From Branchiostoma floridae (taxonomy: Eukaryota; Chordata; Leptocardii; Amphioxiformes; Branchiostomatidae): 64,000 nucleotides of DNA. Below the pieces are notes generated by a model. That model was not told the DNA's origin. It ran no database searches and saw only the letters and a list, made by a program, of their open reading frames with translations. Position 1 is the first letter of the stretch; the number at the start of each line of letters is the position of its first letter. The translations under genes and the position numbers were made by a program. Below, piece by piece: positions 1 to 64,000 of the stretch. The stretch is from the NCBI RefSeq assembly GCF_000003815.2, contig NC_049994.1:15470409-15534408 (forward strand). The letters run 5' to 3'.

Positions 1-1115
1 ATATATCCATCCTTACAGTGTACAAATAAATAAATACATGTACATTTTAGAATGCTTAAGTATTTGAAACTGTAGTATGAATGGCCATATTGATAGGGAG
101 AGAGCTGGTAAGGGTACTCAGTGTACCACTAGCACTGTGTTGTATGTACAACACTGCATCATGGTGTGATAGGAGTGGGTGCGGGTCAGAATTACTTGGG
201 GCTTCATATATCCATCCTTACAGTGTACAAATAAATAAATACATGTACATTTTAGAATGCTTAAGTATTGGAAACTGTAGTATGAATGGCCATGTTCATA
301 GGGTAGTGTACTACTGGCACTGTGTTGTATGTACAACACTGCATCGTGGTGTGATAGGAGTGGGTGCGGGTCAGCATTACTTGGGGCTTCATATATCCAT
401 CCTTAAAGTGTACAAATAGATAAATACATGTACTAGTACATTAAAGAATGTTTTAGTATTTGAAACTGTAGTATGAATGGCCATATTCATAGGGGGAGAG
501 CTGGTAAGGGTAGTGTACCACTAGCACTGTGTTGTATGTACAACACTGCATCATGGTGTGATAGGGAAGGGTGCTGGTCAGCATTAATTGAGGCTTCATA
601 TATCCATCCTTAAAGTGTACAAATAGATAAATACATGTACATTAAAGAATGTTTTAGTATTTGAAACTGTAGTATGAATGGCCTTGTTCATAGGGAGGGA
701 GCTGGTAAGGGTAGTGAACCACTAGCACTGTGTTGTACGTACAACACTGCATCATGGTGTGATAGGAGTGGGTGCGGGTCAGCATTAATTGAGGCTTCAT
801 ATATCCATACTTAAAGTGTACAAATAGATAAATACATGTACTAGTACATTAAAGAATGTTTTAGTATTTGAAACTGTAGTATGAATGGCCATATTCATAT
901 ATAGGGAGGGAGCTGGTAATTATAAGGGTAGTGTACTACTGGCACTGTGTTGTATGTACAACACTACTACCAGTACATGATAGGGATGGGTGCGGGTCAG
1001 CATTTCTTGGGAAAGGATTCCATAGTGTACAATTGCATGTACATAGTTAAATACACACATGTACATTTGAGAATGTGTAAGTACTTGAAACTGTAGTATG
1101 AATTGCCATATTGAC
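1..1115. repeat. ~205-bp tandem repeat, about 5.5 copies
   Basis: Direct repeats begin with 'atatatccatcc' at 1, 206, 391, 598 and 799, with a degenerate last copy from about 1,010. Spacing is 185-207 bp. Each unit carries 'gtgtacaaataaataaatac', 'gaaactgtagtatgaatgg' and a small palindrome 'gttgtatgtacaac'. Short open frames in this stretch arise from the repeat and differ between copies, so I call no gene. The array continues off the left edge or starts there. Confidence 0.9.
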
Positions 1116-1261
1116 ATGTCTATTTAGTACATATACTGTATACATGTGTAAGTATGTTAAAATCACTGTGTATATGGTTATAGAAGACTTTACAAAATTT
1201 CCTTTACTTTTATTTGTTGACTGACAATAAAGATTATCTGTCTAAAGTTATCTCTATCAAT

Positions 1262-1606
1262 GCTATTTCTTTTTGCTGATTGCTACATTTTTTTTAAAAT
1301 GATTCACGTCTGTAGTTGCTATTAGAAACCGTAGGTACGTAATCAGCAAAAAAATAGCAGTATCAAACTACAAACCGAACACTGATAGGTAGGTTTGTGT
1401 TACTTCGGAAGTCATCGGAGAAAGAAAACTATGCTGTATCTTTTTGATGATTTCTACATCTTTTGATGATTCACGTCTGTAGTGGCTATCAGAAAGCATA
1501 CACACGTAAACGTCAAGAAAATAGCAGTATCAAAATACCAACCAAGGGCTGATATGTAGGCACTGTTACTTCTGCAGTCATCTGAGAAAGGAAACTGATT
1601 GCTCCA
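1262..1606. repeat. Diverged two-copy tandem duplication
   Basis: Two ~170-bp direct copies (about 1,262-1,436 and 1,437-1,606) share 'gattcacgtctgtagt', 'aatagcagtatcaaa' and the ending 'cagtcatctgagaaag' (variant 'aagtcatcggagaaag'). No coding potential is seen. The stretch from 1,607 to about 2,900 holds nothing I can identify. Confidence 0.7.
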
Positions 1607-2929
1607 GTCATTTGTCACGATAGCCCTATTACATGTAACTTCACACATAGTAATGTGTACATTTGCACGTAGCTGGTAATTAGAGGGTTGTTGAAGAATA
1701 CTTTACTACCGGAAAGCTGCCCTAGATATATGTTGCACTACATCATGCATAGTCCTGTAAGGAAATTGTTACATGGGTGGGCAGGTCTTTTTCCGTGAGA
1801 GAGCTTCCAAAACTGAATTGAATGTTATTTGGCATCAGAATAAGTGGCATTGGCTTGTACATGTACATATGCACACAGATCCGTATATATCTAACCTTGA
1901 GACAGTCCTACAAGAATTGCACTAACGCCACACAGCTGCCAGTTTCAGTAGTGCAGGAAGAACAGTCTTGTTTGAAACTCATGTACATATTCTTATAAAA
2001 TGTTGTTTTGCAGATTTCATTCAACAGATATTGTTTATCCATTTAAACATTCAAATGTTAAGGCTCCAACACCTTATAAATCAGCAGCTTTGACGCAAAA
2101 ATTACATTGCCATTTACATGTAGATGATTGAGTCCCAGGACTGCAGAATGCATTGGAAAGCTTCCGATTGTACCATAATGTGTTATCGGCCTTTCTGAAT
2201 TTACCCTCCTTTGCCAGGATCCCCCCATGCAGACCCTCCTGAGGCTGACTCAAGTCCATGACCAACCAATGCCACCTACCAGCTAAGCCTGTATTACATG
2301 GGAGTCTGTGTGCCCCTTTTCTGTAAGGCTTAGGCAAAGCTGTTCATTTCACATAACGTCACCAATTCACCTTTATCCATGGGGTAACCTATATCCGTTG
2401 CTTAAAAAAAGGGATATCATTATCAAGCCAACGGACGGTGGATTGCCATTGCAATATCTTCAAAATATTGCAGCTATTTTCAAAATGTTGCAACATCCGT
2501 CTACTTGATATCCCTAGATTCTCTGTTTTTCAAATATAGGTTGATGATGGACGGCCACTCTCACGAGTATGGCAAGTCTACAGGTTTACAGTAAAAGTGA
2601 ACTAAGGTGAACTGATAAAGGTGAACTAAGGTTACATGCATTTTAGGGTGTGGTTCCTATCAGTCCAAACATCTGCTAAAAGTAATTTGTCCTTCAAGCT
2701 CCTTCAAGTATGAATTTGAAAACCTGCCAAGAAAGAATTCCTTAGATGTTCCCAGGCCTTCAGAAAGTTCTGGCAGGCAACAGTATGCCTGTGACCTGAC
2801 CCTGACCTTGACCTTACAGAAGGTGAAAGCTCCAACCTGCCAGTCTGTACCCTCCAAGGCACATATTTAACTTTGCCAAAACAGTTATGCTTGATGTTAT
2901 ATGCTTGTCTGTGTGTCTGTCGGTCTGTC

Positions 2930-2968
2930 GGTCTGTCTGCGTGTGTGTGTGTGTGTGTGTGTGTGTAT
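2930..2968. repeat. (GT)n microsatellite in a transposon-like remnant
   Basis: A 'gtctgtcggtctgtc' tract runs into an uninterrupted GT run. The sequence just after it ('gcataactcaagaagcc') resembles the edges of short non-autonomous DNA elements. The small open frames here are low-complexity artefacts. Confidence 0.8.
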
Positions 2969-3179
2969 CTGTCTGTCTGTTGGAGAACAGCATAACTCAA
3001 GAAGCCTTGAATGGATCCTGATGATATCTGTTAGGTGGTTAAGGGTCAGCAAAACGAAAGTCGAGTTGGATAGTGCAGCCCCACCCAGCAGCTTTCTAAA
3101 GTAACTGCAACAGAGCTTCCAGTTCTGATATCTCGTGTTCTTGACAGGCTGTGGTCGTAATTTTTTAGTGGTAAATAGT

Positions 3180-3365
3180 TCACGTTTTGTCCCGACAACA
3201 CTTAATGCTGAATTTGGAAGAACGCCCTACGCATTACGCTAAAATCAAAGAAAGCAAAATTTGGTCGCCTTGCTGCGAATTATCTAAATAAGACTACTTT
3301 CCCTGCAAATTACGCGAAACCAAGAAGGGTGCCTATGCCACACAGAAAAGAGCATGTAGACCCTC
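3180..3365. mobile_element. MITE-like element, 'GAGGGTCTRCATG' family (copy 1)
   Basis: Shares with 7,970-8,171 and 13,440-13,615 the string of 'ttacg/ttacgct' motifs, 'ttccctgcaaattacg' and the terminal 'gcatgtagaccctc'. The left end is not sharply defined here. From 3,366 to 4,020 there is only a diverged pair of short direct repeats around 'gcaagccagacccttag' (about 3,478 and 3,723). Confidence 0.5.
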
Positions 3366-4027
3366 TTGGATAAACCAACCAAGTCAGGCAATGAGATAAA
3401 GTGAAGTCTGTGCAATGTCTGGCTTCTTCTGCTATACTCTTGCCTTAACGTTTGTCCTTCAGCCTTCAGGACACTGAAGCAAGCCAGACCCTTAGCTTGT
3501 CTAGAACTTCTTCAGCTATGTAAGAAGCAAGTAGAATTAGAAAAGTCTCTTGGCTCCGAAGATTCAAACTCATGCTGAACCTGAGCCACTAGCTCAAAAA
3601 CCCACCGCCGCACTAACCACTATACCAAAAGGGTCAAACCCATTGGCATGGTCGGTTTGGCATTGCTTGAACACTGTTACAGCTATACTTGGGCCTTCAT
3701 GCTTGTCCTTCAGCACCCTGAGGCAAGCCAGACCCTTGACATCCCCACCCAAGATCAGCAATGTCAGGAAGTATGTGCCAGGTTTGTCAGTGATCTCCCC
3801 TGGCATTTTGGGAGGGTTAGAGCCTGGTTGACAACCTGTGGGGCTAGAGTTAGCTTCAGGACAACTAGGTCAAGACAACTGACTGATATTAAACATCGAA
3901 ACAAAGAGCTCTGGAAAAGACTCTGCATAGAACTTTTATAAATTAGAAGATCCACTGAATTGATAGGAAATGTTAGCCTAGATGCCTGTTTCCAGGCTTA
4001 TACAGGCCAGATCCTTGGCTATAGGGC

Positions 4028-4114
4028 CTAGCCTGGTATCCAGCCGTATTAAAGCTCCCTAGTCTCAGCCATATTATAGCTCGGGAGCTAAAATAGGGCT
4101 GGATACCAGGCTAG
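4028..4114. repeat. Short perfect hairpin (18-bp arms)
   Basis: The left arm ctagcctggtatccagcc (4,028-4,045) is the exact reverse complement of 4,097-4,114, separated by about 50 bp. It is probably a tiny MITE or the folded end of a DNA element. From 4,115 to about 7,960 I see no gene, only the microsatellite at 5,018. Confidence 0.8.
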
Positions 4115-5017
4115 CAGGGCCAACATATCCCAAAGAAACAGCCTGTCCCCCAGGTCTAAGTCGGGATGACCTGTGGTAAACTTTCCTTGGGGGAACGTTG
4201 ACCCCGGAGCCTAGGAGCTGACCTGTGTAGCCTGGCATCCATGCTAAAGATTTGAGGATATTTCTTATATATTCAAATGCAACCCTGAACTACCATCTGG
4301 CCCATTTCTCTCCAACTGACACATGCTCACATGTAGAGCAGAACGATTCTACCCACATGTTTATTTTCAATGCCAGTTTGTTTCCTGTCCTCTATTTTGA
4401 AACCAGGGTTGTGTCAGAAGTTTGAGCAAACTCACAGTTACTGTCAAGGAAAGAGTAATGAAGAGCTGAAACTAAATGCTTAGGGTGAATCCACGAAGTA
4501 ACCATCTAACGGCCCAATCATATGCTGACTCCAACCTTATGCGTCAGCATTAATAGGGCCCTAATAACTGTAATAGAAGGAGGTAAGTACTTTTATACAC
4601 CAACATAAAATTCCTAATATCACTTGTATGGCAAGGCAGTCAAAACAGACATATAACTTCAGAACAACTTATGAGAAACTTGTACATGAAATGCAAAATG
4701 ATTCAGGACTAACACTCCCAAATTTGGGTTTTGTTGCTGTTTTCTTCTTGAGCTAGCCTTTAATCTTAGATCCTGTTTCTGAAGAAATATTCTCCAAGTC
4801 CAAGCTTTCACCTGTCAGGTGGTAGAGTTGCCACAAAACTTGAGTAGTGACAACAACCACTTGATGTCATGGAGCTGGCCACTTCATCCGTCCTTCAAGA
4901 CTCAAAATTCAACAAATACCCAGCTAGGATCCATATAGCTCAACCTCACAGCTGATCACAACAAAAATTCAACTGTTTATGGCTTTGACTCAAGAGAGTG
5001 ACATATTTTTTTGGCTT

Positions 5018-5019
5018 GC

Positions 5020-5053
<34 letters not shown>

Positions 5054-5190
5054 ACCTTTGTATACCTGTGTGTTTTGTGTGTTTGTGTCTATATGGCGCA
5101 GTGTATGTCTGTGTGTGTGTATGTCTGTGTGTATGTGTGTCCGTGTGTGTTTTGTGTGTGTGTCGTCTGTCTGTGTGTCTGTCTATCAAT
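5018..5190. repeat. (GT)n and degenerate GT-rich microsatellite
   Basis: A pure GT run is followed by 'gtgtgtatgtctgtgtg'-type degenerate repeats. Open frames of Cys-Val repeats in all three plus frames are a consequence of the GT tract and are not genes. Confidence 0.9.
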
Positions 5191-7969
5191 TCAGCTTACT
5201 TTGTTCAATTGTATTGTGATATGTATCACTTGAGTTTTGGCCAGCCTGAAAGAACTTACAGGGCAAAAAGATAAACCCTACCTATTGACCCTAATTTTTT
5301 TCAGGGCTGAAACAGGTCAACAATTTTTGGCCTAATGATTCAGGCAGAAAACATAACCATCTTCCATCCCAGCATCTGCTTGGAGGTTAATTTTGGTACA
5401 CAGGAACAATGCCCCAGGTCGGGAAGGTGTAATAAACGATGCTTTCATCCCAACAAATTATTCATGAGTGTGTATTGATCGATGTCTTTCTCATGTGGGA
5501 ATGACCCAGTTCCTAAAACCACAGACAATTACTGACACAATAGCTGCCCCTCCCCACTGTTACAGCTACAAATGGACCTATTGTCAGCCAGGTATATCAG
5601 TGGCAGCCCAGGGGAATAGCTAGGCAAATTTGACCACAATGTAAACATTCAGGAGTTAGTGCACTAAATAGTATTTATGCAGATACAGATGTAGGACTTG
5701 AAATAATATTTTGTTTCTGCTGTCTCATTTCATATGCATTGATTCTTATTTCCGAGCCACTTTATACTACTAGTATATAGCTACTACAATATTCTTCCAA
5801 CAGTGACAGTTTTTAAAGGCATAGATACATACCTCCAAATTTTTTATGTCTCACTATATATTTTATATCTTTGTCTGCAATCTCACAATTTTTGCTTTTT
5901 GTAACCTTCTTCGTTGCAGGTACATTTTTCGAATCCTGAATATTGAGCATTGGTCTCCTGTTTTTTTCAACCGATGAGTGTATACATAATATGACTCAGT
6001 TACACAGAAAATATTGTTTCTGATAATTACAAAAGTTGCCTGAAACCTTTCACAAGAAAATACACACTTTGCATCATGAAAAACACTGAAATTCCTGACT
6101 GAATACACAACAGAAAGAATGGCAAATCAAATTCTAGCACCCAATATTCTCAGTGGGATATACAGCGATAACAAGTGTCTGTTTTGAGCCCCTCATTATC
6201 AATCTACTAGAGAAGATAACATTTAAATTACTAATGATAATCCTGTTTTAGAAATGGGCACACTAATTGCCAATTTCTCTTTAGCACATTGCACTCTAAT
6301 TGAAGTTCTAAAAATGCATGATACTACGTTGGAACAAGCCTTTTAGATAAATGAGAAGAGAGCTATAAAAAGGCAAAATTATCATATTCCGTTTATCATT
6401 ACTTGCATTTTCCATCTACAACATGTGTAGGAATATAATAATTGCTTTCTAACAAAGTTGAACTTTTGGTCAGCCCAGTCCTTGGCCCAGTGGGGTACTA
6501 GAGTATAAGACAAATTTATTTTTTTTCTACTAAATTGATTTCTTTGTAGTATAATTTCGTTGCAGTCTGGTTTTGGGGATAAACTAACTGGCATTAGGTG
6601 TAAACCTGGTGTAAAATGCTGTAGACTCTCATTATAGTTCATAAAGGGATCAACTACATGCTTTATACAAAATGCTTTAGGTTTGTTTATCAAAGACATT
6701 CTGGGGTAACACTTATTAAGTTTGAGAACAACATCGACATGCAAGTGAGAACAATCAATTGTTACACCTCAGGTATTCTAGACAATAACAAAAGCACAGC
6801 AATTGAATAAATTGAATACAAACACACACACACACAAAGAAACAGATAGCTTAGCATGTATTGCACAAGTAAAGTCAAAGCCCCCTTTACAAATCAAGAA
6901 TTTAGCTCCAAATGGGCATTTTCGGCCGAAATATTATCATGCAGTGTTCTGACGATTTTTAGTTGCTCGGCCGGCATTCATTTTTCCCAAAACTCAGAAG
7001 TTGATCCAAATATTTGCTTTTTACTGGGCTAGTCGAGATTCTCACTTCGTCCATGTCCGAGAGATGCTACCATATATAATCATTAGTGTTGGATGTACGT
7101 CGCCCGAGCCCTGCGCAATTTGTAAAGGGAGCAAATTTTCAGTGAAAAATACAGCCAACGCTTGAGCGATGTTGAAATTCGGCGAGCTCTGACCAATCCA
7201 CAAATTTGGCCGGTGTTCGCATGAATTGAAAAGCCGGCTTAAAGACACAGGAAAGAGTGTCTGTTCCACCCGTTTGATCCCTAATACCACCAATTGAAGA
7301 TAGCGACATGACTCAGTAAGCAATTGCCCTGGGGTTGGTTGACTTCAGGTCACCTGGATTTCAACTGTTTTGTAATGGATCACTCAAGTCCTGGATTCAA
7401 GCCAAAAGCAATTTCTACCCCTCTAGGCATTCCTTATCTTTCTGTTAACCTTCTACATTTGTAAATGACAAAAGATAATGAGGCCTTTAGCTATGATCAG
7501 CCTTGACAGTTAATCTCCAGGCAGATTTACCAATGGTATAAGATAGTACATGTATCAAAGCTTCTGGTAGCTTTTGATTCTATCTTATGCTACCGTAGGA
7601 TCTGCTTGGAGCATGGGTAGTCTGTACTACTAAAGGCCCTATCACAATGATGTCATGGTGACACAGTGGTGGGCAAAGACGAAAGAGCAGGTGGCAGACA
7701 AAATCTATCAGATTCTGTTTATTAGTAATATGATCTGGTAATTCAAATAATACATGGTAATCTAATCTTTTTTCAGTCATTTTGCTTACCAGCTGTCGAA
7801 TATCTTGGATGTAAACAAAAGCATTGATCACTCATAGCAGTACCGTTGCATTTCTGGAGATTGTCTTGATACAATGTACTTTCATTTTCTAGCAATTCAT
7901 CAATATCATCATCCACTGTATACCTATCAATATGACCTAACATTAGTGTAATTATCGCTTTTCACTCAG

Positions 7970-8171
7970 GAGGGTTTGCATGGGGGGTCCTGACAACAAT
8001 TTACGCTAAATTCGGGACGGCTGACAATGCTTTACGTCGAATTTACGAAGGCTACCAACGCTTTACGTTTCATCCCACTACAAATTACTTAAAATAAAAT
8101 AGCTTCCCTATGAATTACGGGGTATAAAAAAGGACTGCCTACACCTTACGAAAAAGAGCATGCAGACCCTC
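7970..8171. mobile_element. MITE-like element, 'GAGGGTCTGCATG' family (copy 2)
   Basis: Terminal inverted repeats are GAGGGTTTGCATG at the left and CATGCAGACCCTC at the right. A direct repeat ACTCAG lies immediately outside both ends (7,964-7,969 and 8,172-8,177) and may be the target-site duplication. Internal motifs match 3,180-3,365 and 13,440-13,615. No transposase frame is present. Confidence 0.75.
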
Positions 8172-8476
8172 ACTCAGTACAAGTAAAACCAGCACAAAGA
8201 CTGAAAGAGGGTTTCTAGGTACACACAGGAAGTTGAATAAAGCAGTCTTTCAAGTTGTTCTGAGAACACGTGCTGCATGTTTTTGTGAGCATATTCTCAA
8301 GACATGTGGTAAGATCTTTGATCATCCAAGATAACTTATCTTCAGAGATCTTAAGCACCTGTTGATGTCTTCCTACCAACTTGGTGAATCTAAATAAACA
8401 ACGATAAACAAAGTCGTCAGTGTTGGATTCCAGTGAAAACTGTTTTTCTAACTTCAAACAACTCTCCCCACACACG

Positions 8477-8697
8477 TACTACTCCAAGCAGAGGTTAGGA
8501 TCCAGCTCGGTTTTGATTTTTCTTACGTCTTTTTAGGCTTCCTTTTTTTCAATTTTCAAGTTTCCTTTTTGCCCGTTTGGCCAACAAACAAAAAGACAAA
8601 GCTGCAAGATAGAAAACCTGATAAAAATGTTTAAACAGACATTAAACTTTTAAAAAAAACAGCCAAAACCTAACCTCTGCTTTAAATTAAGAGTAGT
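8477..8697. mobile_element. MITE family 'CTCCAAGCAGAGGTTAGG' (copy 1)
   Basis: The left end 'actccaagcagaggttagg' and right end 'cctaacctctgc...gagtag' form inverted termini. An internal 'tttttaggctt' near the left end and 'ctgataaaaat' near the right end are shared with 9,915-10,080 and 60,701-60,913. It is non-coding and non-autonomous. Confidence 0.75.
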
Positions 8698-9306
8698 TCC
8701 AGGCTTATTCTTCACCCCACCCTATTTTGCATGTTCTTCCCTGTCTGATCTAACTAACCCCAAGTCCACATGTGGCTTCAGTATGTGATCTGTTGTCTCT
8801 ACACACAAGGCAGGGTCTTCCAAAGGTTGTGTACACATGTTTCCCTTACCCCAATTTTACATATCTTTTCTAACATACTTTAAAACATTAAAAAAATACA
8901 TACTTTGAATTGAACCTCCTTGCTTTAACAGATCTTAACTGAGGTTTAAGGTTAGATTTTAAGGTTTGCTACTCAATAAATTAGACATAACATGATACTT
9001 ATTATATAACTTACAAGGTTCAGAATCTAACTTGAGACTGGGAGGTTAAAATTCTTGAAACTTCATAGGACAGCTTAAGAGTGCGCAAAAAATCTATCCC
9101 TATTCATCTACAATGATCCTCCTAAGACGATTTCAACAAGACTCTTTTGTTGGAATACAAGACGTGGACAGTGAAAAATCATCTTCCATGACTTGCCCTG
9201 CTTACACAAACCCTGTGACTTCAACTGTAAAACAAGCCACAACAGGAGATCCCCTGACTACACCAAATATGCCTGGAATGTGAGAAGAGTAGGCTCACAA
9301 CACAGA

Positions 9307-9654
9307 CAGGGCTTGAAATACTTTTTTCTGCATACCTGCACTGGTGCAGGTAACATTGAGAATTACCTACACCAGACAAATTTTACCTGAACCACTCTGA
9401 GTTTAGGAAGCATAAATCATACTAAAATTGTACAGAAACCATTGCTATTTTTTTCTTATATACTTAATAGGTGGTAACAGTCAATGCAGCTAATAACAAT
9501 TCACATATGCCTACATCATAGGACATTTATATACAAAACCCTGTACATGGACCAGTGCAGGTTAGGTGCAGGTAGACACCAGAAATACCTGCACAGCTCT
9601 GATTTTACCTGCACTAACCTGCATACTACTAACCAGGTGGTATTTCGAGCCCTG
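9307..9654. mobile_element. hAT-like MITE, TIR CAGGGCTYGAAATAC (copy 1)
   Basis: It begins cagggcttgaaatac and ends gtatttcgagccctg (inverted). The interior is rich in 'cctgcac' / 'gtgcagg' motifs. A second copy in the same orientation lies at 63,369-63,705 with closely matching sequence. A CAGGG start is typical of hAT-superfamily termini; assignment to hAT is an inference. Similar sequence ('gtgagaagagtaggctcacaac') lies on both outer sides, so the host site was itself duplicated. Confidence 0.8.
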
Positions 9655-9914
9655 GCCAGGAATGTGAAAAGAGTAGTCTCACAACACTAAGCACCTCTGT
9701 AAGATTATACAGGTACAAACACTGGCTTTCCTGACCTATTACTTATGTCCTACCACAAATATTTGACCTTACCAAATCTTGTTTCCGAAAACTTGGATGT
9801 ACCATTATAAAAGTCAGAAAAAACACAATTTTTTTAATAACAAACTATCTGCTCTAATTTCTGTGAACTCATACCTAATATGACAGAAAAAACACTGAGA
9901 GACACTGTCTATCA

Positions 9915-10080
9915 TACACTCCAAGCAGAGGTTAGGCTCCGGTTGTTTTCTGACGTTTTTTTAGGCGTTTCATTGGGCTTTCTATTTTGTAGCATTTTCT
10001 GTATGTCTCGCGGCCTACATATAGAAAATGCTACAACATACAAAGCTTGATAAAAAAGCCTGACCTCTGCTTGGAGAGTA
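9915..10080. mobile_element. MITE family 'CTCCAAGCAGAGGTTAGG' (copy 2)
   Basis: This is the best-preserved copy. The left TIR cactccaagcagaggttagg pairs with the right end cctgacctctgcttggagag. The two arms also pair internally ('tagcattttct' with 'agaaaatgcta'), so the 166 bp can fold into one long hairpin. No coding capacity. Confidence 0.85.
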
Positions 10081-10593
10081 TGTCTACCACACTGCAGTAT
10101 GAATACACTGTCTCTTCCTTTTTCAAAATAACGTGTACTAGTAGTAGTACAAGTCATGTCAAGTAGCTGTGTAATGCTTGAGCGATTAGGAACAAATAAA
10201 TATTGTGATACCGACCTGACAGGGAAATGCAAACAACAGACCCATTGACACACTTGACACACATTTCCTTACAAGATGTTAACCTCATAAGTTAAAACCA
10301 TCCACAACAACCGTCACACCCCTCGAACATGTTTCCTTCAAGAAACTATGTATCGAGACCGAACACCTAAAAGTTATCGTACCTTACCCTACCTAGTTCC
10401 ATCTAAAACTTATCTATTCTATCATATGATACGAGAAAATCAACTCTACTACAAAGAGAGCTGATTTGCAGCACATTAGTACTTGTTTCTCCCATCTCCA
10501 TGAGATCTATTCACTCAATTATGACTGATTCTGATAAATGTTTCAGCAATGATGCTATAACAGAATGGCAATATGCACAAAATGAAAAGATTC

Positions 10594-10935
10594 CAGGGCC
10601 CAAAATACTTTTTTCAGCCAGGTTGTCCAAGTGGCAACCTGAGTCAAAAGCCAGGTTGCGTCATCAACAATTCAGGTTGCCCCACTTTCAAATTGTTACT
10701 TTCTTCAAATCAGCTACTTATCCATTATCTTTTCTTCCAGTTATATGTAACTATGTAATATGTTTTATGTTATCAAAAAATAAATACAAAAGCTTTTACA
10801 TGTAGGTGGGGAAAAAGCAGTGTTTCAACAGCAAAATTTCAGGTTGCTCAGTGTGCAACCTGGGTTTAAAATTAAGTTGCGCAAAGCAAAATGTGGTTGC
10901 ATTTTCAAGTGGGCAAGTGGGTATTTCGAGCCCTG
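10594..10935. mobile_element. hAT-like MITE with the CAGGG...CCCTG termini (different interior)
   Basis: The left end cagggcccaaaatac and right end gtatttcgagccctg match the termini of 9,307-9,654, but the interior is unrelated, with 'ccaggttg' / 'caacctg' motifs. A short 'gattc' is repeated on both flanks. An isolated left end, 'cagggctcaaaatac', recurs at 11,106. Confidence 0.7.
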
Positions 10936-12068
10936 GATTCCAAAGCTGAGGTTGTGAGGCATATATTCCTCTGTTGTTTGCTGGTATGGCATCAATCTTG
11001 TCCTGATAAGGTTATCTTGGTACAGAGAGATAAAAGGTGTTTGGATATGAAGGCAATGTGATTGGAATCTGTACAAATGGCGCCGGCAATTATCCATATT
11101 ATGTACAGGGCTCAAAATACTGGGTGCATAATCTGTACTAATACTTTCGTCCATCTAAATTTGAGACTGTGCACTGGTGCTTTATAGTGGATGCGTGTAG
11201 AAAGTTGTTTCGGACTCCACATGTACTATGGTACACTTTTATACAACTTATACTGTTGACATTTAAGTATAAGAAAATATATCATAACCTTTATTGTATC
11301 CCTTTTTCAAATTTAGACGACAGGTAATAGAATTTGATTGTTTTTTATTCATTACAATTCAAAGGTTGAAACTACCTGTATTTGTTTTCAGTCAGTCAAT
11401 CAGTCAAACTCAAAGCCTTGTTTTACTGACATTCTACTTGACTTTGATTGTTGCACCCATTTTTTCTGCACACCAAAATTTTCCGTGTCAGTGTACTTAT
11501 TCCTAAAATGAATTTTTAGCCCTGATGATATAACTACTCCCCCCCCCCCCCACACACACACAGTCACAGGGGAACATAGTTAGCCTTATTAGGACAATGT
11601 TTATCAAATATTCAAGGCTTCTGGATCCCGACCAACTCAAAATTAGGTTATCCTGCACACCAGGGTGAAAACTGGGACCGAGCTATAAAAAGGTGCCTCT
11701 TCTAATGGTCCAGTTCCTTCGGTTGAGTCTATAGAACATTCTATGTCAACGAAGGTCAAGCTCAGTGTGTCTTCTGTAGACAGAAACTTGACACCATAAC
11801 TTCCAGGCATCCCCTTAATACTATAACAGTCCACAGAGAAATATGTCGTAGAAATAGAAATTACAAAGACGGATTGAAATGAATATTAGCAATTCAACAA
11901 CATACTTCAGCAAAACATTGAATATTCAGACATTCCTTTAATGAATATTCAAACTTTCTATTCATGAATGTTCAACAGGTTGCTATTTTTTCTATATTGC
12001 ATGTATAATCCAACAATGGGCTTAAATTGTGCAAGAAATATTCTAAGAACTAGAGTTCGGCGACCTCA

Positions 12069-13131
12069 TACCTCCATGAAAATTTAGAGCTTTTGTAAAT
12101 TTCATGCAATTGACTAATACATTAGCATAATTTATGCATGGTGTTGTTCATCATTGACAAACGTACACATGTCACAATTATAAAATTCCCATTATTAATC
12201 ATAAAGCGGTTTTGCAATTTTTACATAAATTATGCAAATAAGTTCCACATTACCATATTTGGTATCTGCTTATATTCCACCTATCATAATTAACATGTGT
12301 TACATTTTTTGAAGTCCAGTTATTGAAAACAATGGAATTATACGATTTCCTCATTAAGTATGCAAATTAACTCCTCATTTGCATAACATGTATATCATTA
12401 TGAACATCTTTGCCTAAGGTACCCGCATGCCTAATATGATGCCAATCCGTGAATCCTTTCTGCAGTTATCCTCTTTGGAATATCTTGACAAAAACGCCCC
12501 TGCAGTTCTCAAATTAAATGTTAGGGGGCTGAAACTTGCCCCACTTTGTCATGACACTGAAAGCTATTTACCAGCCAAATGTCAAGACCATATCACGTCC
12601 AAGACAAGAGATACATAGAAAAAACTGCTATGATTGTATGTTGTCATTAATTATGCAAATTTGCTCCTATTTTGCATAATTAGTATTTTATCTTGTACAA
12701 CATTGTCTAAGGTACCTACATACCAAAAATCATGAAAATCCGTTGTTCCCTTCTTGAGTTATCCTCTTCAGAAGTTTTTGACAAAAATGCCCCTGCTATC
12801 CCAAAACTAAACGCTAGGGGGTCCAAACTTATGTCATTTCGTCCTGAGGACAAGAGCTATCTAATACTCAAAAATCGTGACCATAGCATGTTCAGAACAC
12901 CAAGATAGCAAAACCGGAAGTTGCGCTGCAGTACCAAGGGAAGCCGCTAGGGGGCCCAAAATCTAATCATTTCCAGCTTTCATCACACCCTACCAACATA
13001 CCAAGTATGAAACCAATCCACCCAACCGTTCTTGAGTTATTTTGTTTACACACACACACACACACACAAACACACAGACAGACACACAAACGCGGGGTAA
13101 AATATAACCTCCATGACATTTCATGGAGGTA
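12069..13131. mobile_element. Non-autonomous DNA element with TACCTCCATGA termini (~1.06 kb)
   Basis: It begins tacctccatga and ends tcatggaggta. The interior repeats 'ggtacc.gcat.cc' and 'ttatgcaaattnnctcct' motifs and ends in a (CA)n tract at 13,047-13,070. No transposase frame is visible. Sequence from 11,160 to 12,068 has no gene; a poly-C/CA run sits at 11,540-11,562. Confidence 0.65.
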
Positions 13132-13439
13132 ACTAGGCCAGAAGCAGAAATTATTTCAATACTGCAGCCATATTTATAAAAACAAAATAACCAGAATATA
13201 GGGTTAAGAAATCCTGACTGTATGCAGGCTTCCATCACTGCACAGGCAATGTTACTAGTGGTAGAAGTCTGCACAATATGATGCAAATCCTCTTCTACTA
13301 GTTCTAGCCACAGATTCACAACACTACTCAGAGTACACACAATCCCTAGAATCCTACACGCCTTAGCAGATAGCAGAGAACCTTCCTGATCTTCCCAAAT
13401 GCTTGAGGTCTGCATGGAGGTCTGATACCATTATTATAC

Positions 13440-13615
13440 TATTCAGAAAGGCTGCCTATACTGTATACATTACGCCAAATTCTGGCAGGCATTTAGTTTA
13501 CGAAAAACTTGACTACCTCTAAGGACAAAGCTATGTAAAATCAATTAGTATTCCTACAATTTATCGGAAATTATCATGGTTTCCCTATGCCATGCGGAAA
13601 AGGGCATGCAGATAC
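13440..13615. mobile_element. MITE-like element, 'GAGGGTCTGCATG' family (decayed copy 3)
   Basis: Shares 'ggctgcctatac', 'attacgcc', 'tttacg' motifs and the end 'ggaaaagggcatgcaga' with the copies at 3,180 and 7,970. Termini are decayed. From 13,616 to 14,425 I see no further feature. Confidence 0.45.
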
Positions 13616-14425
13616 CACCACCCCCCACCCCCAAAACAGTAGCTCACTTGGCTCCTGTCGGTTCTCCTGTTTGTTGACACAGAATCAGTGTAAAGCAAAG
13701 TTCAGAGGCACCGAGGATGCCTCAAACACCCTCCGTGCCTGGTTGTTTGGCTAGGAGGGTGTGCCTCGCCTTCTCTCAGGGTCCACTTCCACACAAGCTT
13801 ATTCAGCCTGTGCATCCGACCAACACGTCTCAGTTTCTTCAAAACACCAGTCTTAATTTCCGAAGCGTCTTAAGATACAAACACCTTGTGGTCGGTAGTA
13901 ACGAGGCTTTCATGACGTGATCTTATTAAACTGATACACAAGAAAGGCTGCCTGCAGGGAATGCGATAGCACACCAGGACAAGACAAACTTCCAAACCTA
14001 TCAGATTACACCCCATGACATGTGTTTCTGTATTTGCTGTGAGTGTCTCTCACCCCGATGTCAACAACCAACGCCAGGAAAGGAGCTCAAGTTTGTTCCA
14101 CACCGGAAAAAAACTGATACACAAACACTCGTGGAGAGCATTCTTTCATAGGGAGGTCACATGTTTAGGTAAACAAACCTGATGACAGCAAGATGTCATG
14201 GTACATTTAGGATCACTCAAGTTTCTCCCAAAAACTTTGATAGGAGATGATTTATAAGGATTTAATCGATAATATCTGGTGTCAGGCTTAACAGATCTGA
14301 AGGCGGATGTTTGGATCTGTCAACTGCTGTTCCACTAATCACAATGCCACTGACACTGACTTGTTGGCATCTTAGGTGGGAGGGGTATTAGGAATGGGCG
14401 TAAAGGAATATACTTCAGCACTTAC

Positions 14426-14717
14426 GCATTGCAGTATGGTTTCTTGTTGAACCCCTTGTAGTTCTTCATATTGAGGGTCATGCGACACTCCTCGCAGTTG
14501 AAGCATCCCTTGTGCCAGTACTGCAAACGACAAGAAGATCGCCACAATCAGACAAAGACGCGATCTTGTTTTTATTTACGAAATCTACAGATGCTGTCTC
14601 TATCAAAACAGCTGATGATACGAAGTTGGGGCGGTCCCTCTAGCTTACCTTGTCCAGGCAGTTCAGTTTCTCCATCGGGTAGACCGTCTTCTCGCACCGT
14701 GCACACTTCGGATTCAT
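14426..14717 (-). CDS. LASP1: LASP-type LIM/SH3 protein, coding exons 1 and 2 (5' partial gene)
   Basis: Two minus-strand coding exons are seen: 14,717-14,649 (start codon, 23 codons, [20 protein letters not shown] then LDK, donor GTAAGC) and 14,520-14,426 ([20 protein letters not shown] then [12 protein letters not shown], donor GTAAGT), separated by a 128-bp intron. Together they encode a full N-terminal LIM zinc-binding domain with the Cys/His ligands in place. Sequence and exon breaks (after CLDK and at PYCNA) match the LASP1/nebulin-family start. Family members bind F-actin through LIM and nebulin repeats and signal through a C-terminal SH3. The nebulin-repeat and SH3 exons were not found at lower coordinates, so the remaining gene probably continues beyond position 1. 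LASP versus another nebulin-family LIM protein cannot be settled from two exons. Confidence 0.88.
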
Positions 14718-14925
14718 GTTGGAGGTCTAGTCCTGATCCAAAGCAATCCAAAAACGTCGACAGTTCGGCTATTGAACGCTCAGAGCGAGAGAAATTAGCC
14801 TTATTTTGCAGAGTTTTTAACAGCTCGAGTCGAGCTGGAATATCCTACTCAGGAAATAAGCGCCCCTTCCCGGCAGGCTCTGCTCGGCGCATGCGTACTG
14901 GTGGTCGGTCTCTTCCTCCGTGAAA
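14718..14925. promoter_or_regulatory. Divergent LASP / RPL23 promoter region
   Basis: Only 208 bp separate the two divergent start codons. A pyrimidine tract CTCTTCCTCC at 14,910-14,919, just before the RPL23 ATG, has the form of a 5'-terminal oligopyrimidine (TOP) transcription start, as expected for a ribosomal protein mRNA. No TATA box is seen on either strand. The two genes probably share one bidirectional promoter. Confidence 0.7.
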
Positions 14926-17910
<2,985 letters not shown>

Positions 17911-17936
17911 TTTCCACCCCCGCTCTGCTAGTCTTC

Positions 17937-17942
17937 AATAAA
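17937..17942 (+). terminator. RPL23 polyadenylation signal AATAAA
   Basis: AATAAA lies 27 bases after the stop codon, followed by a T/G-rich downstream region ('gttctgtctgttgg'). This gives the very short 3' UTR usual in ribosomal protein mRNAs. Confidence 0.85.
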
Positions 17943-17985
17943 CCTGGTCACAACCTACTCGTTCTGTCTGTTGGTCTTGCTTCAG

Positions 17986-18007
17986 TTTGTTTGTTTGTTT
18001 GTTTGTT
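17986..18007. repeat. (GTTT)n microsatellite
   Basis: About five GTTT units directly downstream of RPL23. Confidence 0.8.
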
Positions 18008-19063
18008 AGTAGGGCTGTGTACTGGTACAGTCAGTTAGGTGCAACCGTGCAGGTCCAAAATACTGTGTTGAACTCTGATGTACTGGTACTGCACCTATAT
18101 AATCCACAACACATGTGAATTCACAGAGGGACTGCCTGTCGCTAAGCACTACACAGGGGAACTGAATGGAAGATTTAGGGCAAATAATTTCCTTTTAAAC
18201 AAAAATTTTTTATCTTTAGTTGTTCAAGTATACAAGTCCAGACCTGTATTTAACTTTCTGGTGATACTCTGACGATCTTATTGTGTGATTGTTTACATAT
18301 TACGAGTTGTTTTCTTGACAGACTTGTTCATAGAAACACCCTTTGCAACCTTCACCCATAAATGGTATCCAGAAAAAAACTGAAAAATCATATGTTGAAT
18401 CTCTTCTGATTGAAGAAAGGTTGTTCAGTCTAATTAGACAGAAACACCAGAATGGCAGATATATTACATTCCAGGATCGTTTCGTCACTTGAGGTGTATG
18501 AGAGGGTGTGAAGACCAACAATACTTAGCTTTTAGTTAATGAAAGAAGTAATTTGATTACAGCAACATACACGGGTGTGAAGTGTTCCTAGCAGCTGTCG
18601 TGATTGCACTCATACAACTAAAACTAGTACCCAGACATATGAGCTAGTCTGGCATAAGTAGTAAACGGCTTTAGGGCAAAACTACTATAGGTTTGTACAG
18701 TAAGTACAAGCTATGTAAGACATTAAGGTTTAATCCACTCATACTAGGAAGGACCTCGACTCTTTTGGATAAAGTGTGGTGGGATTTTTCTCCTACACAA
18801 GATTCAAACCCATGTCACAGACCTCCACTAACTTTGAGCCAGTCAGAGTTCCATGACCCAGGTATATCCCTGCATAGGAGAATGTGTGGAAGACCTCCAA
18901 ACCCTACAGCACCTTCTACAGATCTAGAGCTGCCAATTCGGCCCAACTTGCACCTACGAGAGGCCAACATTGCTGCCCAAGGATGGATCCAGTGGTGGAG
19001 TGAAAGGATCTGATGATGGGCTACTCTTCAGCACCAAGGACAGACCTCTCCTAAACCAAACAT

Positions 19064-19410
19064 CACATACCTGTATGCAGTACTTGCCCTTCCCCATGGT
19101 TGCCTGTGAAATACACCCAGCAACAGTTGATGATATAGAATACTTGGACAGACCTCTCCTAAACCAAACATCATATACTGTAATAGATGGCGGGGATTTT
19201 TTAATTAAAATTTCGCGGTAGCAAGAAAAATGACTTTTCGCAGTGGTTTTTAGTTCGCGGTAGCACCGTGCACTGTTGTCCTCACTGCCATGGAAAAATG
19301 TTCGCGGTGGTTTAAAATTTGCCACTATGAAAACTGCAAACATTAAACCACCGCAAAAGTTTCTACATTTACAGTAGTACTTGCCCTTCCCCATGGTTGC
19401 CTGTGAAATG
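19064..19410. repeat. Duplicated 'cagtacttgcccttccccat' segment, exon-like on the minus strand
   Basis: Two copies (about 19,076-19,150 and 19,376-19,445) contain cagtacttgcccttccccat followed by ggttgcctgtgaaat. One homologous copy is at 50,540-50,580 in the right arm. Read on the minus strand, the copies show a pyrimidine-AG acceptor look, ATGGGGAAGGGCAAGTAC and, in one copy, a GTATGT donor. I do not recognise any protein and the surrounding frames are short, so this may be a decayed exon or a chance resemblance. Confidence 0.35.
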
Positions 19411-19997
19411 GAGCCAGAAACAGTTAGTGATATGAAATACTTGGTACCTTTTAAACAAAATCTCAATGTGGGGGGGGGGGGTCAATGTTGAAGTAATCAA
19501 AATCGACCCATATCAGCTTTTGTCACCTGCTCAATAGACATTTTTTTACAAAAAAAAAAACAACTGGATGGTTTTCATGTCTTTGAAAAGGATCGTTACA
19601 AGCTGTTGTTATAGTGTGCAAGAAAAAGCTCAGTTCCAGATTATTGCTACATACTATCGAATTTATAGACGAAAGACTCCAAATTAAGGTTTTCTATCCC
19701 CCGTTCATGAAACTAAGTTCGTTCTAAATCGCGTTCCTAATGTTCCTAATTTCATCATTTATCACAACTGTGTTTGAGTCAATGCCTTAAATCTCCAAGC
19801 AGATACTGAACGTAGCTGCGACAGAAGTCAATCCTTCCAGATTCATTACATGCTATTCATTAAGAAAAAATCACGACACGGCCCATGAATCTGTTCGCTG
19901 TATCTTGATATCACTGTACATAATTATCTTAATGGGCCTTGATATATGATATTGTGTTGGACGCGTGACGGTAGCCACGAAGGCGAGTACATGATGT

Positions 19998-20004
19998 TAT
20001 ATAT
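19998..20004 (+). promoter_or_regulatory. TATA box of gene A
   Basis: TATATAT lies 67 bp before the start codon in 'gatgttatatatttcc'. The same element lies in inverted orientation before gene C, and a TATA run lies 69 bp before gene B's start. This position suggests transcription starts near 20,028. Confidence 0.6.
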
Positions 20005-20070
20005 TTCCTTGCGGTAGTCTACTGAACGGAATCATTGGCAGCTGAAGTGGGGAAGACGTCGGATCCAACC

Positions 20071-23000
20071 ATGAGACGACGAGGTAATGATTGAACATTT
20101 TCATGCTACATGTATTTATCTCTGACAGATTCTCTTGAGCTGAGGTTCAGTTTTTTCCTCTTCTGTTGACACACGAGTTGCAAACAACTTATCTACAAGC
20201 AGGTGCATCCGTCGGACATGTTTTGTGGGTATTTTGTCGGCTTTTCTGTGTTTCGACCTTTATTCTTACAATATCCTCAACTCTTGCACTTTCTCTGTTC
20301 TACCTCCCTGAACAAGAAAAATCCTGGAAATCACACACAAGTCAAACCGATACTTCAACTAAGAAATTGGCGGGCAACTTGTAACATTGTTGGCTTTTAC
20401 TTATAATTGACATAATTCGATGTTCCAGTTAACAAAATTGTGATGCTCTTTTCCTTTGTCTTCGAAGGAAGACAACAAAGCCGGGCAAGAGGTCGTCAAG
20501 ACCGCCCAAGGAACCCGATTGTCCTTCTCTTCCTGATGTCTACAATCTTGTACTTCATATCAAAGTATTTTGCAGGAGATTTCTCTCCCAACAACAGCCC
20601 GGCTATAGAGGAAGCACCGCTCCCAGCACCAGCGAGCACCCCGGTGTCGCCAGTCCACCGCGACTATCAGACCTACCTGCTCCGCAAGCGGCGTGATCGT
20701 TCGGATGATCGGGAGAGAAACGGCAACCTCTCAGCGGCGGCAAGGCCACGCGACATCGAGCAGCTGACCTCTCCTACCAGCGACAAGGGCTTTTCAACTC
20801 ACAGCGGCAAAGTCAACGATGTAGGATCGCCAGGCATCGCTTGGGGGAAAAAGAAAAACATTTCAGACCTTGACGCCAAAAGCTTAAACAACGGAGACGA
20901 TGCTGTCCCTACACAACAAACCGAAATCGACAAACCATCTGATGCACCCCTCAGTATTTCTACAAATGTTGGTGACGAGAGACAACCCTTACCTCAAAGT
21001 AAAGACTCTCATGAATTGCAGGGCTCTGGAGTAGAAATCATTGATTCCAATGACAACCCTGTGGATTCTGATCCCTCACCAAAAAGCGAAGAATTATACC
21101 AACAAGCTGAGTACCCTACTTTTACCGACGACAAAGCGTACCTCTTTCTCGACGCCAAGCGACATCCTGGAAGCACTGAAGAAGAGTTCTACGACATAAA
21201 TCGTGAGAAGATCAATCCTACGTCCCTGCACACGTCAAAAAACGGGGTAATGGAAGCAGACGACGACGATATTTTGAGAGGTAAGACGCAGTCGACTGCA
21301 GAAGATGTAGAGTCAAATGGCGTCTTCACCAGAACCGGCACCTTCGATATCATCGACGAAGGTGACCAGATCCAGGACTCACATACCAAGACCGCACGAG
21401 CCAACCAGATTGGTTTAGGCGCACTGTTTTCTCAGAATAATCACCTTTATCATCAAGATAAAGACATTGCACAGAAAGCAAGGCCTAGTGCCGATGAAGG
21501 CGAACCACAATTAAAGAATCAAGAGAGCAAAGAAGAAGTGCCATACTCCAGAGGAAGTTTTGATACTCAAGAAATCAAGCATCTCCGTGCCTCAAAGGAA
21601 TCTACGAACTCTACCATTCACAGCCACACTTCAAGTGCCCAAACCAACCGTCGGCGTAGACGAGACATCGGCGATCAAGTTTACGAAGAAAGTTCAGGCG
21701 AAGACCTCGAAACTACCGAAATGCCGGTGCAAGATACAATCACAGACGCTGTTAGGGGTGGTAGAAGCACAATTGGACCGGACGTGGAAGAGGTAACACT
21801 AACACATCCGTTACGTGTCACAGGAGAAACCAATGCTACTGCAACACTCAACGGCAAAGAAGCAACTGTGACAATCACCGAAAACACGTCTACATCAGGT
21901 AAGGACAGATAGCGTGACTCGTCTTTCAGCTTCATCTTTACAAAATGTATATGGGCTGCACTGTAAGTAATTCATATAGGCTGTATATATATTCATATAT
22001 CTATATATATATTTATACATTTATATACATTTATATATATATATGTAGAGAGAGAGAGAGAGAAATAGATCTTGTTGTTATAGACCATACGCAAGTCACT
22101 GTAATTGTGTCAATACAGATTTCTCTGTTCTGTTCTTTACTAGGTAGCAATCACCAATGGTTACGGGTTTCTCAGAACTGGGCAGTCCAAGACAACCTGC
22201 AAGACTCAAGGCGGCCCGCCTGGAGGGCTCTAGACCTAGACCCGTACACCACTTGGCGCATTGAGCGGACTCTACCTTTGATCATTGACTTTGGAGCCTC
22301 ATACGAACTTAGTCGGATCCGTGTAACATACGAGGAAAATCAGCATGCCATCACAGGGTACAGACTTTACATGTCAGCCGGACCACATGCGCAAAGACAG
22401 CAAGTGAACTGGACTCAGGTCCTGACCACCCAAAGGCAAAACGTCAGCACAAGAGTAGAAACTATCGCTGGATTTGGGGGCACTGGCCGCTCTTGGAAGC
22501 TGGATTTTGTGCATGTTCTCAATGAACCAGAGTTGTGGTGTAACGCAACGTATATGGGCTTAACCTCTCGCGACAGAAGGAAAGACACAGTTTATGTGAC
22601 AAGTGTGCAATTTTTCGGTACAAAAGGTGAGTTTATTTTGCACGTAAGCAACGATAACATATAAGTCTACAATGCCAACTTTCGCATCGATGTAACAAGT
22701 CGAATCTGATAATTATGAAAGTTAATCCTACACCATTGCATTTTCATATTGTGTATCTTTTCTCTTCTGTCACAATGGGAAGTTGCGGGCGACGAAACAG
22801 CTACATCTTCTGGCCACTGGATAGCACACGCCGACATCAGTCCTGAAGCCCAAGAGTACACCGGCTCCGCTCACTATAGGAGGGGGATGCGGAATGGAGT
22901 TACAGATATACTGAGGGGAGGAAACACCATGTGGAAACCACTGGGAACACCTCGGTACCACAATAACTGGTTTGTCGTCCTGGACTATCATGTCAGTTAC

Positions 23001-26000
23001 ACCATGAAGAAGCTGCGGATTGTCAACTACGGCTGTGACTGGATCCATGACGTCAAGGCGTTCACTCTACAAGTCTCCATCGCGGGAAACCCTTACAGGT
23101 ATATGCGAATCAGTTTTGCATTATTCACTCCACTTCCCTGCGTAACTGCGGGAATTTTGGCCCAGAAGGTGCTGGGTTCGAATCCTCTCATGATACCGAT
23201 CCTGTATCCTTGGTAAAGGCATTTTGCAGGTCTTTCCTCACTCCACCCGGATATAAAAATGGATCGGGCTCCGCGTTCCGATATAGTGCCCTAAATACAA
23301 CATTTTTACTTAAATGCATTGTCCAACATTTAACCCTCTTTTCCAAACTTTTCAGACTTTTAGGACACGTCCTAGACCTAACATCACTCCCAGACTACGC
23401 TTAAACTTTGTGTTTACCCAGAAGCTGACATGCGCATATGCTCTTTAGGATATGCTCTTATGAAACCTACAACTTTTTGTATTTTGATATATTTCAGTCA
23501 TATGTTCCTGCATTTGATTTCCATTTTATGATTAGTAATGCCTTTTCATTTGACGTAAAAATAAGCTTTGTAAACCTAATTATTTCATCACTTGATGTTC
23601 TGATTGTACCTTCGCTATATAAAAAATTCCAGATGGACCCCCGTGCTGACCGTGACTGACGTGGCAGCGAACACCTCCCTCCCGCAGTACTTCGGCGGCT
23701 TCTCGGCGTCGGGCCGCTACTGGATGGTCACCGTAACGGCCACCTACTCGGGCTGGGAGCCGTGGATGAGAACGTTTCAGCTCTTTGGCATAAAAGGTAC
23801 GGTAAAAGTTTATCTGTAATTTTGATAAATCTAAAGCTAAAAGTTTGACGTTGTATGAATCCTATGGAAATGCCAATGATTCCCAGTGACATCACCTCCT
23901 ATTTTGATTTCAGACTCACCATATCTCTGTACCCCGATGTTGTTAACGATCACTGCCACTGGTGTGATAAATGGGCCTACCTGGGATCATATAAACGATG
24001 TGGTAGGAGACATGACTCCAGTTCCTAGCGTTATTGTTAGCAACAGCTTAAGAATATGTTAACGATTTCAACAAACAAAAATGTACCTTTTGATTGCCGT
24101 GGTATGATTCTGTGTTCCGTCTTAAGATGCTTTTCTTTTCTAGTATTCGATTATGTTTCTCTACCACTAGTCAAAAATACAATCTTAAGGCTGTGTTATA
24201 CAATATCAACTTGATGTATTTTGAAAGTCGTGTTATCGTTCTGTGTTCCGTGTAAGGATGATGATGAAATGCCAATGGGGACAGTTATCAATACTCAGTG
24301 GATTGATCATACCCGCATATATGACGTCATGTGGAACAACGGAAGCAGTGGCCAATACGTCATTGGAGACGTCGGAAACACGCGGCGGATTGACCTTTCA
24401 CCTGCTGGCTTTGGTGAGTCGTGCTGCAAGTTTACTGAGATTGAGCTAACTCCTCATTCACTCACTCACTCTTTCACTCACACTCACTCACTCACTCATT
24501 CTCTCACTCACTCACACTCACTCACTCACTCTCTCTCTTACTCACTCACTCTCACACACTCACTCATTCATTCATTCACTCAAAACATTCAATTTCTCAT
24601 CCACTCCTCACTCATTCATTCATTCATTCACTCACTCATTCGTTCATTCACTGATTCATCCACTCCTCGCTCACTCTAGTATTAGTTACATACATTATTG
24701 CGTCTTTATCGTATTTCGAAAAAACAATGGATACCAAAAACGTCATGAGTCCTTCATTAGGAACCCTATAGGAGCAATTCGAAAGAACTGTAAATGAATA
24801 CTGATGTCCATTTTTCTTCGGCAGATTGCCGGAGGGATGTCGTTCCTAACATCATGCTACCACTTAAGGTGGACATCTGCTGCGTTCCAGGTGGGTGATT
24901 AGGTGAACATAAACACGATATTAACCATATCATGCCCAAATAAAAACATATGTAAACCACGCACTTAAATCCAAGGAGGAAAGGGATTGTGAAATATAGC
25001 TAGAAGAAATTTTGATTACTACCAACACAGATGAGCTTCCGTGATATTGAGTGCCTGTCTATTGTCCGTATGTCTGTTCCAGTGTGTATAACTTCAGATG
25101 TCTTGATATTGATTTGTGATCTTTCAGGTCACATAGACTGGAATCCAGAGGTAAGTGTAGTTTCCTCTGTTGACTTTTTCGTCTTAATTAATCTCTTTCA
25201 AACACATACTGTCATCATTGAACATGTAAATACTATACACACGGTCTTCTAGGTCAAGACCATTATTAGATTGGCCCTTTCGTTGGAAGTCTTCAATTAC
25301 ACACCTATCTGGCATCTAAGTTTAATTATCCAACATAGTCAACGTTTCTTGTACTTAAGTTATGCAGACATTTTCTGCAACATCGTAACTGCTGGCCAAG
25401 ACGGTTCTATTAGCCTCTACTAGGTCGGTGAAAAATACCTACTAGTATGTTGTATGTATTTACAATGATTTTTCCACTGACCTGGCATCCTCTTACGCAG
25501 GGACATCCAACAGCGAAACCGCCTGCCTGGATGTACCCTGCTTTCTCAACTGTCACCCTTAGTTCCTGACCACCCTGCTTACAAATATGAATCAGCTTAC
25601 CCTTATATATGCAGGACCCCTTTCGAAAACTGAAAGGCCTATTCTCTTATTGGCTGACAGCTGGTTTGGGGGGGGGGGCGTCCACAGGAACTAAGAGTGA
25701 CGGTTGAGAAAGCAGTGTACATCCAGACAGGTGGTTTCGCCGTTGCATATCCCTGCCTAGGAGGATGCTGACCTGGTAGGGGCTAAAAGAACCGTCTTGG
25801 CCCGCAACTACGACATTGCCACCATAAAATCCTGTTGGAGATGAGAAAATACCTGAATTTTGTGTCGTTGACCTTCGGCTCAGGCCGAGCTGAGTGGACT
25901 GCAGTGTTCCAACACAGCCAGTTGCAGGGTGTGCGGAAGCATGACGGGAAATTCTTGCGGCTGTGACAAGGCATGCAGGTATGATATCTATTCCACCAAC

Positions 26001-28853
26001 AGGCTTTCCTTGGGAGTTTGAAAAAAGATAGAAGTCGACAAAAATACAGGCAATCCAGTAGAGTCCATCCATGAAAAGGGTATCACTGTCCCTAAGTACA
26101 CCACAAAAAGACGAAATTCAAGGTATTTTCCCTACATGGTCTGGTAGAGACTACCAAAACAAACCTTGATACACGAAATGAACATGAAAGTAAAAAGAAA
26201 GAAATACAAGGACAACTGTACAATGTGACACATTTCGGATCGATTTCTTTTGTTGGGTCTCACTGGATGAGACGGCCTTAGAATTACAGGCTATGTTTGT
26301 GCGTGTCGTCGAATTGATAACTCCACGGGTGGGGACGGACTAGTACTGGTCTGTGCCGACCTTTCTCGGCATTTACAATACACTGTGTCATTTTCCTTGA
26401 TATTTCTATCAGGTTGTAACGTACTCTAAGGCTAGGTGGGATAAAGGATTATCAAATCAATACATCAAACTTTGCAAGGTACAGCATTTCAAACATCCAT
26501 AACCGTTCTCTTTGAAGGATATTTAGAGACTGTTGCCATAACTACGCGTCCGCCTGTGGTGATGACGTAACAGATGATGGGGACATCCGGCCAGTGATAC
26601 AGCCGGACTCCTGCAAGGGAAGATGTAACACGGAGAACATTGTCAGGTACAGATTGCTGTTGTTACTAGTTAGAGGGCCTCTAAGTAACTTCAGTCAATC
26701 AAACCACCATCTATTACAACATCCATTGGATTGATTATCTCACATGTAAATAGTACTGATAACTGAACACTACTTCCTTCACTTTAAGCTTTTTACCAGT
26801 CCATAAAGAATACAGTAATCTCTTTCGACTTTCCAGCATGATTGTAATTCCACAGTACCACAATGACAGTGCTATGCTGCTTTCCTTTTTGCAAGGATAC
26901 ACGTTTTGCTGTAAGTCCGATCCTCAATAAACAAAATCTGATAGATGAACTACAATTTCCACATATCTCCACATTTAAGTTTTCCTTATTTTTTATTTTG
27001 TTTTGCTTTGTTCAGCAAAGTGACGTGCAGCTGCACAAGTTCCTGCAACTTGACGGAAACTTGCTGTGATGACTTTGAGGATGTCTGTCAGGGTGGAAAC
27101 GCCAACATCACTACATCTGATAGCAACCAGGTAAGGATGATTTTGTCTTCGAATTCGCGAATCTATTACAGTATTGCTATCAACTAACGAACTACGGGAA
27201 CGAAAAAATCAACTAGTTCAACGGTTTTGTTTCCTTTGACAGCCCCTGCAGTGCGTTGCACCCTGGGACTTCCGCTTCAACTTCTGGATGGTCGCGAGTT
27301 GTCCGCCCAGCTTTGCAGACGACGTCGTCCGAGGGATGTGCGAGACTTCCTACCAGAACGACGACATGTTTCTCCACGCCCCGGTCACGGACAACTCCAC
27401 CAACACCAACTACAGAAACGTGTTCTGTGCCCTATGTAATAACGCTAGGTACATGGTAGGGTGGAAGATGGTTGCCAAATGTGGCTACACTCCTTCAGAT
27501 CCACTGAAAACTATCCTACAAGATAAAAACGACATTTGTGATCATTATTTTAGACCCACTGTTGCCCCTGCGCGACTTTGCTTCCCTCCCCACACAACCC
27601 CGCCCCGTGCAAGTGTTCGCTGCGATGTAGCAAAATGTAGAAACATAACCGCTGTTTTCTACGCAAACGCCCGACCCTTTAGGAACTCTGTATGTGCGGA
27701 GTGCTATGCTGAAGAAGATGACCTTTTCGACACCTCTTGCAAAGCGGATGACACTACGTTCATAGGTTTTCTCGGCACAATCACTGTCCTCTTCGACTAT
27801 TCAGACATTTTGCATAGCAAGATGTCGTCCAATGAACTCGAAGTATTCGAACATACGGAGTCGTGTTCTATGGGGTTTATATACGATCCATTTCGAGATA
27901 CCTGTCGTAAGATCTCTTTTGTACCCCCTACTGAAGAAGTTCCCAAAGATTCAGGTGTAAAACAGGCGGGAGAATCCTTGGAGAATGATCATGATGACCA
28001 TCAAGCACCAACTCAGAGTCCCATTGATGAGTTACCAACTCAAAACTCATATTTCCCACAGCAAAGCGCTACATTTCTCGTCATCAACACTGTTTCTGGT
28101 GCTTCTGCCGTCATTTCTATCTCATATCTCCTATCCGGCCTTCGCCACTTTGCACGAGCCGAATCCGCTGTGAAGATCTGCCTCTTGACATCCCTTCTTC
28201 TGGCACAGATCAGCCAGCTGCTGGGTCAGGTCGTTCCTTCAGCAGCCTGCTGCACGGCCATGTTGGTGTGCACCCTCTGCTTCTGTCTGGCCGCTAGTCT
28301 GTCTCTCACTGCCACAATCCAACACCTGTCTGTCCTACAGCGAGGCGGCACCTGTAAAGCTGCTGCCCAGCTCTTAGTCATTGTGGTTATTCCGCTGGCA
28401 ATGTCAGGAGGGTACGTTGCGCTGGATGATTCAATCCACTTGGGGGCGCCTCGTCCATTGGCTAGTCCTACCTTCTGTTGGATTGACGACCCCGCAAAAA
28501 TGGCAATCACAATGGTCGTGCCCTTAGTGATCTGTACGTTTGTGGATCTCTACTACCTGCTCCGTATGTCCCTGACATGTGCTACCACCGATGGCGTGCA
28601 TGACTCCTTCTTGGCGCTGGGAGCGCTGCAGTTCGTCCCAATCACAGCTGCCATGACCACAGGCGTCATGACTGCCTACTTTGACTCAGAACTACTGCGC
28701 ACGGCTTTCTTATACATGGTGATCTCCTTGGGCGGGGTGGTTGGGTTCCTGTTCCTGGTATTTTCGATTGTTGGGGTTCGGAAGGACGATGCTAACGTAG
28801 TCCCTCCTTTGCCAAGTTCATTTGAAGCCTTGAGTGACCCATCTGCTCCTTAA
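20071..28853 (+). CDS. Receptor A: 2x F5/8C + MIB/HERC2-like + 2x SMB + 7TM (adhesion/Methuselah-like GPCR)
   Basis: Thirteen exons: 20071-20083, 20468-21898, 22144-22626, 22783-23098, 23633-23796, 23914-24002, 24257-24413, 24825-24890, 25128-25150, 25884-25978, 26518-26646, 27016-27130, 27243-28853. The frame holds throughout: 1,563 codons plus stop. Domains: Arg-rich start and hydrophobic segment (~22-42, signal peptide or anchor); Ser/Thr/Asp/Glu-rich stalk to ~481 with an Arg5 run at 399-403; F5/8C-like 482-642 and 643-802; MIB/HERC2-like ~815-880 (INGPTWD, then YDVMWNNGSSGQYVIG and IDL); SMB1 922-959 (CGCDKAC, DCCHNY); SMB2 978-1013 (SCKGRC, TCCDDF); Cys-rich region; 7TM ~1303-1537. No GPS/GAIN motif is visible. 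It is probably a plasma-membrane receptor coupling extracellular binding to G proteins; the ligand is unknown. The large last exon holds all seven helices. The intron at 23,099-23,632 is absent from B and C. Exact acceptors of exons 4 and 12 rest on paralogue alignment. Confidence 0.85.
23135..23290 (+). mobile_element. tRNA-derived SINE inside the gene-A-specific intron
   Basis: GGTTCGAATCC at 23,175-23,185 is a perfect RNA polymerase III B box. It is followed by 'ccttggtaaaggcatttt' and 'cctcactccacccgg', which resemble the conserved central part of tRNA-derived SINEs widespread in marine invertebrates. It lies wholly within the intron 23,099-23,632. Confidence 0.7.
24455..24675 (+). repeat. 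(CTCA)n/(ATTC)n tetranucleotide array, gene A intron 7
   Basis: About 220 bp of 'ctcactcactcattc' repeats start some 40 bp after the exon 7 donor. The same repeat occupies the same intron of gene C (45,680-45,838, as gagt/gaat on the plus strand), so it predates the A/C duplication. Confidence 0.9.
25365..25825. mobile_element. Large foldback element in gene A intron 9
   Basis: The left arm (25,365-25,570) and right arm (25,680-25,825) are inverted copies: 'ggccaagacggttct' pairs with 'agaaccgtcttggcc', and 'gcctggatgtaccctgcttt' with its near-complement around 25,710-25,730. The left arm carries a ~50-bp insertion (about 25,429-25,480). The spacer is ~110 bp and includes a poly-G run. It sits about 60 bp before exon 10 and is not found in gene C's corresponding intron, so it inserted after the duplication. 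No coding capacity. Confidence 0.8.
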
Positions 28854-29332
28854 AAGGGCGACAAAGTTCTCTATACTGACAAGTATCGAAGCCAGTTTCA
28901 TCGCTTCTATTTTAAAAGAATCTGTAACTTGAATATGTCTAAATGTTCAGGGAATATCTTAAAGGTATTGGTTATTATATATACTGCATATACAGGTGAG
29001 ACCGTAATAGCATTAAGTGCGCAAAATTATATCGCTATACAGATATGCATATGTTACGCGATTTTAGTCAGGCTAACTCTATATGTATGTATTGAGCAAC
29101 TTTTGTGGTTGTTGAACTCGGGCGTTTGTGCTCAAGGAACCTGGTCTGAGGTGATCTCTCAACTTTGCCTTGTGTCGTGACAGGCCGGCAACATCAACTA
29201 ATTCGTAAAGCTGCTTATTTTGATGCATTGTGCTGCATCTTCTAATGCTTAAACTTGTAACAGTATCGTCACGTAAATATTAACAGCGAAGCTTGTGATG
29301 TTGATCATAGACGTAAATGAATTTACATCTTC

Positions 29333-29338
29333 AATAAA
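29333..29338 (+). terminator. Probable gene A polyadenylation signal
   Basis: AATAAA lies 480 bp after the gene A stop, followed by 'tgtgaggtcaaat'. It is the first canonical signal seen downstream of the stop. The 3' UTR between holds no other feature. Confidence 0.5.
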
Positions 29339-29784
29339 TGTGAGGTCAAATAACTCGGTTGAATGCTTCTTTACTAATGAAACTAATCATATCCTTAAGG
29401 TTACTCGCTTATAATTACAATATGCTTCTGATGCAAAACCTGATGAAAAAATGATAAAGTAGTTTCAAAAAGATTTTGATAAAACACGATGTGAACAAAG
29501 CCATGGAAACCGAGTTGTTTAAATTGTTCAGAGACGCACGATCCTGGGTCAGCAAAACAGGCAAAGGATTATTCGTACGACTAATAAGGCATCTATCTTT
29601 CGAGGTCATGGTCAGTTCTTACATAGACATTTCCAGACTTTTCCTTTGAAGTGGGCAGTGACAGTGGCAGTGTAAAAGGTTCGATCGTTGCATGAATAGT
29701 CAACCCATCAAATGATAATGCGAGCCAGGAACCCCGTTGAAATCAACATTTTGGAACCAAAACTCAACACAGTTCATGGTATTG

Positions 29785-30430
29785 AATACAAAATTTCAAT
29801 ATCTGACAGTGTACTCAAAGTCATCAAAACTACGCATATCAGATGTTTCTCATGTGCGTGTTATACACTTAACTTGCTTCGATAACAACTTGATGAATTT
29901 CATACTTGGAGCAGGGGAAACCGCATCTCTCAAGATTAATCATCTAAATTTCATGTACAAAGTTACAGTTGAATTTTGCTTTTCGCATCACCATGGTAAT
30001 GAAAACTTGGTATCAAGAGGATAAAATTTCAATATCTGACAGCGTACTTAAAGTCATCAAAACTACCCATATCAGATGTTTTTCGTGTGCGTGTTAGAAA
30101 TTTGCTTCGAAAACAACTGGATGAATTTCATACTTGGAGCCGCATCTCTCAAGATTAATCATCTCAAGTTCATGTACAAAGTTACAGTTGCAATTTGCAT
30201 TCCGAATCACTATGGTATTGAATAGTTGATATAGTGAAAACAAAATTTCAATATCTGACAGTGTACTCAAAGTCATCAAAACTACCCATATCAGATGTTT
30301 CTCGTGTGCGTGTTAGAAATTTGCTACGAAAACAACTGGATGAATCTCATACTTGGAGCCGCATCTCTCAAGATTAATCATCTCAAGTTTATGTAGAAAG
30401 TTATTGTTGAAATTTGCTTTCCACATCGCG
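29785..30430 (+). repeat. Three tandem ~215-240-bp repeats upstream of gene B
   Basis: Copies begin 'caaaatttcaatatctgaca' near 29,789, 30,025 and 30,241. Each continues through 'gtcatcaaaactac', 'catatcagatgtttctc', 'catacttggagc' and 'cgcatctctcaagattaatc'. The array ends about 90 bp before gene B's TATA box, so it lies in the promoter-proximal region. Short frames differ between copies and are not called. Confidence 0.9.
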
Positions 30431-30520
30431 ATAGCATCCCAGACAATTATCTTCATGCTTTGAGAGTGTTCTTTTACCCCGATGCATCACGACAGTCACG
30501 AGCGCTAGTATCTGGAGCCA

Positions 30521-30530
30521 TATATATATA
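30521..30530 (+). promoter_or_regulatory. TATA box of gene B
   Basis: TATATATATA ends 68 bp before the start codon, a spacing like that in genes A and C. Confidence 0.6.
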
Positions 30531-30590
30531 CATCCTGATTGCCAAACAACTAAAAGTAGTCATTGTAGTAGAGGCAGGAACGACGAACGG

Positions 30591-30602
30591 ATGCCACCAT
30601 GA
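30591..30602 (+). promoter_or_regulatory. Four-codon upstream frame overlapping gene B's start
   Basis: ATG CCA CCA TGA: the stop codon overlaps the main ATG (ATGA overlap). Genes A and C lack it. If the leader begins near 30,550, this upstream AUG would be met first and could lower, or by re-initiation adjust, translation. Confidence 0.5.
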
Positions 30603-33600
30603 GACAGCGAGGTAAAGTTGGTACATTTCTGTAGAACACATCTTCATTTAGAAAACGTCACCCATGGTTCTGGCTCATGGTACACTGCCTTGTTACTCAT
30701 TTGTCAGTGATGATGCTCATTCAAATATTTTTAATGACCGTCTGTTGTCCTTTTGTTTAAAGCTCGGCGGCAAAGTATAGGAGGTCGCCAGCGGCGTCCA
30801 TTCAGCCTAGTCATTCTTCTCGTAAGTGCCTGGGCCTTATATCTCATCCCGAAGTACCTTGCAGGAGATCTCTTTCTAGATGGAAGCAAGGGAACAGAAG
30901 GAATACCAACCAAGGCAAGATCAACGAGCTCTCCGGAGTCGACAGTCAGCCGTCGGGGCATGGGCGATCTTCTCCGCAGGCGAGGCAATGGCCAGAAGGA
31001 TGGGAAGGGCATTAGCAACTCCCCGGTGAAGAGGCCACACACCGAGCAACTCGCCTTTATCACTGTCGGCCCTAGCACACCGAGTCACAACGTCAGGTTC
31101 AAGAAGGTAATGGTAAAGAAAACGCCAAATGTGACCCTGCTCAAGATCAGAAAATCGCTCAATAAGAATGGCACACAAAAGGGAGCAGACGCCATAGACC
31201 ACTACTTCACATTCTCAGTCTCAGATAAGGATGCCCTTGAGGACAAGCTGCGACCGACTGCCGATGAAGCCACATTTACCAGTGACGGCACCTTCCAGAC
31301 CATCAGCAACGGTGATCAGGAGAGGAGCCAGCCTGTAGGGACTAAGACGCAAGAAATCGGCCAGACTCATTCAGACAGGTTTTTTTCTCATTACAACCAC
31401 ACAGAACATGGCGTCAGGTCTCAACCAGAGACAATGTTCGACGCTGTTGAAGAGAAAACGCCCAAAATGAACCACCGTGGTAAAGATGAGGTGCCAGTAC
31501 CATACAGCATCGAAGAATTAGACACTCGAACAATTCACGAATCGACGGGAAACGCCACCAATCCCAGGCCCGCCCCTAGAGCCCAATACAAGCCTCGACA
31601 AACACGAGAAGCTAGCGACCCACGCCTTGAAGAGAGTTCAAAGCCCAAGCCTGCTACGAGAGCCCAATCCAAGCCTCGGCAAACACGAAAAGCTAGCGAT
31701 CCACGATTTGAAGAGAGTTCAAAGCCCAAGCCTGCTACGAGAGCCCAATCCAAGCCTCGACAAACACGAAAAGCTAGCGATCCACGATTTGAAGAGAGTT
31801 CAAAGCCCAAGCCTGCTACGAGAGCCCAATCCAAGCCTCGGCAAACACGAAAAGCTAGCGATCCACGATTTGAAGAGAGTTCAAAGCCCAAGCCTGCTAC
31901 GAGAGCCCAATCCAAGCCTCGACAAACACGAAAAGCTAGCGACCCACGCCTTGAAGAGAGTTCAAAGCCCAAGCCTGCTACGAGAGCCCAATCCAAGCCT
32001 CGACAAACACGAAAAGCTAGCGATCCACGATTTGAAGAGAGTTCAAAGCCCAAGCCTGCTACGAAAGCCCAATCAAAGCCTCGGCAAACACGAGAAACTA
32101 GCGACCCACGCTTTGAAGAGAGTTCGGGTGAGCAACCTGTTGCTACACAAGTGCCAGAAGAGTTTTCAACAGCAAACACTCTCTGGAGCCGTGGAAGTGC
32201 CGCTGGACCAAGCATGGAGGCAGTAACACAGATGATGCAGACCACAAGACAAGGTACAGTCAGTAACCTAGAAACAACTGCAGTCAGTACAGCCAAAGTG
32301 ACAACTGCAACAATTGTCAAAGGACAACAACAAGGGGGGTTAAATGCAATGGAAAACGTCCCTAAGTCAGGTAACTACGAGTAGACATGTCTGTCAGAAC
32401 GTAACCCCTCTGTCTTTCTGTTCTAAGTCCTACTTCTTCCGCGGGGTCTCTTTTTCTAAGTCCTTGCTGTAGGTCAAGTGCAATTTACATGCACCAGGGG
32501 ATCGAAGGCCTATCTATGTAACATAGGAGACAAGCACCTGTGTGTCCCGTTTGTTGCTTTCTCTGCTTTCTCTGCTTAGCACTCAGCCTCCTGCTGTAGT
32601 GCCTTGCATAAATGTTTGACCCAAGGGCTACAGAAATGGAGATAGGCGCCATCCCTAAATATCTGTTACAGATGTACGGGCAACTTAGACAAAATCACAC
32701 AAAAATGTCCATGTTAGTATTCCGCAGAATGCGAAGAGATCCGGTTCATTGGTAACATGTTTACAAATGGTCAGTGTGCTTTGCTATGGACACAAGTTAT
32801 CCGAGTCCGATGACATTTCAATGTCTTATGGTGTGCATGTTTTATTTTTTATGCCATCCAGGCAGTATTCACGGTCGGTTACATATTTCTCAGTACTGGA
32901 CAATACAAGACAACCTGCAACACTCACTGTCCACCTGGAATGCTCTATATGACCTAGACCCATACACCACTTGGCGCATTGAGCGGACTCTACCTTTGAT
33001 CATTGACTTTGGAGCTTCATACGAACTTAGTCAGATTCGTATAACATACGAGGAAAATCAGCATGCCATCACAGGGTACAGACTTTACATGTCAGCCGGA
33101 CCACATGTTCAAAGACAGCAAGTGAACTGGACTCACGTCCTGTCCACCAAGCGGCAAAACATCAGCACAGACGGAGTGGAAACCATCGCTGGATTTGGGG
33201 GCACTGGTCGCTCTTGGAAGCTGGATTTTGTACATGTTCTCAATGAGCGACAGTTGTGGTGTAACGCAACGTACATGTACGAAACCTCGGGGGACAGAAT
33301 TAAAAACACGGTTTATGTGACAAGGGTGGAATTTTTCGGTGCAAAAGGTGAGTCACTCAAGGCACATGTAACAATAACTTGGATATCTATGATAGTAGCA
33401 GGCTTTTGTTAGATCAGCAGCTATGGATTTACATCTGATGATTCAATTCAATTCGCAATGCGATTCACCCCTTAGCTAATTGTGCGTTGTTACCTTCGCC
33501 ACGAATGTTATGCTTTCGGTAATGTTCGTGGCTAAGTGTGCATTTGTGTGTGTAATTGCAAGTGAACAAAAATCAAATACATGAAATGATTGAGGTCTAA

Positions 33601-36600
33601 AGACAGGTAAGTAAGCTAAATACTAACATATACAAATATTAAGTGGTTTATTGTACATATGGTACAGAATAGGGTACTAGATCTACGTTACCATTGCGGT
33701 GTTTGACTTTTCCATTGAAGACATTTGAAAATGAAACGCCCCATATATTCTATAATAGATTGATTCGATGATCAAAGTAGGAAGAGCATCTTTTGTGGGT
33801 TTGTTAACAATGGAAAGCTTGGTGTGATTTCGGAAACTATATAATATATCAAGCTCTGGACCTGCTACCTTGTAAACATATTACCATTTTCTTTCACGGT
33901 GATGGAAAGTTGCGGGCGAGGAAATGGCTGAAACACCCGGACACTGGGTAACAGAAAACGGTCCGGAGTCTGGTCCAGAAGCCAAAGAGTACACTGGTTC
34001 TGCTTACTTTAAGGAAGAAATGGAACACGAAGTAAACGAGATACTACTGAGATCCAGACCATATTGGAAACCACTGGGAACAACTCGGTACCACAATAAC
34101 TGGTTTGTCGTCCTGGACTATCATGTCAGTTACACCATGAAGAAGCTGCGAATTGTCAACTACGGCTGTGACTGGAACCATGACGTCAAGGCGTTCACTC
34201 TTCAAGTCTCCAACACGAGAAACCCGTATTACGACTGGACCCCCGTGCTGACCGTGACTGACGTGGCAGCGAACACCTCCCTCCCGCAGTACTTCGGCGG
34301 GTTCTCGGCGTCCGGCCGCTACTGGAGGGTCACCGTAACTGCCACCTACTCGGGCTGGGAGCCGTGGATAAGAACGTTTCAGCTCTTTGGCATCAAGGGT
34401 ATGTGATTTATTTTTGTACACTTCGCAAAGCTATCGTCTGATCACTGGCACGCCAGGTGTCAAGTTCAAGCTTTTAAATTAATCAGATTACAACGTAATG
34501 CCGTGTTCTAGATATTCTTGTGAGTTATATTAATCTTGTATTAGCTAATTTCTTGCCGCTTTGCTTGAAATTTTCCTGGTTTAACATACTGTCGCGTCCG
34601 CTATATTTCCAGACTCGCCATATCTCTGTGAAGCCGTGACATCATTTTTGGGAAGAGGCAGTATCGTAGTGCGTGGTCCTACCTTCAATGACACAAACGA
34701 CGTGGTGAGGAATATTTTGGCATCTTTTACTGTCACTTTGCATGTTGAATGCCTATACCCAAGGCAAGCTAATCTCATTTTATCTGATATATAATATTCA
34801 CTGCGAGAACATTACATTTTTAGGGAGTCATGGGAGGGAGTCTTTGTGACATCTAACCATAATGTTCTCACAGGGTCAAATAGACAAATATGGTCTTTTC
34901 TCTTGCCGTAGAGATTCCTAGCCGCAGGTAAATTGCAAAGGTCAGCATATTTGAACTCTCCAGCCTCCAGGGCTTGTACATTTCAGTTTCAGTAAAGAAT
35001 AAGATGAATGAAAATGATTTGACATCTAAAAATGTCGTAACTAGATGTTCTCTTTCAGGAGGACGATGGTACGATGGGCGTGATTCTACGGAGAATGTGG
35101 AGTGACACTGACAGGTTTTCACGCGTATATGACGTCATGTGGAAAAAAAGCGGGGGCACATACGTCATCGGTGAAACCGGAAATTCGCGCACGCGGCATA
35201 TTGATCTTTTTCCCGCCGGCTTCGGTTCGTCTAACCACTTTACTAAGATCTTCTTGATTCTTAACTAAGGGCGCGGTCACATAGGTCGTGCGATCGTCGT
35301 ACGATTTTGATGCCATAGGATTTTCAAGCAGGCCGTGAGAGAACCAACCACCGACATGGGTTGAAAACAGCATTTTGTGTACCAAGACAGTAGAACTTTA
35401 TAGGAGACGTAAGATTTTGTCCTGCAAATTGTCCGAAGTTAGCGATCGTGCGACGATCGCACGACCTATGTGACCACGCCCTTACTGAAAGCTTCTTCAT
35501 TTTAACTCATATCATCATAACCAATGGTAGGTTTGAAACATAATATCTACATAGCCATCACCAATCATAGTTTAGAGTTTCTGTTTCATTTGCTTCCATA
35601 TTTCCTTCAGATTGTCGACGAAATGTCCTTCCGGACACACTGTTACCCGTTCGGTATGACACCTGTTGCGTTCCGGGTAAGACATACTTGACTATGTACT
35701 TTTTAGATATGCACGAAATGAAGAACAAATAAATGCTTCTTGACATCTCTTGATGACTGCGACAGTATGATGTACCATTTTTAATTAGACTATCGTTGAT
35801 ATTTATTGTTTCAGGTCACATAGACTGGAGTCCACAGGTTAGTTCCTTGTTCGTCGAAGAGAGTGTGCTGTTTGTCTCCTTTTCTTATCTATGAGTACCT
35901 TTCTTCCTCTTCAATGCCTATCAGGGTTTTTACACGTATCTTGTGAACCGAATGAAATTTGGCACCAGGATAGAGTGTGCTAATACATCTGCCGTTTAAA
36001 ATGACTTTATTGAGTTTTTTGGCAATTCTGAGACCAAAAGTGTATATTTTGCCCCCTGCACCATGGTATTACAACCGAATGACCTGAAATTTGGTAAAGA
36101 GGTCACCGTGCCTTGATCATATGCCCATATAGATTCAATAACCATTTAACTATAACCTTTTGCCATACAGTAGTCTTTGTTTCCTTCTTGGTTTCAAAGA
36201 GTAGCACGTCAGTTTTGCACCGCAATTTCAAGATAAGACTATATGTTTGATCGAAAATCTTTCAGCTGAATGTCTGATTTCTCCCCCAGCCTGAGCTGAG
36301 GGGGCTCCTGTGTGCCAACAGCGCTACCTGTAAGGTGTGCGGCAGCATGATGGGAAATTCCTGTGGATGTGACAAGGCATGCAGGTAAACTGTCGTCCTA
36401 ATTTTGGTTCTGTTCTTGTATTAATGAAGTCGTAACCCATGTTGATTTAGTTTATTGATTTATTTGTGTTTTGTTGTTTATCCACTGTCTGTACACATAT
36501 GTATGTATGTCTATGTGCATGCCATATTGTGATGGTCAGTGGGTGGAAAGGAGAGAAAAATAAAGCTCAGAAAGATCATGCCTTCTTTTACTTTTTGTAT

Positions 36601-38824
36601 CGTCTTCCTCTTGTGGTATCGAATGGCTTGGTGACTATGCTGCTTGACACGAGATTGAGACATATGCAAACATCAGATTTCATCTTCTGTCGCTTAAAGG
36701 ATATTTGGAGACTGTTGCCATAACTACGAGTCCGCCTGTGGTGATGATGTAACAGATGATGAAGATATCCGGCCAGTGATACAGCCGGACTCCTGCAGGG
36801 GACGATGTAACATGGAGAACATCGTCAGGTACAGATTGCTGTTTATTAGCCTGGGTAACAGAATTCGTCCAAGGCATGTAAATCCTAAGCCTTGTAACGG
36901 CTTATCTTGTACATTTGGTTGTCTCTCTAAAAATTCTGTTATGTTATTTTATCTGCCAGTGTTGTGACGTGCAACTGCATAAGTTCATGCAACACGACGG
37001 GAACTTGCTGCGATGACTTTGAAGCTGTCTGTCAGGGACACAAGGGCGGTTGGACAGGTGACAGTAACGTCAACATCACTGCCACAGAAAGCAACCAGGT
37101 GAGCCATGAATCAATACATGTCGCCTTCGCTTTGCAGTCGTCTTGTTGTTACACACGAACGAACGAACAAACCAACAAACATGTTATCGCTCTGTTGACA
37201 GCCCCTGCAGTGCGTTGCACCCTGGGACTTCCGCTCCCACTTCTGGATGGTCGCGAGTTGTCCGCCCAGCTTTGCAGACGACATCGTCCGAGGCATGTGC
37301 GAGATATCCTTCCAGAACTTCCAGAAATACGACAGGTTTCTCTACGCCCCAATCACGGACAACTCCACCAACACCAACTACAGAAACGTGTTCTGTGCCC
37401 TATGTAATAACGCTAGGTACATGGTAGGGTGGGAAGTGGTTGCCAAGTGTCGTTACACTCCTCCAACTGCAATAAAAGGTGCACTGCAGGATAGAGGCAG
37501 CATTTGCAATCATTATTTCAGGCCAAGTGTTGCCCCCGCGCGACTTTGCTTCCCTCCCCACACAACCCCGCCTCGTGCAAATGTTCGCTGCGATGTGGCA
37601 AAGTGTCGGAACATAACCGCTGTTTTCTACGCAAACACCCGACCCTTTAGAAACTCTGCTTGTGCGGAGTGCTATGCTGATGAGGACGACCTTTCTGATA
37701 CATCTTGTAAATCAGATGACACGGACAAGGTGGGGTTCTTTGGGATCATTACTGTGCTAGTTGACTATTCGGCCATTTTCCAAAGCAAAATGTCATCTAG
37801 CGAACTACAGGTCAGCGACCATATTGAGTCGTGTTCTATAGGGTTTATATACGACCCATTTCGAGATACCTGTCGTAAGATCTCTTTTGTGACCCCTAAT
37901 GAAGAAGTCCCCAAAGATGCAGGTGTAACACAGGCGGGAGAATCCTTGGAGAATGATTATGATGACCATCAAGCACCAACTCAGAGTCCCATTGATGAGT
38001 TACCAACTCAAAACTCATATTTCCCACAGCAAAGCACTACATTTCTCGTCATCAACACAGTTTCTGGTGCTTCTGCCGTCATTTCTATCTTATATCTCCT
38101 ATCCGGCCTTCGCCGCTTTGCGCGCGCCGAATCCGCTGTGAAGATCTGCCTCTTGACATCCCTTCTTCTGGCACAGATCAGCCAGCTGCTGGGTCAGGTC
38201 GTTCCTTCAGCAGCCTGCTGCACGGCCATGTTGGTGTGCACCCTCTGCTTCTGTCTGGCCACTAGTCTGTCTCTCACTGCCACAATCCAACACCTGTCTG
38301 TCCTACAGCGAGGCGGCACCTGTAAAGCTGCTGCCCATCTCTTAGTCATTGTGGTTATTCCGCTGGCAATGTCAGGAGGTTACATTGCACTGGATGACTC
38401 AACCCGCATGGGGGCGCCACGTCCATTGGCTAGTCCTCCCTTCTGTTGGATTGACGACCCCGCAAAAATGGCCATCACAATGGTCGTGCCCTTAGTGATC
38501 TGTACGTTAGTTGACCTCTACTATCTGCTCCGTATGTCCATGACATGTGCTACCACCGATGGCGTGCAGTACTCCTCCCTAGCGCTAGGGGCGCTGGTGT
38601 TTGTCCCATTCACAGCTGCCATGACCACAGGCGTCATGACTGCCTACTTTGACTCAGAACTACTGCGCACGGCTTTCTTATACATGGTGATCTCCTTGGG
38701 CGGGGTGGTTGGGTTCCTGCTCCTGGTATTTTCGATTGTTGGGTTTCGGAAGGACGATGCTGATGTAGTTGTCCCTTCTTTGCCAAATTCAGTTGAAGCC
38801 TCGAGTGACCCGTCTGTTCCCTAA
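30599..38824 (+). CDS. Receptor B: paralogue with a 7-unit stalk repeat
   Basis: Twelve exons: 30599-30611, 30763-32370, 32862-33347, 33910-34398, 34613-34704, 35059-35224, 35611-35676, 35815-35837, 36290-36384, 36700-36828, 36960-37098, 37202-38824; 1,642 codons plus stop. Same order as A: Arg-rich start and hydrophobic segment (SLVILLVSAWALYLIPKYLA), stalk to ~540 with seven 27-residue repeats (270-458), F5/8C-like domains 541-702 and 703-865, MIB/HERC2-like segment (IVVRGPTFND, YDVMWKKSGGTYVIG), two SMB domains, Cys-rich region, 7TM ~1381-1620 in the last exon. The second F5/8C domain is one uninterrupted exon, unlike A. The exon 6 donor (G|GTTCGT) is weak. The stalk is unlike A at the nucleotide level while parts of the 7TM exon are identical. 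Role as for A: a predicted cell-surface receptor with unknown ligand. Confidence 0.85.
31557..32123 (+). repeat. 81-bp coding minisatellite, 7 units, in gene B exon 2
   Basis: Exact 81-bp period with unit starts at 31,557 (diverged), 31,638, 31,719, 31,800, 31,881, 31,962 and 32,043. Each encodes a 27-residue unit whose core is KPRQTRKASDPRFEES. The middle units are nearly identical. Genes A and C carry one unrepeated equivalent ending in EESSG, so the expansion is specific to B and recent. The unit is very basic and Pro/Ser-rich, so it is probably disordered. Confidence 0.97.
33715..33840 (+). repeat. Repeat in gene B intron 3, second copy at 55,380
   Basis: 'gaaaatgaaacgcccca', 'agattgattcgatgatc' and 'ttggtgtgatttcgga' recur in the same order and orientation at 55,390-55,505. 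It is either a shared dispersed element or a piece copied from the receptor locus into the foldback structure. Confidence 0.75.
35266..35484. mobile_element. MITE in gene B intron 6
   Basis: The ~31-bp terminal inverted repeats start TAAGGGCGCGGTCACATAGG at the left; the right end is the reverse complement with one change. The interior also pairs around 'cgatcgtgcgacgatcg'. It begins about 40 bp after exon 6. A and C lack it at this position. Confidence 0.9.
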
Positions 38825-39792
38825 AGTCCCGCCAAAAATTTCTGCAGAGCGTATACTGTTCCATGAAGGTGGTGTCTCACTGCACTTGGGACACATTTTA
38901 AATACAGTGTCCAAAAGGCTAAAAAAGATTGTATTGTGTCCAGTAGATCTGCTTGGAGATGAACAAGACACATGTCTTAAGACAATTCAATCTATAATGT
39001 GACTCATAAGATATAATTACCTGTCTTACGCCTGGAAGATTTTTTTAAGAAGATTGTTTAGAGAAAGGCTATTAGACCACTTCAAGGCAATGAACTAAGA
39101 AGTTGAAAACACGGAGATAGCGGTGAATATGTGTGTTGAAGGCTGATAAGTTGTAGACAGGAGGGATGATAGATAATGACACTCTGTTATGTAGTCCGTT
39201 ATATCTGAATGTACCGTTAACACTTCTCAGTACAGATGACGACCTATGTACCATGTTTCTGTAAATATTGATGTCAATGTTATATCGTCCATTCAGATTT
39301 CTAGCCTAATTAATGCGTTCAGAATTTTAGATTTTAAATGTTACGTTATGTTAGCAGCATTTTAACAACTCTTTTTAACCAGACAACCATCTAAGTTTTA
39401 AAGTAATTCTCTAGTAAGGGGTGGTATGTATGTAAATACTCTCATTTGCTGTTCAAAGTCTGCGAAAGATTTCAAGACACATATAACTTTCTGTTTGCAA
39501 ATTGTATAAGCTTTTGTTCTTTATTTTTCATCTAATTGTATTGTAAACGGACCAGCAAAGTTGTGTGAAAATGGATAGTGTAACACTAAAAGAGATCCAA
39601 CTAAAACAAACAGGATGTAATCTTTAGTAAACTGTATAATACGTTATATCGGCGCCATGTTGTAAATTTGTGCTATCAGTTGTTTATTGATATACATGCA
39701 TTCTGCTACGTTTCCTTATAAACGTGTGTAAGGACAGTAGCCAGGGCACTAATGAGCTCAATCGGCTCCGCCCCTGAGGCGTCGTCAATAAA
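38825..39792 (+). other. Probable 3' UTR of gene B, ending at AATAAA 39,787-39,792
   Basis: No frame of note follows the stop codon. The sequence before the AATAAA ('aatcggctccgcccctgagg') looks like a retroelement tail, so the true poly(A) site is uncertain. Confidence 0.35.
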
Positions 39793-39863
39793 GTACATCG
39801 TATTTAGATATTGTCTATACATCTGCTGTTGTGTGTTTTTTGAATGTTTGCAATTGTTTGTAA

Positions 39864-40096
39864 CATCCCTGTCACATTTGGCGAAAATCGATCGGACGAC
39901 GATTCTGCTGCAATCACCAGAGCTTCGCTTCTAATAATAACTTTTTTGCACAACAATTGTACAAGGTACAAAGTATGGCTTATATGTGACAAGGGGGTTT
40001 TCAGGTGAAAAATACGCGCAATCCTCTGTCGATCTTAAATATGGCCGATCTTCCATCGATACGCCCGAAGATCGTGGATAATGTGACCGGGGTATA
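39864..40096. mobile_element. MITE-like element with GTCACAT termini
   Basis: The left end 'atccctgtcacatttgg' and right end 'ataatgtgaccggggtat' are imperfect inverted repeats. The inner parts 'gatcggacgacgatt' and 'cgatcttccatcgat' also pair loosely. The termini recall 35,266-35,484 (GGTCACAT). Confidence 0.5.
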
Positions 40097-40447
40097 AGGA
40101 TGTCACAATGCAAGCATTCAGCAATAACCGAGAGTGTGGTGTGCTAATCATCGACGTTATTAAAGTCTTTTCATTGACTGTTTATCCTTACGTCATCATT
40201 CATTCATTCTAACGTTAGTTTCTTGCTTTAATACAGTATTGTGTATCACTGTACGCGTTAGAGTCGATTGTTATACCTTAGTTACGTCTGCAAATTACTG
40301 CCAGAGGCCATGTCTAATGTAATTCTATACAACACTCCAACGCCGAGGGGCCAAATTAATGAACGCAATTCTAACATAATCTCCTTGATTAAAAACTAGT
40401 CAGAGATGGTAACTTTATAACTAGATTTCACCCTTTTCCTACGTCAG

Positions 40448-40575
40448 AAACACACACACACACACATACACACACACACACACACGCGCGCGCGCACACA
40501 CACACACACACACACGCACACACAGGCACACACACACTCTCTCTCTCTCTCTCTCACGCACACACACTCACACAG
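40448..40575. repeat. (CA)n-(CG)n-(CT)n compound microsatellite
   Basis: 'cacacaca' runs broken by 'cgcgcgcg' and 'ctctctctctct' between genes B and C. The flanking sequence 40,097-41,590 holds no gene besides the repeat at 40,845. Confidence 0.95.
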
Positions 40576-40844
40576 ATAGAAGCATGACAGAATAAGAATT
40601 TCACTACACTTGGCAGAAAGTCATAATGGTATATTATATATGTATATGTAAGGTCAAAAATACACAAATGGCACATGATTTTACATCACGCACGAAATTC
40701 ATTTACACGACACCATTGAAATACAAGCATTGTTCAATCTGATGTGATCATTGATCAAACCGAAAGAGTCAGTGACTTTAGAGAAGTCCCGATGACATAC
40801 CCCAACTTCCCCACATTCACCGAAGAACAGACAGCCCCTTTCCT

Positions 40845-41052
40845 CTTAAAATCACAGAACCCACAAATTGTAGAAAAAGTGGTACTTTTCGTCTTCCTCT
40901 GCTTCCAAGAAAAAAGAAGTCAAACCCAACCTGTTTAGAAATAGCCAACACTAATATTCGAGTATTCTCTTTAACAATAACGTTTATCACTATCCATTGT
41001 CACATGTTTTACTATGTACTCCGGGCATCAACTAGCAAATAAACTATCAATC
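40845..41052 (+). mobile_element. Dispersed retroelement-tail repeat (copy 1)
   Basis: 'cagaacccacaaatt', 'gaagtcaaacccaacctg' and 'tttagaaatagccaacacta' recur in order at 61,745-61,925, ending in both cases with 'gcaaataaac'. The shared A-rich ending suggests the 3' end of a SINE or LINE. Confidence 0.65.
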
Positions 41053-41596
41053 ATTATATAGAGGTACGTAACATCACAAATACCTGTACATGCGGTATAT
41101 ATTATGTGATATCCAATGTCTTTATGCTATTCGCTGAACATTTAGACGTATTCATATTACAGATTCTTTTATCGTTGAAGAGGTCCATTAGTCACGTATG
41201 AATACGGTTACTCCAATTTTTTTTCAAACAATGACTGTTTTTAAGGTAAATTTAAGTACATACCTCCAAATTTTCTTCAAGCAATGACTGTTTTTAAAGG
41301 TAAGGTACATACCTCCTGAAATTTTCGACGACTGACAGTCCGTCTTCATCACGGAGACTGACCTAGTCTCGATCTCGCGAGAGAACACTCGTGTATGGTA
41401 CCTTACCTTTAAAAACAGGTATGTACCTTACCTTTAAAACCAGTCCTTGCTTGAAGAAAATTTGGATCAACCACATATTATTTTGAAATAAAAGAGATGC
41501 AATTGCCCAGTATAGAGAAGTAAAAAATACACGTTGATTGATATAGATCACGTGAGAGAATATGCTCTGCTCACTGCTGAGAAATTTGGCGCCACT

Positions 41597-44500
41597 TTAT
41601 GAAGTAGACGGGTTACTCAGGGCTTCAACTGAACTTGGCAAAGAAGGGACAGCTACGTTAGCATCGTCCTTACGATCCCAAACAATCGAAAATACCAGGA
41701 ACAGGAACCCAACCACCCCGTCCAAGGAGATCACCATGTATAAGAAAGCCGTGCGCAGTAGTTCTGAGCCAAAATACGCAGTCATGACGCCTGTGGTCAT
41801 GGCAGCTGTGAATGGGACGAACAGCAGCGCCCCCAGCGCCAATAAGGAGTACTGCACACCATCGGTGGTAGCGCATGTCATGGACATACGGAGCAGGTAG
41901 TAGAGGTCCACTAATGCACAGATCACTAAGGGCACGACCATTGTGATTGCCATTTTTGCGGGGTCGTCAATCCAACAGAAGGGAGGACTAGCCAATGGAC
42001 GAGGCGCCCCCAAGTGGATTGAATCATCCAGTGCAACGTAACCTCCTGACATTGCCAGCGGAATAAGCACAATGACTAAGAGATGGGCAGCAGCTTTACA
42101 GGTGCCGCCACGCTGTAGGACAGACAGGTGTTGGATTGTGGCAGTGAGAGACAGACTAGCGGCCAGACAGAAGCAGAGGGTGCAAACCAACATGGCCGTG
42201 CAGCAGGCTGCTGAAGGAACGACCTGACCCAGCAGCTGGCTGATCTGTGCCAGAAGAAGGGATGTCAGGAAGCAGATCTTCACAGCGGATTCGGCGCTTG
42301 CAGAGTGGCGAAGGCCGGAAAGGAGATATAAGATAGAAATGACGGAAGAGGCACCAGAAACTGTGTTGATGACGAGGAATGTAGCGTTTTGCTGTGGGAA
42401 ATATGAGTTTTGAGTTGGTAACTCATCAATGGGACTCTGAGTTGGTGCTTGATGGTCATCATGGTCATTCTCCAATGATTGTCCTGCCTGTGTTACACCT
42501 GCATCTTTGGGAACTTCTTCAGTAGGGGGAACAAAAGATATCTTACGACAGTTATCTCGAAATGGGTCGTATATAAACCCCAAGGAACACGACTCCGTAT
42601 ATTCGAATACTTCGAGTTCGGTGGACGACATCTTGCTATGCAAAATGTCTGAATAGTCGAAGAGGACAGTGATTGTACCGAGAAAACCTATAAATATAGA
42701 TTCATCCGCTTTGCAAGAGGGCTGGTTAAGGTCGGCCTTGTCAGCATAGCACTCCGCACAAGCAGAGTTTCTGAAGGGTCGGGCTTTTGCGTAGAAAACA
42801 GCGGTTATGTTTCTACATTTTGCCACATCGCAGCGAACACTTGCACGAGGTGGTTTTGTGGGGGGAGGGAAGCAAAGTCGCACAGGGGCAACAGTGGGTC
42901 TGAAATAATGACTACAAATTTCGCCTGTATCTTGTAGGAAAGTTTTCAGATTTGAAGGTTTTTTGCCACATTTGGCAACCATCTTCCACCCTACCATGTA
43001 CCTAGCGTTATTACACAGAGCACAGAACACGTTTCTGTAGTTGGTGTTGGTGGAGTTGTCCGTGACCGGGGCGTGGAGAAACATGTCGTCGTTCTGGTAC
43101 GAAGTCTCGCACATCCCTCGGACGACGTCGTCTGCAAAGCTGGGAGGACAACTCGCGACCATCCAGAAGTGGGAGCGGAAGTCCCAGGGTGCAACGCACT
43201 GCAGGGGCTGTCAAAGGAAAGAAAACCGTTGAACTAGTTGGTTTATTCGTTCCTTGGTTCGTTCGTTTGTTGAAAGCAATGCTGCATTACAGCTGCTAAA
43301 CTCAAAACGAAACTAGTACGATGAAATTTGCAAACAAATATGTAATGTTTACCTTCACATGTTTCGTAGTCTAACACTGAATACTGTTATGTCTATTCTT
43401 ACTCCAACAAATGTATATCTAGGAACCTGAACCCCTCCCGCTCTGTGCATAGCCATTTGCTGCATTATGTGACCGAACAAGTAGGTATGTAACCGAACAC
43501 AACAGGTGTGTCTGCTACTTTACCGGTAACCATGGTGATGGCTGTCTGGCCCGGGTCGTTGACCAGGTAAACATAATCATCCTTACCTGGTTGTCATCCG
43601 ACGCAGTGATGTTGGTGTTTCCACCCTGACAGGCATCTTCGAAATCATCACAGCAAGGATCCGTCAAGTTGCAGGAACTTGTGCAACTGCACGTCACTTT
43701 ACTGAACAAAGCAAAACAAAACAGAATATCGACATAAACATAAGAAAAATGTGAATATGATGTCATGAGAAATTGCTAGGTCCTCTCATGGTCTATCAGA
43801 TTTTATTCACATTTGTGTATTGAGGATGAAAGCATGTTGGTAGTCATGCCATTGAATTGCTATATATTGATCTACAATGTTGTAAAGAGATGATAACGGA
43901 TTACTTCATTGGCTGGCTTTAAGTTTACAGTGAATGAGGTAGCGCTCAGCTTGTTTTACTATGGTAACCGCACTTTCGTACATGTGGGATAACCAATAAC
44001 ATGGTGTAGTAATAGATAGTGGTTCAACTGACTAAGGTAACATAGAGGCCCTTTAGCTAAACAACAGCAGGTTGTACCTGACAATGTTCTCCGTGTTACA
44101 TCTTCCCTTGCAGGAGTCCGGCTGTATTACTGGCCGGATGTCGTCATCATCTGTTACGTCATCACCACAGGCGGACTCGTGGTTATGGCAACAGTCTCCA
44201 AACGCCCTTCAAAGAGAACGGTTTAGGATGTTTGAAATGCAATATTTGGCTGGCAAACTATGATTTGATGTATCGATTTGAGAACGCTTTATCCCGTCTT
44301 AGAATGTGTTACATCTATTCAATAGAGTATAGATAAACAACCTGATAGAAATATGAAGCAAAATGGTACAGTGTATTGTAATCGCTGAGAAAGATCGGGA
44401 TAGACCAGTACTATAGCTCGTCAACACCCGTCGAGGTTTCATCAATTCGATGATCTGCACTAAATTTGCTACAGTCATTGCCCGTAATCTTAAATGCCGT

Positions 44501-47500
44501 TTTATCCAGTGAAAGCCAATAAAAGAAATTGATCCGAAATGTGTCGCGTCGCCCAAATTCGGCTAACGTTGAATTTCGTCTTTTTGCCGGTGCACAAGAA
44601 ATGATAACCTTTTTGGGAAGGACTCTACTGGTCAATTATTCACCGTATTGTTGCAGAATCCTACTGTCCATAACCCATAAGGAAGGCCCATTGGTGTAAT
44701 AGCTATCATACCTGCATGCCTTGTCACAGCCGCAAGAATTTCCCGTCATGCTTCCGCACACCCTGCAGCTGGCGGTGTTGGAACACTGCAGTCCACTCAG
44801 CTCGGGCTGAGCAACAGAAGATCAGCAACATGAAATTCAGGTAGATAGGTGTTATGGGAAAGTGAAAGTGACCTTGATTGTGTTTAGTTCAGCAAAGAGC
44901 CCATCTAATAGTGGTCGTGACCTAGAAGACGCTTTGTACAGGGTTAATGCATTTGTGTATTTGAAAGAGATGAATAAAGGGTAAAAATTCAACAGAAGAA
45001 ACTGTACTTACCTCTGGATTCCAGTCTATGTGATCTGAAACATTACAAATCAATATTTAAAAATCTGTGGCTAATAAACACTGGGACAGACACACGGAAA
45101 CATAGATAGGCACTTGTCATGAAAGCTCATCTGTGTTGGTAGTAATCAAACAATGCTAAACTTTCTTCCAGCTATATTTCACGATGCTTTCCCCCTTGGA
45201 TTAAAGTACATGTACATATGTTTTAACTGGAGCATTACATCATATCGTGTTTATGTCCACTTAAACACCCACCTGGAACGCAACAAATGTCCGCCCTTAG
45301 CGGTAGCATGAAGTCAGGGACGACATCCCTCCGGCAACCTGCCGAAGTAAGATGGAAGACATCAGGATTCATTTGCAGTTCTTTCACGGTGTGTTCTTAG
45401 TATTCATTGTTTCACGTTTCATTCCTTCAGCTTACATATGCGATAAAGAATAAATTATGTGTGTACGCAAGATTCAAGTTACGGACAAAAGTTATTGTTT
45501 GCTTTGAATTGATATTTTCCTTTTAATTCCGTGCTTTGCGTCGATAGCAAAGTGTTGACATATAAAATCGCTTAACAAAACATCCCCACAATGACCAAAG
45601 AGGGAAAGAACCCACGTGGACTACCCCGTAAGAGATGGTCTGACAACATCAGGGAAGATTTTCATCTCCTGCACATTGCCAAGTCAGTGAGTGATTGAGT
45701 GAGTGAGTGCTTGAGTGAGTGAGTGAGGAGTGTATGAGAAATTGAATGTTTTGAGTGAATGAATGAGTGAGTGACTGAATAAGTGAATGACTGAAAAAGT
45801 GAGTGAATGAATGAATGAATGAGTGAGCGAGTGAGAAGTTACTCAATCTCAGTAAACTTGCAGCACGACTCACCAAAGCCAGCAGGTGAAAGGTCAATCC
45901 GCCGCGTGTTTCCGACGTCTCCAATGACGTATTGACCACTGCTTCCGTTGCTCCACATGACGTCATATATGCGGGTGTGAGAAAGCGACTGCGTCATGAT
46001 AACTGTCCCCATTGTCATTTCATCATCATCCTTACATGGAACACAGAATCATAACACGACTTACAAAAATACATTTTTGTTTGCTGAAATCAAATAACTC
46101 ATCGAATATTAGAAAAGAAAAGTACACAGAATCATAACACGACAATCGAAAGGTACATTTTTGCTTGTTGAAATCGTATAACACATCCTGAAGCTGTTAA
46201 GGTGGGGTCACACATGCGTATAATATATATTCAAGTCCGTTTGAGGTGCGTATAACGCTCTTAGTCTCTACCAGGCTCCACAGGTCGCGGTAAAAATAAA
46301 ACAAATTGGACAAATATAGAGACATAACATGCCAGATGAGTTAGCTGACCGAGAAGTATGGTTAGCGACCCAGCTAACTCGTCTGACATGTTACCTGTTA
46401 ACGTTTGTCCAATTTCTATCATTTTTCCAACGACCTGTAGGGCCTGGTGGAGGCTATTACTCCCATGCGCGCCTCATACGGACTTAAATATATACGCAGG
46501 TGTGACCCCACCTTTACTAACAATAACACTAGGAACTGGAAACATGTATCTTACCACATTGTTCGTAGGCCCATATATAACACCTTTGTCCAACAAAAAA
46601 AACAGCGGACAGAGGTATGGTGAGTCTGAAATCAAAACAGGAGGCGATGTCACGGAAAACCTCATCCATAGATGAGATTATGGAAGCTCAACAAATCAAA
46701 TCAAGTTTATTGCACAACGATTGCATCAGGTACAATGTATGGCAAGTAAAACGCAGCACTAATAACTGCAAAATATCTACACTATTGTACTAATTTAACA
46801 TCATTGCACAATACAAATATACCGGCAAATTACCGTACCTTTGATGCCAAAGAACTGAATTAGTCTCATCCACGGCTCCCAGCCCGAGTAGGTGGCCGTT
46901 ACGGTGACCATCCAGTAGCGGCCGGACGCCGAGAACCCGCCGAAGTACTGCGGGAGGGAGGTGTTCGCTGCCACGTCAGTCACGGTCAGCACGGGGGTCC
47001 AGTCGTAAGGGTTTCCCGTGATGGAGACTTGAAGAGTGAACGTCTTGACGTCATGGGTCCAGTCACAGCCGTAGTTGACAATTCGCAGCTTCTTCATGGT
47101 GTAACTGGTATGATAGTCCAGGATGACAAACCAGTTATTGTGGTACCGAGGTGTTCCCAGTGGTTTCCACGCTGTTCTCACTCCTATCTCTACGTTTTCA
47201 ACTCCATTCCGCATCCCTCTACTATAGTGAGCAGAGCCGGTGTACTCTTGAACCACAGGACCGATGTCGGCGTGTGCTATCCAGTGGCCAGAAGATGCAA
47301 CCGCTTCGTTGCCTGAAACTTTTCATCGTGGTAGAAGAGAAAAGATACATATCGTCATGAAAATACAATGGCATAGGAATAGCTTTGAATCATATTGCGA
47401 TCATTGTAAGATTCGACTCGTCTCATCGATACGAAAGTTTGTATTCTAGACTTAGATGTACAAAATAAACTCACCTTTTGAACCGAAAAATTCCACCCTT

Positions 47501-49781
47501 GTCACATAAACATTGTCTTTAATTCTGTCGAACAAGGTTTTGTACATATACGTTGCGTTACACCACAACTCTCGCTCATTGAGAACATGTAAAAAATCCA
47601 GCTTCCAAGAGCGCCCAGTGCCCCCAAATCCAGCGATGATTTCTACTCTTGCGCTGACGTTTTGCCTTTGGGCGGTCAGGACATGAGTCCCAGTCACCTG
47701 CTGTCTTTGCGCATGTGGTCCGGCTGACATGTAAAGTCTGTACCCTGTGATTGCATGCTGATTTTCCTCGTATGTTACACGGATCTGACTAAGTTCGTAT
47801 GAGGCTCCAAAGTCAACGATCAAAGGTAGAGTCCGTTCAATGCGCCAAGTGGTAGACGGGTCCAGGTCCAGAGCCTTCCAGGCGGACCGTGAGCCTTGCA
47901 GGTTGTCTTGGACTGCCCAGTACTGAGAAACCCGTAACCATTGGTGATCGCTACCTAACAAAGTATAGAACAGAGAAATCTGTATTGACACAACAAAGGT
48001 ACAGCGACTTTCCTTAAATCTATAACAACTACTTACAGCAAACAGACATATACAGTAACTGACTTTTTGTTGAGCTTTGGCTTTTGGCATTGGCACAATA
48101 TATATATATGTATATTCACATATCTATCAATAGCTATCTATCTATATTTATGTATCTATGTATGTATCTATCTAAATTGTATCTATGCTTCTGAAGCTAA
48201 AAGACAGTTCTACCTGTCTTTACCTGATGTAGACGTGTTTTTGGTGATCGTCGAAGTTGCTTCGTCGTCGATGAGTGTTGCAGTAGCATTGGTTTCTCCT
48301 GTGACACGTAACGGATGTGTTAGTGTTACCTCTTCCACGTCCGGTCCAGCTGTACTCCTTCGTCCCCAAGCAGCGTCTGCAGTTGTATCTTGTACCGGTA
48401 CTACGGTAGTTTTGAGGTCGTCGCCTGAACTTTCTTCGTCGTCAACTTCTCGTGTTCGCCGACGCTTGGCCGATTTGGCACTTGTCTCACGATTTATGTC
48501 GTAGTGCTCTTCTTCAGTCCCGTCAGGTTGTGGATTGTCGTCGAGAAAGAGGTACGCTTCGTCGCCGGTGAAAGTAGGGTACTCAGCTTGTTGGTATAAC
48601 CCTTCACTTTTTGGTGAGGGATCAGAATCCACAGGTTTGTCAAGGGAATCAATGATTTCTACTCCAGAGTCCTGCAATTCATAAGACCCTTTGCCTTGAG
48701 GTAAGGGTTGTCCCTTGTCACCAACATTTGAAGAAATATTGAACGGTGCATCAATTGGTTTGTCGATTTGGGTTTGATGTGAAAGGTTATCATCGTCTCC
48801 CTTGTTTGGCGACCTTTTGGCGTCAAGCTGGATCACATCTGAAATGCTTTTCCATTCTCCCCAAGCGATGTCTGACGATCCAACCTCGTTGACTCTGCCG
48901 CTGTGAGTTGAAAAGCCCTTGTCGCTGCTAGGAGAGGTCAGCTGCTCGATGTCGCGTCGCCTTGCCGCCGCTGAGAGGTTGCCGTTGCTCTCCCGATCAT
49001 CCGAACGATCACGCCGCTTGCGGAGCAGGTAGGTCTGATAGTCGCGGTGGACTGGCGACACCGGGGTGCTCTCTGGTGCTGTGAGCGGAGCTACTTCTGT
49101 GGCCAAACTCTCGTTAGGGGAGAAATCTCCTGCAAAGTACTTTGAGATGAAGTACAAGGCTGTAGACATCAGGAAGAGAAGGACAATCGGGTTCCGCGTA
49201 CGGTCTTGGCGACCCCTCGCCCGTTGTTGTCGTCCTTCGAAGACAAAGGAAAAGAGCATCACAATTTTGTTAACTGGAGCATCGAATTATGTCAATGATA
49301 AATTAGAGCCAACAATGTTACAAGTTGCTCGCCAATGTCTAAGTAGAAGTATCGGTTTGACTTGTTGTGTGGGATTTTCAGCATTTCTCTTGTACAGGGA
49401 GGTGGAACGGAGAAAGTGCAACAGTTAAGAGAAAGGTCGAAAAGCAGAAAAGCCGACAAAATACCCACAAAACAAGTCTGACTAACACACCAGCTTGAAG
49501 ATACATTGTTTGCCACTCAAGTGTCAACGGAAGAGGGAAAATGAACCTCTAAAGTCTAAAAAAAGTCTCTCAGAGATGAATACATGTACGAGAGGTGTTT
49601 CTCGGTCACACCCAACAATAATAAGCACATTCAACTAAACATTTCGAGGCACAGCTTCGTCGTATGAAGGCTTTCATCAATATCCTCCAAATTTCAAATC
49701 TTAACAGCCCTTTCTTTCTAGGCGACGTCTTTTTGAAAATCAGTAGCATAGAAATGTTCAATCTTTACCTCGTCGTCTCAT
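41597..49781 (-). CDS. Receptor C: inverted duplicate of A with a shortened stalk
   Basis: Twelve minus-strand exons: 49781-49769, 49234-48224, 47954-47475, 47318-46839, 46625-46555, 46030-45874, 45338-45273, 45034-45012, 44806-44712, 44206-44078, 43701-43587, 43207-41597; 1,416 codons plus stop. From exon 3 onward most exon lengths equal those of A, but exon 2 is 140 codons shorter and A's split exon 4/5 (316+164) is one exon of 480 nt. Domains: Arg-rich start, hydrophobic segment (IVLLFLMSTALYFISKYFAG), stalk with KRRRTR near its end, F5/8C-like 342-501 and 502-661, MIB/HERC2-like (YDVMWSNGSSGQYVIG), SMB1 and SMB2 (SCKGRC, CCDDF), 7TM in the last exon from residue 881. The exon 4 acceptor could instead lie 6 bases later. 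It looks intact and functional, with the same predicted role as A. Confidence 0.85.
45680..45838 (-). repeat. (GAGT)n/(GAAT)n tetranucleotide array, gene C intron 6
   Basis: Counterpart of the gene A array at 24,455-24,675, in the same intron and the same position relative to the upstream exon, but about 60 bp shorter. Confidence 0.9.
46198..46516. mobile_element. Near-palindromic MITE in gene C intron 5
   Basis: The termini TTAAGGTGGGGTCACACATG and its near-complement (to 46,516) are the ends of an almost fully self-complementary ~319-bp element. The centre, 'catgccagatgagttagctg', pairs with 'cagctaactcgtctgacatg'. Gene A's homologous intron is about 270 bp shorter and lacks it, so it inserted after the A/C duplication. 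It ends about 40 bp before exon 5 in transcript order. Confidence 0.92.
46690..46760 (-). mobile_element. Retroelement-tail remnant in gene C intron 4
   Basis: 'caaatcaaatcaagtttatt' followed by 'gcacaacgattgcatcaggt' looks like the reversed A-rich 3' end of a non-LTR element. Weak evidence. Confidence 0.3.
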
Positions 49782-49847
49782 GGTTTGATACTGCGTCTTC
49801 CCCACTTCAGCTGCCAATGATTCCGTTCAGTAGACTACCGCAGGGAA

Positions 49848-49856
49848 ATATATAAC
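49848..49856 (-). promoter_or_regulatory. TATA box of gene C
   Basis: 'tatataaca' on the reverse strand reads gttatata, matching gene A's promoter, about 67 bp before the start codon. The surrounding sequence out to 50,050 is nearly the same as A's upstream region. Confidence 0.6.
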
Positions 49857-52800
49857 ATCATGTACTCGCCTTCGTGGCTACCGTCACGCGTCCAACACAA
49901 TATCACATATCAAGGCCCATTAAGATAATTATGTACAGTGATATCGAGATACAGCGAACAGATTCTTGTGACCATGTCGTGATCTTTCCTAACGAATCGC
50001 ATATAATGAATCTGGAAAGATTGACTTCTGTCGCAGCTAAGTTCAGTATCTGCTTGGAGATTAAGGGGCAGTCTCAAACACATGTACAGAAATGATGACA
50101 TTAGTACCATTAGGGTTGTAATATAAAACGAAGTTAGTTTTAAGAACTACAGGGATAGAAAATCTTAATTTCGAGCCTATTGTCCATAGCGTCGATAGTA
50201 TGTAGCAATAATCCGGAACTGAGCCTTTTTCTTGTACACTATAACAACAGCTTGCAACGATCCCATTGAAAGACATGAAAACCATCCAGTTGTTTTTGTA
50301 ACAAATGTCTATTGAGCAGGTGACAAAAGCTGATATTTGTTACTTTTGATTACTTCGAGATTGACTCCCCGACATTAAGATTTTGTTTTATAGATACCAA
50401 GTATTCCATATCATCAACTGTTTCTGGGTCCATTTCACAGGTAGCCTGATTATATCTCGCTTATAGCAGCCCGCCCAACATCCGGGGAGGGGCCAATTAC
50501 AGCCCCGGACAGCAGAGTTTGTTTTACACAGACTATTTTACAGGCAACCATGGGGAAGGGCAAGTACTACATACATGTATGTGATGTTTGGTTTAGGAGA
50601 GGTCTGTCCTTGGTGCTGAAGAGTAGCCCATCATCAGATCCTGTCACTCCACCACTGGATTCATCCTTGGGCAGCAATGTTGGCCTCTCGTAGGTGCAGG
50701 TTAGGCCGACAACACGTCCAGCTCTGTAGAAGGTGCTGTAGGGTTTAATGGTCTTCTCCACGTGGGCATGCTGCGCTTGAAGCATTGCTCCATCTGAGCA
50801 TGTTGTCGCCAGTCCTGGTACCTTGGAACAGGCTCTATTGAGAATAACCCTAGTCACTAGTCATATTCAATTCCAATCACAGCCACTACTACACCAGATC
50901 ACCCTTTTCCTAACTTAACTCAGGCTAAATTGAATATCAAGTTTCTGTTATGGACGTCCTCTTGGATGGCAGGTAAAGATGGAGGTCCCATGTTTGAGGA
51001 GAGATACACCTTGAGTACTAGTATGTTGAAACCCTTGTCCTGCCGAGGCTGCACATATACGGGTTGCACATACAATGTATATAATGCCTGTATGTGGGTC
51101 CAGTATCTTTACCGGTTTGGGGCATTTCTTACTTAAATCTGGCATTCCGTAGTAAACCGCATCAATTTTGGGAAGTAAGTCTGCAGCAGCAGCATAGAAT
51201 AGGTCAGGTTTTACTGATCTGATAAAAAGAAAAAAAAAAAAAACAGCTCAGAGGGGAGGGGGGTAAGTTGGCAAAAAATTCAAGCATAACCGAGGTCTGT
51301 AAAAATCCCACCGGACTTTATCTTAAGAGTTGAGGTCCTTCCCTGAGTGTGAGTAGATCAAACCTTAATGTCTTAAAAGTTACATAGCTTGTACTTACTG
51401 TACAAACCTATAGCAGCTTTGCCTTAAACTTTAAAGTTGTTTACTATTCATGCCAAACAAATTACCTCATGTGTCTGGGAACTAGTTTAAGTTGTATCAG
51501 TACAATCACGAGCACTGCTAAGTACACTTCACACCCGTGTTTGTTGCTGTAATCAACTTACTTCTTTCATTAACTAAAAGCCAAGCATTGTTGGTCTGCA
51601 CACCCTCTCATACACCTCAGGTAACAAAATCATCCTGGAATGTAATCTATCCGCTGTTCTGGTGTTACTGTCTGATTAGTCTAAACAACCTTTCTCCAAT
51701 CAGGAGATTCAAGAAGATATGATTTTTCAGTTTTTTTTTCCGTGGATACTATTACTCGTACAGAGAGATGGTGACAAATGGAGTTATATGAACGAGCCTG
51801 TTACATGAAAAAAATCACAGACAATTGTCAGAGTATCACCTATGCTGGGGTGAATATCGAATCCAGATTGTTCTGCAGAATCCTTGACCTTTTACTTTTT
51901 TACAGACAATAACCTGATTTAATATTTATAAAGTTGTATTGTTGGTGTTCTTAAAACTGAATGGATAGTTCAGTAATTCATGCTCTTGTTCAGTTAGTGT
52001 TTAATTTACGTTGAGTTGATCACAGTTACCCTTATGTTTGACTAGTCATGCTTTATGTTATACGATTATTGTTACGTTTATGCTGATTAATTTGGACTCC
52101 CTTGGAAATCAGTTCCTTTTTGAACTGTAGGGATTACCCTAGAAGATTAATAAAAAAATTAACAAAAAGTTCTGCTGGGACAAATGTTCGAGCTGGTACC
52201 TCCATGATATTACAGATGAAGGGCTAGCAACTCCTCCCTGTAAAAATATACCCTGCTACAGAAACAGCAAGAAGACTTGCTGGCCTATGTGCCATTGAAC
52301 GAGTAATTTCCAAGCAGACCTACCGGCGGCAAGACAGAATCCCTTTGTCAAAAACAAAATCTATTTGTCATCAGTGGCCTGCTGGATACTATTTATTTCC
52401 TGAATGCTAACATTTACAGAAAACTATAACGTTATGTAATAACGTTATTAAGTGTCCTCAATGTTGTCAGAAGTCTCACGCAAACATAGCACAACGCAGC
52501 AGATACTGTAGACGTATTTATCATTATTACACCATAAATGTTGAAATGTAACATATACATATATGTATAGCGATATAGCTTTGTGCATGAGGAACTTTTA
52601 TAGCTACGGAAAATCTGGAGCCCAAAACCTCGCTTTCTTGCACTTCACATGTACGTCGCTAGGTGTCTAGAAGTCAGCTCAGTTCACCCTTTGTGAGGTG
52701 ACACCAGAATTTTTAAATTTCTTGCTTCTTTTGCAAACAAAACACACAGAAACATTTTCAGTTAGTATATTGACAATTCTTACCGAACACATGACATATT

Positions 52801-53052
52801 TTTCTCTTTTGAAGTCTTCAGAACACGTTGCAAGAAAATATATGAAAAATTGTCCTCCCCAGAGCAAAAATGAATGGTTGAGTCCATCACATGACTAGCA
52901 GCTGATTTGCACCCTGCGTCATTTCCAGCTATACCAGCGAAAACTGGAGTCGTTTCGTCTCCAGTCTTCTTCTTTCTGTAACGTTACAGTTGTCTTTCCT
53001 GGCCTCCAAACCACCCGACAAGTCGTGTCTCTGACGTGGCGGTACATCTGCT

Positions 53053-53103
53053 ATGGTGTACCAAGTCAGGATGAACGGGGGAGCCGGCATTCCCTCGGAT
53101 ATG
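53053..53103 (+). CDS. Possible first coding exon of an unidentified gene
   Basis: ATG at 53,053, with an in-frame ATG at 53,071, reads 17 codons (MVYQVRMNGGAGIPSDM) into a good donor, ATG|GTGAGT, at 53,104. The preceding 52,910-53,050 has pyrimidine-rich tracts ('tcgtctccagtcttcttctt') as in an animal promoter/leader. No downstream exon was recognised; the following sequence is repeat-dominated. I do not recognise the peptide. Confidence 0.35.
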
Positions 53104-54260
53104 GTGAGTTGGTAGTTCTGTTTTGGAAGGTCACAACGTCGAAGTATGGCAAAAAGGAAGTAACGTTGTAGTGTACTAGTTCTGTGTTTCTATGCTTCTC
53201 TATTTTCATCAGATGTATTTTTACAGTACGAATACACGTAAAATATTGTAGGGTACAAGCAGATTTTTTATACACAGAAACATTGCAGCCGAACAGACAA
53301 ATTATGTGTTTGGCGTTGTCGTTTTCTGCCCGCCAAAATCATGCATGGTGAATGCGTGTTACGTTCCAATGTTTACTGGAGGCGTACAAGCTATTTTAGT
53401 ACGTTTATTTAGTCTCTATCGTTGAACTAAAAGATTTGGACACCGCTACCGTAGCTTGGATCCTCTTTTGTATCCGTATATTTAGTTTTGTGTGCTGTAT
53501 TACGGAGAATTAGGTTGTGTTTTGGGTGGAAATGCAAATGCTGAATGTAAATGTCCCAGATGTGACCTAGATCTCGTGTGTGTTTAGTATTTACATGTCA
53601 TGTACATAATGTATGCAGCCTGGAAAGACACACAGATGGCCATGTGAAACCTTGGACTATATCCTTAGGCCATGTTTTGATTTGATTATACGGATGACAT
53701 CCTCTGGGATGTCCCCAAAACTGATGCGAGCGTGCGAATAAAAGAAGGAGCTAACATATACAGTGTTCCTGATGAAACAGTGACCTCAACATAACCTCCA
53801 CACCAGGGCTGCCTCCAGAGGTGTAGCGCGCCATTTTGAGTACATAGAAGACTCCATTCAATCAGTCGTAGCACAGTTACAATTCGTCAAATCAGGTCAT
53901 CAAATATGTCCACGTAACGATGAAGGCTCAGAGAACCTTGTGTACCTCACAAGATAAATTAGACTTTTACTAGATTGACGGGTTACCACCTCAAAGTTTG
54001 GACTAACTCAGATTTTTCGGAAGCCGCCATGTTTCTAGCCGCCATGTTTCCGGATGAAATACGCACCACATGGGGGTTTTGCGGTACCCGGTCACAAAGT
54101 AAAACGCATCTGTTTCCGGGACACACTGTCGGTAGAAGTGCATGAAACCATGCACATGAACCGACGGACTTAGGCGGTGAAAGAGACAACCTCCTTTACA
54201 ACAAGAAGTTACAGGAACAGTTTAAGACTTCGGCGGGAGGACAGCTGTGTCAATTCAAAG

Positions 54261-55380
54261 CTATTCCGACAGTGTATCATTCAAATGAAACGATGTAGGG
54301 GTGTATCATTCAAATGATACAGGTTAAGATACAAGAATCCCAATTGGTGCAACATTCAAAGGACAAGGCTCCATGGAAAAGACTGAGCTATTCCGACAGT
54401 GTATCATTCAAATGAAACAGGTAATATATTGCGATCTAGAGGTGTATCATTTAAATGATACAGATAAGATACAATAATCCCAACTGTTGCAACATTCAAA
54501 GGACAAAGGGAAAGACTAAGCTATTCCGACAGTGTATCATTCAAATGAAACAGGTAATATATTGCTATCTAGAGGTGTATCATTCAAATGATACAGGATA
54601 AGATACAAGAATCCCAACTGGTGCAACATTCAAAGGACAAAAGGAAAGACTAAGCTATTCTGACAGTGTATCTTTCATATGATACAGGGCGATATACAGC
54701 GATCTAAAGGGTGTATCATTCAAATGATACAGGATAAGATACAAGAATCCCAACTGGTGCAACATTCAAAGGACAAAAGGAAAGACTAAGTTATTCCGAC
54801 AGTGTATCTTTCATATGATACAGGGCGATATACAGCGATCTAAAGGGTGTATCATTCAAATGATACAGGATAAGATACAAGAATCCCAACTGGTGCAACA
54901 TTCAAAGGACAAAAGGAAAGACTAAGCTATTCTGACAGTGTATCATTCAAATGAAACAGGTAATATATTGCTATCTAGGGGTGTATCATTCAAATGATAC
55001 AGGATAAGATACAAGAATCCCAACTAGTGCAACATTCAAAGGACAAAGGGAAAGATTAAGCTATTCCGACAGTGTATCTTTCATATGATACAGGGCAATA
55101 TACAGCGATCTAAAGGGTGTATCATTCAAATGATACAGGATAAGATACAAGAATCCCAACTAGTGCAACATTCAAAGGACAAAGGGAAAGATTAAGTTAT
55201 TCCGACAGTGTATCTTTCATATGATACAGGGCAATATACAGCGATCTAAAGGGTGTATCATTCAAATGATACAGGTTAAGATACAAGAATCCCAACTAGT
55301 GCAACATTCAAAGGACAAAGGGAAAAATTAAGCTATTCCGACAGTGTATCATTCAAATGAAACAGGGTAATATGCAGCGG
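54261..55380 (+). repeat. ~127-136-bp satellite, about 9 units
   Basis: Units begin 'ctattccgacagtg' (variants ttattc, ctattctg) at 54261, 54388, 54521, 54655, 54791, 54927, 55061, 55197 and 55333. Each holds two short palindromes of the form GTATCATTCAAATGATAC (8-bp arms), then 'agatacaagaatcccaact' and 'gcaacattcaaaggaca'. Alternating units differ (caaatgaaacagg versus catatgatacagg), suggesting a higher-order two-unit pattern in part of the array. Confidence 0.95.
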
Positions 55381-55504
55381 GGTTTGACTTGAAAATGAAA
55401 TGTCCCACATTTTCTATCATATATAGATTGATTCGATGATCTTAGCAGAAGGTGTGTCCTTTGTGTGTTTTTTTAGAAATGAAAAATTTGGTGTGATTTC
55501 GGAC

Positions 55505-55800
55505 AGTGTGTTTCTTTCAGCATCGAATCGGGGACATTCACAGATGAAATGTGTTTCATTTTCGACTGCATTCGTTGTGCACTGCTTACAAATTCTTTCA
55601 TGAGCAGGTAGCTTTTTATATCTTCCTTTCTCTATTTCTAATGAGTGCGAACTAATTCTTAACTTACATATTGTTGAGCGGAATTCAAAATTGGTACAAG
55701 TAGTTTTCCATGTCGTATGCTGTTTTTAAGTTTTTGTAAAATCTAAGTTTTCCTTCGTCTACGGATAACTTGTGAAAGAAACTTTGAATGTACATGTCAA
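55505..55800 (-). pseudogene. Non-LTR retrotransposon C-terminal fragment
   Basis: The minus strand reads LEIEKGRYKKLPAHERICKQ followed by CTTNAVENETHFICECPRFD, the Cys-rich 'RxCxxC...E.E.HF..eCP' end typical of many LINE reverse-transcriptase polyproteins. It is broken upstream and not part of an intact element. Confidence 0.6.
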
Positions 55801-56100
55801 TTAGTCTTTACTCCTTAACAATGTACAGGAATAGCCGTTGTCTAAGTTTACATCAACTGGGTATATACCAAGCTCTGCTCTACATGCTGAGTTACTAGAA
55901 CTTCTTTGTACTCCGAGAATATACAACGATCTAGAGGGTGTATCATTCAAATGACGCAGGGGAATATACATTGATCTAAAGGGTGCATCATTCAGATGAT
56001 ACAGGTTATCAAGATACAAGAATCCCAACTGGTGCAACATTCAAAGGGCAGAGGGAAAGACTAAGACTAAGTTGTCTCGTACACATTCCCTTCTGCATCT

Positions 56101-56400
56101 TTGTTTTGTAATCTAAAAGTAATGACTATATATGATATAAACAAACTTCAAAGTTCTCTTTTCGTCCACAAAACAATAAACAAGTTCTTGTGTACCAAAG
56201 CAATTCCATGGCCTTTTCCATCACTACAGCACTGGACAGTGGAACAACCTAAATCAGATCCAAGTAAAAACGCCAAGTTCAGATACCCGCAAAGTTGGAA
56301 TAGTTTGAATCAAAATATCTGTTCTCCCCCTGCACGTCCTTTCATCCTTTAATTTGTGTTATGTTATCTTTTTTAAACATTGTGCAAAAAAATAAATCAA
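56101..56400 (+). pseudogene. LINE reverse-transcriptase 3' fragment
   Basis: The plus strand reads IYDINKLQSSLFVHKTINKF and later FRYPQSWNSL, resembling the C-terminal part of LINE reverse transcriptases. It ends with an A-rich tail ('aaaaaaataaatcaaatcaa'). Only a short piece remains. Confidence 0.5.
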
Positions 56401-56639
56401 ATCAATTAAATCAAGATATCCCGACAGTATATCATTCAAATGATACGGAATAATATACAACGATCTAGAGGGTGTATCATATCAAATGATGCAGGTTAAG
56501 ATACAAGAATCCTAGCATAATCCTAGCATAGGTGTAGCATTCAAAGGACATGGACCTGAACCGGACCTGAATTTTCTGTACCGGTACCCAGCCCTAATGT
56601 GTAGTGATATAGGTTGATGGATTTGTTAGTACTCAATGT

Positions 56640-56745
56640 AATCTGTATTTCTATTATATTTTATCTGACCTCCCTCATGACCTCAATGAAAAGCGGCCTG
56701 CTGGCCGATTTGAGCTTCTCGTGAATGAATAAAGGTTCAAACAAA
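56640..56745 (+). mobile_element. CR1-like LINE 3' end remnant
   Basis: 'gaaaagcggcctgctggccg' then 'tgaatgaataaaggttcaaa' is a GC hairpin followed by an AATAAAGGTTC tail, the look of a CR1-like LINE 3' end. Confidence 0.5.
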
Positions 56746-56997
56746 AAGACAGAAGGAAAGACGAACATATGCCGAATCATTCAAATGAGAAAGGGTAATA
56801 TACAGCGATATAAAGGGTATATCATTCAATTGATACAGGTTAAAATGCAAGCATCCTAAAAGTGTAACATTCAAAGGACAGAGGGAAAAACTAAGATATC
56901 CCAATAGTGCATAATTGAAATGACACAAGGCAATATACAGCAATCTAGTGGGTGAATCATTCAAATGATACAAGAATCCTGAAGGTGTAACATTCGT

Positions 56998-57270
56998 TCA
57001 TATAAATTGACAGTTGTCCTCCCGTCGAAACTTTGTAATTGAAGGAGGTGATACGGATAAAACAGCGCCTTTCTACAACTGTGTCATATAAATTGACACA
57101 GAATCCTTCCGTCGAAACTTTGTTATTGAAGGAGGTAATACGGATAAAACAGCGCCTTTCTACAATTGTGTCTTATAAATTGACACAGTTGTCCTTCCGT
57201 CGAAACTTTCTGTTATATTAAAGGAGGTTAATATGGATGGAACAGCGCCTTTCTACAACTGTATCATATA
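56998..57270 (+). repeat. Three tandem ~87-bp repeats
   Basis: Each unit runs 'tcatataaattgacag', 'cgtcgaaactttg', 'gaaggaggt.atacggat' and 'aacagcgcctttctacaa'. It is distinct from the ~135-bp satellite and joins the right-hand satellite block. Confidence 0.9.
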
Positions 57271-57282
57271 TAATAGTCTTTC

Positions 57283-57995
57283 CCGGCGAGTTTGTCCTTT
57301 GAATGTTGCACCAGTCGGGATTCTTGTATCTTATCCTGTATCATTTGAATGATACACCCTTTAGATCGCTGCATATTACCCTGTATCGTTTGAATGATAC
57401 ACTGTCGGAATAGCTTAGTCTTTCCCATGGAGTTTGTCCTTTGAATGTTGCACCAGTTGGGATTCTTGTATCTTAACCTGTATCATTTAAATGATACACC
57501 CCCTAGATCGCTGTATATTGCCCTGTATCATTTGAATGATACACTGTCGGAATAGCTTAGTCTTTCCCATGGAGTTTGTCCTTTGAATGTTGCACCAGTT
57601 GGGATTATTGTATCTTAACCTGTATCATTTGAATGATACACCCCCTAGATCGCTGTATATTGCCCTGTATCATTTGAATGATACACTGTCGGAATAGCTT
57701 AGTCTTTCCCATGGAGTTTGTCCTTTGAATGTTGCACCAGTTGGGATTATTGTATCTTAACCTGTATCATTTGAATGATACACCCCATAGATCGCTGTAT
57801 ATTACCTATTTCATTTGAATGATACACTGCCGGAATAGCTTAGTCTTTCCCTTTGTCCTTTGAATGTTGCACCAGTTGGGATTCTTGTATCTTAACCTAT
57901 ATCATTTGAATGATACACCCCATAGATCGCTGTATGTACATTGTGTATTACCCTGTATCATTTGAATGATACACTGTCGTCGGAATAGCTTTAAG
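57283..57995 (-). repeat. Inverted block of the same satellite, about 5 units, ~141-bp period
   Basis: 'cggaatagct' junctions fall at 57406, 57548, 57690, 57830 and 57981. Each unit is the reverse complement of the 54,261-55,380 unit, with GTATCATTTGAATGATAC palindromes. Units here are more alike and slightly longer, so this block was homogenised separately. Confidence 0.95.
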
Positions 57996-58819
57996 GCTTT
58001 TCCAGAATTCTGGTTCAAATACAGTTAAGTTATATGAGGATATATCTGGCAATATGACAGATAATATTTAGAGGTAAAACTTTCATTCGGTCACTTGTAG
58101 TGCATTGAGTCTCGGGTCAGTTGGGATGAACCAATAAGATAAAACCTCCTAGATCTGGTCAGGTTAATCAAGCTGTCTAAAGTGTATTGACTGAGATACA
58201 TACGATTCTCCAAACTGAGGGTACTCAATCGGTAATCACTGGTAGAGTATTGCGTGATTTGTTTTGGGTAGTTGGTTTGATCCGGAAGTATCACATCGGT
58301 CACCTGGAAACCCCCATGCAGACCGTAAAACACGAGAAACCCTCGCCAAAATGAGTACTTAGAAGGTCAACTTTGACGGAACGAATCTCGTCTTCAACTA
58401 CTTTTTGAAATCTCAACTGATCTACACACGGTTGCCTGACTCTTTTAGATCACGGGGACACATATAATAGCTCGATTTGACGTATCGTGACTGTGCTACG
58501 ACTTATTGAATGGAGTCTTCTATGTACTCAAAATGGCGCGCCACAGCCTCCAGAAAAGCTCCATTGTCTCAGGACAGGAATTTGCCAGAATTGCTTCTTC
58601 AAGTTCTTGACAAAAATTTCACTGGGAGAAAATGTATTTTGTAAGATTTCATTGACAAATGTAACATCAGAATTTGCATCATAGGCTGAAGAATGTTCAA
58701 AGCTCAAGACAGCCTTGTTCTGCATAATTACAGGTTGCAAAAATTATGATCATCGTTATCATTCCACTCTGCATTTATAACAGCACCACTAAACCAATCA
58801 TGCCGCAATAACAATAAGA

Positions 58820-59163
58820 CCCCGTTCACACTCAAAAGAAAACGATTCAAATTCGAATAAAATGACCCAATCCGAATAAGTTATTGCAGTGTGAACGCTC
58901 CCAACTCACTTGGATTTCGTCGAAACGAATCCTTTGGGATCCACCTCGGGGGGTGGATAGAACTGCGCTGCGGGGAGTCCGATTCAGGCAGTGTGAACGC
59001 GCAAGTGGATAGGATTCCATCTGGTTCCGGGTGTGACGCCATACATCCGGGAACTTGCGGTCATAGTTCGCATCGTGCGGGAAACGCAACACACGCCAGG
59101 TTGCTTCGTTTTTCAGCTTGGAGAACATTTTTATCTGAGTTGCTTTTTTGTGTGAACGGGGGG
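58820..59163. mobile_element. MITE with CCCCGTTCACAC termini
   Basis: The left end ccccgttcacac and right end gtgtgaacgggg are inverted. Interior palindromic motifs 'gcagtgtgaacg' / 'ggcagtgtgaacgcg' occur. The partly open frames across it on both strands are by-products. Confidence 0.75.
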
Positions 59164-59302
59164 GGATGATATACACATGAATGTGTTGTTTGTTTTCCGT
59201 GTTGTATATTTGATGTGAAACTGAAAATAGCTGTTCTAAAAATATAGCTAGATGAAGAGGTGACAACAAATACATTGTCAGGAATCAAATATAGAGACTG
59301 CT

Positions 59303-59500
59303 TAGCCTCCATAGCAGGCTCTCTGGGGCCTTTTTTCTGTCTTTTTTTGCTCACTTTGCTGGCCATTTCTCTTTGTACCGGGTCGCTTGACCATTGGCCC
59401 AATGACCAAGCGACCCACTTCAAAAAGAAATGGCCAGCAAAAGTGTATTATGAGAAAAAAAACGACGAAACTAGGCCCACAGAGCCTGCTGTGGAGGCTA
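59303..59500. mobile_element. Palindromic MITE with 9-bp target duplication
   Basis: The termini TAGCCTCCAYAGCAGGCTCT are inverted, and inner parts also pair ('ggccatttct' with 'agaaatggcc', 'gggtcgctt' with 'aagcgaccc'). It is flanked by a perfect direct repeat GAGACTGCT at 59,294-59,302 and 59,501-59,509. A 9-bp duplication is the hallmark of Mutator-type insertion. 59,510-60,700 holds nothing recognised. Confidence 0.9.
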
Positions 59501-60700
59501 GAGACTGCTAAGAATTACAGTGAGTGAGGAAAAAGATGTAGTGTTTCTGGTCACCCTAGCAATTTCAAACCTGTCGACCCTAGCCTTTTTTTGTTGATTG
59601 CTGGTACATAAAATTTTTTATCTGACATTGGCGTTATGGATAGGTTCTCAACATTCTGTTGCAAAATATTATATAACTTATAAGATTGTGCTTGTTTTGT
59701 AGCATGTCTATACCTGTACGATAAAAACATGATGTTAAAAATACCAGTTTAAGTCACCAGTACCTAGCACAATTTTTTCAGAACTACTAGTAAATCAGAA
59801 ACACAACTTTAATTTTCCTTGGAAACAATAGGAATTGTCTGTTCCTGATAAGAGAAATTGTTGTTTATTACACTTCATCAAAGAATCTAAGACTCTAATG
59901 TAACCATTACTAACCAATTAAGCTAGTAGTTAATCATGTCTTTTTGAATTTGTAAACCTGTGTTGAAAAATGGCTCAAATTTTAGTCAAAATGTTCTGAA
60001 TCCTCCACTAATTCAATGTGCTGAAACTAAATCTTTATAAATTGTGCATTTGAAATCATGAGGTACTTACCCAAGGTGTGGCATTAGATCAGAATAACAA
60101 TAGCTATAGGGGGAAGTAATACAGGCAGGACTATTGTAGGGGGGAGGGGGTTGGTTCCGGGGACATCCACCTTCCATGGTGCTAGTTTTCGAGAATTTTA
60201 AGTTAAAATGGTGCATTCTAAGGTATCCTGAAGGGCAAAATTACTGTCAGAGAGGACAGTTGAAGACTGTGACCACAAATGACCTGGTAGCATCCCTGGT
60301 CAATCAGAATTTCATGCTTGTCAGAGGATCTGCTTCCCAGTGTAAGGGCTTTGAGCGTCCAATTTCTTGTTATTTTAAGAAAAGCACATCCAACTGACAC
60401 CCTGACGCATGCCTGGCTAAAAGCCTGGCTAACTTATTCCACTTAATATGTTAAAATATAATTTTTCTTCCTAATTGCTAACTTCCTCATTCAGCCAAAG
60501 TATGAACTTGGGTCTGCTGCGTAGAGAACCATATGCAGACAATTAATACTAATAGTTCCTGAGGACTTCCTCATTGTATTTTGTAAGCATGACTGTCCAC
60601 AATACACACTCCCTTCGTCCAAATAACGCCGTCAGTCTATGTGGATGACCAGTTATCTTTTCCGAAAGTCCTAAGAATGTAAACCATTTTTGTCCCTGCT

Positions 60701-60913
60701 TACTCTCCAAGCAGAGGTTGGGCTTCAGTTTGTGTTTTATGTGTTTTTATAGGCATAATTGTTGTCAGGCTTTGTATTTTGTCAGGTATTCTTTTTGCAT
60801 TTGACTTTGAGGAGAAACAGGACCTCCAACACCTATATAGGATAGAAAGTCTGATAAAAATACCAGTAGCAAGCCAGTGTTTAACATTTTGTCTAACCTT
60901 TGCTTGGAAAGTA
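60701..60913. mobile_element. MITE family 'CTCCAAGCAGAGGTTAGG' (copy 3)
   Basis: The left end tactctccaagcagaggttg and right end cctttgcttggaaagta are inverted; internal 'tttttataggc' and 'gataaaaatacc' match the family. Confidence 0.75.
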
Positions 60914-61149
60914 CTAGTACTGTAGTAGTGTCCACTGTCAGTGGAAACACTAATGTGTCGTAAAAGCTGGCTGGTCAGAAAGCGTTACCTTTTTCTACCC
61001 CAACATCTGCTTGGTGATTTATTACCTCGTTCCGTTTACTCTCAGTTGTTTACAGGGGGATTGGTGAGGTTACAATAGCTTGGGGTTTGTGTAGGATTTG
61101 CAGATGTGTTTTATTCCCTGCTTACCTGTGTGTGCTGTTGGGATATAAT

Positions 61150-61460
61150 AATCTTTATTGCAAATTCATGCCCGAGGGCTAATTGCATACAGGGTAAGGT
61201 AGTAGTGGTATACATAAACATACTTAACAAAGAAGGGAAATGATAATCATAGATAAATAAAAAGGGAATAACGTCTAAACTAAATCAATTTCTACTTAAG
61301 CTTATTGATGGGTGTGACTTCTTTTCCGTATGCAGTAAAAGATGAATTGTCCAACATTTTCATATATAAAGGGGTTGGACGACTTAAGCAAGAAGATGGA
61401 TATATGTTGCTGTTGGCCGACAGGGCTTACCAGTATAAATAAAGGTGAACTGAACTGAAC
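61150..61460 (+). mobile_element. Possible retroelement 3' end
   Basis: Ends 'cagtataaataaaggtgaac' followed by (TGAAC/ACTGA)n repeats, which looks like a non-LTR retroelement tail. The body shows no coding frame. Confidence 0.4.
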
Positions 61461-61744
61461 TGATGATGCAATCTCCATGGACAATTGCAGCTTTAAAAAG
61501 TGTCAATAGACGTCATCACCCAGCAGAACTTCTACACAGTTCAGTGTTTATGTTTGAGCAAGTTGTGGCTGATTTGCTTGCCAGAGATGCTTATCTTCAA
61601 TAGGGGGTTGTGCAGGTGTGTAAAGCCAAGAGACCCAGGTGATAGCCTCTTCATGGAAGTGAACCCAACCCACTCGTGTTCAGAAGACCTAGCTCTCCCT
61701 TTAGATAGTAGACTTTGAGCAAGGCTGGCTTTTATTTTATTTTA

Positions 61745-61925
61745 TTTAAATCGCAGAACCCACAAATTTAGAAAAGGTGGGGCTTTTTGTCTCCCGCTGC
61801 TTCCAAAAAAGAAGTCAAACCCAACCTGTTTAGAAATAGCCAACACTAGTATGAGTGTAGAATATTGTTCATGACTGTCCATTGTCACTATATGTTTATA
61901 CCATGTACTTGCAAATAAACTTCTT
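61745..61925 (+). mobile_element. Dispersed retroelement-tail repeat (copy 2)
   Basis: Matches 40,845-41,052 in the same orientation through 'gaagtcaaacccaacctg' and 'tttagaaatagccaacact', ending 'gcaaataaac'. Confidence 0.65.
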
Positions 61926-62112
61926 TATTTTATGGGGAAGAGAAATGCTAGTTCTTTGGTTTTAAAGTTGGCTTAGGTTCTGTAATGTCAAAGTTTGCTT
62001 AGAAAAGTAGTTGCTGTGAAAGGGAGTTTCGCCCTGCCATGAGGCTAGTGAACCACCCCCTATTATACAAAATAGAAGCTGCTTGAAGTTACAGGAGGCT
62101 ACAAAATAAACC

Positions 62113-62467
62113 CAGGGCTAGAAATTCATTTTTGGGATTAGGTGCACTGGTGCACTCAGCTTAAAAAATTGGATGCACTAAAAAAAATTTGGGTGTACCA
62201 CTTAAATTTAAGTAATAACCTAATAATAAAACTGAGTTACAAGCTATCAAATTCTTAAACAAGTACCATGACAGACATTTCCATCATCTTTCTAACTTAG
62301 ATGTCAAGAATATGTTGTATACTAGTATACTTTTATAGCTTTACATACATAAGTTAATATACCTAAGAAAATATTTGGGTGCATCCTGTGCACCCACAGA
62401 AAATAATTGGGTGCACAGCTTCAATTTTGGGTGCAACTGGGTGCACACGCTCCCAGTATTTTGAGCA
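62113..62467. mobile_element. hAT-like MITE relative (decayed)
   Basis: Begins cagggctagaaattc, ends 'ccagtattttgagca', with many internal 'ggtgcac' / 'gtgcacc' motifs. The termini are imperfect matches to the CAGGGCTCGAAATAC family. Confidence 0.5.
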
Positions 62468-62784
62468 CTTAAACCATTTTCACTGTAAACTTGGATGACT
62501 TGCAAATCAGCCGTGATAAAAAGGTCACACTTCCTGTCCACCTGCTGCTACAGCTTCAGAGCCACTGCTGGGTAATCAAATATTTCCTCAATAGTCAAGG
62601 AATCGTATAGATTAAGAATAAGAGATGATATCTTATTATGTTTTGTGTGTTTGTTGTCTTTTATAGCATACCAGTACTTATCTACTTAGCTGCCTTGTCC
62701 CCCCAACGACCTGGAGGTCAAGGGACTTCACAAACCAACATTGACATCAAGGGCCACACAAATCCAGGCCACTTTGTATTCACA

Positions 62785-62923
62785 AAATGACTGTTTTTTA
62801 AATGTTTTTAGGCTTTTTTATTGGCCACCAGACATAGAGAAAATGGCAGAAAATGAAAAGCCTGATAAAAACTCCTTGGAATGTCAGAAAACAGCTGGAG
62901 CCTGACCTCTCCTCGAAGAGTAC
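62785..62923. mobile_element. MITE family 'CTCCAAGCAGAGGTTAGG' (truncated copy 4)
   Basis: The right end 'gcctgacctctcctcgaagagta' and internal 'tttttaggc', 'cctgataaaaac' match; the left terminus is missing or decayed. Confidence 0.55.
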
Positions 62924-63368
62924 TCAATGATCACAGTCTAGTTGAGAGAGGGCCTAAATAATGTCCACTTAACCTTACCATAAGTTAAATGCTTTTGGTG
63001 GTCTTCTACCCCCTAAGTTCAAGTTGGTAAGCTGATACCAGCACGGGTGTGAGAGATGTGAGAAGGGGGTGCTAATCTCTGGTTATCTGAGCATCACCAC
63101 AGCTGTACTCACAGGAACTCACTCAAATATTAACCAGGATTTCCTCACAATGTTGATCCAAGGTGGGAGACACAAGGAGATCAGAGAGGACTCTTCAACC
63201 ACTGTGGTTAGCAAGCGAAAGGATTGAGCCAGAGGTCACTAACGAGGCTGGCACTCAGGCTTGCCATTGCCATGCCCTTTTTTCAATAACTAAAATGGTT
63301 AGCCCATGGGTGCAAGCTTCCATCCTGAGCGCTACATACGAGTTACCACTTATTGGCACTTCCAGTAA

Positions 63369-63705
63369 CAGGGCTCGAAATACTTTTTTCTGCATCCCTG
63401 CACTGGTGCAGGTAACATTAAAAATTATCTGCACCAGACAAATTTTACCTGCACCACTTTGAATTTAGGAAGTATGGATCATACTAAAATTGTTCAGGAA
63501 CCATTGTTTTTTTTTTTCTTTCATACTTTATAGGTGGAAACAGCCAATGTAGCTAAGAACAATCCATATACACCTACATTATAGGACATTTATGTATAAA
63601 ACCCAGTACATAGACCAGTGCAGGTTAGGTGCAGGTAGACACCAAAAATACCTGCACAGCTCCAATTTTACCTGCATACACATGTATGTGCTATTAAGAG
63701 CCCTG
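63369..63705. mobile_element. hAT-like MITE, TIR CAGGGCTCGAAATAC (copy 2)
   Basis: Same element and orientation as 9,307-9,654: left end cagggctcgaaatac, then 'gcactggtgcaggtaacatt', right end 'agagccctg'. After it, 63,706-64,000 holds only a poly-C run at 63,847-63,879. Confidence 0.85.
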
Positions 63706-64000
63706 AATAAGATTTTTAAGCCAAAACAAATGAAACCTTCTTGATTTGTTGCATCATGAACAGGGATCAGGTCTAAGTCCAAAACATGCAGTAGAAATCC
63801 AAACAAACCTGTTCTACACCAATGTTATTGTTTTGAGATAAGGAAGCCCCCCCCTCCCCCCCCCCCCCCACCCCCGGTCAATTCACACCACTTCTTCCCA
63901 CCGCCCCATATTGTTATTCTGATCTCAGTTCACACCTTGGCTAAGTACATCATTATTTCAGATGTACTAGCAAGATTGGTTCAAGATACAATTTTCAGAT

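Follow-up and report, generated by a model that had tools for sequence, protein, structure and literature searches.

Seven-helix receptor genes of Branchiostoma floridae with a MIB/HERC2-like segment in the predicted ectodomain

Three neighboring genes in a 64,000-nucleotide window of the Branchiostoma floridae genome (contig NC_049994.1) appear to encode surface proteins in which discoidin and Somatomedin-B (SMB) domains precede seven hydrophobic helices. The initial annotation of the locus placed a MIB/HERC2 domain between the discoidin and SMB pairs. Are the genes sound as predicted, is the intervening segment related to MIB/HERC2 domains, and what kind of receptor would carry it?

Gene models and domain order

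The models of genes A, B and C were rebuilt independently from open reading frames, comparison of the paralogues and splice sites, the transcripts being predicted. Gene A (plus strand, 20071-28853) comprises 13 exons and its spliced model encodes 1563 amino acids; gene B (plus strand, 30599-38824) and gene C (minus strand, 49781-41600, with a TAA codon at 41599-41597) have 12 exons each, for 1642 and 1416 amino acids, respectively. Intron phases match across the three spliced models and all frames are open with no internal stops, confirming the originally described trio with a common exon order and 12-13 open exons. As splice sites were chosen in advance as GT and AG, GT-AG agreement is no proof of the models; their support comes from phases that agree in three genes and from frames that remain open. 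Weak sites include the donor of B exon 6 (TTCG/gttcgt) and the exon 3-to-4 acceptors. Positions 20071 and 49781 are the start codons of the 13-nt first exon (ATGAGACGACGAG/gt) of A and C. An ATG inside exon 2 was dropped as a candidate N-terminus since all of A, B, C and a further gene, D, described below, keep the 13-nt first exon (ATG.../gtaa).

The products of A-C share one domain order: a hydrophobic N-terminus, a long Cys-free stalk, two discoidin domains, the MIB/HERC2-like segment, a Cys linker, two SMB domains, a 14-Cys juxtamembrane domain and seven hydrophobic helices. In gene A, exon 1 (20071..20083; 13 nt) provides the start codon and encodes MRRR, and exon 2 (20468..21898) the hydrophobic stretch (amino acids 22-40) and the stalk, presumed disordered. 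Exon 3 (22144..22626), a phase 1-1 exon, encodes discoidin 1, which is matched by Pfam PF22633. Exons 4 (22783..23098) and 5 (23633..23796) encode the first and second parts of discoidin 2; the intron separating them (23099..23632) holds a dispersed short repeat and is specific to A, being absent in B, C and D. The MIB/HERC2-like segment follows in exons 6 (23914..24002; VINGPTW) and 7 (24257..24413; GTV...YDVMWNNG...YVIG...IDL), the Cys linker in exons 8-9 (24825-24890, 25128-25150), SMB 1 with the start of SMB 2 in exons 10-11 (25884-25978, 26518-26646; PF01033), and the remainder of SMB 2 in exon 12 (27016..27130; PF01033, amino acids 976-1015). Exon 13 (27243..28853) encodes the juxtamembrane domain, the seven helices and the stop; all these exons lie on the plus strand. 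The corresponding exons of B, also on the plus strand, are 30599-30611, 30763-32370, 32862-33347, 33910-34398, 34613-34704 and 35059-35224 (exons 1-6) and 35611-35676, 35815-35837, 36290-36384, 36700-36828, 36960-37098 and 37202-38824 (exons 7-12). Those of C, on the minus strand, are 49781-49769, 49234-48224, 47954-47475, 47318-46839, 46625-46555 and 46030-45874 (exons 1-6) and 45338-45273, 45034-45012, 44806-44712, 44206-44078, 43701-43587 and 43207-41600 (exons 7-12), ahead of the stop.

Profile searches with the spliced proteins bore out the discoidin and SMB pairs. PF22633 (discoidin) exceeded its cut-off of 27.8 bits in A, B and C (32.4, 36.6 and 30.2 bits; E 7e-7 to 7e-9), as did PF01033 (Somatomedin-B) its cut-off of 23.1 (39.5, 42.1 and 36.1 bits; E 8e-9 to 1.1e-10). 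PF00754, with 25.9, 29.9 and 25.3 bits against a cut-off of 28.2, passes in B only. Each protein has two SMB stretches and, counted by eye, eight Cys per domain, the Somatomedin-B pattern. The other two profiles named in the initial annotation fared less well: PF06701 stayed under its cut-off and 7tm_2 gave no match (see below). No ubiquitin-ligase domain is present among the Pfam matches of A-C.

The family is larger than the three genes initially described: a fourth member, D, with the same order and 61-62% identity, lies 2.7 Mb from A-C, so that the genome holds at least four. Exons are conserved among paralogues A, B and C, and dN/dS for the six pairs of A-D (point estimates, from discoidin 1 to the end with the stalk left out) ranges from 0.29 to 0.49, making chance an implausible account of the gene models. 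We also considered that ectodomain exons and the 7TM exon might belong to different genes, or that the genes might be decaying copies. The models are predicted from DNA alone, the insertion in discoidin 2 of A has to be spliced out and several splice sites are weak. Against such an artefact, which we regard as very improbable, exon order and phases are the same in A, B, C and D, internal stops are absent, dN/dS is below 1 in all computable comparisons, and a single exon carries both the juxtamembrane domain and the 7TM part. Furthermore, one ORF at a related locus, L014, joins SMB-SMB, juxtamembrane domain and helices, and another, at L022, joins SMB, juxtamembrane domain and the beginning of the 7TM part.

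A segment flanked by discoidin 2 and SMB 1

In the product of gene A the segment spans residues 803-884, spliced from exons 6-7; it is encoded by exons 5-6 in B (34613..35224, plus strand) and C (45874..46625, minus strand), its first part being shortened in C. PF06701 (MIB_HERC2), whose curated Pfam cut-off is 33.5 bits, remained under that value in every test: 12.6 bits with full A, 18.4 with the A segment and 23.6 (E 4.8e-5) with a hand-made consensus. No match to it was reported for full B and C at E<=1, and only two of the four single segments of A-D matched the MIB_HERC2 model; the D segment hit Tudor-knot (E 0.03) and the B segment nothing. An NCBIfam search with the segment returned nothing relevant.

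A different picture was obtained at the profile level. Aligned by hhalign to MIB/HERC2, the A-D segment profile reached 92.9% (pairwise E 3.8e-7) over 56 columns, with a score of 35.6 against maxima of 18.3 and 21.1 in two sets of 300 column shuffles, exceeding all 600. With single sequences, probabilities were 65, 2, 18 and 4% for A, B, C and D, and the single-member score was reached by 0, 2, 0 and 0 of 100 shuffles each. These comparisons indicate sequence homology to MIB/HERC2 beyond chance for the profile as a whole. Among 177,635 distinct PDB sequences, MIB1 was the only match of the segment up to E 10, a weak one (E 0.88) in which neither stretch passes alone (i-Evalues 84 and 260). In addition, the phase-0 intron of A at V832/D833 aligns with a phase-0 intron (WGDQ/DGPPPGEGRV) in the HERC2-like gene of the same genome. 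The DWxWxxQD[DG]G hallmark is lost from the A-D segments, which keep GPT alone (GPTW in A); among the genome's own MIB/HERC2 rows, the motif region is covered in three of five and the motif is present in those three. Of the loci compared, we take L005 to be HERC2 and L004/L008 (C14) to be MIB2; PDB alignments, judged by eye, suggest MIB1 for L002/L003 and HECTD1 for L006/L007. Exon 7 of A modelled alone, half of the spliced domain, gave four strands with a mean pLDDT of 70.2. With this isolated model Foldseek found nothing at E<=0.001, and the best 50 of 525 matches included no chain of the MIB/HERC2 kind.

The segment thus resembles the domain of MIB1, MIB2, HERC2 and HECTD1 in the 56-column profile alignment, in the position and phase of the HERC2 intron and in the all-strand model of its second half, and departs from it in predicted extracellular placement, loss of DWxWxxQDGG and scores under the Pfam cut-off. 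Might it be some other small all-beta module, Tudor/SH3-like or lineage-specific, that is alike by chance at VRGP and YDVxW-G-YVIG? The cut-off never reached, the Tudor-knot hit of D, the poor alignment of B and D alone (2 and 4%), the missing DWxW..QDGG and the four-strand exon 7 model with no significant PDB match would all suit such a module. We find it unlikely in view of the score above 600/600 shuffles, MIB1 as sole PDB sequence up to E 10 and the intron found at the same position and phase in the HERC2-like gene. The initial MIB/HERC2 reading is therefore retained in part: several lines support a MIB/HERC2-like identity for the segment, yet under the curated cut-off and with two of four members unmatched alone.

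The seven-helix part and its relatives

Hydropathy places seven hydrophobic helices in the final exon of each of A, B and C. A direct 7tm_2 match, expected from the initial annotation, was absent in A-C at E<=1 and in the last exon of D. Nevertheless, the A-D 7TM profile aligns by hhalign with relatives from the same genome (94.9%; score 59.7, where the highest of 80 class-preserving shuffles scored 19.6) that themselves match 7tm_2 and adhesion GPCR structures and share the juxtamembrane domain. Class B 7TM homology of A-D is thereby indicated at the sequence level through these relatives. Against the PDB the 7TM profile had a single, meaningless match (E 0.58), and a structure model of A's final exon, with B and C, was set aside (mean pLDDT 30.4). 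In the juxtamembrane domain 14 Cys are invariant in 10/10 aligned sequences; its profile likewise had one meaningless PDB match (E 0.81). No Pfam match to GPS/GAIN precedes TM1 in A-C at E<=1, and Pfam gave none to Methuselah_N (PF06652) in these receptors. In A, B and C alike, the juxtamembrane domain contains a weaker, eighth hydrophobic stretch.

The lack of a 7tm_2 match in A, B, C and the last exon of D, a C-tail of only about 25 residues and the replacement in A-D of the TM6 W and the TM7 N-x-S-x-G, both kept by five relatives, could mean that the bundle merely anchors adhesion or decoy molecules that have lost signalling. This is possible but, in our estimate, the less probable course: the helix order is kept, the CW of extracellular loop 2 persists in A-D and L017 but not in L014 or L015, and dN/dS of the 7TM part is 0.31-0.44 over the six pairs, which argues that the bundle is constrained.

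By sequence, A-D appear to sit near SMB-bearing Methuselah/NvX-like adhesion-type GPCRs. Somatomedin_B occurs in Methuselah and Methuselah-like receptors, Methuselah_N in arthropod members only (excerpts of PMC4768249), and in NvX/PARF1 receptors SMB precedes a class B-like 7TM (excerpts of PMC3261222). A-D share that arrangement and differ from the receptors described there by the absence of Methuselah_N, the added discoidins and MIB/HERC2-like segment, and a divergent 7TM. Also close are the Adhesion GPCRs of B. floridae itself, 37 genes with SMB, discoidin and kringle among their domains (Nordstrom 2008, main text of PMC2246102); the earlier remark that SMB-bearing adhesion-type GPCRs were already noted in invertebrate deuterostomes is thus borne out. 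They resemble A-D in the seven helices, SMB and discoidin, the domains being known from that text as a list, with discoidin and SMB not necessarily in one protein. HERC2 is absent from the main text; A-D could be among the 37 genes. Given this 2008 precedent for SMB and discoidin, the MIB/HERC2-like module is the only element that looks new. In a literature search that covered few subscription journals, MIB/HERC2 was nowhere reported from the ectodomain of a GPCR.

Proposed origin and action

We consider it likely that A-D are adhesion-type seven-helix surface receptors to which modules were added in front, the ectodomain sensing and the helices signalling atypically. Since the relatives at L014 and L015 have, in the ORFs read, SMB-SMB without discoidin or MIB-like sequence, the simplest account is that the discoidins and the MIB/HERC2-like segment, perhaps derived from a HERC2-type domain, were gained ahead of SMB-SMB as phase-1 exon modules. 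The ectodomain presumably faces outward; a convertase could trim the N-terminus at basic R-x-x-R sites of the stalk, and the discoidins may attach to a surface of glycan, lipid or matrix. Two MIB/HERC2 domains lie in the MZM region of MIB1, and this region binds the tails of Jagged1 and Delta within the cell (excerpts of PMC11887331); by analogy, the barrel might bind a short extracellular peptide, engagement being relayed by the Cys-rich domains to helices that would signal in an atypical manner. To a more specific version we give an even chance: a HERC2-type module, known elsewhere from intracellular ubiquitin ligases, moved as a cassette of phase-1 exons into a chordate adhesion-type GPCR ectodomain and is now an extracellular peptide-recognition barrel, the 7TM part being kept uniform by gene conversion while the barrel diverges.

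If the segment folds as MIB/HERC2, a module of ubiquitin ligases and Notch-ligand-tail recognition has crossed the membrane to become part of a receptor, and the retained intron traces its route. The four paralogues offer material for experiments that tell the ligand-binding part from the signalling part; in one search of this genome, the module was found in a predicted ectodomain in these four genes only.

Gene models and a fourth paralogue

Models of genes A (+20071-28853), B (+30599-38824) and C (-49781-41597) were built by comparing stop-to-stop ORFs within the window, scoring splice sites and assembling the exons. The genes comprise 13, 12 and 12 exons and encode proteins of 1563, 1642 and 1416 amino acids, respectively. 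Since splice sites were selected as GT and AG, independent support for the models comes from the intron phases, which agree throughout A, B and C, including a 13-nt first exon and a 23-nt Cys-linker exon. This independent rebuilding recovered the three complete models with a common exon order described in the initial annotation, whose observation is sound and whose interpretation is mostly right. Pfam searches bore out the paired domains it had named: each protein has two somatomedin-B (SMB) matches, and its discoidin-type domains exceed the PF22633 cut-off.

The window spans C16:15470409-15534408 of a genome of 513,431,437 bases in 431 contigs, which was searched with the last exon of A. Of 37 matches, three were A-C themselves, two were halves of a single exon at C16:12.79 Mb, and the other 32 lay elsewhere, some within one gene. 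A 10-kb stretch at C16 12.78-12.79 Mb (L039) contains discoidin 1, discoidin 2, two MIB-like exons, the Cys linker, SMB 1, SMB 2 and the last exon, in the A-C order; directly upstream are a 13-nt first exon like that of A-C and an exon 2 of equal phase with a hydrophobic stretch. The proposed family of three holds for A, B and C but is larger, a fourth gene (D) sharing the same order. From discoidin 1 to the end, protein identity is 80.1% for A-B, 86.9% for A-C and 78.7% for B-C, and 61.1-62.1% between these and D. Over the same interval dN/dS is 0.49 for A-C, 0.41 for A-B and B-C, and 0.31, 0.29 and 0.30 for A, B and C against D; single domains give values between 0.16 and 0.84, three of the comparisons being undefined. 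Discoidin exons are common in the genome, with at least 150 matches (150 of 210 candidates scored), five of them in A-D.

Synonymous divergence is mosaic. In the A-D pair, dS falls to 0.17-0.19 in two 60-codon windows (residues 1328-1417; TM2, TM3), but 10 of 18 windows are saturated or have values of 0.96 or more; A-B dS spans 0.02 to 2.5 inside one exon (27243-28853, 37202-38824). This pattern likely reflects ectopic gene conversion, even across 2.7 Mb. A and C lie in the arms of an inverted duplication (18307-28871 and 41579-51814) that aligns in 12 pieces of 73-95% identity, besides a 13th row that is a local palindrome; the similarity extends beyond the genes.

The MIB/HERC2-like segment

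A MIB/HERC2 identity had been proposed for exons 6-7 of A and 5-6 of B and C. Profile-profile alignment (hhalign) of the A-D segment with MIB/HERC2 domains of the same genome gave a probability of 92.9% and a score of 35.6, against maxima of 18.3 and 21.1 in shuffles (300 of either side). Single members gave 65% (A), 2% (B), 18% (C) and 4% (D), their scores being reached by 0, 2, 0 and 0 of 100 shuffles, respectively; the alignments begin near residue 16-17, at profile position 1-4, and reach position 59 in A, C and D and only 46 in B. In a PDB profile search up to E 10, MIB1 was the only match, with both its MIB/HERC2 domains aligned, albeit weakly (E 0.88, neither stretch passing alone). MIB_HERC2 was the best Pfam family for the A segment alone (E 0.0021) and matched a hand-made consensus at E 4.8e-5. 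The exon 6/exon 7 junction of A is in phase 0, between V832 and D833, residues that hhalign, blind to introns, pairs with Q and D; a HERC2-like gene carries a phase-0 intron at this very Q and D (WGDQ-gta...cag-DGPPPGEGRV). The intron of a MIB2-like gene is in phase 1, four bases further on, and that of a HECTD1-like gene lies elsewhere. With about 198 sites and three introns available, we roughly put the probability of hitting one of them exactly by chance at 1-2%.

Against these results, the Pfam MIB_HERC2 cut-off was reached in no test (full proteins, segments or consensus), the DWxW motif is missing, and the family is absent from scans of full B and C at E<=1 and from the B and D segments alone; the D segment matched Tudor-knot (E 0.03). 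A genome scan with PF06701 gave eight rows, all at ubiquitin-ligase-like loci and none in A-D at E<=0.001. Exon 7 folded alone, lacking the first strand, gave a mean pLDDT of 70.2 with strands at 8-16, 19-26, 31-39 and 42-47; this model had no significant PDB match and no MIB/HERC2 chain among the best 50 of 525, but being incomplete it weighs for neither side. In view of the sub-cut-off scores and the weak single-member results, the segment is called MIB/HERC2-like rather than a family member: profile, MIB1 match and intron position favour homology, short of formal membership.

The seven-helix part and juxtamembrane domain

Beyond the juxtamembrane domain, A, B and C each have seven hydrophobic segments (overlapping windows merged by eye), in agreement with the seven helices initially read in the last exon; an additional, weaker one lies within that domain in all three (A 1199-1217). 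Pfam found no 7tm_2 in A, B, C or the last exon of D, and no GPS/GAIN in A-C. When A-D were aligned with three related receptor loci (L014, L015, L017), the group matched a profile built from five further loci with an hhalign probability of 94.9% and a score of 59.7; none of 80 shuffles preserving the hydrophobic pattern scored above 19.6. Of the 24 PDB matches that the five-locus profile gave at E<=0.001, 23 were adhesion GPCRs and the remaining one a corticotropin-releasing factor receptor; the A-D group profile alone had no meaningful match. Fourteen Cys are invariant in the juxtamembrane domain across 10 aligned sequences, with no Pfam family in more than one member and no PDB relative. 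This domain (YRNxFCAxCNN), without a Pfam family, is common to many related loci (L014-L038).

Origin and possible function

Phase-1 introns bound the MIB-like module and both discoidins in A, B, C and D (sites in D being sought at those phases); such flanks are the usual mark of exon shuffling in extracellular proteins. L014 (C4) and L015 (C1) encode SMB-SMB without discoidin or MIB-like sequence within the ORFs read. The L014 ORF starts with a signal-like stretch, which in L015 occupies a separate, unspliced ORF. Since these ORFs lack both modules, the discoidin and MIB-like cassette would most simply have been gained in the A-D lineage. A genome search with the MIB-like segment of D returned five rows (two in D, one each in A, B and C); more diverged copies may escape it, as B was recovered only at E 0.18.

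Discoidin 2 of A is interrupted by one additional intron (23099-23632), not present in B, C or D and carrying at positions ~41-170 a dispersed short repeat with at least 41 matches, itself and 40 partial ones (40 of 340 candidates scored). The repeat presumably contains a tRNA-like box. The intron is a recent gain tied to this repeat.

Amphioxus Adhesion GPCRs bearing SMB, discoidin and kringle domains are described in PMC2246102, in keeping with the earlier remark on SMB-bearing adhesion-type GPCRs in invertebrate deuterostomes. Other papers place SMB in Mth/Mthl receptors of B. floridae, N. vectensis and S. kowalevskii (PMC4768249) and in NvX and PARF1 (PMC3261222), and include Mib/Herc2 in a list of opisthokont- or metazoan-specific domains (PMC2770060). 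The A-D receptors are a variant of the kind described in amphioxus; what surprises is the presence of a MIB/HERC2-like module within their predicted ectodomain.

Anatomy suggests a functional chain that we put forward tentatively, as somewhat doubtful. The ectodomain would lie outside the cell and bind matrix, a convertase might trim the stalk, the MIB/HERC2-like module could bind peptide and the helices may signal atypically. R-x-x-R sites occur at 399 in A, 263 in C and 445 plus the repeats in B, and RYPR can be read in the D translation. The peptide analogy is with MIB1, whose MZM region as a whole (MIB/HERC2, ZZ finger, MIB/HERC2) binds Jagged1 and Delta N-boxes, according to PMC11887331. 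Within the stalk exon of B, positions 31578-32125 are a tandem repeat whose 81-bp (27-aa) unit stays in frame, with 6.8 copies and 95% matches.

Elsewhere in the window, the ORF at 16662-16946 is one whose translation we take to resemble ribosomal protein L23. In region 54299-57935, a 136-bp unit is tandemly repeated at 54299-55379 and a 142-bp unit at 57274-57935, the two being related on opposite strands.
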